Assembly (NCBI GenBank): GCA_026874595.1
Contig: CM049315.1
Span: 19,241,664 to 19,305,663 of the forward strand
Length of the DNA: 64,000 nucleotides
Direction: 5' to 3'
From: Sipunculus nudus
Taxonomy: Eukaryota; Annelida; Sipuncula; Golfingiida; Sipunculidae
Position 1 is the stretch's first letter. The number at the start of each line of letters is the position of its first letter. Positions 1 through 64,000 of this stretch are shown piece after piece. The notes under the pieces are model-generated. The model was not told where the DNA came from, searched no databases, and saw only the letters and a list, made by a program, of their open reading frames with translations. Position numbers and translations under genes: made by a program.

Positions 1-1
1 A

Positions 2-518
2 GATACAGTTAGTTCAGAAATTGCAGCAGACACCATTTCTAATGAAAACCCGAAACAAAACAAAATTCAAAATCCAGAGCTAGCTGAATACCCTCAGAAC
101 ACTCAGTTAGCCCTAGCACTTAACATTATAAAAGATGGTAGGATAAAACAGATTCCTGAATTTCAGGCTTTCATGATAGAGGGCAGTGATGATAAAAAGT
201 ATGCAGTCACCCTTTTCCCCAAAGAAACATGCCAGTGCCTGGCTAGTAGCGTGTGCTATCATATAATCGCTGCCAAGTTAGCAATCGGCATTAATGTAGA
301 AGGTAAAAAGAAGGTCATAAATCTCACAAACTTATCAAAAAGGAATAAAAAACGTGCTGATAAGAGAGCTGGTAGAAAACGCCCTCGTCCAAACGACGTA
401 GACACTGTTGTCGTAACCCCATCTCCAGACTCTGCTATAGCAAAACACAGCAAAGTGTCTACACCAAATACAAAATGTGAAGATTTTTCGAATTTAGAAT
501 CCAGTATAAGTCCTTTAA
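2..518 (+). pseudogene. DNA-transposon-type gene, part 1: SWIM zinc-finger region (5' end outside window)
   Basis: The frame is open from the window edge to the first element insertion at 519. It encodes a SWIM-type zinc finger: the ligands of the CxCx(n)CxH pattern lie at 230-262 (CQC, then CYH), followed by the helix-like IIAAKLAIGI. A basic, nuclear-localisation-like stretch (KKRADKRAGRKR) follows. SWIM fingers commonly close the catalytic region of MULE-type and related eukaryotic transposases and bind DNA or protein, so the missing upstream part is probably the transposase core (inference). The same gene continues at 3148-4106 and 7465-7673. Removing the inserted element between A518 and A3148 keeps the frame (codons for P-L-K-K-Q-E). 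It could instead be a domesticated transposase-derived gene. I do not recognise a named gene. Confidence 0.6.
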
Positions 519-3147
519 ACAAGGGACCTATGGGTCACAGCGCTCAGCTGATATATATGATAAAAAAATAAGATTTAGAAATGAGGCACATGCTGGTTTT
601 ATATGGTAATAAAAATAAGCTGTATTATGAGTTGTTGTTGTTTAGCTTATGTATGATTTTGATAGTACCTTGGAGACAGGAAAGAGAATAAATTTCATTT
701 ATTTCATTAACAAATGGAGTGGGATTGTCACACAGATTTTGACTTGGCCATATAACTAATATAAGCAGAACATATAATATAAAAGTTTAACTATTTATTA
801 GATAAATTACAAATATTGTCCTAAATATAATTTTTATTAAAAATAATAAGAGAATAGTATGATTTTTTCAAATAAAATATGACTGAAATGATTATTAAAA
901 TAATATTAAAGAATATATTCATGAATGCATTCATTAATACATTTTGAAAATATTTGCACTGGTATTCATATACTTTCATTTTTACCTGAATTCCCATTCT
1001 TATGAAAGAACTTTTATAATGGAGTACATATTCATATTCTTGTTTTAATACAATTGCAAAGTATTCGCACCATGTCTGGTATTTATTCAGTTTTCACCAA
1101 GCAATGATGTTGAGAATCCAGAATATACAAAATTCACACATTTAAATAATGATCATAAGTACCTGGTTTTATGGCTTTTATTTATATTAAAAAAAAATGT
1201 AATATATTTATTTTGGACTAATTTCACATCAATGTACACACTAGACACAGTAGGAATCTAGATTAATATTATCAACTGCATCTTTGTCTATCATAAATTT
1301 CCTTCATATGATCCCTAATGATTAGTAATGAATAATAAGATTTACTTTTTTATCATTAAAATTGAACTGAAAAATACCATAGGTGACTGCATGGTGTTAT
1401 TTGGAATACATGACATTCTATCCATCGATACAAGATTCTTATATCATCGGTAACTGCAAGTTAATTTCCTGTTATTATAATCAACTAACAAATTCCTTTT
1501 CTATTTTTCTTTAATTTGTTATTAAAAACCAATAAAAATTTATTAATTTATTGTTATGTTGTTGGTTAAAACTACTAGATGAGTTGGGTTGGACACCTAG
1601 ATCAACTGTGGCTGGCCATTATATAATAAGCTGCCTGGACGCCCCAGTTTATGTCTCGCCTCAAGCATGCATAATTTGCTGAAAGTTCAACCAGGTCAAC
1701 ATACAGGTGACTCAAGAGGTGCTACAGAGAGCCAAGGTCTGACATGGTCTCATAAAAACATTAATAAAAGCTACAATTTTTGGCCAATTTCTTTCAGCTT
1801 TTCAAACTAAAAAGCTGAAATCTTTATGTGTGCATGACATGAAAATTATATCAACAGTACTCACAGGAAACAAACATGCCATGGTCAAAGTTGAGCAAAA
1901 TTTAAGGTACTAATTTTATATTTATACTAATAACTTATACAATTTGAAAAATTCAGAACTAATTTTGGGTATTCAATTGAATCCTGATTAAATAATGTTA
2001 CATCCCTGACAAAAAAATCTCTAGCTTCAGCAATCCTCTTGTTAAGGGAGTAAATATATTTCTTGATTTTTTACAAAGTGCATTATGTTTGGGCCCATAA
2101 CTTAAAACAATTACGCAATACTGACATCATTTCTGGCATGTGCATAGAGAATATATAGAAAAATATGTATATTATATATGATTAAAGTCAGATCAGTGGT
2201 TTTGATATTAGGCTGTCTTGAAGTGTAACAATGGGTTTTTAATGGAAAAATGAAGTTTTTCATTAATATCTGGAAGGTATTAAGTCCTAGTGATCAAATT
2301 CTTGGCATGGTAGGGGATTTTTGAGACATCTAATTGTATGCCAAATTTTAGGAACTGAGAGCTGAAGTTTGGGAGCTGAGCACTTGCAAACTGCATGACA
2401 CTAGTTTGATGTAAACAATATGTTACATGGTGCTTGAAAGCTTGAATAAAATCTACAGTTTTTGATCAACTGGTTTCAAATTTTTGGTGTTTACAGACAA
2501 AATGCTAAAAAAAACATGCTGTGAAAATCCACAGTACTTACAGGAAAAAAACGTGCCATGGTCAAAGTTGGGCAAAATTAAGGTACCAATATTTTATTTT
2601 TGTTAATATTTTAAAAAATTTAAAAGATTTTGATCTAATTTTGGGTATACAATTTAATTTTGATTAATAAAAGTTATATTACTGGAAAAAAAGTTTATAG
2701 CTTTAACATATTTTGTGTTAAGTGATCAAATATCTTTCCTGATTTTTTACACAATGCATTATGTTTGGGCCCATAACTTTTTAAATTTTTATAATACAGA
2801 CATAATTTCTGGCATGTACATAGGAACTATATAGAGGAATAACTATGGTAAATATGAGGAAAAACAGATGAGTGGTTTTGATATTAGGCAGTCCTGAAGT
2901 GTAAAAAATAGGTTTTTAATAAAAAATTGAGGTTTTTCTTTAATTTCTCAAAGGAACAAAGTCGCAAAGACCCAGTTTCGGCTTGGTAGGAGATCTTGGG
3001 GACATCTAACATTATGCCAAATTTTGGATTCCTAGGTCTTACTGTTTCAAAACGTGCCACATCTACGGACGGACGGACGGACGGACGGACAGACGACGGA
3101 CAATGGACCACGACTATAGCTCAGATGACTTATAGTCAGCTGAGCTA
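519..3147 (-). mobile_element. Helentron/HINE-like non-autonomous element, family A, copy 1
   Basis: It begins ACAAGGGACC, with a GACCT-AT-GGGTC hairpin and the inverted repeat GCTCAGCTGA. It ends in a (GACG)n run at about 3061-3090, a 13-bp-arm near-palindrome (AGCTCAGATGACT / AGTCAGCTGAGCT) and CTA. No target duplication is visible; the site is A|A (T|T on the other strand). The interior is AT-rich non-coding DNA with two diverged copies of a roughly 700-bp module containing 'tttgggcccataactt' (near 2090 and 2763). No replicase or helicase is present, so it would depend on an autonomous partner. The strand follows the Helentron convention (hairpin end taken as 3') and is an inference. Confidence 0.65.
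3061..3090. repeat. (GACG)n microsatellite inside family A
   Basis: A short tetranucleotide run of GACG units lies just inside the CTA end of the family A element. Equivalent runs sit at the same relative place in the other complete family A copies, near 7387, 11291 and 19247. This marks it as a constitutive part of the family rather than a chance microsatellite. Confidence 0.8.
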
Positions 3148-4106
3148 AAAAACAGGAACACCAACAAACACCAAAATCTTTTTTAAAAGAAAAGGGCTGT
3201 ACTTCTACTCGTAAGAAATTAACTTTCAAAATAAATGATTCCAACAAGCAAAAACATAATGAGCCTCTCATAACTGTCTTGTCTCATGCGCAAACAAGCG
3301 AGGTTGAAGAGGGGAATAGCTTCCAGTGGATTGACTGGTCCAATAGTTCACGAAATACACAAATTAATAAGTCGGAAAGTCATGTTCATAAAATCTTTCA
3401 CTCCATGCACAGTAGTATTGATGATTCTGAAAAATCAAAAGATGTTCATCATTCAACTGTTAGGTTGCATGACAGTGGGGATATTAATGATGCACTAAAT
3501 AGTATTGATATGTGATTTATTGATTAGCCAATTAAAATTGACCAACTCTGATAGGGAAATACTTGTGAATCAAAATGGCTGGTTAACTTCAGAACATATT
3601 CGTGCAGCCACGCATCTATTAAAAAGACAATATCCTACGATGGGGGGGGGGGGGGGGGGTTACATTAGATCCAATACTTGCACCTTTTAGGGATTATTCA
3701 GACAAGTGGGTTTATGTGGTAAAGTTTAGGAATATTTCAGAGGAGAAGCATGCAGTACAAATTTTACATAATGGAACGGATCACTGGGTATGCGCAATTA
3801 AGGTAAACAAAGATAAGTTTTTATTGGATAGTGGGGCATCAAGCAATTTGACAGAATCATTTAAAATTCAGTTGTCTTGTTTGTTTGGGGGGAAGGAATC
3901 AGAACTTGAGGTGTACAAGCCCAAGGTACAAAAACAGCGTCCAGGATCTGGTGACTGTGCCCTATTCGCTATAGGTAATGCTGTTGAATTGTGCAGCTCC
4001 AATAAAGTGCCTATTCACGCAAAGTTTTTAGATGATAGTGCTGTAATGAGAACACATTTAAAATCTTGTTATGAAAAAGGTGAAGTGACGCCGTTCCCAA
4101 ACAGAA
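3148..4106 (+). pseudogene. DNA-transposon-type gene, part 2: Ulp1/C48-like cysteine protease region
   Basis: This continues the gene interrupted at 518. A polar linker is readable from about 3153 to 3512. After a frame change comes the segment around NQNGWLTSEHIRAATHLL (3555-3620), which typically precedes a Ulp1-like domain in transposon proteins. An 18-base G run near 3642-3659 then shifts frame again. The protease core reads VQILHNGTDHWVC with the candidate catalytic His at 3782, Asp at 3827, oxyanion Gln at 3935 and Cys at 3956 (SGDCALFAIG), ending near PFPNR. C48 proteases cleave SUMO-like or polyprotein substrates and occur in several large eukaryotic DNA transposons. The catalytic set appears present, but the two frame shifts make the copy a pseudogene. 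The substrate is unknown. Confidence 0.6.
3642..3659. repeat. Poly-G tract within the protease gene
   Basis: An uninterrupted run of about 18 G interrupts the coding frame between the HIRAATHLL segment and the Ulp1-like core. It probably arose by slippage. It is one of many long G runs in this window (others near 6526, 10304, 17810, 20698 and throughout 32930-35290). Confidence 0.85.
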
Positions 4107-7100
4107 ACAAGTGACCCATGGGTCATGACGCTCAGCTGACTGGGAAGAGATTCACAAAAGGATATTTTATCATCAGAATGGTAGATACCCATTCAACTGA
4201 AGCATCAAACAGATTAACCAACAGGCCAAGATTTAGTCTGTATTTATATATCTGAAAAATAGAGAAACAAGTGACCCATGGGTCATGACGCTCAGCTGAC
4301 TGGGAAGAGATTCGCAAAAGGAAATTTTTACACCAGAATGTTAGTATATACCCATTCAACTGAAGCATCAAACAGATTAACCAACAGGCCAAGATTTAGT
4401 CTGTATTTATATATCTCAAAAATAGAGAAAAATGTGTAAACTTTTAAAACTAGAATACGGGTAGCCGACAAGTGACTACGTGTATCTGCCAAAATCAGAG
4501 TGAAGTGAGGCATGGATTGAGTGGCAAGGGGAAACAGAGTGAGGTATGTTGCATATTAGCATGGATGTCTGCAGCCTAAATGTGTATGTAGGTTGTGCAA
4601 CCTACCACAAATCCAGAAAGCTGTCCAAGTTGTATACATATGCAAAATTTTAGGCAGAAAACATGGATATGAGTTATTTTAGCCCACGGCAGACAAACAG
4701 ACAGACGCTGTGCAAAAATGGTTGCAGTTTTGTGTATGATAAAGACCTATGTGAGATCTAAACACAAGCACAATTTTGGCCCATTCGGTCAAATGGTTCC
4801 TGAGATATGAGCTTGGATGTGTCCAGCGTTAACTAGAATGTAGGTGGCGCCACCTGTCATAAAATCAAGAAAGCTGTACACGGTGTATAAACCTGCAAAA
4901 TTTTAGGCAGTTATGTCGAACCACTACAGAGAAATGAGTAATTTTAGGCCACGGCAGACTAACAGACAGACACTGTGCAAAATGTGCAAAAATGGTTGCA
5001 GGTGGCCCCTCCAGTATTGTGTATGATAAAGACCTATGTGAGATCTATACACATGCAAAATTTTGGCCCAATCGTTCAAACGGTTCCCGAGATATGAGCT
5101 TGGATGTCTGCAGCATAAACTAGAATAAAGGTGGCGCCACCTGTCATAAAATCAAGAAAGCTATCCAGGATGTATAAAACTGCAAAATTTTAGGCAGATA
5201 TGTCAAACCACTGCCAAGATGCGAGTGACTTTATTGCACGGCAGACAAACAGACAGACGCTGTGCAAAAATGGTTGCAGGTGGTGCCACCAGTTTTGTGT
5301 ATGATGAAGAATAATGTTAGATCTATACACATGCAAAATTTTGGCCCGATCGGTCAAATGGTTCCCGAGATATGAGCTTGGATGTCATCAGCGTGAACGT
5401 GAATGTAGGTGGTGCCACCTGTCATAAAATCAAGAAAGCTATCCAGGATGTATAAAACTGCAAAATTTTAGGCAGATATGTCAAACCACTGCCGAGATAT
5501 GTTTGACATTATTGCACGGCAGACAAACAGACAGACGCTGTGCAAAAATGGTTGCAGGTGGCGCCACCAGTTTAGCGTATGATAAAGAGCTATGTTAGAT
5601 CTATATACATGCAAAATTTTGGCCTGATCAGTCAAACGGTTCCCGAAATATGAGCTTGGATGTCATCAGCGTGAATGAGAATGTAGGTGGCGCCACCTGT
5701 CATAAAATCAAGAAAGCTATCCAGGATGTATACGCATGCCGAATTTCAGGTGAATTAGTCAATTCACTGCAGAGGTATGAGTGATTTTAACCAAAGGCAG
5801 ATGAACAGATGGACACTGTGCAAACATGGTTACAGGTGGCACCACCATTTTTTGTGTATGTTATAGAGCTATCCAAGGGCTACATTAGTATAAATTTTAT
5901 TTCCTGATCAGTCAAACGGTTCCCGAGATATGAGCTTGGAAAGCTGATAAAATCAAGTCCCAGAGGAGCTCTCTGGAAACGAACGCGGCAACGGCGGAGG
6001 AACCCGGTCAAAAACATAGTATCCACAAAACTTCGTTTTGGCGGGTACAAAAATACAGGTGGCTCCACCAGTCTGCAGAAACTAATAAAAACACAAACAT
6101 CAATATCCATGCAAAGAATCATGGTGATCTCCCCATTAGTTGTTCAGATACTTCAGCTTTTGTATCAAATTGTTCATTATTCTGAGGGATACTTCGGAGT
6201 CCTATAGCTTGAAGGATATGGGTAACAGAGACCTAATTTCAAGTTTCCACAGGCACCTTTCATGGGCCTCCTTGCATGACAAGAATGAAGATTCTAGGTC
6301 CAGTTGTTGCGATTTGTACCCTGTTGACAGATAACCACATCTTTAAAGGTCTCAAAAAAAAGAAAAAAATTCGTAAAAATTTGAAAAAAAAATAGAGGTG
6401 GCACACCCAGTCTGCAGAAACTGATGGAACAGCTCATGATCAATATGTATGCCGAAAATCATGACCATCAGTGTTGTAGTTATTGAAATACTGCAGTTTT
6501 TGTATCAAATTTTCCATTATTCTGGGGGGGGGGGGGGGGGTATTTTGGACCCATACAGCTTAAAGAATATGGGTAACAGAGACCTAATTTCAAGTTTCCA
6601 TGGAGACTTTTCATGGGTCTCCCTGTGTGTCAAGAATAAAGATTCTTGGTCCAGTTTTTATGATTTGTGCCCTGTTAACAGATGTTCATATCTTTAAAGG
6701 TCTCAAAAATACAGAAAAATTTCGTAAAAAAAAAACGAACAAATACAGGTGGTGCCACCAGTCTGCAGAAACTGATGAAACACTCCATGATCAATATCCA
6801 TGAAAACAATTATGGTGTTCTCTGGATTAGTTGTTCAGATACTTCAGCTTTTGTATCAAATTTTCCATTATTCTGAGCTGTACTTTGGAGTGCCATAGCT
6901 CAAAGGATACGGGTAACAGACCTAATTTCAGGTGTCCATGGAGACTTATCATGGGTCTCCCTGTGTGTCAACAATGAAGATTCTAGGTCCAGTCCTTACG
7001 ATTTGTACCCTGTTGACAGATAACTACATCCTACATTGTGCCACGTTAACAGATGTTCACATTTTTAAAGGTCTCAAAAATAGAGAAAAAAATTTGTAAA

Positions 7101-7464
7101 AAATCGTAAAAAACCAGTGGCGCCACCAGTCTGCAGGAACTTATGGAACATCTCATGATCAATATGTATGCCAAAAATCATGACCATCAGTTAAGTAGTT
7201 AATGAGATATTGAAGTTTTTGTATGAAATTTTTGACTTTTCTGGGGGGTACTTTGGGGCCCCATAGCTCGAAGGATATGGGTAACAGAGACCTAATATCT
7301 GGTTTCCAAGGAGATTTTTCATGGACCTCTCAGAATCCCAAGTTACAAGGTTCTAGATTCAGCGGTTACGATTTGTGCCTGGTTAACGGACGGACAGACG
7401 GACAGACGGACGACGGACAAAGAGTGATCACTATAGCTCAGATGACTTTCAGTCAGCTGAGCTA
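4107..7464 (-). mobile_element. Helentron/HINE-like element, family A, copy 2
   Basis: It starts ACAAGTGACCCATGGGTC followed by GCTCAGCTGACT. It ends with a GACG-type run (about 7387-7412), the near-palindrome ending AGTCAGCTGAGC, and TA. It is inserted at A|A in the transposon-type gene; deleting it gives an in-frame junction (N-R-K-K-Q-K). The interior is unlike copy 1. It is mostly tandem units of about 300 bp carrying GGTGGCGCCACC-type palindromes (about 4550-5900) and further units up to 7300 with 'ggtggcgccaccagtctgcag'-like cores. The first 156 bp are tandemly duplicated (ACAAGTGACC recurs at about 4266). A piece resembling the hairpin end at 40595-40624 is embedded near 5950-6050. Confidence 0.62.
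4550..5930. repeat. About 300-bp tandem units with GGTGGCGCCACC palindromes
   Basis: Four to five diverged units run in tandem. Each has a 'gatatgagcttggatgtc' block, a palindromic AGGTGGCGCCACCT block, 'ataaaatcaagaaagctatc', 'gcaaaattttaggcagatat', and 'cggcagacaaacagacagac' followed by a second GGTGGCGCCACC-like core. Related units occur at 21960-22850, 35880-36800 and 39160-40440. Confidence 0.75.
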
Positions 7465-7673
7465 AAAAACAAAAGTTCAATATTTCATTGCCAAGACTAA
7501 AGTCTATATCATTAAAAGTGGCCATATCCTGCACTTGTGGCACAGCAGACGTTTTTGACGATTTGGTTAAATGTGATGGCACCTGCCAACGCAAACTTCA
7601 TGTGTCTTGCATAAGTGTCCGAAAAAAATCTCTTAGGAATGGTAAAAATTTTTGTTCACACTGCCAAGTTTAG
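7465..7673 (+). pseudogene. DNA-transposon-type gene, part 3: PHD-finger-like C-terminus
   Basis: After the second element insertion the frame continues to a stop at 7671-7673. It encodes a Cys/His array in PHD order: SCTCGTADVF (C-x-C), LVKCDGTC, KLHVSC, then NFCSHC about 15 residues later. PHD fingers bind histone tails; transposon proteins often carry one, presumably to target chromatin (inference). Joined across the insertion, the PHD region follows the Ulp1-like region directly, giving the order SWIM, C48, PHD. The short length matches a single finger. A degenerate RING-like finger is the main alternative. Confidence 0.5.
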
Positions 7674-8561
7674 ATATTGTTTATTATAGGATGAATGCAA
7701 TAATACTTATTAATTAATATCTATGTATCTATATATGTATATGTGATGTATATATGTGTATAAACCCCCTGATGTTTAAAGATGTGTACAAATGTATGTA
7801 AATGTATATATGAATTTTACCAGTTGTAATTTCTTTGACAGTTTTTGATTTTCATTGCAGAAGTTGCCAATAAATTGTTGATTGAAATCATGGTTTTATG
7901 TGCGATTCTTCTCGTGTGTGGGTGGACATGATTGCACACCACTTAAGGGACACCTCATTTAATGGGTGTACTATGGGCAATTAGCGTGTGCCGTCATGCA
8001 TGCATACCCGAGTGCAGCAAACCTAATTGTTTGATGAGGCGAGTGATTAAGCAGGAGTAGTTTCGTATACAGAGTTCTGCGAGGGCAATTAATAAAGCAG
8101 CAGTGGGCAATTAATTATCGATCTGCAACATCCACTTATATCCTAGTGTTTTTATTTCACAAAGTAAAGTAGCAAATCTATGATGTAGTGCTACATTAAT
8201 TCGTGGTCCTTATACCTAAAACATAAAATTTAAATTCATTTGAAGATTAGGGTTTAACTAGTTCAAATAAAACTCTTTAAACAGTAACGGTTGTTAAACC
8301 ATTAGGGCTATTTGAATCTGAACATGTTGAAAATTGTACCTCTGTACTCCGTATAAATACTATAATGAATGACGATTTGGGTCCGGTCATGGTATATGGA
8401 ACGTTCATTAGCCTTTTATGAGATCATCACGAAAAACGTAAAAGACGCTGGAAATTCTAATTATTTTACGTATTATAAATATTGTACACAGTTAGATGAT
8501 AGTCTAATCTAACGTAACCAGTCGTAATATGTAAACAAAATTATTTGTTATTGAGTGTAAA
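7674..8561. other. AT-rich intergenic DNA, no gene seen
   Basis: No coding pattern or repeat end can be supported here. TA-rich microsatellite-like sequence ('atatatgtatatg') lies near 7725-7810. The segment separates the PHD region from the DDE transposase relic, and could hold degraded upstream coding or intron sequence of the latter. Confidence 0.5.
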
Positions 8562-8623
8562 TGCATAAATCTGTCAACGGTACAAGATGGGCAAAGGAAA
8601 ATAGTGGGGCGCCGAGGAATAAA
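8562..8623 (+). pseudogene. pogo/Tigger-like DDE_1 transposase relic, 5' piece
   Basis: The frame reads INLSTVQDGQRKIVGRRGIK. This matches the stretch just before the DDE core in pogo/Tigger-family proteins (typically '...S-x-VQ-x-P-x-K...GxK'). It stops exactly at the family A element inserted at 8624 and resumes at 11397 with QIAAVTSQERGE, as expected for one continuous exon. Upstream coding sequence is not recognisable. Confidence 0.55.
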
Positions 8624-11396
8624 ACAAGGGACCCATGGGTCACGGCGCTCAGCTGATCGTGATTGGACTATAAATGTTTCTCCACTGTGATACTATATCG
8701 GGTTGATAAAGCTTATGAATATCATGGACATGTTGGGCTATTATAAAGGAATGTAATGTAATATGTGAGTAAATGATAAATGAAATAACCTGACTGATGG
8801 ATTAATAGAGTCAAATATAGTGGTTTATTTTTTATTTATTTAGGAGGGGTTGAAAATTGTGATATATTTGAGCAAATATAAATGCAATGACAGCAGTAAT
8901 AAGCAGTAGTAGAATGATGATAAGGCTATTTGTTGAAGGATCTAAAGTGTATGGTAGTCTGCAAGCTTTCAATTTGACAGATATGATGTTATGATTAACT
9001 ATGCTAATGAAGTGATTTATGAATTTGTGACTGTATGACACAATATCTCTTTAGTCTTGACAAGGTACATTATTGTGATGCCCACTATGTCTACATATTA
9101 CACAATATTGACAATTTCTGGCATGTACATAGGAACGAATAGTTATACAAAATATTAAAGTATGAATATATCTGATTCATCTTGTTCTTGCTTACTGAGG
9201 TTGACTTTGGGATGGGGTTCGGAGAAGGGAAATGTGAGGGCAGCACGAAGGTGGATGTAGAAATATTCTATTGTAATGTTTTTCATTTATATGAGAATAT
9301 GAAAAGCTAAGAGGAAAGGGGCCCTCCTACTTGGTTATAGTAAAGTTCTAAATATATGATTGCAAACTAATACTCTGACAAGACTGTCATGAAGAAAAAC
9401 AGTAAAAGTTTTGAGATACTGTGATGCATATGAAAATTTACAGATGGACAGGCATGTGGACAGAATGGACTAATACCTTTATTTCACTTTCAAAGGAATA
9501 ATGCATTTAAGTTTATATATAATCCTACTTTTTTAAGCATATCCACTTTTTCCATTAAGAAGTTTTTACCTGAATCATTTTTTATTTAGAAGTTTTATAA
9601 ATTCTAAATAAAAAAAACCTGAAATTATAAGTTTAAATATAAGAATTGTTGCAAAAGTTGCAAACATTATATATACAGAGTAAAAAACTGAAACTATAAG
9701 TTAAAATATTAGAATTGTTGCAAAGTTGCAATCATCATATATCAAGAGTGTAGCTCATATTGGGTCATATTATGCATACACATATATTTTATTATTTTTA
9801 AATCATAAATGTTTAAACTGAATTTAAAAGAAAATAATGCCACAACAAGGCATCTACAAGAATATTTCTTGAATCACTATTAAACAGTTTTGCACATTGG
9901 AGTTTTCAGTAAATGCTTAATTTTATTCACCAAAATAAAATAAAAGATTCAGTAAATTTGATAAAATAAAACATCTTTACAAATAAAGTATACACACTGT
10001 TGGTTGAATGAGGGACAAACAATATCATTGTGCTAATTACTATCCGAGTTTTAATTTATAACTGGAATTAATAGTCAATTTCACACCTGGTGAAGTTTTT
10101 ACTCTTCTGAAGTAAGGAATTACTTATCTCATGAACATCCACACTTTCATAGCAATACACCACTTTGTGGACACAATTAAATGTACACTTTAATCATTGT
10201 AACCCTGGTGGTACAATACAAAATCTAAAATGTAGCATAGCCTAGAATAAGAATGAATCAAATACAGAAAATAATAACATTCATCTAGTTTATGCACAAT
10301 CTGGGGGGGGGGGGGGAGTGCAGGGCAGAGGGGAAGCCTGCTGGTAGTGGCCAAGCTGACCCAAGGCAAGCTGCCTGGGGTGGGTTACATAATGCAAGTG
10401 AAGGCTGTACTACGAGGTGGGCTAGATGTAAACAACACTTGACATGGTGTATGAAAACATGAATAAAAGCTATTCTTTCTTTCCAATCAATTTCTTTGAA
10501 ATTTCAGATTTTAAAAGATTAAATCCTTATGTATACATGCTGTGAAAATTAAATCAAAAGTGCCAAAGTGGGACAAAATTTAAGGTATTGATTTTTTATT
10601 TATGCTAATAACTTGAAAAATTTGCAAAATTCAGATCTAATTTTGGGTAAACAATTGAATCTTGATTAAATAAAGTTACATTCCTGATAAAAAGACTCTA
10701 GGTTCAGCAATTCTCATGTTAGGTAAATATATTTCCTGATTTTTTAAAAAATTGCCTTATGTTTTGGCCCATAACTTCAAAATAATACCCAATACTGATC
10801 TAATTTTTGGTATGTTCATAGAAAATGTATGAAAGAATGTGAAAGTAAATACGATAAAAAACAGATCAGTGGTTTTGATATTAGGCAGCCTTGAAGTGTA
10901 ACAATGGCTTTTTTTATGGAAAACAGAGTTTTTTTTCCTTAATATCTTGAAGGAACGAAGATTATTCCTGATTATTTTACAAAGTCCATTATGTTTGGGC
11001 CCATAACTTTTTTAAATTATGTAATACTGACTTAATATCTGGCATGTACATAGGAACTATTTAGAGGAATATTTATGGTAAATATGAAGAAAACCAGATG
11101 AGTGGTTTTGATATTAGGCAGTCCTAAGTGTGAAAATAGATTTCTAATAAAAAGTTGAGGTTTTTCCTTAATATCTCGGTGGAACGAAGTCCTATTGACC
11201 CAATTTTCGGCATGGTAGGAGATTTTGGGGACATCTAACTGTATGCCGAATTTCAGATTTGTAGGTCCAACGGTGTCGAAACGTGCCAGTCTTACGGACG
11301 GACATCCGGACAGACGGACGGACAGACAGACGGACGGACGGAAGACGGACAATGGACCACGACTATAGCTCAGATGACTTATAGTCAGTTGAGCTA
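8624..11396 (-). mobile_element. Helentron/HINE-like element, family A, copy 3
   Basis: It begins ACAAGGGACCCATGGGTC then GCGCTCAGCTGA. It ends with a GACG/CAGACGG run (about 11291-11345), the near-palindrome AGCTCAGATGACT...AGTCAGTTGAGC, and TA. The target A|A lies inside the DDE_1 relic; removal gives in-frame I-K-Q-I-A-A. The interior shares modules with 17170-19310 and 57300-58290, for example 'aagctaagaggaaaggg', 'ttgaatgagggacaaacaat' and a G run near 10304. No protein is encoded. Confidence 0.65.
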
Positions 11397-12830
11397 ACAA
11401 ATTGCAGCGGTAACTAGCCAGGAGAGGGGAGAAAGCACACCATGTGTTGTGTGTTGTAATGCTGCAGGAAACTTTATTCCACCAATGTTAATCTACAAAA
11501 GGAAAAGGATGAAGCCAGAGCTGACTAACGGTGGTCCTCCAGGTGCTGCATATTCATGTCAGGAAAAAGGGTGGTATGTAATGAAGGGTTCTTTGCATGG
11601 CTTGAACATTTTATCAAAAATGTGAAACCATAAGTAGAAAACAGCTTCATACTTTTGTTGGATGGGCATGTAACCCACACAAAAAATCTCTCAGCAATTT
11701 TGATGGCCCGGGAAGCTGGAGTTGTTATGGTATCGCTCCCCACACACTGCACTTATTGGCTGCAGCCTTTAAATGTGGCATTTTTTTTTACCATTTGGGA
11801 GGTATTATAACGAAGCAATAAGAAATTAGATGAGAACACACGTAGATAGACCAGTTACAACATGGCAAGTTGCAGATATTTTGAATGAAGCATATGGAAA
11901 AGCTGCCTCTTATCAGATTGCTGTTAATGGTTTTTCCGAAAAACTGGTTTATGGCCACTGACAATGGATGTATTTCAAGATTCAGATTTTGCTGCTTCCA
12001 CATTGACAGATGTGACAAAAGGAGAGGAAGTACAAACTCCACTTCACAGCTCCTCTGTATCAGAAGATGAAACGACTAGATGTATATTCCATCCAGAACA
12101 TCGCACTGATGAAATAACAATTACAGATGTCAACAGTGAGATGGCAGACAAATCACAAGGTCTTGATGCAAACTTCAACAAAGGGCGCACTCCTGATCAC
12201 AGTTCTGACTTACCCCAGAGTGATAATGTCAGACCTACACAAGAAGGCTCTTCTCAAGACACGAATAATGCCAAAGCAACTGATACACTTCCGCAAAAAG
12301 AAACAGCTCCTGAAGTTTCTGGGGCTTTTCTCTGAAACAGAAAATTGCTGAACATGTTCTTGATCTTTCCCCACTACCAAAAATGGATACTTCTGTCAAG
12401 AAAAGGAGAGGGGGCAGGCAACATCTCAGGCTTGTGAATTGACCAGTAGCCCTTATAAACGAAAACTGGAGGACATGAAAATTAGTAAGCAAAATGTTAC
12501 AAAGAAAAAAATCAAATCAAAGAAGCCCAAACCAGCTTGCAAATGCAGGGGAAATTTGCTTGATTCCAAGCCTGATGCAGGGGTAACAAGTCCTGATGTG
12601 GCTGCTGGTGAAGATCAAACATGCTAAAAACCACTGAAAGGTATTGTAGACTGCAAATCTGGCCAGTGGTGTGCCCTGTTGTATGAAGGAAGAATTTATC
12701 CTGGAATCATCAGAAGTAGGTCTGATTCTGAGGAGCCAAATCCAACTGTAGAAATAGAGGCAATGGAAATTGCAGGTATCAACAGGTTTCATTGGCCAAA
12801 ATGGAAGGATATATATTTTACAATGTATAA
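11397..12830 (+). pseudogene. pogo/Tigger-like DDE_1 transposase relic, main part
   Basis: This is a cut-and-paste DNA transposase relic in several frames. Readable in order: AAVTSQERGE; CCNAAGNFIPPMLIYKRKRM (11452-11511); LLLDGHVTH with a catalytic Asp codon at 11661; a stretch matching 'LPxHxTxxLQPL' whose third acidic position reads Asn (codon at 11772); RPVTTWQVADILNEAYGKAA near 11850-11905; DSDFAASTLTDV near 11970-12010; a Ser/Thr-rich linker; and a C-terminal module WCALLYEGRIYPGII (about 12668-12712) with FHWPKW. This order is that of invertebrate Tigger-like proteins. At least three frame changes and the replaced acidic residue indicate loss of function. Terminal inverted repeats were not identified. 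Confidence 0.7.
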
Positions 12831-14935
12831 ATGTTGGTATTTTCCTGTTTTGTGACAGGAGCTGAAAGACTCAGCAATTTTTTTAGAGTTGATCTGAAAC
12901 ACTTTTACAAGGTGACTTTGTTAAATTATTATTTATTTAATTTATTGAAGTATTTGCGTAATGTTTGATGTTCAATGACAAACCTCTCATGCAGTATAAC
13001 TCCTTGTATAAGATATACCCATATTGTTTCAAACAGCTGTTGTAAACCATATGTTGAACCATTAATAAATGTGGGGTTAGGATGTGTAATTAAAATTATT
13101 TTCATAATACAACCATATTGAATTCTTGAGTTGCATAAACAAACATATGTCAAAAGAATCTTGTACATCTAATAAAAAGTTGTTCTTCACAGTTAATTTT
13201 TTAATTTTAACAGGAATACTAAATGAACACTGACGATGTGCCCTATGGTCCAATATATGGCACTGTGTGGTCCTATTGTGGATGCAGCATCCACGATTGG
13301 ACCAGTTCTGCAGAAAAAAAATTTACTTTTGACTTTTAGGCAATAGGTGTTACCCAATATATACCAATTGACAAGATGTAATTTTCCTGTAGGACTGCAC
13401 TGGAAATGTTTGTTCAAATCTCCACACCTTTTTTTCAGTATAGGCAGACAGTATTTGTTAAGTGGTACAATCGCGGCAACTCTCCCCTATATCCCCTGTA
13501 ACACCTCCATAGAATTGGTCACAGCTGGAAGAGAAAAAGTCGAACTGATCTTTTCTTTCAAGTGTGAAAGTGGGTCTGGGTGATATTTTAAGAAAACACA
13601 CAAAAAACAGTGTGCTAAGAAATCTGGCAAGAAAAGAAGTCAGTCCAAAAGGAAAATGTGCATAAACAAGTTCAGAACATCACCTCCAAAACATTTCAAG
13701 AACTGCTATTCAGTCAGAAGCAACAAGAAATGTGTGCACTAGCAGGTGGGATTGTTTAAGTCCAGAAAACCTGAAAAACTGTGATGTTGAAAAAACTATG
13801 AACAGATATACCTGAAAGAGGTGCCTCACACATGCATGCCTGTGGCTAAAATAGTCACATCAATCAGCTCTCTAAATATTCCTCATGAAATGAACCGAAA
13901 TACCATATGTTTAATTAGGTTCACTCCACCAGTAATATCAACTTCCAGGAATATTTGGTGCATTGACAAAGAGATTTTCTAATTTCATATCTCTTCAAAC
14001 AATTTCATTTTCATTTCACCTATGATGCCAATGATTGTGATCAAAATAAAACAGGAAAACAACTGAGACATCATCCATTAAAAAAGTTATCGTTGTCAAC
14101 TGTTATCACGTTTGGTGTTTATATTGCCTTAATTGAACAGTGTTGTCTGATTTGTCTTTGGTTATTCAGTATGTTTCTATTTTTTTGACAGTTTTTAAGC
14201 CATCTAACAGGCATCAGATGATAGCACATCATCAGTGTTGCTTTTTCTTATCCTTATTTCATTGTTTCATTGAGGAACTTGTCAAAAACAGAAATGGCCG
14301 TGACTTTCGAGAGCACTTGTGAGTTATGTTCCAGCTGGATTAATTCCTTCAACTGCTGGAGAACAGTGCAGAAAGAACAGGTGCTGGTTTCTTACTTTAA
14401 GGCTTTGTTTAAGTAACAAGGGGTCCAGCCATGTTTTGTCATCTTGGGACCTTATAAATCCATCAACCTGTTGACCTGTATACTTTCTAGTTAGAACTAG
14501 TGCTGGCACAGTGGTGCTATGGTATAAGTTGATAAAGCATATCATTACATCATCATTTCTATTACTCATATTTATTTTCTCGCAGTACCATATGCTGTCA
14601 TTGATGAACAAGTGATAGATCAAAATATGTCCCTTAAATGCCGAGACATCTTTTGTCAAATACACCGCATTTTGTTGCAAGAATGTTAGCATATGGCAGT
14701 GGATTGAGTTTTCCTCACTTTTTTTTTTCTCTGGCACTACATCCAACGTAGAACATGTGAATGTTTTTGAAGGTTTTTACTAACAAATGGACATGTGGTT
14801 CTGCCCTTGGTTAATTCTTTTGTAGTTTTTCATCAATCACTCCAGGGTGCTCCAAACCCAATTTTGAATTGCTGCACTCTACCCTATGTCTCTTCTTGGA
14901 AATTTAATGTGAAACCCTCTTTAAAACAGTTGTAC
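12831..14935. other. Unassigned AT-rich stretch with weak ORFs only
   Basis: No feature can be supported. The longest open stretch is a 140-codon minus-strand frame at 14324-14746 beginning MDVVPEKKKSEENS. I recognise no family in it, and its composition matches the surrounding DNA. Short plus-strand frames at 13347-13583 and 14140-14322 are equally unconvincing. The stretch may include the 3' non-coding part of the DDE_1 transposon. Confidence 0.4.
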
Positions 14936-15081
14936 AGTGATTTACAAGCTATTTATGGGTACCCTCATTAAACCATTTATCTATTGAGCAGTTTTCCTGG
15001 TCACATTGGTGTTGACATGTTTGATCTGACTTCTCTGACCCAGTCCCGAACCCCCCATCCCCACCCGAACCCATCACAAAA

Positions 15082-18000
15082 ACAAGGGACCTATGGGTCA
15101 CGACGCTCAGCTGTTATATATGATAAAAAAATATTATTTAGAAATGAGGCACATGCTGGTTTTGTGTGGTAATAAATATAAGCTGTATTATGAGTTGTTG
15201 TTGTTTAGCTTATGTATGATTTTGATAGTACCTTTGGAGACAGGGAAGAGGATTGATTTCATTTATTTTATTAACAAATAGAGTACTATTGTCACACAGA
15301 TTTTGACTTGGCCATATAACTTATAAGCAGAACATATAATATAAGAGTAACTATTTATTAAAAAAAATTACAAATATTGTCCCAAATATAATTTTTATTA
15401 AAAATAAGAGAATCATATGATTTTTTAAAATGAAATATAACTGATATGATTATTTAAATAATATTGAAGGATATATTCATGAATGCATTCATGAATACAT
15501 TTTGAAAGTATTTGCACGAGTATTCATATACTTTCATTTTTAGCTGAATTCCCATTCTTTATGCAAAAAAATTTTATAATGGAGTACATAATCATATTCG
15601 TATTTAAATACAATCACAAAGTATTCGCACCATGTCTGGTATTTATTCAGTTTTCACCAAACAATGATGTTGAGAATCCAGAATATACAAAATTCACACA
15701 TTTAAATAATGATCATAAGTACCTGGTTTTATTGCTTTTATTTATATTAAAAAATAACTGTAAAAAATTCATTTTGGACTAATTTCACATCAATGTACAC
15801 ACTAGACACAGTAGGAATCTAGATTAATATTATCAACTGCATCTTTGTCTATCATTAATTTCCTTCATATAATCCCTAATGATTAGTAATGAATAATATG
15901 ATTTACTTCATTATTAAAATTGAACTGAAAAATGCCATAGGTGACTGCATGGTGTTATTTGGAATATGTGACATTCTACCCATCGATACAAGATTCTTAT
16001 ATCATCAGTAACTGCAAGTTAATTTCCTGTTATTATAAACTTACAAATTCCTTTTCTATTTTTCTTTAATTTGTTATTAAACACCAATAAAAATTTATTA
16101 ATTTATTGTTTATTGTTATGTTGTTGGTTAAAACTACTAGATGAGGTGGGTTGGACACCTGGATCAACTGTGGCTGGCCATAAGCTGCCTGGATTCTCGC
16201 CTCAAGCCTGCATAATTTGATGAAAGGTCAACAAGGTCAACATACAGGTGACTCAAGAGGGGCTGGAGAGAGCCAAAGTCTGACAGGGTCTCATAAAAAC
16301 ATTAATAAAAGCTACAATTTTTGGCCAATTTCTTTCAGCTTTCTAAACTAAAAAGCTGAAATCCTTATGTGTGCATGATATGAAAATTATATCAACAGTG
16401 CTCACAGGAAACAAACGTGCCATGGTCACAGTTGGGCAAAATTTAAGGTACTAATTTTATATTTATACTAATAACTTATAAAATTTGAAAAATTCAGAAC
16501 TAATTTTTGGTATTCAATTGAATCTTGATTAGATAATGTTACATCCCTGACAAAAAAATCTCTAGCTTCAGCAATGCCCTTGTTAAGGGAGTAAGTATAT
16601 TTCTTGATTTTTTACAAAGTGCATTATGTTTGGGCCCATAACTTAAAACAATTACGCAATACTGACATCATTCTTGCATGTGCATAGAGAATGAAAAATA
16701 TGTATATTATTTATGATTAAAGTCAGATCAGTGGTTTTGATATTAGGCAGTCTTGAAGTGTAACAATGGGTTTTTAATGGAAAAATGAAGTTTTTCATTA
16801 ATATCTCGAAGGTATTAAGTCCTAGTGACCAAATTCTTGGCATGGTAGGGGATTTTGGTGACATCTAACTGTATGCCGAATTTAAGGAACTTAGAGCAGA
16901 AGCTGGGGAGCTGAGCTCTTGCAAACTGCATGACACTAGCTTGATGTAAACAATATGTTACATGGTGCTTGAAAACTTGATTAAAATCTACAGTTTTTGA
17001 TCAACTGGTTTCAAATTTTTGGTGTTAACAGTTGAAATGCTAACAAAAACATGCTGTGAAAATTAAATCCACAGTACTTACAGGAAAAAAACGTGCCATG
17101 GTCAAAGTTGGGCAAAATTTAAGATACCAATTTTTTATTTTTATTAATATTTTAAAAAATTTTAAAAGATTTTACAAGTTTTATAAATTTGTATTAAAAA
17201 AACACTGAAAATATAAGTTAAAATATTAGAATTCTTAGTTTCAATCATTATACATCCAGAGTGTAGCTCATATTCGGTCATATTATGCATACACATATAA
17301 TTTTATTATTTTTAAATCACAAATTTTTAAACTGAATTTAAAAGAAAATAATGCCACAACATGGCATCTACAAGATTATTCCTTGAATCACTATTAAAAA
17401 GTTTTGCACATTGGAGTTTTCAGTACATGCTTAATCTTATTCACCAAAATAAAATAAGATTCTGTAAATTTGGTAAAATAAAAACATCTTTTCAAATAAA
17501 GTATACACACTGATTGTTGAATGAGGGACAAACAATATCATTATGCTAATTACAATCTAAGCTTTAATTTATTCCTGGAATTATGGTCAATTTCACACCT
17601 GGTGAAGTTTTTACTCTTCTCAAGGAAGGAATTACTTGTCTGATGAACATCCACACTTTCATAGCAATACACCACTTTGTGGACACAATTAAATGTGCAC
17701 TTTAATCATTGTAACCCTGGTGGTAAATACAAAATCTAAAATGTAGCATAACCAAGAATAAAATGAAATACAGAAAATTATAACATTCATCTAATTAATG
17801 CATCATCTAGGGGGGGGGGGGGGTGTGCAGGGCAGAGGGGAAGCCTGCTAGTAGTGGCCCAGCTGAGCCAAGACAAGCTGCCTGGGGTGGGTTACATAAT
17901 GCAAGTGAAGGCTTTACTACTAGGTGGGCTAGATGTAAACAACACTTGACATGGTGTATGAAAACTTGAATAAAAGCTACTCTTTTCAATCAATTCCTTT

Positions 18001-19314
18001 GAAATTTCAGATTTTAAAAGATTAAATCCTTATGTATATATGCTGTTAAAATTAAATCAACAGTGCTTACAGAAAAAAAACATGCCATTGCCAAAGTTGG
18101 ACAAAATTTAGGGTACTGATTTTTTATTTAAGCTAATAACTTGAAAAATTTGCAAAATTCAGATCTAATTTTGGGTAAACAATCGAATCTTGATTAAATA
18201 AAGTTATATTCCTGACAAAAAGTCTCCAGCTTCAGCAATTCTCATCTAATGTGAGTAAATATATTTCTTGATTTTTAAAAAAGTGCATTATGTTTGGGCC
18301 CATAACTTTAAAAAAATACGCAATACTGACATCATTTCTGGCATGTGAATAGCGAATGTATAGAAAAATATGTCAGGTCAGTGGTTTTGATATTAGGCAG
18401 TCTTGAAGTGTAACAATGGGTTTTTAATGGAAAAATGAAGTTTTTCATTAATATCTCGAAGGAATTAAGTCCTAATGACCAAATTCTTGGCATGGTAGGG
18501 GATTTTGGAGAAATCTAACTGTATGCCAAATTAAAGGAACTTAGAGCTGAAGCTCGGGAGCTGAGCTCTAGCAAACTGCATAACACTAGCAATATGTGAC
18601 ATGGTGCTTGAAAACTTGAATAAAATCTACAGTTTTTGATCAAATGGTTTCAAATTTTTGGTGTTAACAGTTGAAATGCTAACAAAAACATGCTTTGAAA
18701 ATTCAATCCACAGCAATTACAGGAAAAAAACGTGCCATGGTCAAAGTTGGGCAAAATTTAAGGTACCAATTTTTTATTTTTGCTAATATTTTAAAAATTT
18801 TAAAAGATTTTGTTCTAATTTTGGGTATACAATTTAATTTTTATTAATAAAAGTAATATTACTGGAAAAAAGTGCTTAGCTTTAACAAGTTTTGTGTTAA
18901 GTGATAAAATTTCTTTCCTGATTATTTACAAAATGCATTATGTTTGGGCCCATAACTTTTTTAAATTATATAATACAGACCTAATTTCTGGCATGTACAT
19001 AGGAATTATATAGAGGATTATTTGTGGGAAATATGAGGAAAAACAGATGAGTGGTTTTGATATTAGGCAGTCCTGAAGTGTGAAAATAGGTTTTTAATAA
19101 AAAATTGAGGTTTTTCCTTAATTTCTCAAAGGAATGAAGTCGCAAAGACCCAGTTTTAGGCTTGGTAAGAGATCTTGGGGACATCTAACATTATGCTGAA
19201 TTTTGGATTCCTAGGTCTTACGGTTTCAAAACATGCCACATCTACGGTCGGACGGACGGACGACGGACAATGGACCACGACTATAGCTCAGATGACTTAT
19301 AGTCAGCTGAGCTA
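15082..19314 (-). mobile_element. Helentron/HINE-like element, family A, copy 4 (ends fixed by an empty site)
   Basis: This is the longest family A copy, 4233 bp, from ACAAGGGACC to GAGCTA. The sister block at 26712-26719 has the uninterrupted target: 8 A between 'catcac' and 'tgctgg'. Four A remain on each side of the element here, so the insertion added no target duplication. The interior contains several diverged copies of the 'tttgggcccataactt' module (near 16630, 18295 and 18948), a G run near 17810 and a GACG run near 19247. No replicase is encoded. Confidence 0.78.
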
Positions 19315-19399
19315 AAAATGCTGGTCATTTTAAAGCTGGATAACCCTTCACATTTGTTGCAATGACATATTTTCTTATAATAACATATAATGTCAGTGA

Positions 19400-20560
19400 T
19401 AACCATTAGTAGTCCAAATATGACACTTAAATTATGAGACATCTTTTATTCTTTTATAGCATGCACCTCACTTTTTAGGAAGAAATATGATGCATCTGAT
19501 GTCAATAATGAGCATGAGTGTCATAACAAAATATGACACTTTACTTCTGAGACATCTTTTATTCTTTTATAACATGCACCTCACTTTTTAGGAAGAAATA
19601 TGATGCACCTGATGTCAATGATGAGCATTAATGTCATAACAAAATATGACACTTTACTTCTGAGACATCTTTTATAACATGCGCCTCACTTTTTAGGAAG
19701 AAATATGATGCATCTGATGTCAATAATGAGCATTAGTGTCATAACAAAATATGACGCTTAAATTCTGAGACATCTTTTATTCTTTTATAACATTCACCAC
19801 ACTTTTTAGGAAGAAATATGATGCATCTGATGTCAATAATGAGCATTAGTGTCATAACAAAATATGACACTTTACTTCTGAGACATCTTTTATTCTTTTA
19901 TAACATTCACCACACTTTTTAAAAATCAATATGATGCATCTGATGTCAATAATGAGCATAACATTCACCACACTTTTTAAAAATCAATATGATGCATCTG
20001 ATGTCAATAATGAGCATTAATGTCATAACAAAATATGACACTTTACTTCTGAGACATCTTTTATTCTTTCATAACATGCACCTCACTTTTTAGGAAGAAA
20101 TATGATGCACCTGATGTCAATGATAAGCATTAATGTCATAACAAAATATGACACTTAAATTCTGAGACATCTTTTATTCTTTTATAACATGCACCTCTCT
20201 TTTTAGGAAGAAATATGATGCATCTGATGTCAATAATGAGCATTAGTGTCATAACAAAATATGACACTTTACTTCTGAGACATCTTTTATTCTTTTATAA
20301 CATGCATCTCACTTTTTAGGAAGAAATATGATGCATCTGATGTCAATAATGAGCATTAGTGTCATAACAAAATATGACACTTTACTTCTGAGACATCTTT
20401 TATTCTTTTATAACATGCATCTCACTTTTTAGGAAGAAATATGATGCATCTGATGTCAATAATGAGCATTAGTGTCATAACAAAATATGACACTTAATTT
20501 CTGAGACATCTTTTATAACACTCAGTGCACATTTCAGGAAGATATATAATACATATGATT
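19400..20560. repeat. 114-bp satellite array, block 1
   Basis: About ten head-to-tail units of 113-114 bp. Each contains 'ctgagacatcttttattc', 'cactttttaggaagaaatat' and 'gatgcatctgatgtcaataa'. Some units lack 'ttcttttat' or are partly truncated (near 19920-19990). Units differ at a few positions, so the array is only moderately homogenised. The same satellite flanks the LTR element in block 2. Confidence 0.9.
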
Positions 20561-20689
20561 TTAAACACCTCCTCCTCCCTTTACATCATCACAATCCCAT
20601 AGTTCTTTATGGACATCACCCCATATGTGATTGTCCAGCACCTTTTTCTTTATGTGGCAAGACTCCCTCCTGGTTAACTCTCATTGTGT

Positions 20690-21440
20690 GTGTGTGTGGG
20701 GGGGGGGGGGGGAGACAGTTGAACACATGGCAATCCTGTTTAAGAGATGCAGTGTCATTGGCCACATTCACTTGGTGTGGGGGAGGGGGGGGGCAGTTGA
20801 ACACATGGCAATACTGTAAGAGATGCAGTGTCATTGGCCACATTAACTTGGTGTGAAGGGGGGGGGGGGCAGTTGAACCCATGGCAATACTGTAAGAGAT
20901 GCAGTGTCATTGGCCACATTCACTTGGTGTAGGGGGGGGGGGGGCAGTTGAACCCATGGCAATACTGTAAGAGATGCAGTGTCATTGGCCACATTAACTT
21001 GGTGTGGTGGGGGAGGGGGGGGGGGGCAGTTGAACACATGGTAATACTGTAAGAGATGCAGTGTCACTTGCCACATTCACTTGGTGTTGGGGTGGTGAAC
21101 ACATGGCAATACTGTAAGAGATGCAGTGTCATTGATCACATTCACTTGGTTTGGGGGGGGGGGGCAGTTGAACACATGGCAATACTGTAAGAGATGCAGT
21201 GTCAGCAGTGTCATTGGCCACATTAACTTGGTGGAGGGCAGTTGAACACATGGCATGGCCACATTCACTTGGTGTGTGTGGGGGGGGGGGGACAGTTAAA
21301 ATGGTAATACTGTAAGACATGCAGTGTCATTGGTCATATTCACTTGGTGTGTGTGTGTGTGGGGCATATACTGTAAGAGATGCAGTGTCATCAGCCACAT
21401 TAACTTGGTGTGGTGGGGGGACAGTTGAAAACATGGCAAT
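20690..21440. repeat. G-rich minisatellite, block 1
   Basis: About ten units of 62 bp of conserved sequence ('cagttgaacacatggcaata', 'ctgtaagagatgcagtgtca', 'ttggccacattcacttggtg'), each followed by a variable run of roughly 5-15 G. Long ORFs in the array, proline-rich on one strand, are by-products of the repeat and are not annotated as genes. Confidence 0.9.
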
Positions 21441-21646
21441 ACTGAAACATTTGAAAACATACATTGAAAATTTGTTTTTGCTGAATGTTATTGTGTTTAA
21501 CACCATATTGCAAACTGCTTGTGACATCTATACCAGAACATATTTGTAAATACAGTACATGCATCAAGTAGTGTCTGACTTACACCACATCTATACCAGA
21601 ACATTTCACAGGAGTTAATTCATGTATCTGTTTGGCTGCAAGATAT
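21441..21646. other. Unique spacer between the minisatellite and family B element, block 1
   Basis: Low-complexity unique sequence, nearly identical to 35390-35593 in block 2. It includes a roughly 50-bp internal repeat ('acatctataccagaacat'). No gene is seen. Confidence 0.6.
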
Positions 21647-24600
21647 ACAAGGCCTACAGGCCTAATGCAAACCTGTGCAATGAGATTACACCAGGTATAG
21701 TGCTTCAATGCTGGACCATTACTTTTCAAGAACATATGTAACATGTATATGAACAATGCATGTACTAAACACTTAGAACAAGAAACAAACATCACTGCTG
21801 TAATTCTGGCATGGGTGCACACAACACAAAAACTAGAATATGGGTAGTCAACCAGCGACTACTTGTATCCGCCAAAATCAGAGTGGGAAAGGTGAAGTGA
21901 GGCATGGATTGAGTGGCAAGGGGAAATAGAGTGAGGTGTGTTGCATAATAGCCTGGATGTCTGCAGCCAAAATGTGTAGGTTGTGCCACCTACCACAAAA
22001 TTCCAGAAAGCTGTCCCAGATGTATGAACATGTAAAATTTTAGGCAGATAAGTCAAACCACTACTGAGATACGAGTGATTTTAGCCTACGGCAGACGGAT
22101 GCTGTGTATGATTAAGAGATATGGGAGATCTATACACATGCAAAATTTAAGGGGGATATGTCAAACCAGTCCTGATATATAAGCCTGAATGTCTGCAGTG
22201 TAAACATAAATATAGGTGGCTCCACCTGACACAAAATCGAGAAAGCTATCCAAGATGTATAAACATGCAAAATTTTAGACAGAAAAGTCACATCATTGCT
22301 GAGATATGAATAATTTCAGCCCACGGCAGACAAACAGATGGATGCTTTGCAAAAATGGTGGCAAATGGTGCCACCAATTTGGTGTATGATTAAGAGCTAT
22401 GTGAGATCTATGAACATGCAAAATTTTTGCCCGATCGGTCAAATATTCCTGAGATATGAGCTTGGATGTCTGCAGCGAAAATTTGAATGTAGGTGGCACC
22501 ACCTGTCATAAAACAAGAAAGCTGTCTAGGATGTATAAACCTGCAAAATTTTCAGGTGGATAAGTCAAACCACTGCCGAGATATGAGTCTTATATACAAC
22601 GAAGAGATATACACATATGCCCAATGTCAGACTGATATGTCAACCCCTCCTGTGAAATAAGCAGGGACATACACTGTGCAAAAATTATTGTAGGTGGTGC
22701 CACCAGTCTTGTACACTATAAAGCTACCCGATATGTATATACATGCCTAATTTTAGGCTGATATATCAAATTTCTCTGTAGAAATAACCAGGCGCATACA
22801 CTGCTAAAGTCAATGTAGGTGGCACCACCTGTCTTGTAAATGAGAATACCATCAAAGACGCATAGACAGGTCAAAATATCAGTCCAATACATCAAACTTC
22901 CCCAGAGTTTGATGCACTGGGCTGACAAGGCTTAGGTGAGTAAGGCAGTGGCCCCCGAGGGACCTGTGACAAATTGCTGCCTCAAGCTACTGCACTGAGT
23001 GAACTCTTGACCTGCACCTGGCTAGACTGAGTGAACTTTTGACCTGTACCTGGCTGCACTGAGCGAACTCTTGACCTGTTGCATAATCTGACACAGTTGG
23101 CAGTCTGACAACTATAAATAGATTCAGGCTGACCTTTGGTGCCAAATATGCTGCAGTGAGCAGTCTGCCAAAGCTATTAATAGAATGCAGCTACTGCACT
23201 GAGTGAACTCTTGACCTATACCTGGCTGCACTTCTTCCAATCCTGGCACTGTGCCAAAACTATTTATAGAGCTGAAATCATCTTGGCTAATGGCCAACAT
23301 CAAGGCACTGGCAATCTGCGAATGGTAAACCAAGTGATGCCATCTGTACACAAAAGTGGTCCCTACTTGAAATCACTTTTGAAATTTATTTTCCCAATAC
23401 AAAATGCTTTTCAGCTGACTTTTTATAAAAAAAAGAAATCAGGAATATATGTAAAATTATTAGGGATGCATACTGAATGCAAAATTAAAATACAGATATA
23501 TCTCATTGATGGCAAATTCTTAATTAAGTTGAGTAGGGATACCAATAATTTATAATCCACATACAGTTGTCTTTATATAGCCACAAAGAGCTGAATATCC
23601 ATGACTGTAACATTGCCTGGTATGATGAATAACTTAAATCATAAATCTAAATATTTTTAAAGATTTAAAAAAAACTTTCTTGTCAATATTTACCAAAGAT
23701 AACCTGAAATCTAAATGTCTAGTGGCATGATGTAATAGATGCTGATAAACTGGTGCCAGGCTAGATGTAACGGCATCACACTGCTAACATTTAAGGTAAA
23801 ATGACTCAATTCAATCTCCATAATTCAGCCAAAAATCATTCATATGGAACCATTAATGACAATTATTATAAGAATTATTGTAGGGATTATTCTTGTAAAA
23901 TATTTAACAAACTGGCTTCAGTGGCATCCGTCGAAAAACATTTCGCAGGTTTATAACTCATATAGGAAGATAAAGCAAACTGGCTAAGTTCAGCTTCCCG
24001 TAACTCAGCCAAAAATCACTGAACCTAAACCATTTGAACAAACTTGAATTATCAACATCTGATCATTAATATGTGAGATTTAAGAAATTGGCCCTGCGGT
24101 TTTTGAGAAGAAGATCTTTGTGGTCACTGAGCTAAAATGGGCTGTTATGGCATATCACTAAATTCAGCTCCTATAACTTAGCCAAAAGTCACTGAAAAGA
24201 GACCATTTGAACAAACTTCAGAAAGCACTACCCTAGGATCATTTCTATGCGATATTAAACATTTTGGCCATATGGTTTCAGAGAAGAAATTTTATTGTAG
24301 CCCTCAGTGTGATACAGGCACTGATGACCCCGTACAAAAAAGGCCCACGCAGGTGGTGCCACCAATACCTCAATTTCAGATATGACCTATGTGACCAACA
24401 TTAGCATACAATTTAGTGATAATAGCTCCAGCCGTTTCTGAGATTTAAATTTAAATATGGTTTTTTGCACAGTTAACAAAATTCAACCTCCTGTAACTCA
24501 GCCAAAAATCTCCGAACTGGAACCATTCGAACAAACTTGAGAAAGATTGTCCCAGGGATCATTTCTGTGAAATATTGGACAATATGGCTGGACAGTTTCA

Positions 24601-24837
24601 GAGCAGAAGATTTTTAAAGTTATTTTTGCTTTTTCCCTCTAAAATCTAAGAAAATGCAGTTAGAAAAAAAATAAACAAATACGATATAGTTTTTTGGATG
24701 ACTGAATATTTGCAAAAAATTTGGTGCTGCTAGCTCCTGCCGTTTTTGAGATAGCTATGGTTAACATAAAGACGACGCACGACGCACAACACACGACGGA
24801 CGCCGCCGCACCATCGCATAAGCTCACAGGTTCGCTA
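21647..24837 (-). mobile_element. Helentron/HINE-like element, family B, copy 1
   Basis: It starts ACAAGGCCTACAGGCCT (hairpin AGGCCT-AC-AGGCCT) followed by the inverted repeat GCGAACCTGTG, here with one mismatch (GCAAACCTGTG). It ends CACAGGTTCGC-TA. The interior shares a lead-in with family A copy 2 ('gccaaaatcagagtg', 'gaggcatggattgagtggca'), several GGTGGCGCCACC-like units (21960-22850), short tandem 'gagtgaactcttgacctg' units (22990-23220) and repeated 'aactcagccaaaaatcactg' blocks (23820-24650). No protein is encoded. Confidence 0.6.
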
Positions 24838-26575
24838 ACAAATGGAGTGCTATGGCACACAGATTTTGACTTGGCCATATAACTTATAAGCAGCACATAT
24901 AATAAAAGAGTAACTATTTATTAAAATTTAATAACAAATAGTGCCAATATAATTTTTATTTAAGAAACTGAAAAACTGAAATTATTATTAAAATAATATT
25001 ATAGAATATATTCATGTATGCATTCATGAAAACATTTTGAAAGTATCTGCACTGGTATTCAAATACTTTCATTTTTACCTGAATTACCATTCTTATGCAA
25101 TAAATTTTTTAATGCGCAGTACATATTCGTATGTACATATTCATATTTGTATTCAAATACATTTGCAAAGCATTCGCACCATGTCTAGTATTTGTTCAGT
25201 TTTAGCCAAACAAAGATGTTGAGAATCCAGAATATACAAAATTCACAAATTTAAATAATGATAAGTACCTAGTTTTATGGCTTTTATTTATATTAAAAAA
25301 AAATAAATGTAATATATTCACTTTGGACTACTTTCACACCAATCTACACACTAGACACAGTAGGAATCTAGATTAATATTATCAACTGCATCTTTGTCTA
25401 TCATTAATTTCCTTCATATGATCCCTAATGATTAGTAATGAATAATATGATTTATTTTTTTATCATTAAAATTTCACTGAAAATTACTATAGATGACTGC
25501 ATGGTGTTATTTGGAATAACATTGACACTGACATTCTATCCATCCATACAAGATTCTTACATCATCAGTAACTGCAATTGGACACCTGGATCTACTGTGG
25601 CTGGGCATTAGCTGCCTGGCTGCCCCATTGTATGCTTGCTCAAGCATGCATAATCTGATGAAAGGTCAACAAGGTCAACATACAGGTGACTAAAGAGGGG
25701 CTGGATTAAGCCTGGGTCTAATAAAAACATTAATAAAAGCTACAATATTTGGCCAATTTCTTTCAGCTTTCTAAACTACAAAGATGAAATCCTTATGTGT
25801 GCATGATATGAAAATTATATCAACAGTGCTCTCAGGAAACAAACGTGCCATGGTCAAAGTTGGGCAAAATTTAAGGTACTAATTTTATATTTATAATAAT
25901 AACTTGTAAAATTTTTAAAAATTCAGAACTAATTTTTGGTATTCAATTGAATCTTGATTAAATAATGTTACATCCCTGACAAAAAATCTCTAGCTTCAGC
26001 AATCCTCTTGTTAAGGGAGTAATTATATTTCTTGATTTTTTAAAAAGTGCATTATGTTTGGGCCCATAACTTAACAGTTACGCAATACTGACATTTCTGG
26101 CATGTGCATAGCAAATGTATAGAAAAATATGTATATCATATATAATCAAAGTCAGATCAGTGGTTTTGATATTAGGCAGTCTTACAGTGTAACAATGGGT
26201 TTTAAATGGAAAAATGAAGTTTTTCATTAATATTTCGAAGGAATTAAGTCCTAGTGATCAAATTCTTGGCATGGTAGGGGATTTTGGAGACCTCTAACTG
26301 TATGCTTAATTTAAGGAACTTAGAGCTGAAGCTGGGGAGCTGAGCTCTAGCCAACTGCATAACACTAGCTTGATGTAAACTTGATGTGACATGGTGCTAG
26401 AAAACTTAAAAAAACCTACAGTTTTTGATCAACTGGTTTCAAATTTTGGTGTTAACTGTCAAAATGCTAACAAAAACATGCTGTGAAAATTAAATCCACA
26501 GTACTCACAGCAAATAAACCTGCCATGGTCAAACATGGGCAAAATTTCAGGTACCAATTTTATATTTTTGCCAAT
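24838..26575 (-). mobile_element. Family A element fragment between the two blocks
   Basis: This matches the interior of family A copies 1 and 4, from 'acaaatggagtg...cacacagattttgac' to 'aggtaccaattttatatttt'. Neither terminus is present. It abuts the CTA end of block 1 on the left and the start of block 2 on the right, so both blocks have junctions within family A sequence. Confidence 0.65.
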
Positions 26576-26711
26576 AGTGATTTACAAGCTATTTATGGGT
26601 ACCCTCATTAAACAAATTATCTATTGAGCAGTTTTCCTGGTCACATTGGTGTTGACATGTTTGATTGGACCTCTCTGACCCAGTCCTGAACCCCCCACCC
26701 CATCCCATCAC

Positions 26712-26719
26712 AAAAAAAA
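26712..26719. other. Empty target site for family A copy 4
   Basis: Eight A lie between 'catcac' and 'tgctggtcattttaaagc'. In block 1 the same flanks are split 4 A + 4 A around the 4233-bp element. Confidence 0.85.
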
Positions 26720-26819
26720 TGCTGGTCATTTTAAAGCTGGATAACCCTTCACATTTGTTGCAAGGACATATTTTCTTATATTCAACATATAATGTCAGTG
26801 ATAACCATTAGTAGAGTCC

Positions 26820-27132
26820 AAATATGACACTTAAATTATGAGACATCGTTTATTCTTTTATAACATTCACCACACTTTTTAGAAGAAATATGATGCATCT
26901 GATGTCAATAATGAGCATTAGTGTCATAATTAAATATGACGCTTAAATTCTGAGACATCTTTTATTCTTTTTTAACATTCACCACACTTTTTAGGAAGAA
27001 ATATGATGCATCTGATGTCAATAATGAGCATTAGTGTCATAATAAAATATGATGCTTAAATTCTGAGACATCTTTTATTCTTTTATAACATTCATCACAC
27101 TTTTTAGAAAGAAATATGATGCATCTAATGTC
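26820..27132. repeat. 114-bp satellite, block 2, left of the LTR element
   Basis: About 2.7 units of the satellite described at 19400. The array stops at the ATGTC target duplicate (27128-27132), where an LTR retrotransposon is inserted, and resumes at 31669. Confidence 0.9.
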
Positions 27133-27265
27133 TGTGGTATATCAGTGCTGCCACCTATCGGACTGCAGTCAACTTAAAGTTTTACAAGTCACTGTATGGT
27201 AATAAAAAAAATGGCGGTTGTTTAAGCCAGCCAGAGTTTCTTGTTTCTGTTACAACTACACAACA
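27133..27265 (+). repeat. 5' LTR of the Mag-like element
   Basis: 133 bp, TGTGGTATATC...ACACAACA, nearly identical to 31540-31668. Confidence 0.9.
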
Positions 27266-27270
27266 TAATT

Positions 27271-27280
27271 TGGCGACGAC
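27271..27280 (+). other. Primer-binding site of the Mag-like element
   Basis: TGGCGACGAC lies five bases inside the 5' LTR. The first nine bases (TGGCGACGA) are complementary to the CCA-tailed 3' end expected for a metazoan tRNA-Ser(GCU), from my memory of that tRNA. A serine tRNA primer would suit the Mag lineage. Confidence 0.6.
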
Positions 27281-27489
27281 CTAAAAAAATGGAACCTACA
27301 TTACCTCCGCCATAGCCGTAAAACCTCCAGGCATCTGATCTTTACGAGGAATACAGACAATGGACAGACAGTTACGAAATTTACGCCACTGCTACAGAAC
27401 TGAACAAGAAATCAGACGCCATACAACAAGTGACATTCCCGCATTGTCCTGGTACTTCAACACAGCGTGTTTTCGCCACTTTGCAAGGT

Positions 27490-28050
27490 TAGAAAAACAC
27501 TTACAAAAGAGCTAAAGATACTCTAGATACATACTTCATGCCTAAAAGAAATGTCGTTGCTGAAAGATACAAGTTTCGTCTTAGAGCTCAGCTTTCAGAT
27601 GAGTCCATTGATACATATCTGTCTTCCCTACGTGATTTAGCTCAAACATGTTACTTCCGTGACATTGAGGAGGAAATGCTGCGTGATCAGATTGTAGAAA
27701 AGTGTCATTCTAAAACTCTACGTGAGAAACTTTTACAACAAGATGATCTCCACCTTGAGAAATGTTTAAATTAATAGCACGTCTCTTTGAAACTGCGCAA
27801 GCAGATGCAAAACTTATGTCAGCCAGTGCCTCTGTCTCTGAGGAACAGACAATTACTAATCGAGTTCGTGTACAGCACACTCACAAGAAAAAGAATTACA
27901 ATGAAAAGTTCTGACCAAGAAAATACATTATACATGTATCCGTTGTGGAAATTTAGGCCATAAAGCTGATGAATGTCATGCTAAGTCCACTGAGTGTTTA
28001 TATGGTCATAAAATTGGTCATTTGGCTCGTGTATGTAAAAAGAAAGAAAG
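27490..28050 (+). pseudogene. gag region of the Mag-like element (fossil)
   Basis: The capsid-type segment is recognisable by KRNVVAERYKFRLRAQ and 'DTYLSSLRDLAQTCYF', a pattern typical of Mag-like gag. A Cys/His zinc-knuckle region follows at about 27.94-28.04 kb. This is the structural polyprotein of the particle. Treated as a fossil. Confidence 0.75.
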
Positions 28051-28199
28051 AGATCAAAGACATTCTAAAGACAGGAAATGGAAAAGCAGAATACTCACTG
28101 TACAATTACAAGAGGACATTGAGAACACTGAGAGTAAATCAAATTCAAGTTCTGAAGGTGATAGTGAGTTCATGTTTGTTGTGACAGGAAAACATTCCA

Positions 28200-29900
28200 A
28201 ATATGAAACTCAGTCTATACATGTCAATGGCCAACGTATCAGAATGTTACCTGATACAGGATCTGAAAGAAATATTATCAGTTCTGGACTATACAGAAGG
28301 CTATTCAGTCAGTATGAGTTACAATCTACAAACAAACTATTCCATGCACATGGACAAGACACACCATTAAAATGTATAGGACACTTTAAAGCTGTTCTGG
28401 CATGGAGAGGAAATACAGTTACAGAGGATATTTATGTGATTGAAGGTACTAAGGCAGAATCATTAATTGAAAAAGTACTTGTGTGAAACTTGGTTTAATC
28501 CAAATAAATTATGTGAATCAGATCTCACAACAGAAAACAGGCCAGACTTCACAATAGAAAAAAAACCAGAGAAACTGATACAATAATATGATGACCTATT
28601 TCATGGTCAAGGATTAGTGGCACAACGACTACGCAGAATTCCATTGTCCATGACAGAACTTACAAGAGCAGAAATTTTGAAAATGGAAAGGGACAATATC
28701 ATTGAAAGATTAAATGAAGGCTCTGAAAGGGTATCAAATCTGATAGTGGTTCCTAAAAAGGAAACTAAGGAAGTTCGAATTTGTGTCAACTTGAGAGAGC
28801 CAAATCGTGCAGTCATTCATGAAAGACATCCTATTCCATTGGTTGAGGATACTATTCAGAAGATGCAAGGTGCGAAATATTTTGCAAAATTCGATGCAAG
28901 GAAAGGATTTTGGCAAATTGATTTAGCAGAAGAATCAAGATACTTGACTACTTTTATTTGTAATGAAGGAACATTCAGATTTAAACATGTACCATTTGGG
29001 TTGGCATCTGCCAGTGAAGCTTATCAGAAAATGACTGACATTACATTTGCTAATTTAGAAGGTGTAGTTAGTTACTGTGATGATACAATTGTGTATGCAG
29101 ATACACTGCCTCAACTTGAAACAAGTATGAGACAAGCTTTCCAGAGATGACGTGAACGTGGATTAAAACTGAATGGTAAGAAACTACAGCATATTCTCAC
29201 CAGTATCAGTGTACTTGGACATACCATATCTCGAATGGTGTGAAGCCTGACAGAGGTAAGGTACATGCCATACAGAATGCACCACAACCGAAAAATGTTG
29301 CTGAACTGCGTTCTTTTCTGGGAACTGTAAATTATATGCAGAAATTTATACCAAACTACTCAAATGTCTGTGAACCACTAAGATATTTAACAAGAAAGGA
29401 CACAAAAAGGAATTGGGCCAGTGATGCTGAAAATGCATTCCAGACACTCAAAGATTGCTTAAGCAAAGAACCATGTTAAAAAAGTTAAATGCTCCAACTT
29501 TTCTTATTACTGATGCAAGCCCATATGGACTGGGTGCTATTTTACTGCAGCAACAGTCAGATGGAACCAATCTTCCAATAGCATATGCTAGTAGATCCTT
29601 AACTACAACAGAAGAGAGATGTTCTCTGATAGAAAGAGAAGCTTTGGGATGTGCATGGTCAGTAGAACATTTCAGAAATTACCCGTGGAGTGTGTAATTC
29701 AAACTCCTGACTAACCACAAACCTCTGATATACATGTTCAATCCTCATACAAGTACCATGGTACCACCTAGGATACAGAGAATGCTATGGAAATTACAAG
29801 CTTTTGATTATGAAATTCCGCATATTCCAGGGAAGGATAATACTGCTGATGCATTATCTCGACTCCCATTACCTGTACAGACTGATGCAGATAATACAGC
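28200..29900 (+). pseudogene. Protease, reverse transcriptase and RNase H region of the Mag-like element (fossil)
   Basis: The aspartic protease motif LPDTGSERN lies near 28.25 kb. Reverse transcriptase blocks include LIVVPKKETKEVRICVN, FAKFDARKGFWQI, PFGLASA and the YCDD active-site box near 29.07 kb. The connection region has RSFLGTVNYMQKFIPNYS. RNase H has LITDASPYGLGAILLQQ and ends with ADALSRLP. This order is that of Ty3/gypsy pol. Treated as a fossil. Confidence 0.8.
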
Positions 29901-30099
29901 TGAAGAGTACATTCATCACATTACTCAGTATTGTGTTGGTGGACTAACTGCAATCACTTTACAAGACATAAAAGATGCTGCACAGAAAGATGAAGCTATG
30001 ACTTTATTACATATCATGGTTTCTACTGATAACTGGGATGTTAAGCACTTGCCTAGTGAATTGTTTTCCTTGTACAAACTCAGGAATGAACTCTCTACA

Positions 30100-31378
30100 T
30101 ATGACTGTCTTGTTTTGAGAGAAAGCCGTATCATAGTCCCTAAATCCTTGAGGAATGATATTTTGAATATTGCACATGAATCACATCAAGGCATAGTCAG
30201 AACAAAGATGTTCTTGCGTGATAAGTTCTTTTGGACTGGAATGGACAAAGATGTGGAAAATCTTGTATCACAATGTGAATCTTGTATTAGAAACCAGCCT
30301 CTGATAACTGATAAACCACTGCAGCCATCTGAGCTACCATCAAGACCTTGGTACAAAGTTGGTATGGATATATTTTGGACCTATCCATGGAATATATTTG
30401 TTGACAGTGGTGGATTTTTATTCAGCATTTCCTGAAGCGGTAGTTTTGAAGAATATTTCTTCAGATACTATTATTGAGAGTGTCTTGCATATATTTGCTA
30501 GATTAGGTTTTCCTAAGGTAACAGTTACAGATAATGGAAAACAGTTTTTTAGTGCAAAGACAGAAAGCTTTTTCAAAATTTGTGGAATCAAACATGTATA
30601 TGCTTCCCAATATTATCCTCGCACAAATGGTAAAATTGAGCTATTTCACAGATTACACAGAAATGTCTGAGAGCAGCAGTTGCTGATGGTAAAGACAGGA
30701 ATATTGAATTACCCAAAATACTGATGGCATATCGTTCAAAACCACAAAGCTCAACAGGTCAGAGTCCAGCAAAGTTGTTATTTGGACGAGAGATCAACAC
30801 CAAATTGCCATGCCTGGATCTTGAACTCTGTGTTGCCGAACACAGTGTTAAGTCACATTATCATAAGTACATAGAGAATATGAAAATCTACACTGATGAT
30901 AAGAGAAAAGCAAAACCTTATGATTTTAAAAATTGGTGATCTTGTATTTGTTGCAAATAATGTACAAAGCAAGCTAGATTCACAGTTTGGTTCAACTAAG
31001 CATGTGATTATTAAGTCAAAGGGTCCAGATACTTTTGAGATAGTGAACACACAGAATGGTAGAGGATTTGTTTGCAATGTGAAACATCTTCGCAAATTTA
31101 AAGTAAATGTGAACTCTCAGGATGATACAGACTTGGTCAGAGATGAAATGCTTTCATCTAATGTTGAAACTGAAAACTCGGAAACTGCTCCTATTGAAAT
31201 TCAATCCAATTCAAGTGATGTTGCACCAAATTTGAGTTCTAAGCATGCAAAACCAGTACAAAATCAAAATGACAAAAACACAAATGTGAATGGTAACAGT
31301 GAGAATTTTATTAATACAAAGTCTACTAGAACAGGACGTAAAGTAAAACCACCCGTGTATCTTAAAGACTATATCTGA
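30100..31378 (+). pseudogene. Integrase region of the Mag-like element (fossil)
   Basis: An HHCC zinc-binding region is visible (HESHQGIVRTKMFLRDKFFW, then CESCIRNQP). The core has VTDNGKQFF and YPRTNGKIE. A GPF/Y-like tail reads KGPDTFEIVNTQNGRGFVCN near 31.0 kb. No chromodomain is evident. Placing integrase after RNase H distinguishes Ty3/gypsy from Ty1/copia. Treated as a fossil. Confidence 0.75.
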
Positions 31379-31530
31379 AGTGAAGTTTGTATATGTACAC
31401 ATATATGAACAGTGGTTTTCATATCTGTGGTAAATACGAATAATATACAGTATGTATATTTAATTTCACAGTATGTATTCATTATGATACATATTATTTA
31501 CTGATAATTTAATATATTAATACTAAGTTC

Positions 31531-31539
31531 AGGAGGAAA
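31531..31539 (+). other. Polypurine tract of the Mag-like element
   Basis: AGGAGGAAA lies immediately before the 3' LTR, as expected for the plus-strand primer. Confidence 0.75.
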
Positions 31540-31668
31540 TGTGGTATATCAGTGCTGCCACCTATCGGGCTGCAGTCAAAAGTTTTACAAGTCACTGTAT
31601 GGTAATAAATAAAATGGAGGTTGTTTAAGCCAGCCGGAGTTTCTTGTTTCTGTTACAATTATACAACA
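31540..31668 (+). repeat. 3' LTR of the Mag-like element
   Basis: 129 bp, the partner of 27133-27265. It is followed by ATGTC (31669-31673), the target duplicate. Confidence 0.9.
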
Positions 31669-32760
31669 ATGTCAATAATGAGCATTAGTGTCATAACAAA
31701 ATATGACACTTAAATTCTGAGACATCTTTTATTCTTTTATAACATTCACCACACTTTTTAGGAAGAAATATGATGCATCTGATGTCAATAATGAGCATTA
31801 GTGTCATAACAAAATATGACACTTTACTTCTGAGACATCTTTTATTCTTTTATAACATGCACCTCACTTTTTAGGAAGAAATATGATGCATCTGATGTCA
31901 ATGATGAGCATTAATGTCATAATAAAATATGACGCTTAAATTCTGAGACATCTTTTATTCTTTTATAACATTCATCTCACTTTTTAAGAAGAAATATGAT
32001 GCATCTGATGTCAATAATGAGCATTAATGTCATAATAAAATATGACACTTTACTTCTGAGACATCTTTTATTCTTTTATAATATTCACCTCACTTTTTAG
32101 GAAGAAATATGATGCATCTGATGTCAATAATGAGCATTAGTATCATAACAAAATATGACACTTTACTTCTGAGACATCTTTTATTCTTTTATAACATTCA
32201 CCTCACTTTTTAGGAAGAAATATGATGCATCTGATGTCAATAATGAGCATTAATGTCATAATAAAATATGACACTTTACTTCTGAGACATCTTTTATTCT
32301 TTTATAACATTCACCTCACTTTTTAAGAAGAAATATGATGCATCTGATGTCAATAATGAGCATTAATGTCATAATAAAATATGACTCTTTACTTCTGAGA
32401 CATCTTTTATTCTTTTATAACATGCACCTCACTTTTTAAGAAGAAATATGATGCATCTGATGTCAATAATGAGCATTAATGTCATAATAAAATATGACAC
32501 TTTACTTCTGAGACATCTTTTATTCTTTTATAACATTCACCTCACTTTTTAGGAAAATATATGATGCATCTGATGTCAATAATGAGCATTAATGTCATAA
32601 CAAAATATGACACTTAAATTCTTAGACATCTTTTATTCTTTTATAACATTCACCACACTATTTAGAAAGAAATATGATGCATCTGATGTCAATAATGAGC
32701 ATTAGTGTCATAACAAAACATGACACTTAATTTCTGAGACATCTTTTATAACACTCAGTG
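31669..32760. repeat. 114-bp satellite, block 2, right of the LTR element
   Basis: About nine and a half further units of the same 113-114-bp satellite, beginning with the target duplicate ATGTC and ending in the same transition ('ctcagtgcacatttcaggaa') as block 1. Confidence 0.9.
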
Positions 32761-32918
32761 CACATTTCAGGAAGATATATAATACATATGATTTTAAACA
32801 CCTCCTCCTCCCTTTACATCATCACAATCCCATAGTTCTTTATGGACATCACCCCATATATGATTGTCCAGCACCTTTTTCTTTGTGTGGCAAGACTCCC
32901 TCCTGGTTAACTCTCATT

Positions 32919-32929
<11 letters not shown>

Positions 32930-32949
<20 letters not shown>

Positions 32950-35390
32950 GAGACAGTTGAACACATGGCAATCCTGTTTAAGAGATGCAGTGTCATTGGC
33001 CACATTCACTTGGTGTGGGGGGGGGGGGGGGCAGTTGAACACATGGCAATACTGTAAGACATGCAGTGTCATTGGCCACATTAACTTGGTGTGGGGGGGG
33101 GGGCAGTTGAAAACATGGCAATACTGTGTTGCATGGACGTCACCCGGACATCGGAGGATGGCGCCACGAAGTGGTGTGGCCGCCCCCGTTTCCACGCTTA
33201 TGGATCCACCCCGCTAACAGTGACTACTGACGCGCTTTGAGAAACATAAAACTATTCTGGGACCATTCAGTACTGGTTTTGCAGTTCTGACGGTGCTATT
33301 GTTTCTCTCAAGCAAAACCACAAACTTCTGCGGTTTCCACCCATTGTTGAAAGCCTATAAAACGAACTCGCCTGCAGTACGAGGTTGGGACTATCGACTT
33401 TGCTACGCCACGTTGCTGTTTTCCCCAGGGACCATGACCGTGGGCTCTTGGTCCCCAAGCCCACGGAATGCCATGAACCACGCCATGAACTTTATTATTT
33501 AGGAAGAGGAGAGACTTTATGTTTTTTGGTGCCACATGGATTAATACAGGACTTCAGTTTTGTGTGTGCCGGAACTATGTGTTGATGATGGACTTCAGTT
33601 TCTCGTATACCGGATTCAGTTAAGTATTTCGTTGCAGTTCGTTATTGAGAGACTCAGTTTTTCTTCAGAGACTTTGTTATAAATTACGTTATGTATTGAC
33701 TATTATATTATTTGTGTACGAATGTAAATATTGTAATATAGGAATATAGTACTGTTTTTGCACCCATATTTTGGTTACGTATTCATTTGAAGAGAACGTG
33801 TCTGAGCATATGTGTTACGGTTCGGCCTGAGCTGTTTGGTGTGAAAAGGGACCGTAACAACTGTTAGAGATGCAGTGTCATTGGCCACATAAACTTGGTG
33901 TGGGGGGGGGGGGCAGTTGAAAACATGGCAATACTGTAAGAGATGCAGTGTCATTGGCCACATTCACTTGGTGGGGGGGGGGGCAGTTGAACTCATGGCA
34001 ATACTGTAAGAGATGCAGTGTCATTGGTCACATTCACTTGGTGTGTGGGGGGGGGGGGCAGTTGAACACATGGCAATACTATGCAGTGTCATTGGCCACA
34101 TTCACTTGGTGTGTGGGGGGGGGGACAGTTGAACACATGGTAATACTGTAAGAGATGCAGTGTCATTGGTCATATTCACTTGGTGTGTGTGTGTGGGGGG
34201 GGGGGGGGGCAGTTGAACACATGGCAATACTGTAAGAGATGTAGTGTCATTGGCCACATTAACTTGGTGTTGGGGGGTCAGTTGAGCACATGGTAATACT
34301 GTAAGAGATGCAGTGTCATTGGTCATATTCACTTAGTGTGGGGGGGCAGTTGAACACATGGCAATACTGTAAGAGATGCAGTGTCATTGGCCACATTAAC
34401 TTGGTGTTGGGGGGTCAGTTGAACACATGGTAATACTGTAAGAGATGCAGTGTCATCAGCCACAATAACTTGGCATGCTGGGACAGTTGAACACATGGCA
34501 ATCCTGTTTAAGAGATGCAGTGTCATTGGCCACATTAAGTTGGCGTGGGGGGAAGTTGAACACATGGCAATACTGTAAGAGATGCAGTGTCATTGGCCAC
34601 ATTCATTTACTGTGGGGGGGGGGGCAGTTGAACACATGGCAATAATGTAAGAGATGCAGTGTCATCAGCCACATTATTTTGGCATGCTGGGGGGACAGTT
34701 GAACACATGGCAATACTGTAAGAGATGCAGTGTCATCAGCCACATTCACTTGGTGTGGGGGTGGGGGGGGGGGGCAGTTGAACACATGGCAAAACTGTAA
34801 GAGATGCAGTGTCATTGGCCATATTAACTTAGTGTGGTGGGGGGACAGTTGAACACATGGCAATACTGTAAGAGATGCAGTGTCATCAGGCACATTAACT
34901 TGGTGGGGGGGGGGGGGGCAGTTGAACACATGGCAATACTGTAACAGATGCAGTGTCATTGGCCACATTCATTTACTGTGGGGGGGGGGGGGGGGTCAGT
35001 TGAACACATGGCAATAATGTAAGAGATGCAGTGTCATCAGCCACATTAACTTGGTGTGGGGGGGGGGGGGGGCAGTTGAAAACATGGCAATACTATAAGA
35101 GATGCAGTGTCATTGGCCACATTCATTTAGTGTAGGGGGGGGGGGGGTCAGTTGAACACATGGCATATACTGTAAGAGATGCAGTGTCATTGGCCACATT
35201 AACTTGGTCTGGTGGGTGGGACAGTTGAGCACATGGCAATACTGTAAGAGATGCAGTGTCATTGGCCACATTCACTTGGTGTGGGGGGGGGGGGGGGCAG
35301 TTGAACGCATGGCAATACTGTAACAGATGCAGTGTCATCAGCTACATTAACTTGGTGTGGTGGGGGGACAGTTGAAAACATGGCAATACT
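32930..35390. repeat. G-rich minisatellite, block 2
   Basis: About 24 units of the 62-bp sequence plus variable G run seen at 20690-21440, interrupted by the insertion at 33127-33859. G runs reach about 18 bases. The array is more than twice the size of its counterpart, so expansion or contraction followed the block duplication. ORFs over this array are repeat artefacts. Confidence 0.9.
33127..33859 (+). mobile_element. Probable solo LTR (fossil) in the G-rich minisatellite
   Basis: 733 bp that starts TGTTGC and ends CGTAACA, flanked by a 4-bp duplication ACTG (33123-33126 and 33860-33863) of the minisatellite. A TATAAAA promoter-like box lies at about 33356, and the sequence is more GC-rich than its host array. 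No coding sequence is present. Terminal TG...CA plus a 4-bp duplication fits a solo LTR left by recombination of an LTR element. A small DNA transposon with TGTT/AACA ends is the alternative. The strand is inferred from the TATA-like box. Confidence 0.6.
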
Positions 35391-35593
35391 GAAACATTTG
35401 AAAACATACATTGAAAATTTGTTTTTGCTGAATGTTATTGTGTTTAACACCATATTGCAAACTGCTTGTGACATCTATACCAGAACATATTTGTAAATAC
35501 AATACATGCATCAGGTAGTGTCTGACGTACACCACGTCTATACCAGAACATTTCACAGGTGTTAATTCATGTATCTGTTTGGCTGCAAGATAT
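35391..35593. other. Unique spacer between the minisatellite and family B element, block 2
   Basis: Counterpart of 21441-21646, differing by a few substitutions. No gene is seen. Confidence 0.6.
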
Positions 35594-38500
35594 ACAAGGC
35601 CTACAGGCCTAATGCGAACCTGTGCAATGAGATTACACCAGGTATAATGCTTCAATGCTGTACCATTACTTTCCAAGAACATATGTAACATGTATATAAA
35701 CAATGCATGTACTAAACACTTAGAACAAGAAACATGGGTGCACACAACACAAAAACTAGAATATGGGTAGTCAACCAGCGACTACATGTATCCGCCAAAA
35801 TCAGAGTGGGAAAGGTGAAGTGAGGCATGGATTGAGTGGCAAGGGGAAATAGAGTGAGGTGTGTTGCATAATAGCCTGGATGTCTGCAGCCAAAATGTGT
35901 AGGTTGTGCCACCTACCACAAAATTCCAGAAAGCTGTCCCAGATGTATGAACATGTAAAATTTTAGGCAGATAAGTCAAACCACTACTGAGATACGAGTG
36001 ATTTTAGCCTACGGCAGACGGATGCTGTGTATGATTAAGAGATATGGGAGATCTATACACATGCAAAATTTAAGGGGAATATGTCAAACCAGTCCTGATA
36101 TATAAGCCTGAATGTCTGCAGTGTAAACATAAATATAGGTGGCGCCACCTGACACAAAATTGAGAAAGCTATCCAAGATGTATAAACATGCAAAATTTTA
36201 GACAGAAAAGTCACATCATTACTGAGATATGAATGATTTTAGCCAACGGCAGACAAACAGATGGATGCTGTGCAAAAATGGTGGCAGGTGGTGCCACCAA
36301 TTTGGTGTATGATTAAGAGCTATGTGAGATCTATAAACATGCAAAATTTTTGCCCGATCGGTCAAATGGTTCCTGAGATATGAGCTTGGATGTCTGCAGC
36401 GAAAATTTGAATGTAGGTGGCACCACCTGTCATAAAACAAGAAAGCTGTCTAGGATGTGTAAACCTGCAAAATTTTCAGGTGGATAAGTCAAACCACTGC
36501 CGAGATATGAGTCTTATATACAACGAAGAGATATACACATATGCCCAATGTCAGACTGATATGTCAACCCCTCCTGTGAAATAAGCAGGGACATACACTG
36601 TGCAAAAATTATTGTAGGTGGTGCCACCAGTCTTGTACACTATAAAGCTACCCGATATGTATATACATGCCTAATTTTAGGCTGATGTATCAAATTTCTT
36701 TGTAGAAATAAGCAGGCGCTTACACTGCTAAAGTCAATGTAGGTGGCACCACCTGTCTTGTAAATGAGAATACCATCAAAGACGCATAGACAGGTCAAAA
36801 TATCAGTCCAATACATCAAACTTCCCCAGAGTTTGATGCACTGGGCTGACAAGGCTTAGGTGAGTAAGGCAGTGGCCCCCGAGTGACCTGTGACAAATTG
36901 CTGCCTCAAGCTACTGCAGTGAGTAAACTCTTGACCTGCACCTGGCTAGACTGAGTGAACTTTTGACCTGTACCTGGCTGCACTGAGTGAACTCTTGACC
37001 TGTTGCATAATCTGACACAGTTGGCAGTCTGACAACTATAAATAGATTCAGGCTGACCTTTGGTGCCAAATATGCTGCAGTGAGCAGTCTGCCAAAGCTA
37101 TTAATAGAATGCAGCTGCTGCACTGAGTGAACTCTTGACCTATACCTGGCTGCACTTCTTCCAATCCTGGCACTGTGCCAAAACTATATATAGAGCTGAA
37201 ATCGTCTTGGCTAATGGCCAACATCAAGGCACTGGCAATCTGCGAATGGTAAACCAAGTGCTGCCATCTGTACACAAAAGTGGTCCCTACTTGAAATCAC
37301 TTTGAAATTTATTTTCCCAATACAAAATGCTTTTCAGCTGACTTTTTATAAGAAAAAGAAATCAGGAATATATGTAAAATTATTAGGGATGCATGCTGAA
37401 TGCAAAAATAAAATATAGATATATCTCATTGATGGCAAATTCTTAATTAAGTTGAGTAGGGATACCAATAATTTATAATCCACGTACAGTTGTCTTTATA
37501 TAGCCACAGAGAGCTGAATATCCATGATTGTAACATTGCCTGGTATGCCAAAACTATTTATAGAGCTGAAATCATCTGGGCTAATGGCCAACATCAAGGC
37601 ACTGGCAATCTGCGAATGGTAAACAAAGTGCTGCCATCTGTACACAAAAGTGGTCCCTACTTGAAATCACTTTTGAAATTTATTTTCCCAATACAAAATG
37701 TTTTCAGCTGACTTTTTATAAAAAAAAGAAATCAGGAATATATGTAAAATTATTAGGGATGCATACTGAATGCAAAATTAAAATACAGATATATCTCATT
37801 GATGGCAAATTCTTAATTAAGTTGAGTAGGGATACCAATAATTTATAATCCACATACAGTTGTCTTTATATAGCCACAGAGAGCTTAATATCCATGACTG
37901 TAACATTGCCTGGTATGATGAATAACTTAAATCATAAATCTAAATATTTTTAAAGATTTAAAAAAAAACTTTCTTGTCAATATTTACCAAAGATAACCTG
38001 AAATCTAAATGTCTAGTGGCATGATGTAATAGATGCTGATAAACTGGTGCCAGGCTAGATGTAACGGCATCACACAGCTAACATTTATGGTAAAATGACT
38101 CAATTCAATCTCCATAATTCAGCCAAAAATCATTCATGTGGAACCATTAATGACAATTATTATAAGAATTATTGTAGGGATTATTCTTGTAAAATATTTA
38201 ACAAACTGGCTTCAGTGGCATCAGTTGAAAAACATTTCGCAGGTTTATAACTCATATAGGAAGATAAAGCAAACTGGCTAAGTTCAGCTTCCCGTAACTC
38301 AGCCAAAAATCACTGAACCTAAACCATTTGAACAAACTTGAATTATCAACATCTGAGGATAATTAATGTGTGAGATTTAAGAAATTGGCCCTGTGGTTTT
38401 TGTTGAGAAGATCTTTGTAGCCACTGAGCTAAAATGGGCTGTTATGGCATATGACTAAATTCAGCTCCTATAACTTAGCCAAAAGTCACTGAAAAGAGAC

Positions 38501-39135
38501 CGTTTGAACAAACTTCAGAAAGCACTACCCTAGGATCATTTCTGTGCGATATTAAACATTTTGGCCATATGGTTTCAGAGAAGAAGTTTTTTGTAGTCCT
38601 CAGTGTGATACAAGCACTGATGACCCCGTACAAAAAAGGCCAATGCAGGTGGCGCCACCAATACCTCAATTTCAGATATGATCTATGTGACCAACATTGG
38701 CATAAAATTTGGTGATGATAGCTCCAGCCATTTCTGAGATTTGAATTTTAATATGCTTTTTTGAACAGATATTAAAGTTCAACCTCCTGTAACTCTGCCA
38801 AAAATCTCCGAACTAGAACCATTCGAACAAACTTGAGAAAGATTGTTCCAGGGATCATTTCTGTGAAATATTGAACAATTTGGCTGAACAGTTTCAGAGA
38901 AGAAGATTTTTAAAGCTTTTTTAGCTTTTTCCCCATAAAATCTAAGAAAATGCAGTTAGAAAAAAAATAAACAAAATCCAAATAGTTTTTTGGATGACTG
39001 ATTATTTGCAAAAAAAATTGGGTGATGCTAGCTCCTGCTGTTTTTGAGATAGCTATGGTTAACGTACAGACGACGCACAACGTACGACGCACGATACACG
39101 ACGCTGCACCATCCCATAAGCTCACAGGTTCGCTA
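35594..39135 (-). mobile_element. Helentron/HINE-like element, family B, copy 2
   Basis: It starts ACAAGGCCTACAGGCCT followed by a perfect GCGAACCTGTG, and ends CACAGGTTCGC-TA, an 11-bp exact subterminal inverted repeat. Its interior is as in copy 1, plus one extra roughly 370-bp tandem unit (37173-37915). The last 100 bp include irregular 'gacgcac' repeats, parallel to the GACG run of family A. Confidence 0.65.
37173..37915. repeat. Tandem duplication of about 370 bp, block 2 only
   Basis: The segment 'gccaaaactatatatagagc' through 'acattgcctggtatg' is repeated directly (second unit starts at about 37548). Block 1 has a single copy (about 23255-23625), so the duplication followed block duplication. 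Confidence 0.8.
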
Positions 39136-40640
39136 ATAAGTTAACTAATGATGAATAAAATCCATTTACAAACTAGAATACGGGTAGTCGACAAGTGACT
39201 ACGTGTATCTGCCAAAATCAGAGAAGGACGGGTGAAGTGAGGCATGGATTGAGTGGCAAGGGGATATAGAGTTACATGTGTTAAATATTAGAATGGATCT
39301 CTGCCACAAACATGATTGTAGGTGGGGCCACCTGTTATTTGAAAGAGAAACTATCCAAGATATATACACATGCAAAATTTCATGTGGAAAAGTCAAACCA
39401 CTGTAGAGATATGAGTGATTTTATCCCACAGCAGACAAACAGATGGACGCTGTGCAAAAATGGCTGCAGGTGGCGCCACCATTTTTGTGTATGTTATAAA
39501 GCTATCCAAGGGCTACATTTGTGTAAAAAAATTTTCCTGATTGGTTGAATGAGTCCCGAGATATAAGCATGGATGTCTACAGCGTGAACATGAATGTAGG
39601 TGGCGCCACCTGTCATAAAATCAAGAAAGCTATGCGGGATGTATAAGCATGCTGAATTTCGATAAAATTTGGTCAAACCACTGCAGAGATATGAGTGATT
39701 TTAACCAAAGGCAGACAAACAGATGGACGCTGTGCAAAAATGGCTGCAGGTGGTGCCACCATTTTTGTGTATGTTATAAAGCTATCCAAGGGCTACATTT
39801 GTGTAAATTTTATTTCCTGATTGGTCAAACGGTTCCCGAGATATGAGCTTGGAAGTCTGCAGCGTTAACGTGAATGTAGGTGGCGCCACCTGTCATAAAA
39901 TCAAGAAAGCTATCTAGGATGTATATGCATGCTGAATTTTAGGTGAATTAGTCAAACCACTGCAGAGATGTGAGTGATTAACCCCGGGTATATGAACAAA
40001 TTGACACTGTGCAAACATGGTTGCAGGTGGCGCCACCTTTTGTTGTGTATGTTATAAAGCTATCCCAGGGCTACATTTGTGTAAAATTTTTTTCCGGATC
40101 AGTCAAACGGTTCCCGAGATATATGGGTTTATGTGCGGAGCGGTAACGTGAATGTAGGTGGCGCCACCTGTCATAAAATCGAGAAAGCTATCTAGGATGT
40201 ATACGCATGCCGAATTTTAGGTGAATTAGTCAAACCACTGCAGAGATATGAGTGATTTTAACCCCAGGCAGATGAACAGATGGACACTGTGCAAACATGG
40301 TTGCAGGTGGCACCACCTTTTGTTGTGTATGTTATAAAGCTATCCCAGTGCTACATTTGTGTAAAATTTTTTTCCTGATCGGTCAAACGGTTCCCGAGAT
40401 ATGGGTTTATGTGTGGAAACAGATGCACAAACGGACGCTGGGCAGAGACGAAAGGTCAGAGGTCAAGGTCACTTGGTTAGGCACTAGTTCACATGTGACC
40501 CGATAATTTGTGCAAGTTTCGGAAAAATCTGTCCAGTAGTCTCAACGTAGTTCTCTGGAAACGAACGCCGCGGCGGAACCTGGTCAAAAACATAGTATCC
40601 GCAAAACTTCTTTTTGGCGGATACAATAAATCTCTTAATT
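39136..40640. repeat. GGTGGCGCCACC repeat tract ending in a hairpin terminus
   Basis: About four diverged units of roughly 280 bp, each with AGGTGGCGCCACCT followed by 'gtcataaaatc'. It begins with the same lead-in as family A copy 2 ('gtgactacgtgtatctgcc'). The tract ends with GTATCCGC (40595-40602), a 14-nt loop and GCGGATAC (40617-40624). A related but diverged end lies at 6010-6050. This is probably a further repeat family whose other end I could not define. Confidence 0.6.
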
Positions 40641-41430
40641 GTCTGTTATTTGTTTATGATACATTGATTCAGGAATTTGCATCCAACAATTTCTTACAGA
40701 TGTCTCCCACATCATTTGGCAACAGCCAACAGATAATGGGATGTGTCCCACCCAGATCTAGTAAATTTATATTAATACACAACACAATTAAATAATTTAT
40801 TAAATAGTAAAATAAATAGTAAAGAATTATTAAATAGATTGATTTATCTAGTTGTACGAAATGGTTTTCTAACACTGAGTCCCTCTTTCAAATATTAACA
40901 GAGATTAAGTACAGGATATCTATCTGTATAGAAATAGATAATGAATATGGAAATATGATTATGAATATATACATTTGAAATTTGGTTCCACAGAGAGATG
41001 CTGTATTGGATGCTGTAGTGTTGATTTTATTTCCCAGGTGTTTTTTTTTTATATTTTGTGTATTTACAGAGCTGATGTCCCATTGTCTGAATTTTACAGC
41101 TGCTGTATTTATTTTTTCTTTAGCATGCATTGTGGTGGCAAAATGCCACAGGACATTCCATATACCAATTCTGAATAACAGGGGACAAACTGTCACTGCC
41201 GCTTGTGAACTTGACAACATGTCACAGTTTACCACACATTTGTAAAATCATGCATGACTATGAATTTATGTCCAACATATAATCACAATATTGTACACAT
41301 GTAATAACACATGCATGTACATACATGTATGGATGATGTATGCATATGTACAATATGTATATTTTTACATGCATTGGCACATTTGAACACATGTATACAT
41401 GTATATTTGTGTCAACAATATTTATGTATT
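40641..41430. other. Unassigned unique AT-rich stretch
   Basis: No recognisable coding or repeat structure. Overlapping frames near 40975-41245 on both strands look like chance. Confidence 0.45.
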
Positions 41431-42656
41431 TCAGACAGCCATGATGAGTAAATAAAGTTAAGTTGACAGACATTCAGACAGCCATGATGAGTAAATAAAG
41501 ATAAGCTGACAGACATTCAGACAGCCATGATGAGTAAATAAAGATAAGTTGACAGACATTTACACAGCCATGATGAGTAAATAAAGATAAGTTGACAGAC
41601 ATTCAGACTGCCATGATGAGTAAATAAAGATAAGTTGACAGACATTCAGGATGAGTAAATAAAGATAAGTTGACAGACATTCTGAATTTCAGACAGCCAT
41701 GATGAGTAAATAAAGACAAGTTGACAGACATTCAGACAGCCATGATGAGTAAATATAGAGAAGTTGACAGACATTTAGACAGCTATGATGAGTAAATAAA
41801 GATAAATTGACAGACATTCAGACAGCCATGATGAGTAAATAAAGATAAGTTGACAGACATTCAGACAGCCATGATATGTAAATAAAGATAAGTTGACAGA
41901 CATTCAGACAGCCATAATGAGGAAATAAAGATAAGTTGACAGACATTCAGACAGCCATGATGAGTAAATAAAGATAAGTTGACAGACATTTACACAGCCA
42001 TGATGAGTAAATAAAGATAAGTTGACAGACATTCAGACAGCCATGATGAGTAAATAAAGATAAGTTGACAGAGATTCTGAATTTCAGACAGCCATGATGA
42101 GTAAATAAAGACAAGTTGACAGACATTCAGACAGCCATGATGAGTAAATAAAGAGAAGTTGACAGACATTCAGACAGCCATGATGATTAAATAAAGATAA
42201 GTTGACACATTCAGACAGGCATGATGAGTAAATAAAGATAAGTTGACAGACATTTACACAGCCATGATGGGTAAATAAAGATAAGTTGACAGGCATTCAG
42301 ACTGCCATGATGAGTAAATAAAGATAAATTGATAGAAATTCAGACAGCCATAATGAGTAAATAAAGATAAGTTGACAGACATTCAGACAGCCATGATGAG
42401 TAAAAAAAGATAAGTTGACAGACATTTACACAGCCATGATGAGTAAATAAAGATAAGTTGACAGACATTCAGACAGCCATGATGAGTAAATAAAGATAAG
42501 TTGACAGACATTCAGACAGTCATGCATGATGAGTAAATAAAGATAAGTTGACAGACATTCAGACAGCCATGATGAGTAAATAAAGATAAGTTGACAGACA
42601 TTCAGACAGCCATGATGAATAAATAAAGATAAGTTGACAGACATTCAGACAGCCAT
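41431..42656. repeat. 43-bp minisatellite array
   Basis: About 28 head-to-tail units of 'gacagacattcagacagcca' plus 'tgatgagtaaataaagataa' plus 'gtt'. A few units carry small insertions or deletions (for example near 41650, 41690 and 42520). Each unit contains TAAATAAAG. The array begins and ends cleanly in AT-rich DNA. Confidence 0.95.
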
Positions 42657-43949
42657 GTAACATTTATATATTAATATAAATATATATATATATATATTGT
42701 AATTTATATATCATAATTTAAAATAATTTGTATATTTATATTTATAAATCTAAAATTTAGCAGATGTTAATGCAAAATTTTTAACATTGTTATAAGTATA
42801 TATGAACATAAGTTGTTAAAAAAATAAAACTCAGTCATAGTTGAATCTGTATTAAATAGTATAATCTTATTTTAATATTTCTAAAAATTTCCATTTTCTG
42901 CAATTACTCATATATTGGGTTTCACAATGCTAATGGTAAGCTGTGATGTTTGTCAAGTTCTTCGTATCACTTTGTCCTATGATTATTTTGTCTTGGTACA
43001 CTTTGTCCTGAGGCATTTTGTCCAGTATTGTTTAACTGGATCTTGCCCCCTGGGCATGGAAGGTAAAGAATTTTGATGAAACTAAAATGAGGTTCATTTG
43101 GCAGCACAATGTGTTGTCGTCTTCCAGTTCTGAGCTTGGTCTTGAGACATCCAATTCAGCAAAGATCAGCAGAGCAGAACTGGTCAACATTTACCAAGGG
43201 AATTTTGCAATTCAGGGTGAATAAGAGGTTGGTTTCTCAGGCACTGTTCAGAAATAAATGCGGGTGGGCAGTTATTTTTTGTACCTTGATCTTCATTTTA
43301 GGGTTTTGATATAAATTTCATATGATCAGGCGATAACAAGATGAGAATAGAATTGGTTTGCAAAATTTACTTTATATATTCTATAAAGATATGTCTGTGT
43401 GGCTAGAGCTCAAAATCTGTCAATTTCAACTGAAAATATAAAAAAAAAGAATGAAAAAAATCCTGTGGGAGGGGGTTAAACTGGTGTCTGAGAAACCAGG
43501 GTTTCATATTTGTTTTAGTGTACTAATTATAAATGTATTGTTTTAAATCAAGAAATATGGACTGGTGTAACAAAATTTGTTATTTCTGTAATGTCAACAT
43601 GATACATTAAAATCTGAAATGACAGATCATTTATGAAATTTACCCTTGTAATATTTGACTTGGTAAGAGTATTTTTTAAACTGTCATATCTGCACTGGTT
43701 GGCTATACAATGTAAACCAATTTTTTAGTTTATGACCTGGTTAACAGTTTAAATACTGATTGACAATTTGACCTGGTTGGGTCAGTGAACCTGTGTGGTA
43801 CTTGATAAAGAATGTACTAACCATTAACTCCTAACCATTGAACAGTTCTTTCAAATTGCTTAAGCACTTGGTAATAGGAAACCTTGAAATGTGATTACTT
43901 GCTATGTCAAATTGCTTTTCAGTCCATCTAGAAATGAAACATGCATTTG
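42657..43949. other. AT-rich non-coding stretch
   Basis: There is a short (TA)n tract near 42675-42697 and a cluster of 'ctttgtcct'-like motifs at 42965-43025. Otherwise no gene or repeat end can be supported. Confidence 0.5.
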
Positions 43950-46160
43950 AAAAGACCATCCTGGTTTTTGTTATGAAACTTTGATTGAGGTTTGGATAGA
44001 AAATTGTGTGCTTTTGAATTTCAGACCAACAGGATTCCAGGTATTGAAATGTTGAGGATTTGCAGCTATAGAGAATTGTCCTTTTGTTTTTCAGACCAAC
44101 AAGATAAAAGTTCAGGTAATGGTGATGGAGGTTTGGCACCTATAGAAAATTGTTTGTTTGCATGAAAGATTTTATTAACACAAGATAGTACTAAATACAC
44201 GGTGATCATGAAGGGAATTCAGAGTATCAAAGGGATTGAGTGCAAGCCTGAAGGCTTAGGTTTGTTGCTCCCATGACATACAGAATTATTGATTATTGAC
44301 AGTATTAGAGAATTGTGTGCTTTTGTATTTCAGACCAACAAGATTCCAGTTCAGAGAATGGTGATTGAGGACTGGCACTTGTAGAAAATTGTGTGATTTT
44401 GAATTTCAGACCAACAGGATTGCAGTTCAGGGAATGGTGATTGAGGACTGGCACCTATAGAAAATTGTTTGTTTGCATGAAAGATTTTATTAATACAAGA
44501 TAGTACAAAATACACGGTGATCATGACAGTATTAGAAAATTGTGTGCTTTTGTATTTCAGACCAACAAGATTCCAGTTCAGGGAATGGTGATTGAGGACT
44601 GGCACCTATAGAAAATTGTTTGTTTGCATGAAAGATTTTATTAATACAAGATAGTACAAAATACACGGTGATCATGACAGTATTAGAAAATTGTGTGCTT
44701 TTGTATTTCAGACCAACAAGATTCCAGTTCAGGGAATGGTGATTGAGGACTGGCACCTATAGAAAATTGTTTGTTTGCATGAAAGATTTTATTAATACAA
44801 GATAGTACAAAATACACGGTGATCATGACAGTATTAGAAAATTGTGTGCTTTTGTATTTCAGACCAACAAGATTCCAGTTCAGGGAATGGTGATTGAGGA
44901 CTGGCACCTATAGAAAATTGTTTGTTTGCATGAAAGATTTTATTAATACAAGATAGTACAAAATACACGGTGATCATGACAGTATTAGAAAATTGTGTGC
45001 TTTTGTATTTCAGACCAACAAGATTCCAGTTCAGGGAATGGTGATTGAGGACTGGCACCTATAGAAAATTGTTTGTTTGCATGAAAGATTTTATTAATAC
45101 AAGATAGTACAAAATACACGGTGATCATGACAGTATTAGAAAATTGTGTGCTTTTGTATTTCAGACCAACAAGATTCCAGTTCAGGGAATGGTGATTGAG
45201 GACTGGCACCTATAGAAAATTGTTTGTTTGCATGAAAGATTTTATTAATACAAGATAGTACAAAATACACGGTGATCATGACAGTATTAGAAAATTGTGT
45301 GCTTTTGTATTTCAGACCAACAAGATTCCAGTTCAGGGAATGGTGATTGAGGACTGGCACCTATAGAAAATTGTTTGTTTGCATGAAAGATTTTATTAAT
45401 ACAAGATAGTACAAAATACACGGTGATCATGACAGTATTAGAAAATTGTGTGCTTTTGTATTTCAGACCAACAAGATTCCAGTTCAGGGAATGGTGATTG
45501 AGGACTGGCACCTATAGAAAATTGTTTGTTTGCATGAAAGATTTTATCAATACAAGATAGTACAAAATACACGGTGATCATGACAGTATTAGAAAATTGT
45601 GTGCTTTTGTATTTCAGACCAACAAGATTCCAGTTCAGGGAATGGTGATTGAGGACTGGCACCTATAGAAAATTGTTTGTTTGCATGAAAGATTTTATTA
45701 ATACAAGATAGTACAAAATACACGGTGATCATGACAGTATTAGAAAATTGTGTGCTTTTGTATTTCAGACCAACAAGATTCCAGTTCAGGGAATGGTGAT
45801 TGAGGACTGGCACCTATAGAAAATTGTTTGTTTGCATGAAAGATTTTATTAATTCAAGATAGTACAAAATACACGGTGATCATGACAGTATTAGAAAATT
45901 GTGTGCTTTTGTATTTCAGACCAACAAGATTCCAGTTCAGGGAATGGTGATTGAGGACTGGCACCTATAGAAAATTGTGCTTTTGTATTTCAGACCAACA
46001 GGATTCCAGGTCTTGAAATGTTGAGGATTGGCACCTACAGAAAATTGTGTCCTTTTAAATTTTAGTCCAACAGGATTGCAGGTCTTGAAATGTTGATAGA
46101 GGATTTGCACTTATAGAAAATGGTGTGATAATGCATTTCAGACCAATCAGGATTCCAGTG
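43950..46160. repeat. 151-bp tandem array with diverged edges
   Basis: Nine full near-identical 151-bp units start at 44526, 44677, 44828 and so on, followed by a partial tenth at 45885. Diverged relatives lie on both sides (43950-44520 and 45975-46160). Each unit has 'tgtgcttttgtatttcagac', then 'caacaagattccagttcagg', and ends 'aaatacacggtgatcatga'. Core units differ at only one or two positions, which implies recent amplification or strong homogenisation. Minus-strand 74-codon frames repeat every 151 bp only because of the array. Confidence 0.93.
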
Positions 46161-46196
46161 TGGCTGTCACTTATGAGCACATTCTCATGAGCAATA

Positions 46197-46389
46197 CAAT
46201 GAAACCTTTGTTAAGAGACCAGTGGTGGGACTGGCCAAAAGTTGTCTTAATTCACCAGTGGTCCTATTAGACAGGTCAGTTATAACCAATGTGAATGCTT
46301 TCAGTTAACCCAAGGATCTTTATGGATAGGTGGTCATATAAGACAGGTTGTCTCTTAAAGATAGGTGTTCTTTCAGACAGGTTCCACTG
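46197..46389. mobile_element. Small MITE-like element with pogo-type ends
   Basis: 193 bp with imperfect terminal inverted repeats (left CAATGAAACCTTTGTTAAGA; right end CAGACAGGTTCCACTG, whose complement starts CAGTGGAACCTGTCT). TA dinucleotides flank both ends (46195-46196 and 46390-46391). CAGTGGAACCT-like ends and TA targets suit pogo/Tigger-related MITEs. The interior has repeated 'gacaggt' motifs and no ORF. Confidence 0.5.
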
Positions 46390-46399
46390 TACAAGCAAG

Positions 46400-46809
46400 G
46401 ACCTGGAAAGGTTTACCTGATATGGTATCTAAGAGAGGGTTTGTTTTTTTTTCTGACACATCAGAAATTCAATATATCTATGAGGTATACACTTTCTGTT
46501 AATAAACAATTTCTCAACAACTCCTTGAGAATTTTCTGCATTGCAAATTTAACACACATTGGTATCGTAATTAGACTTCTGGGCATCCATCTTTTCACAG
46601 ATCTCAAGAACATAACTTATAGGGAGGCCTGGTAGAAAACTAAAGTCCAAATTAGTTCTCACTATGTGTTTTTCAGAAACATGTACTTTGGGAATTGAGT
46701 AAGACATTAAATTGAGGGGGACAGGGAACAACCCAGCTCCATTGACTGTTTAATTTTAACTAACATCTCTAATTTTACCTGCAGAGAACCAACTCAATAT
46801 ACCATAATA
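46400..46809. other. Unassigned stretch between the MITE and the 35-bp minisatellite
   Basis: No gene or repeat boundary is recognised. A 95-codon frame overlapping the MITE and this stretch has no family resemblance. Confidence 0.4.
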
Positions 46810-47447
46810 AGAATCATATCTTTGAATCAGGCTGCAGGTGGGATAGGTGCGCAGGGGATATAGTGACCAGCTCTATGGTGCTGCTGCAGGATATATGACC
46901 AGCTCGATGGTGGTGCTACAGGGAATATGGTGACCAGCTCTATGGTGGTGCTACAGGGGATATGTTGACCACCTGTATGGTGGTGCTATAGGAGATATAA
47001 TGACCAGCTCTATATTTGTGCCCAAAGACATATAATAATCAAATATATGATTACATTTGCAGGGGATCTGGTGACCAGCTCTGTGGTGGTGCTGCCGGCA
47101 AATAAGTTACCAGCTCTATGGTTGTGCTACAGGTGGTATTGTGACCAGCTCTATGGTGGCGCTGCAGGGGAAAATTAGTCTAGCTCTGTGCTGCAGGGGA
47201 TATAGTGACCAGCTCTATGGTGGTGCTACAGGGGATATAGTGCCCAGCACTTTGGTGGTGCTACAGGGGATATAGTGACCAGCTCTTTAATGGTGCTACA
47301 GGGCACATAGTGACCAGCAGTCACCAGCTGTATGGTGATGCTGCTCGGAATACCGTGACCAGCTGTATGGTGGTGCTACAGGGGGCATAGTGACCAGCTC
47401 TGAGATAGTGCTACAAGGGATATAGTGCCTACCTCTATGATGGTGCT
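46810..47447. repeat. About 35-bp minisatellite, left part
   Basis: Diverged tandem units of 'gtgaccagctctatggtggt' plus 'gctacaggggatata', about 18 units. The array is split by the LINE insertion and continues after 49254. Confidence 0.9.
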
Positions 47448-49254
47448 GACCGTTGCCTTAGTCGATGTTAGGAAGGCATTTGATTCTGTCACCCACGACG
47501 CCATCCGGATGGGTGCCCTCCGATGTGGGATTCCACGCCCGTTCGTGAACTACATCTCCAATCTATATGAGGGCTCTGAAACCAGACTCCGAGTTGATGG
47601 ATCCTTCTCCGGCCCCATCAAAGTGACCAGAGGCGTATGACAAGGAGATCCATTTTCACCGCTGCTATTCAATGCCGTGGTCGATATCGCCCTGGAAGGT
47701 CTGGACCCAGCGCTCGGATTCAACATTGGCGGTGATAAGGTAAACCATATTGCCTTCGCGGATGACGTTGCCCTGACATGCAGCTCTCCCCATGGTGCCA
47801 GGCTGCTGTTTACACATCTGGAGTCTGGCCAATCTCGGCCTTTCGTTGAATGGCGCGAAATGCGCCACCATCCAGATTGATGTTCACGGCAGGAAAAAGA
47901 AGTGGTTCGTCAGTCCGAAAAACATCTTGAAGACCAGCAACGGTGACCAAGTACCTGCCCTCAGCGCCAGCGCAACATCCAGATAGCTGGGTACCCAGCT
48001 CCGCGGAGGACAAACCAGCGGCCCCAAGTGCATCATGGATCTTGAGGTGAAGCTCCAGAGCACTACAAGAGCGCCACTGAAACCGCAGCAAAGGCTATAC
48101 CTGTGGGATCCAAATCAGTTTGCTGGGCCTTAGACGACTTGAGAGATTTGCCAGGTCTGCATGTAACATCCAGCAGGCCATCTCGACCACACCCACTTTC
48201 CAGGATGAGTTGGCTAGATGGAGCGTTCCTCTGAAATATGCTGGTGTACCGATCATGAGTAAGAGCACTGCTGCAGCAGCTTTTCGAGACGTGTTACACC
48301 AATCCGTTGACAGGCGAGGGCTCAGTGAAACAACTCAGTGGGATCAACCAGTTGTTGGATCAAGTTCCCCGGCACCATGTCTGGCCCCAACTTCATCCAA
48401 GCGGTCAAGATACGAGGGAATCTGATGCCTTCTGCCGTCTGATGTGCCAGAGGTTGCCCAGAGCGGAACACCCAATGTGACTGCTGCCTTTGCCCTGAGT
48501 CTCTCATACATATCCTTCAGGTGTGCCTGAGAACCCACACAGCCCGCATCAAACGTCATGATAACATCAATCTCTACTTGGCAAAAAAACTACAAAACAA
48601 GGGCTAGGACGTCGTTCGAGAAGCAAGCATCCTAACACCAGCTGGCATTAGGAAACCTGACATCATTGCTCATCACGCAGACAAAGGATGTCATATAATC
48701 GACACCAGCCTCACTGAATCTTACCAGCAGAAGGCGAGGTACTACCGCACCAAGGACATCTTCGACTGGTGCAGCCGTCAGTACGACGTGTGTTGAAGCC
48801 AAATCAAAACCTCCAGCGTTGTACTGAACTGGCGCGGCATCATTGCCGCTGATTCCGCGAAAGAGCTGTTCGAACTCTGCCTTGGCCGCGGAGTAACCGA
48901 AGTGATATCACTTAAAAGCTTGGAGGGAGGTGTCCATGCCTGGGACACCTTCCGGCAGGGGACCTTTCGATCCCAAAACAGGTAGTCGTGCAGGCGCTCA
49001 TCACACGCTTTCTCACTGGGCGCCCATACTACGTGTATTGTATTCCCCAATATGACTCGGTGAATCTTACTGTTTGCATATGACTCGGTGAATTCCATAA
49101 CGTTTTGCATGTCACCTTTTGTATTTGATATACTACGCTGCCTACATCACACATACACGTTAAATTCCCGGGTAACACACATGCATGTCGAGTAATCTGC
49201 AGCGATAATGCTCTGTATTTATGTTTACATGAATAAATGAGTTTAATAAAAAAA
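47448..49254 (+). mobile_element. 5'-truncated R2-superfamily LINE (reverse transcriptase with restriction-like endonuclease)
   Basis: This is a non-LTR retrotransposon remnant that starts inside the RT domain. RT motifs: VALVDVRKAFDSVTHDAI (first catalytic Asp), QGDPFSPLLFN, and FADD at about 47757-47768. A frame change near 47815 is followed by thumb-like sequence. A C-terminal CCHC finger (CCLCPESLIHILQVC, about 48481-48530) and RIKRHDNI follow. A restriction-like endonuclease pattern closes the protein: KPDIIAHH...IIDTSL with K...YY downstream (about 48655-48745). This order defines the R2/NeSL group. A TGA replaces the expected Arg codon before QGDP (47638-47640), so the copy is dead. 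The 3' end is 'gtttaataaaaaaa'. Confidence 0.8.
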
Positions 49255-49735
49255 CAGCTCTGTCATGGTGCTACAGGGGATATAATGACCAGCTCTTTGG
49301 TGGTGTGCAGGGAATATAGTGACCAGCTCTATGATGGTGTGCAGGGGATGTAATTATCAAGTCTATAATTATATTTGCAGGGGACATGGTGACCAGACCA
49401 TGATGGTGCTGCAGGGGATGTAGTGTTTAGGATAGTGGAGATGCTGCAGATGATATAATGACCAGCACTATTGTGATACTGAAGGGGTATAGTCTCAAGC
49501 TGAATGGTGGTGGTGCAGGGGATATAATGGCAAGCTGAATGGTGATACTGCATTGGTAAAGTGTCCAGCTGAATGGAGATACTGCAGGGGTATAGTGTCC
49601 AGCTCAATGGTGCTGCAGGAGATATAATGACAAGCTCTATGGTGATGCTACAGGGGATATAGTCACCAGCTCTATAGTGGTGCTACAGGGCACATAGTGA
49701 CCAGCAGTCACCAGCTGTATGGTGATGCTATGATG
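49255..49735. repeat. About 35-bp minisatellite, right part
   Basis: The units resume with 'cagctctgtcatggtgctac' directly after the LINE tail. They run to about 49735, with more divergence towards the end ('aagctgaatggtgatactgc'). Confidence 0.88.
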
Positions 49736-51924
49736 AGAAAGCTTGTGTGAAAAAGTTTGACTTTTAAAAAAGTAAGAAAAAACCAAGTGATATTTCAACA
49801 CACACTTAATATGTGAAAAATGCAGGTATATGACGTTTCAGCTCAATCCCACTGTAATTCACATTTCCAATCATTTTATCAAACAAAGGCAAGATGTCAA
49901 TCAGCAAAGCTTTGCTGTAAAAAATGTCATTGTCATTAAACACTGATCATGCATGTGCATCACTGGTTCTAAAATATGCACAAACAAGTCAAAATTCATC
50001 ATCAGATGTTGATTTGGACAAAGAAAGTACAAAAAAATTACCATTTGAACAAGGTATGACAAAAAGTATAAAATGTAGTCTTTCCTGAAAAATTGTAATA
50101 TTTAAAAAAAGTATGAAGTGGCAGCACTGTATGTCATAACATCTAATTCCACAAGGTAAAATTACTCTACAAATAAATACAACAGACTGACTGAAGAACC
50201 AACAATGACCATACAGGCAATACTGGTGAGCCCAGGCAATTCAAGGTGAATGAAAAATACGTTAAGGTCTCCATGAATCAGTGAATTTGTTATCTGTTTA
50301 TGAATGATGTCCTAGATCTTCTCTCATTTTTTTTCTTTTCTTTATATATCATCACTGGCATCATATATATGAAATGGTAATAAAATCCTTTACAAATGGT
50401 AAAAAAATCAAACATGTAAAGACACATGATGATTATAGCATATTTTCTTAATGACTTTTAAACAGCATGTCTTAGATGTGATGCTACTATCATTTTGGCA
50501 TGAACTTATTTTTTATGTTGTTTCAGAATTTAAGTGACTGTTGAACACTTGATCCTCACAGACATATGTGGTAAGATATGAAGATGAGAACTGGTAATCA
50601 GGAATATGTGCTATGTCATGTGATGTTACAGCGCAAACAATGAACAGACAGACATGAAACTAGGCCATTCTGACTGAAATATAAAAAAAACAATCTGAAC
50701 AAGAAAAGACCAATCAGAAAACTCTTGAATCTAGGCAAGCAGGTTGAATGTAGAATTAAAAAAGTCCAACATGATTCAGCCTGACAATGATATCTTTTTA
50801 TCAGTAATGTCACAGATCTTTTATTTTTTTTTCCATCTTTATAATCATCAGTGATATCATGTAATAATTGAAAATGAAATCAATTGTAGAAAAACAAAAT
50901 CAAAAGCTTTTTGTCAATATATGCATCAAATATTCCTCCAAGTTAATATCTGTGCTTGAGTGAAAATGTGTCAGTCTTCAGTAAGCAATTTTGTTCACTT
51001 CATGTGAAATATCTTAGATTAACAAGCGCAGTTTGGTGTGATTTTTTCTTTATTTTCAACAGGCAATGGCTCCTGGGAGGTAGTTTTCTTCAAACGCATT
51101 TGTGCATCATTCTCTTTGCATCACCAAGCCCTTCAGCCTTTTATTGACTTTTAACAATCCCATCTGTTTTCGTGCAAAACAGTTTTTGCTAGTCTGGCAT
51201 TGTTTTTTTTTGCTATTTTGGGATTGCCCAGAATGTGAAATGCAGTGATGGTGATGTTCTGAACCTATTTATACAGGTTTTCCTCATGCCAGTGTCCGAC
51301 CACACCTGCGAGGTTTCTTTTAAGGTAGAAAATCTGTATTTTTTAGTTAGAAAAAGGATCACATTTTTGACAGAAAGAAATGTTAACAAAGGAGATAATT
51401 TAATGACACATCATTTTGACTCAATATTCTATCCAGCTTGGTTGACTTGTCTTTATTAATTATTGTGCAAGAACTCTAGAAAGAACAAAACTCCGCCTTA
51501 CTGTTCATGAGATGATCATCAAGATAAAGGTTCTGTTCATATTTATTTGATTCATATTTATCCATGATGTCTCAGACTTTAAGCAACATGGTTTAACCTG
51601 ACACTATGTTCATCACTGACATCATATGGTGAGAGTGAAAACTAAGGTGAACATTTAAACTTAATGATATGCTACATCATCTGATACCAAAAGGCCAAAT
51701 ACTATGAACTGAGTATAACAGACTAAACAACAAGACAACAAACAAGGCAATATTGTTGAGTATATGCAATTTAGGTTGGTACTGAAAAAAAGAATTTACT
51801 TTCCTAATGATATATTTTACCATCTTTTGCCAAAGCACAAAAAAGAAGAAAGACTGAAACATGAAGACTAACAAGGCAATAAATATTGTCCTGTTGGTTC
51901 AACACAAGCTGAACATAAAATTAA
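49736..51924. other. Unassigned AT-rich stretch
   Basis: No gene, RNA or repeat boundary can be supported. Diverged sequence blocks such as 'catcactggcatcatatata' (about 50349) and 'catcactgacatcatatggt' (about 51611) suggest an old dispersed repeat with a unit near 600-700 bp, continuing after 55756. Confidence 0.4.
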
Positions 51925-54900
51925 ACAAGAGACCCAGGGGTCTAATGTTCACTCTGTGAATTACTGTGCATTTTGGCAGGTGATTAAAAAAAATGTTTCA
52001 GAAAGATCAGTCCAAGAGTCTCAGAGGAGACTCTGTTTTGGCAGATTATAACAAATAAATACTTCATGACATATTATGGATAAATGTGGAAAAGACCATT
52101 ACAGCCTGCTGAAAGTAGCTAAACACAGGTAGTGCTACCTGCAGGTCAAAATCATTAAGCAGTCACATGATCAATATTCCTGTGAAATTTGAAACTGAAG
52201 GCTGCAGCAGTTCCTCAGATATTTAGTAACAGACAATACATCATGTATGGAAACACATCAAGTTGTTAAATTTTACGATCTAAGAAAATTTGAAGTTCCG
52301 TAGAGACGCCATCTTGAGAATGACTTGACTAAATTTATACTCAAATTATTTCCCGTCCTCTAAGGAACTGTTGACTATGATATGAAGGCCAAAATATTAA
52401 TACTTTGTGACTTATCTAGTAAGACGTGGAAAAGACCATTTCGTCCCGCAGAAAGTAGGTCAACAAAGGTGGCGCTACCTGGAGGTCAAAATCATTGAGC
52501 AGTCACATGATCAATATCCCTGTGAAATTTGAAACTGAAGGCTGCAGCAGTTCCTAAGATATTTGGTAACAGACAATACATCATGTATGGAAACACATCA
52601 AGTTGTTAAATTTTACAATTGACAAAATTTGAAGTTCCGTAGAGACGCCATCTTGAGAATGACTTGACTAAATTTTTACTCAAATAATACCCCTTCCTCT
52701 AAGGAACTGTTGACTATGATATGAAGGCCAAAATATTAATGCTTTGTGACTGATCTAGTAAGAAGTGGAAAAGACCATTTCGTCCCGCAGAAAGTAGGTA
52801 AACAAAGGTGGCGCCACCTGGAGGTCAAAATCGTTGAGCAGTCACATGATCAATATTCCTGTGAAATTGGAAACTTGAAGGCTGCAGCAGTTCCTAAAAT
52901 ATTTGGTAACAGACAATACATCCTGTATGGAAACCATTAAGTCGTCAAATTTTGCAATTGTCACAATTTGAAGTTCCGTAGATATGCCATCTTGAAAATG
53001 ACTTAACTGAATTTATACTAAAATTATTATTTCCCTTCCTCCTAGTAACTGTTGACTATGATATGAAAGCCAAAGTATTTATACTTTATGACATATCTTG
53101 GAAAAAAGAGAAAAGACCATTACAGCCTGTAGAAAGTAGGTCAACACAGGTGGCGCCACCTGGAGGTCAAAATCATTGAGCAGTCACATGATCAATATTC
53201 CTGTGAAATTTGAAACTGAAGGCTGCAGCAGTTCCTAAGATATTTGGTAACAGACAATACATCCTGTATGGAAACCATCAAGTTGTCAAATTTTGCAATT
53301 GTCACAATTTGAAGTTCCGTAGATATGCCATCTTGAAAATGACTTAACTGAATTTATACTAAAATTATTATTTCCCTTCCTCCTAGTAACTGTTGACTAT
53401 GATATGAAGCCAAAGTATTTATACTTTATGACATACCTTGGAAAAAAGAGAAAAGACCATTACAGCCTGTAGAAAGTAGGTCAACACAGGTGGCGCCACC
53501 TGGAGGTCAAAATCATTGAGCAGTCACATGATCAATATTCCTGTGAAATTGGAAACTGAAGGCTGCAGCAGTTTCTCAGATATTTAGTAACAGACAATAC
53601 ATCCTGTATGGAAACACATCAAGTTGTTATATTTTGCAATCAACACGATTTGAAGTTCCATAAAGACGCCATCTTGAGAATGACTTGACAAAATTTTTAC
53701 TCAAATTATACCCCTTCCTCTAAGGAACTGTTGACTATGATATGAAGGCCAAAATATTAATGCTTTGTGACTTATCTAGTAAGAAGTGGAAAAGACCATT
53801 TCGTCCTCCAGAATGTAGGTCAACAAAGGTGGTGCCACCTGGAGGTCAAAATCATTGAGCAGTCACATGATCAATATTCCTGTGAAATTTGAAACTGAAG
53901 GCTGCAGCAGTTCCTAAGATATTTGGTAACAGACAATACATCCTGTATGGAAACCATCAAGTTGTCAAATTTTGCAATTGTCACAATTTGAAGTTCCGTA
54001 GATATGCCATCTTGAAAATGACTAAACTGAATTTTTACTCAAATTATACCCCTTCCTCTAAGGAACTGTTGACTATGATATGAAGGCCAAAATATTAATG
54101 CTTTGTGACTTATCTAGTAAGAAGTGGAAAAGACCATTTCGTCCCCCAGAATGTAGGTCAACAAAGGTGGCGCCACCTGGAGGTCAAAATCATTGAGCAG
54201 TCACATGATCAATATTCCTGTGAAATTTGAAACTGAAGGCTGCAGCAGTTCCTAAGATATTTGGTAACAGACAATACATCCTGTATGGAAACCATCAAGT
54301 TGTCAAATTTTGCAATTGTCACAATTTGAAGTTCCGTAGATATGCCATCTTGAAAATGACTTAACTGAATTTATACTAAAATTATTATTTCCCTTCCTCC
54401 TAGTAACTGTTGACTATGATATGAAAGCCAAGTATTTATACTTTATGACATATATTGGAAAAAAGAGAAAAGACCATTACAGCCTGTAGAAAGTAGGTCA
54501 ACACAGGTGGCGCCACCTGGAGGTCAAAATCATTGAGCAGTCACATGATCAATATTCCTGTGAAATTGGAAACTGAAGGCTGCAGCAGTTTCTCAGATAT
54601 TTAGTAACAGACAATACATCCTGTATGGAAACACATCAAGTTGTCATATTTTGCGATCGACACGATTTGAAGTTCAATAAAGACGCCATCTTGAGAATGA
54701 CTTGACTAAATTTTTACTCAAATTATACCCCTTCCTCTAAGGAACTGTTGACTATGATATAAAGGCCAAAATATTAATGCTTTGTGACTTATCTAGTAAG
54801 AAGTGGAAAAGACCATTTTGTCCCGCAGAAAGTAGGTCAACAAAGGTGGCGCCTCCTGGAGGTCAAAATCATTGAGCAGTCACATGATCAATATTCCTGT

Positions 54901-55755
54901 GAAATTGGAAACTGAAGGCTGCAGCAGTTCCTAAAATATTTGGTAACAGACAATACATCCTGTATGGAAACCATCAAGTTGTCAAATTTTGCAATTGTCA
55001 CAATTTGAAGTTCCGTTGATATGCCATCTTGAAAATGACTTAATTGAATTTATACTAAAATCATTATTTCCCTTCCTCCTAGTAACTGTTGACTATGATA
55101 TGAAAGCCAAAGTATTTATACTTTATGACATATCTTGGAAAAAAGAGAAAAGACCATTACAGCCTGTAGAAAATAGGTCAACACAGGTGGCGCCACCTGG
55201 AGGTCAAAATCATTGAGCAGTCACATGATCAATATTCCTGTGAAATTTGAAACTGAAGGCTGCAGCAGTTCCTCAGATATTTGGTAACAGACAATACATC
55301 ATGTATGGAAACACATCAAGTTGTCATATTTTGCGATCGACATGATTTGAAGTTCCATAAAGTCGCCATCTTGAATATTACCTGACTGAATTTACACACA
55401 AATTATTCCCCTTCTTGTCGCCATCTTGAAAATTACCTGACTGAATTTACACACAAATTATACCCCTTCTTCTAAGGAACTGTTGACTATGATATGAAGG
55501 CCAAAATATTTATACTTTATGACTTATCTTGGAAGAAGTGGAAAAGACCATTTTGTCCCGCAGAAAGTAGGTCAACATAGGTGGTGCCACCAAAAGCTTA
55601 TTTTTGCATGTCCATCCCAAGATCATTAATTCTGCAAAGTTTCATTAAGGTAGCTGCTGTGGCTGTTGAGATATTTGGTAACAGACGGTGGACAGTTGAC
55701 AGTGGACAGTGGACGGCGGACGCTGCGCCATGGCATAAGTTCACAGAGTGAACTA
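51925..55755 (-). mobile_element. Helentron/HINE-like element, family C
   Basis: It starts ACAAGAGACCCAGGGGTC (hairpin GACCC-AG-GGGTC), then the inverted repeat GTTCACTCTGTGAA. It ends TTCACAGAGTGAAC-TA, so the subterminal inverted repeat is 14 bp and exact. Before the CTA end lies an irregular 'gtggacagtggacgg' run parallel to the GACG run of family A. The interior is almost entirely the 340-bp tandem array. The flanks are ..ttaa | aaaatgtc.., with no duplication seen. No protein is encoded. Confidence 0.65.
52100..55600. repeat. About 340-bp tandem units inside family C
   Basis: About eleven units. Each has GGTGGCGCCACCTGG (or a one-base variant), 'aggtcaaaatcattgagcag', 'tcacatgatcaatattcctg', 'gctgcagcagttcctaagat', 'acagacaatacatcctgtat' and 'gttgactatgatatgaaggc'. 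Palindrome positions are roughly 52129, 52470, 52808, 53150, 53490, 53829, 54166, 54505, 54845, 55187 and 55578. Two sub-types alternate ('cattacagcctgtagaaagt' and 'catttcgtcccgcagaaagt'), which suggests amplification of a higher-order dimer. Confidence 0.92.
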
Positions 55756-56710
55756 AAAATGTCAAACATCTGATCACATTTGACCATTATGACTTGTTCT
55801 TGTTATTGATTTTTAAACAATGCCAAAGATGAGATGGGATGAGACTACCTTAATGAGATTTCCTGTGATAGCTCAGAACTGAACAAGTGCCCTCTAGTAC
55901 TGACATTTTGTTCATCACGGCCATCGGATCACATGGTTTGAGATGTTTTACATCTATTTATGTTCATTTGAGATGAACATCTTAGTCAGAAATACTGATC
56001 TGTATGAGATTCCTGTAAGGCAAACAAGATATGGTTCACTGAGAACAAAATATCAAAACCTTGTGTACAATTAAAAAAATACAGGATAGCTGGAAAACCT
56101 GAGAGTGCATGGTTTTAAAAGGTAACTAATGTTAAACATTCTGATTATAAGGTTCCAAGAGAACAAAATATGGCTGGACCCCTTGTTATTAAAACCAATT
56201 CTTACAATAAGAAAACAGCAACTGTTCTTTTTGCACTATTCTCCAGCAGTTTAAGGACCAAGTCCAGCTGGAACATAATTCACAAGTGCTCTAGAAAGTC
56301 AGGTGTAATCCAAATTTAACAATGTATCCACGAAGGTCAGGTGTTAACTTATGTAACAACACCCATACCTTGTTATCGTGATACCTAACAAAATTTTCAA
56401 AATTATCCTGAACTTTTCAATACAAGTTGCAAAGGAAGAGGTATGTGAACCATTGTTAATCTCCATCATCTTTATGGCTGAACATAAGGTTATATGCTTC
56501 ACATCCTGCATGGTCTACATATCTGTACATGTAGGGCATACAGAGCATGTAATACATGCTGGATGCAGACAAACAAAATGGTGCCAAGACTTATTGTTAC
56601 TCTTACAGCACTTCATATTAAATATTAGTACTACTACTGAAATTCAGAAAAAAATACTGCTGCTAAATATAATGCTCAAAAGAAAATGGCAAACAAGATG
56701 TAAAAAGCAA
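55756..56710. other. Unassigned stretch between families C and A
   Basis: Contains diverged dispersed-repeat sequence like that at 49736-51924. A 124-codon plus-strand frame (56378-56752) shows no family resemblance and runs into the family A terminus, so it is not called as a gene. Confidence 0.4.
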
Positions 56711-57292
56711 ACAAGGGACCCATGGGTCACGGCGCTCAGCTGTTATATATGATAAAAAATATGATTTGGGAAAGAGGCATATGCTGGTTTTGTGTGGTAA
56801 TAAATATAAGCTTTATTACGAGTTGTTGGTGTTTAGCTTATGTATGATTTTGATAGTATTTTTGGAGACAGGGAAGAGGATTGATTTCATTTGGAGTGCT
56901 ATTGTCACACAGATTTTGACCTGGCCATATAACTTATAAGCAGCACATAAAATAAAATTTAACTATATATTAAAATTTAATAACAAATGTTGTGCCAATA
57001 TAATATTTATTAAAAATAATAAGAGAATCATATGATTTTTTTAATAAAATATAACTGAACTAATTATTAAAATAATATTATAGAATATATGCATTCATGA
57101 ATACATTTTGAAAGTATTTGCACTGGTATTCAAATTCTTTCATTTTTACCTGAATTCCCATTCTTATGCAAGAAATTTTATAATGGAGTACATATTCATA
57201 TTCATATTCATATACATTTGCAAAGTATTTGCACCATGTCTGGTATTTATTCAGTTTTAGCCAAACAATGATGTTGAGAATCCAGAATATAA
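56711..57292 (-). mobile_element. Family A element, hairpin-end fragment (copy 5)
   Basis: ACAAGGGACCCATGGGTC and GCGCTCAGCTG mark an intact hairpin end in the context '..gcaa|acaagg'. The following 580 bp match the same part of copies 1 and 4 ('cacagattttgacctggcca', 'tgagaatccagaatata'). The copy breaks at 57293, where another hairpin-end-like start follows. Confidence 0.6.
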
Positions 57293-58290
57293 ACAAAGGA
57301 CTCATGGGTAATGACAAAAGTTTGAAATTTTTGCAAATGCAAAATATGAAAAATATTCTATTGTAATGTTTTATATTTATATAAGCATATGAGAAGCTAA
57401 GAGGAAAGGGCCCTCCTACTTGGTTATAGTAAAGTTCTCAATATATGATTGCAAACTAATACTCTGACAAGCCTGTCATGAAGAAAAACAGTAAAAGTTT
57501 TGAGATACTGTGATGCATATGAAAAATTTACAGATGGACAGGCAAGTGGACAGAATGGACTAATACCTTCATTTCACTTTCAAAGGAATAATGCATTTAA
57601 GTTTATATATAAGCCTATTTTTTAGCATATCCACTTTTTTCATTAATAGTTTTTATCTGATTCATTTTTTTTATTTACAAGTGTTATAAATTTGTAATAT
57701 AAAAGTGAAAATATAAGTTAAAATATTAGAATTCTAAGTTGCAATCATTATATATCCAGATTGTAGCTCACATTGGGTCATATTATGCATACACATATAT
57801 TTTATTATTTTTAAATCAAATGTTTAAACTGAATGTAAAAGATAATAATGCCACAACATGGCATCTACAAAATTATTCCTTGAATTCCTATTAATGAGTT
57901 TTGCAAATTAGAGTTTTCAGGACAAGCTTAATTTTATTCACCGAAATAAAATAAAAGATTCAGTAAATTTGATAATATTTAAAAACATCTTTTCAAATAA
58001 AGTATACACACTGTTGGTTGAATGAGGGACAAACAATATCATTATGGTAATTACAATCTAAGCTATAATTAATAACTGGAATTAATAGTCAATTTCACAC
58101 CTGGTGAAGTTTTACTCTTCTGAAGTAAAGCATTACTTATCTGATGAATCCATACTTTCATAGCAATACATCACTTTGTGACACAATTAAATGTGCACTT
58201 TCATCATTGTAACCCTGGTGGTACAATCCAAAATCTAAAATGTAGCATGTCCAAGAATAAAATAAAATACAGAAAATTATAACATTCATA
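57293..58290 (-). mobile_element. Second, nested family A-like fragment (copy 6)
   Basis: ACAAAGGACTCATGGGTAATG is a diverged hairpin-end start placed at A|A. The sequence then matches the interior of copy 3 (about 9240-10290), including 'aagctaagaggaaaggg' and 'ttgaatgagggacaaacaat'. It stops at 'aacattcat', where the tyrosine-recombinase element starts. Confidence 0.5.
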
Positions 58291-58805
58291 ACGAGTAAGG
58301 TATCACCTTGGTCGATTTAGGCAGACTCGTTTAAGCACTTTAGATATATGTTATCCGGTCGAGGGTAGTGGGTTGAATGAGCGATAATAAGGGAAAATAT
58401 GGCACTCCCGGTATTCAAGCATCGTTGCGAACCAGATCTCGTGTGAACGAGATTTGTAAATTGTAAACATTTAAAAGGCCTGAGCAGGCAAACATACATT
58501 CAGAATCAGCTCCGCACTCACAGCAGGAAGGAATTAGATAATTCGGCATCCGTTTAGCGTATTTGTACAGCACAGACGCAGAGGACCGACGGAAGATTCG
58601 AACCACTGCATTTGGTCAAGGACCCAGCGGTCACACCTGAGAAGTTCGGCAAGCCGATCTGCTCGATAGTGCCAGTGTCACAGCCGATCGAAATACCAAG
58701 CAATCACTGTAAGTACGCTAAAGGTTTTATTTCAATAAGTATTGTGTTGTTACACTTATGTACTTTGTTTACCACGTAGCTTCTTGCCATAAGAAGTGAT
58801 AAAGC
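58291..58805 (+). promoter_or_regulatory. 5' non-coding region of the Ngaro-like element
   Basis: Runs from 'acgagtaaggtatcaccttg' to the hydrolase start. It is GC-richer than the flanking family A DNA and probably holds the left terminal repeat and promoter (inference). A donor-like CTGTAAGTA lies near 58707. No TATA box stands out. Confidence 0.4.
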
Positions 58806-59462
58806 ATGGCCCAGTCAGTATTGTTTGTGGGGGACTCTCAGGTAAAGCGCCTAAAACTCGCAGTAGATGCAGGCATGATGGCTATGAAGCCCCATTTAGG
58901 CCTCCATCATTGTAAAATTATAATGCATGGCGTGGGTGGTATGAAAATACAAGATGCCCTAGATGTAATGCCTGCACTTGTGGCTGCCCACAGCCCCTCA
59001 TTGGTCGTACTCCACGTAGGGGGTAATGATTTATCTTCAAGTGGGTCAAAGGCTGAAAAGTTTAAAGGAAACGCTGAAGTGGTAGGCCACGACATTTTGG
59101 AATTAGCAAGAATTGCATATTGTGAACTTGGCGTTCCAGCTATCAGAGTTCTTGCTCTTACCCCCCCTTACCCCCCATTTTGTGGTCGTATGTATCCCAG
59201 TAATTATTGTCAAAAAGTTGAGGTGTGCAATCAATATCTTGATGCTACCTTAGTAGAAACAGGCCAGGCTTGCCTTTGGACCCATCCGTTCAAATGGTCA
59301 GACCGTTATTTTTTGGATGATGGGGTACATTTCAATAATGCAGGCCTGAAGAGATCAGGGGATGCATCCTGCAAGGCCTTAAAGTTATTAATGCCAGTTC
59401 TTAAGTCATGTAAAACAATTCATCTGGTAACCATACCATGTCAACAAACCCTGTACAGATAG
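58806..59462 (+). CDS. SGNH/GDSL-type hydrolase frame of the Ngaro-like element
   Basis: 218 residues. Block I is VLFVGDSQVKRL (nucleophile Ser in GDS, residue about 11). Block II is the Gly in HGVGG. Block III is VLHVGGNDL (Asn of GGND, about residue 74). Block V is DDGVHFNNAG, with the Asp-x-x-His pair near residues 172-175. All four SGNH signatures are present, so an esterase- or lipase-like fold is likely. The substrate is unknown. The start is the first ATG after a long leader. It lies 0.7 kb upstream of the gag-like frame in the same orientation, as an accessory frame. Esterase domains also occur in some CR1-type LINEs, but the downstream tyrosine recombinase argues for Ngaro. Confidence 0.75.
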   Translation: MAQSVLFVGDSQVKRLKLAVDAGMMAMKPHLGLHHCKIIMHGVGGMKIQDALDVMPALVAAHSPSLVVLHVGGNDLSSSGSKAEKFKGNAEVVGHDILELARIAYCELGVPAIRVLALTPPYPPFCGRMYPSNYCQKVEVCNQYLDATLVETGQACLWTHPFKWSDRYFLDDGVHFNNAGLKRSGDASCKALKLLMPVLKSCKTIHLVTIPCQQTLYR

Positions 59463-59502
59463 GAGTTAGTTTATGCACATGCTTTAGAATAGTTTCAGAA
59501 GC

Positions 59503-59504
<2 letters not shown>

Positions 59505-59533
<29 letters not shown>

Positions 59534-59534
59534 A
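59505..59534. repeat. Poly-A tract
   Basis: About 25 consecutive A a short way after the hydrolase stop. It could be a slippage tract or a relic of a polyadenylated insertion. Confidence 0.8.
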
Positions 59535-59604
59535 TTGGGCTTGGGGTTATTCCTTAGTCATGTTGGTCCTTAGCCTATATTTCATATCTTTTGCATTTTT
59601 TTTC

Positions 59605-60045
59605 TTTTAACGCGGGAGGTTGCCCAAGCCATTGTGGCTTCTGTCAGCATGTATTTTTTCTATTGTTTTATGCACATATGCCGGGAGGTAGCCCAAGCCA
59701 TTATGGCTTGTGTCAGCATGTAGCTTTTTTTTTATATATTTGTTTTATGCACATGCTTAGCGCCGGAAGGTTGCCCAAGCCATTGTGGCTTGTGTCAGCA
59801 TGTATTTTTACTATGTTTTTAAACACATGCTTAGCGCCGGGAGGTTGCCCAAGCCATTGTGGCTTGTGTCAGCATGTATTTTTTACTTCTGTTCTATACA
59901 CATGCTTAGCGCCGGGAGGTTGCCCAAGCCATTGTTGCTTGTGTCAGCATGTAGTTTTTTTTTTTTTTTTTTTACTATTGTTTCATACAAATGCTTAGCG
60001 CCGGGAGGTATCCCAAGCCATTGAGGCTTGTGTCAGCATGTATTT
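59605..60045. repeat. Hairpin-bearing tandem repeats between the hydrolase and gag-like frames
   Basis: Six units with spacings of about 69-88 bp. Each has a conserved core 'gccgggaggttgcccaagcc' then 'attgtggcttgtgtcagcat', followed by a variable T-rich run. Every core can form CAAGCC-ATTGT-GGCTTG. ORFs across it are repeat by-products. Confidence 0.85.
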
Positions 60046-60142
60046 TACTATCTGCAGATGGGGGATGTAAAATAGTCAGAGAACTAAGTTATCTTTACCC
60101 TTTATGCAACAAGCTGCTGTGTGTCTTTTCCCTAATTTCAGC

Positions 60143-61372
60143 ATGTCTGCTAGGAGAAGGCGCCCTCCCTCTAGACTTATTGAGGAGGCTAGCAAACGAA
60201 GGAGGGTGGCACGCCCATCCCCCCCCTCAGTGACCGACACCCCAAGAACAAGTCAGCCAAGGGTGGCCCCTGCCAGAACCAACCATGAGACGCCACTTCC
60301 AGCACAGCCGTCCGCGCCACCCAGCCAAGAACCTCCAGCACATCCCTCTGCTCCCCCCAGCCAAGAACAAATGGCAAGATGGCTGGACATGTATATCCCA
60401 CTCATAGACCAGAGGCTGGAGAGACTACTAGACGCACAGGGTTTTCCACAGAAACAGCAGACACCCGCACCTCGATCCGCAGCACAAGGGTCATCGCAGA
60501 GTTCTTCCTCACATTATCCCTCAACGTCACAACAACTAGAGGCTGCGCAGCAACCCCCTCCAATAGAGGCCATCACAGCCAGATCACGTCTAGAAATCTC
60601 AGGTGAGGTCAACAGTACAGAACAGCACTCAAGTACAGACTGGCCTACTCTGTCCCAGGTACTTTCGTCTCACATACCAAGTACTCCAGTCGCAAACACA
60701 CAACAAGTGCATGGCTCAGGCCAACAGGCAGCTGGTGTCGCATTAGGACTTTCTGTGGACACTAGAATAAAACAAAAAATCTGGGATGACAGATATATTG
60801 AGTTAGAGGATCTTCTCCCAAAGAAGGGCCAGGAAGTCTTTAACCTACAGTTTGATCACAACTCAGGGCTTAAAGCAGTACCCAAACGTAGCAAGTCCAT
60901 CAGATCGATGGATGAATGGTCAGTAGCTTTTAACATTTTTATGGCCATTTACTGTGTAAAGCACCCTCAACAGGCACCCAACCTGTGCAAGTATATCAGC
61001 ACTGTTAGGGAATTAGCAGAAAAGGGGGCAGATTTCATCAAGTATGATTGCAATTTTAGGCAGGTTAGGGAGGTATCTGGTAATCAGTGGGAGAGTAAGC
61101 ACCCAGAGCTGTACCTAGAGGCCCTCAGTAGCACCCTCAAACCAGTAGGTCACTGGAAAAGCAAACAAGTCTCCAGTAATCAGCCCTTTTGTGCCTACAA
61201 GAAGGGACTGTGTAGGAAATTTAACAAGTGTGAGCCATGTAACAAAGACACATGTAAATACAACCACAAATGTGAGATATGTTATGGGTTCCACCCTAGG
61301 GTTAAATGTCATAAATCACAAAACCAGCAAAGCTCAGCTAGGCCAGCAGGTAATCAGCGCCAAGGGGCCTAA
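60143..61372 (+). CDS. gag-like frame (ORF1) of the Ngaro-like element (fossil)
   Basis: 409 residues from the ATG at 60143, which follows an acceptor-like 'cctaatttcag'. The N-terminus is very basic (MSARRRRPP...SKRRR), then a Pro/Ser/Gln-rich linker. The central conserved part begins about residue 210 (LGLSVDTRIKQKIWDDRYIE). A C-terminal Cys/His cluster (CAYKKGLCRKFNKCEPC ... CKYNHKCEICYGFHPRVKC) is typical of DIRS/Ngaro ORF1. Its expected role is RNA binding and particle formation (family knowledge). It sits directly before the RT region. Confidence 0.75.
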   Translation: MSARRRRPPSRLIEEASKRRRVARPSPPSVTDTPRTSQPRVAPARTNHETPLPAQPSAPPSQEPPAHPSAPPSQEQMARWLDMYIPLIDQRLERLLDAQGFPQKQQTPAPRSAAQGSSQSSSSHYPSTSQQLEAAQQPPPIEAITARSRLEISGEVNSTEQHSSTDWPTLSQVLSSHIPSTPVANTQQVHGSGQQAAGVALGLSVDTRIKQKIWDDRYIELEDLLPKKGQEVFNLQFDHNSGLKAVPKRSKSIRSMDEWSVAFNIFMAIYCVKHPQQAPNLCKYISTVRELAEKGADFIKYDCNFRQVREVSGNQWESKHPELYLEALSSTLKPVGHWKSKQVSSNQPFCAYKKGLCRKFNKCEPCNKDTCKYNHKCEICYGFHPRVKCHKSQNQQSSARPAGNQRQGA

Positions 61373-61377
61373 CACCC

Positions 61378-62939
61378 GTTAAATTCAAGCAGTTGAAAAG
61401 AGAACTTGATCTAGCAGGCTATCCAAAACATTTGACTAGCTATCTCGTTACAGGTTTTGAGCAAGGCTTTAGCTTGGATTGTAAATTAAATCATATACTA
61501 GCACTTGTGAGAATTTGCCTTCAGCAAGGGAAGAGCCCCATGTTATTTGGCAGAAAATAGAGAAAGAAATGGCAGCTGGTAGGGTTTTGGGCCCATTCTC
61601 AGAACCACCCTTTTGGAGATATCACTGTTCACCAATAGGACTAGTACCCAAAAAAGAGCAAGGAAAATTCAGGATGATACACCATTTATCACATCCCAAA
61701 GGCCATTCATTAAATGACAACATACCTTTAATTTCAACAGAGGTCAGTTATACATCAGTGGAAAAGGCAGTGCAGGAAATTCAGAACATGGGGGGCAACG
61801 TATATCTGGCAAAAGCTGACATAGAATCAGCCTTCAGGTTATTGCCAATCTCCCCAGAGGAATATAACCTGTTAGGTTTCCAGTTCAGAGGAAATTATTT
61901 CTTTGACAGATGCTTGCCCATGGGCTGCGCATCCTCCTGTAAAATATTTGAACATTTTAGCTCAGCTCTAGAATTTTTAGTTAAAGCTAGGGGGCTACCA
62001 GGGAGGGTCCTACACTACCTAGATGATTTTCTCTTCATAGGACAAAATGAACAGGCTTGTAAAATTCTCTTGACAACTTTTCTGGAAATATGCAAGTGCT
62101 TAGGTGTACCAATTGCAAGTGATAAAACAGTACAGCCAACTAAATCGCTAGTTTTCCTGGGAATAGAGTTGGACTGCAAGGAATTTTTAGCCAAGCTGCC
62201 GTTAGATAAGGTACAAAAATGCAGGGAGCTAATAGCCCAGTATGGCAAGCGTTGTAAAGTCAGCTTAAAGGAGCTTCAGTCATTGATAGGTGTCCTCAGC
62301 TTTGCATGTACAGTAATACTGCCAGGTAGGGCCTTTCTGCAAAGACTGATTAACAAGACAGTTGGCTTGCGTCACCCATCTCATCGATGCAGGCTCAATA
62401 GGGAGGACAAGCAAGACTTGAAAGTCTGGGGAAACTTTTTAGAGAAATACAATGGTAAAACATTTTTTCTGGACCGTGCCTGGGACACCTCAAACTCCCT
62501 GCACTTGTTTACTGATGCAGCTAAAGGTTTAGGTTTCGGAGCTGTTTTTGGTAACCACTGGTTTTACGGGCCATTTCCAGCAGACTGGAAATCGTCAAAC
62601 ATAGTCACTTTGGAATTAATTCCTGTAGTACTTGCTTTTGAAACATGGGGCACACAGCTTGCTAATAAACAGGTCCTTCTTTTTATAGACAATGAAGCCC
62701 TTGTTCACATTATCAACAAAAAATCCTCTAAAGAGAAAGAAACCATGAATCTGCTAAGGCGGCTGGTTTTAGTCACTCTGCATCATAATATATACATTAA
62801 GGCCAAGCATATCCCAGGAAAATTTAACATTCTCGCAGATGCTCTCTCTCGCCTGCAGGTTCGCAAATTCAGGCAGATGGTGCCAGCAGCCGATGTCAAC
62901 CCAACTCCTGTGGTATGCCCGGAGAAGTTATGGGATTAG
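61378..62939 (+). CDS. Reverse transcriptase-RNase H region of the Ngaro-like element (fossil)
   Basis: RT blocks: PIGLVPKKEQGKFRMIHHLS, NVYLAKADIESAFRLLPI, FFDRCLPMGCASSCKIFE and the YLDDFLF active-site box at about 62018. The RNase H domain of the DIRS type has LHLFTDAAKGLGFGAVFG, LELIPVVLAFETWG, LLFIDNEALVHIINKKSS and HIPGKFNILADALSRLQ. This arrangement, without an integrase, is shared by DIRS, PAT and Ngaro. It overlaps the start of the recombinase region by about 25 bp. Treated as a fossil. Confidence 0.8.
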
Positions 62940-63775
62940 TAAGCCTTAGTAACCAGCTTATTGCAAACAGTTTGTCACAGGTGACTAAGTCGGCATACAG
63001 TAGAGCATGGCATCAGTTGCAAGCTTTCTGCTCAAAGGTGGGACAGGTACATTGGGCTAGGCCACCAGTAGCACCCAGTGTTTTGATTATTTTTTTGACA
63101 GAGAGATTTTCTGATGGGCTGTCAGGAGCATCCTTAGCCTCACTGTCTTCTTCAATATCCTACGTGCATAAGCTCCTTAACCTGCCAGATCCTGGAAATT
63201 CATTTGCGGTTCGCAAGCTCATCCAAGGCGCACAGAAGCTCACCCCTGCTACAGACCTTAGATGCCCCATCACTAAACCTATTTTAGTCAAGTTGTTAGG
63301 GGCCACTAACAACACCATCAATTCACTAGCCCACAGGACAATGTTTCAAGCATTGTATGGTATTTGCTTCTTTGGTTTCTTCAGGGTTGGTGAACTAGTA
63401 GGTGCAACTCAAGACCAGCAAAATAGGGTAGTGCAAAGAGAGGATGTAACTATTTTATTTAAATCTGGAAAGCCAGTTGGCAGCAGCCTTATTTTGAGGT
63501 CCTCTAAAACTAGCCGCCCAGGGCAAGCACAATGCATTAATATAGGTCCATGTCCAGTGAAATACCTCATTGCTTACCTGGCCAGGAGAGGTAATTATAG
63601 TGGTCCCTTGTTTGTCCTGAATGGTAAGCCCTTGTCAAGGGACATATTCAATCGGCAATTAGCAACAGACCTTAAATTTATTAAGTTAGATACAACGCGT
63701 TTCAAAGGGCATAGCTTCAGGATAGGGGCAGCGACTGAGGCCGCAGCAGCCGGGCTTACAGATGCCCAGATCAAC
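62915..63775 (+). CDS. Tyrosine recombinase region of the Ngaro-like element (fossil)
   Basis: A SAM-like N-terminal part (SQVTKSAYSRAWHQLQAFC) is followed by a catalytic-core pattern: GFFRVGELVGAT with the first Arg, a central ILRSSKTSRPGQ (Lys region), and FKGHSFRIGAATEAAAAG with the His-x-x-Arg pair near 63706-63720. Tyrosine recombinases join the circular cDNA of these elements into the genome without target duplication (family knowledge). A SINE-like sequence begins right after INRL at 63776. Treated as a fossil. Confidence 0.78.
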
Positions 63776-64000
63776 CGGCTTCTGTGGCTCAGGGGTAGAG
63801 CGCAGGACTCAAAGCCGGGAGATCGTGGGTTCGAATGTCAGCCGAGGCGGTGTGATTTGTCACGATCGCATTTGAGCGCTCTGCAGGCTTAATGGGAAGG
63901 CTGTGCCCTACAGCCGTAAGAGGGTACATTAGACTTCAGCCTAGCCCCTAAGTTCCAGGATTTTTCTCTTAATTTGGCTTACTAGATTTCCTTTAAGGGC
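63776..64000 (+). mobile_element. tRNA-derived SINE-like sequence inserted in the recombinase region
   Basis: An A-box-like TGGCTCAGGGG (63785-63795) and a B-box-like GGTTCGAATGT (63828-63838) are spaced as in a tRNA gene, with a GCTC...GAGC D-stem. The T-stem does not pair, so this is not a functional tRNA; a tRNA-derived SINE head is the better reading. A non-tRNA body ('gaaggctgtgccctacagcc') follows to the window edge. The 3' tail is not seen. Confidence 0.6.

Follow-up and report, generated by a model that had tools for sequence, protein, structure and literature searches.

The window, that is, the whole 64-kb stretch of DNA analysed here, contains repeats whose ends fall into distinct families and whose interiors are partly alike across those families, which raises the question of what kind of element they represent and whether their interiors have been exchanged. 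The repeats are parasitic DNA elements that probably copy by a rolling-circle-like route without an enzyme of their own. As a whole, they are very likely to be non-autonomous Helentrons (HINEs) whose ends define four families, A, B, C and H, with H first nested in other elements and then moved along with them, and with a read-through event in the B lineage.

A common frame with family-specific ends

Seven copies from the end-families A (four copies), B (two) and C (one) share a single frame in the window, composed of family-specific subterminal inverted repeats (subTIRs), a hairpin at one end and a GACG-like run at the other. All seven had been listed in the first-pass annotation and are indeed present, with corrections to details; the minus-strand orientation proposed there is likewise supported, and all elements below are placed on that strand as the presumed one, so that the copies cluster on a single strand. 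Copy A1 occupies positions 519–3147, with its 5′ end at 3147 and its 3′ hairpin end at 519. A2 (4107–7464) holds its own repeats of ~351 bp, mostly right of 6050, together with a nested H element, and the 163-bp head at its 3′ end is duplicated, giving two ACAAG ends. A3 (8624–11396) and A4 (15082–19314) are also full-length, and a further copy, A5 (56711–58289), is truncated, with an intact 3′ hairpin end and a likeness to the A copies that stops at 58289. The family C element (51925–55755) is built around central repeats of ~339 bp. The fourth HINE-type end-family, H, was absent from the first-pass annotation and is set apart by a hairpin, subterminal repeats and ends of its own.

The subTIRs form pairs of 10 to 14 bp at both ends, similar to the ~11–15 bp of HINEs, and their exact occurrences in the window far exceed expectation: GCTCAGCTGA of family A is found seven times (0.10 expected), GCGAACCTGTG of family B three times (0.01 expected) and GTTCACTCTGTGAA of family C twice (0.00 expected). 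Single mismatches are present in A3 (tail), A4 (head), B1 (head) and H2, and two in H1. The 3′ subTIR sits ~20–25 nt from the 3′ end, and a short palindrome is found near that end only. Just inside the 5′ subTIR, a complementary inverted repeat is generally present: in family A TCAGCTGAGC pairs with GCTCAGATGA with one mismatch, in H2 GCGGATAC pairs with GTATCCGC, the C subTIR is itself largely palindromic, and in B no such repeat is evident. Inside the 5′ end also lies the GTCY-like microsatellite of HINEs, as (GACG)n in A1–A4 and in degenerate form in B and C, and the interiors consist mainly of tandem arrays. End repeats do change in concert, given that B and C have related tail modules with different subTIRs.

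The evidence for these elements is their recurrence and their boundaries, not the frame alone. A strict scan for CAAG, a hairpin, a perfect 10-nt subTIR pair and TA recovered four heads of three elements on the plus strand and none on the minus strand, compared with zero to one per simulated sequence on both strands in 20 simulated sequences. A looser scan of the architecture gave nine plus-strand and three minus-strand hits, not above the one to nine per strand of 15 simulations, and the further families sought in this way were dropped for that reason. Folding of the hairpins is weak in family A, where 54 to 338 of 500 letter shuffles are equally stable, depending on the copy; the corresponding numbers are 3 for B1, 15 for B2 and 6 for C. 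No Rfam model matched at the gathering threshold. Three matches to the DNA pattern elsewhere, two in viral contigs and one in genome contigs, were taken as chance; by eye, the 60 bases on either side of them contain no ACAAG end or HINE frame.

Insertion sites and class assignment

The likeness among the A copies opens at AAACAAG and closes at GAGCTAA. Six of the eight head junctions (A1–A5 and C) read AAA|CAAG and both B heads read TA|CAAG, the two being one inherited junction, and all seven tails end in CTAA. A minus-strand reading gives T|AG-subTIR as the 5′ end in A, B and C and T|TG in H, with subTIR-hairpin-CTTG|T as the 3′ end in A, B and C and CTAG|T in H. The elements are located in T-rich TT sites, A|A on the plus strand, without visible target duplication. 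Joining the flanks of seven elements (A1, A2, A3, A4, C, H1 and H2) and searching the window for an empty counterpart returned two sites, a clean one for A4 and one for H1 in a diverged repeat; for A1, A2, A3, C and H2 the window holds no empty paralog. The joined A4 flanks match 26640–26802 at 90.6%, with the site in the A-run 26712–26719. The empty site has eight As and the filled site five at each end, or four plus four if ACAAG…CTA is taken as the element; as the sites are A-runs, a duplication of one or two As could be hidden. Within that margin, the earlier claim of T|T targets without duplication is borne out by the A-run junctions and the A4 site, and the boundaries in the window agree that copies share their ends and carry no constant duplication.

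Inverted repeats at both ends, and scanned ORFs within the HINE copies that show no sign of coding, would also be compatible with miniature elements of the TIR type (MITEs) that a cut-and-paste transposase mobilises, and Pearl-type elements were reportedly first described as such. This origin is nevertheless very improbable here: the repeats are subterminal and not terminal, the ends are asymmetric with a hairpin beside one of them only, and no target duplication of fixed length is found beyond the A-run, as opposed to the 5-bp ATGTC of the LTR element in the window. Canonical Helitrons (Helitron1) similarly have a 3′ hairpin, and H ends in CTAG; however, their combination of 5′-TC, 3′-CTRR and an A|T target is not found, the 5′-TC and the A|T target being absent and A, B and C ending in CTTG within T|T. 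In H, which has CTAG, both H1 and H2 continue with a common TACAA beyond the supposed TC end, and H was dropped as a canonical Helitron because its 5′ end is TGTAT… and not TC. As the first-pass annotation had stated, no replicase was encountered: a Pfam search (E up to 0.01) of 50 of the 52 stop-to-stop ORFs of at least 90 aa (all except 30308–30667 on the plus and 49332–49682 on the minus strand) found no Rep/helicase. The matches were to aspartyl protease, reverse transcriptase, RNase H, integrase zinc finger and GDSL lipase, besides a weak phage-integrase domain and the sub-threshold DUFs 2299 and 459.

The subTIRs, 3′ palindrome, TT sites and GTCY-like run together uphold the earlier assignment to Helentrons/HINEs, and the architecture is the published one known from the oyster elements Cg_HINE and Pearl. 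In the sections of PMC7492417 relevant here, Cg_HINE of Crassostrea gigas is described with a 5′ subTIR and complementary inverted repeat, a GTCY-like microsatellite, central tandem repeats, a 3′ subTIR and palindrome, TT sites without duplication, and several unrelated families within one genome; the elements in the window have the same 5′ and 3′ layout, sites and multiplicity of families. The same sections discuss a cut-and-replace idea and name insertion into other transposable elements as expected. The bivalve modular elements Pearl (CvA, CvE and CvG) and DTC84, with their central repeats, are alike by description in the parts of PMC5139131 and PMC11136912 concerned. According to the portion of PMC4067079 that covers them, DINE-1 of Drosophila and HINE-Mo of a mite also share the subTIRs, the 3′ palindrome and the T-rich target without duplication, DINE-1 in addition the inverted repeat adjoining the 5′ subTIR, whereas the 3′ subTIR of HINE-Mo lies farther from the 3′ end (38–60 nt) and the interiors of both are smaller than in the window.

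Family H and the shared interiors

The first-pass annotation attributed shared interior modules to exchange between families, and A2 and B do have ~1.1 kb in common at ~71% despite unrelated ends. This block is an independent HINE-type element, H, bounded by termini of its own. A sharp common start, AAACTAG, is found in A2, B1, B2 and H2, the sequence to its left being of three different kinds, and is followed by a 6-bp hairpin that is perfect in B1, B2 and H2 and has one mismatch in A2. H1 (4450–6049) lies within the A2 repeat array, with CTAG, the GTAGCC/GACTAC hairpin and a subTIR at its left end and TTTTGGCGGGTACA at its right, its subTIRs differing at 2 of 14 positions, and H2 (39173–40625) stands alone with both ends, its subTIRs differing at 1 of 14. 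When H1 is removed, the sequence formed by its two flanks can be aligned, through the point of joining, with the A2 repeats 6693–6841 (79.9%), 6342–6490 (71.3%) and 7064–7209 (71.1%), which shows H1 to be an insertion into the tandem repeats of A2, the flanks rejoining into a diverged but intact repeat. In the H fragments of B1 (21833–22897) and B2 (35756–36821; both right limits approximate) the 3′ end of H is intact and its 5′ end was not found in either copy; the intact 3′ end suggests that H was inserted into B as well. The sharing between A2 and B is then best explained by nesting of H, after which the composite would have moved as one unit.

Alternatively, central arrays might have been swapped between HINE families by recombination, or by a change of template in the course of rolling-circle replication, and besides the A2/B block the tail modules of B and C are related (62–65% over ~130 bp) with different subTIRs; related flanks with unrelated arrays are also reported in the relevant part of PMC7492417. 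Such exchange is nonetheless unlikely for the A2/B block, which carries its own hairpin and subTIR at the left border, occurs alone and complete as H2, and in A2 has flanks that rejoin into an intact repeat. The same part of that paper assigns each repeat cluster of Cg_HINE to one flank pair and ascribes double arrays to recombination, junction fragments or filler-type insertions, unlike the window, where, as far as descriptions can be compared, a HINE complete with both ends lies nested in the array of another.

The central repeats of H, C, B and A2, although diverged in other respects, have in common a palindrome with the arms GGTGG/CCACC. Its conservation was first measured on matches seeded by the arms themselves, which is partly circular. 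In an unseeded control with ten H units cut by period, one of two palindromes tested ranked first in conservation (1 of 266 windows as good) and the other was not special (50 of 266), nor was the palindrome in ten C units (130 of 326). The palindrome might, though the case is weak, act inside the element as a terminator-like hairpin and so permit the array to vary in length in rolling-circle copying. A broader proposal, that HINEs favour A-runs in the arrays of other HINEs and are afterwards transported with them, that nesting and read-through, not recombination, are the main source of mixing and drive double-array or mixed-family HINEs and the spread of satellites, and that this hairpin tunes array length, is doubtful, and was judged slightly less probable still because the unseeded control gave a mixed answer. 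A literature search by the letters of the palindrome returned nothing related; it is not claimed as new, as DTC84 is reported, in the parts of PMC5139131 and PMC11136912 concerned, to contain a conserved palindrome close to where its repeats join.

The B unit and the proposed route of copying

B1 (21647–24837, one mismatch in its head subTIR) and B2 (35594–39135) are parts of one larger duplicated unit and not two simple B insertions. Beyond the hairpin the unit continues into a segment, X, for 2.5 kb in the left copy and 4.5 kb in the right, and at the opposite end it stops. Next to B1, X spans 14936–21646, interrupted by A4 (2478 bp without it), and next to B2 26576–35593, interrupted by an LTR retrotransposon at 27133–31668 (4482 bp without it) and containing longer minisatellites. 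The LTR element has a 5-bp target duplication, unlike the HINE copies. Over seven sampled segments, X and B of the two units are 94–98.5% identical, gaps left out. In both copies the likeness ends at the B 5′ end and the right flanks differ, one of them being an A element entered precisely at an A|A-type site, where B1 adjoins an internal A fragment (24836–26575) at the position equal to A1 707/708. Relatives of X in the opposite orientation (50094–51689 and 56145–56301) indicate that X is a repeat in its own right. A single simple insertion for each B-X copy was rejected, neither flank pair rebuilding a known site; the DNA to the left of the B1-X unit does not supply the portion lacking from the A element that the unit should have entered, which leaves the history of B incomplete.

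The unit fits rolling-circle polarity with 3′ read-through, which is not thereby proven. Segmental duplication, with no transposition past the hairpin, is the less likely origin: a canonical terminus is lacking at the left limits of X (14936 and 26576), and no simple empty site is restored by the flanks, but both right limits coincide with the B 5′ end, in different flanks, one of which is the precise site in the A element. For the elements in general, by analogy with work on Helentrons and Helitrons, an autonomous Helentron located elsewhere would provide a Rep/helicase that nicks the 5′ end within a T-run, one strand would be displaced, copying would stop at the 3′ hairpin, and the product would be inserted between two Ts without target duplication. 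The interior tandem arrays would be free to change, one HINE, H, entered the DNA of another, as shown for A2 and presumed for B, and the composite would then have moved as a single unit, and in the B lineage transposition would have overrun the B hairpin, taking flanking DNA along.

As such, elements of this kind are nothing unusual in bivalve-like genomes. The B unit, with its 5′ end fixed and its 3′ side extended, provides natural, if unproven, evidence for the polarity of copying. At this locus, what looks like an exchange of modules between HINE families can be traced to a nested insertion, with the empty site in the same window, and the double arrays of oyster HINEs might have the same cause.

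Ends and insertion sites of the copies

The seven copies on one frame described in the first-pass annotation are confirmed by three subterminal inverted repeats, each specific to one end-family (A, B or C), whose exact matches number 7, 3 and 2 in the window against 0.10, 0.01 and 0.00 expected. The repeats bracket A1 (519-3147), A2 (4107-7464), A3 (8624-11396), A4 (15082-19314), B1 (21647-24837), B2 (35594-39135) and C (51925-55755), with a single mismatch in each of three: the A3 tail, the A4 head and the B1 head, the head being the hairpin side (the 3′ end on the minus strand) and the tail the opposite side. The boundaries also recur: likeness among A1, A4 and a further copy, A5, begins at AAACAAG, and that among A1-A4 ends at GAGCTAA. 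AAA/CAAG is found at six of eight heads (A1-A5, C) and CTAA at all seven tails, while both B heads read TA/CAAG, a single inherited head flank common to B1 and B2. A strict scan for the frame returns four heads from three elements against zero to one per simulated sequence, and the count of a looser scan of the window is not above simulation; the argument rests on recurrence and boundaries. In A2 the 3′ end, with its hairpin and subterminal repeat, is duplicated in tandem at 4103-4430 (163 bp, ~93-94% identity), giving two possible 3′ ends.

Joined flanks were compared with the window for A1, A2, A3, A4, C and the two copies of a fourth end-family, H (H1 inside A2, H2 stand-alone). Empty paralogs are present for two of the seven, A4 and H1; none was found within the window for A1, A2, A3, C or H2, the right flank alone matching for C (72%, 50400-50483). 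The joined A4 flanks match 26640-26802 at 90.6%. This empty site has 8 As and the filled site 5 per end, or 4 + 4 if the element is delimited as ACAAG...CTA, so that no target duplication is needed, as had been claimed, apart from a possible gain of one or two As. An ATGTC duplication at the LTR retrotransposon (27133-31668) that shares its array with the empty site serves as a control. This element, Gypsy-like by our reading, encodes an aspartyl protease, reverse transcriptase and integrase zinc finger, has LTRs of ~130 bp (92.5% identical) and sits in a 113-bp minisatellite.

By their features, the elements are very probably a set of HINEs, or non-autonomous Helentrons, in support of the earlier assignment. 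They resemble Cg_HINE, as described in PMC7492417, in substructures, TT sites and missing target duplication. HINE-Mo and DINE-1 are described in PMC4067079, the Helitron1, Helitron2 and Helentron distinctions in PMC5148889, and the modular Pearl and DTC84 elements of bivalves in PMC11136912 and PMC5139131. The style of the repeats would suit a mollusc host. Also as claimed, no Rep or helicase was found in the 50 ORFs scanned of the 52 in the window with 90 aa or more.

The B unit and the common orientation

Likeness between B1 and B2 covers ACAAG to CTA and continues beyond the hairpin into X, DNA common to both copies that holds A4 on the left and the LTR element on the right. Without these, X measures 2478 bp on the left and 4482 bp on the right, the difference being minisatellite length. 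Sampled in seven segments with gaps left out, identity is 94.9-98.5% in X (four segments) and 94.0-98.5% in B (three); a minisatellite stretch at 19389-20893 aligns at 90.2%, and the B 5′ end is the limit of likeness, against two unlike flanks. In PMC4778049, the Helraiser hairpin is a terminator whose bypass carries along flanking DNA, and the B pattern fits this behavior: transposition would read through the B hairpin, taking along X. By this analogy, read-through is a moderately probable origin of the pattern, which also fits the minus-strand reading of the elements. Nevertheless, it is not proven, since the left limits of X have no clear terminus, an A fragment between the B copies (24836-26575) lacks both ends, its missing head, looked for beside the left B-X copy, is absent there, and relatives of X lie in opposite orientation at 50094-51689 and 56145-56301; that the B-X copies arose by segmental duplication is possible but less probable. 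Around C, 50094-51689 and 56145-56301 are diverged inverted copies (62-86%) of a repeat just left of X (13650-14650) and of the X minisatellite.

Every recognised HINE copy, nested ones included, has the same orientation (519-58289). With B taken as a single insertion, nine are securely distinct (A1-A5, B, C, H1, H2), and the A fragment and the H in B bring the number to eleven. Strand counts are 20:0 for GACGGAC, 4:0 for TATAGCTCAG and 7:1 for ACAAGNGACC. Runs of at least four As outnumber those of Ts by a factor of only 1.2 (718 vs 597), and the supply of targets is thus insufficient on its own to account for the single orientation. Cg_HINEs are reported in both orientations in PMC7492417, and little can be concluded from a single window picked for its repeats.

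Central palindrome and other repeats

The palindrome GGTGGCGCCACC occurs 17 times, always within repeats of H1, B2, H2 and C, with near forms in B1 and A2's own repeats; across 4843-55591, GGTGG/CCACC arms with two variable central bases recur in otherwise diverged central repeats of H1/A2, B, H2 and C. Over 41 aligned plus-strand matches, information content is 1.7-2.0 bits at the ten arm bases and 0.97 at the two central ones, most but not all flanking columns lying below the arms, although the alignment was seeded with the arms and the measure is therefore partly circular. The outcome of an unseeded control is mixed: conservation as good as that of the palindrome is reached by 1 of 266, 50 of 266 and 130 of 326 windows. 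The whole stretch holds 26 palindromes of at least 12 bp and at least 40% G+C, where ten simulations gave 2-9, but tandem copies are not independent. Elsewhere, about ten tandem 151-bp repeats at 44382-45978 (97-99% identity) form an apparently recent array, and a retroelement at 58803-63889, which we take to resemble DIRS/Ngaro elements, carries three ORFs: one GDSL lipase-like, one for a reverse transcriptase and one weakly phage-integrase-like that falls short of the Pfam cut-off.

Family H and the interior common to A2 and B

A2 and both B copies do have ~1.1 kb of interior in common at ~71% identity; to the first-pass annotation, shared interior modules suggested exchange between families. 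The likeness begins sharply at AAACTAG in three unlike left contexts (A2, B and 39173), and its first ~120 bases are better conserved (B2 vs A2 84.9%, B2 vs H2 86.4%). The start of H reads CTAG-AATAYGG-GTAGTC-(7)-GACTAC, with GTAGCC in A2, and then TGTATCYGCCAAAA; H2 is closed at 40612-40625 by the reverse complement TTTTGGCGGATACA and H1 at 6049 by TTTTGGCGGGTACA. Of the 14 bases, one distinguishes the head from the tail repeat in H2, and two do so in H1. Directly inside the H 5′ end lies the complementary GTATCCGC, in the same arrangement as described for DINE-1 and Cg_HINE. With its own hairpin start, closing repeats and complementary repeat, H is therefore a HINE-type family in its own right.

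When joined, the H1 flanks give a continuous A2 repeat unit, matching 6693-6841 at 79.9% over 149 bp and two further A2 units at ~71%, and H was thus inserted into the A2 array. Integration into other transposable elements is expected according to PMC7492417, where double arrays are said to come, possibly, from filler-type insertion among other sources. In B, the hairpin end of H alone is found. As H is present in both B1 and B2, whose 5′ flanks differ, the B/H composite appears to have moved as a single unit. Exchange between families is consequently not the best reading of the common interior: the block is H, with its own ends, and its nesting in the A2 array, together with the apparent joint movement of B and H, explains the sharing better. 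The window provides a useful case of a HINE nested in another HINE.
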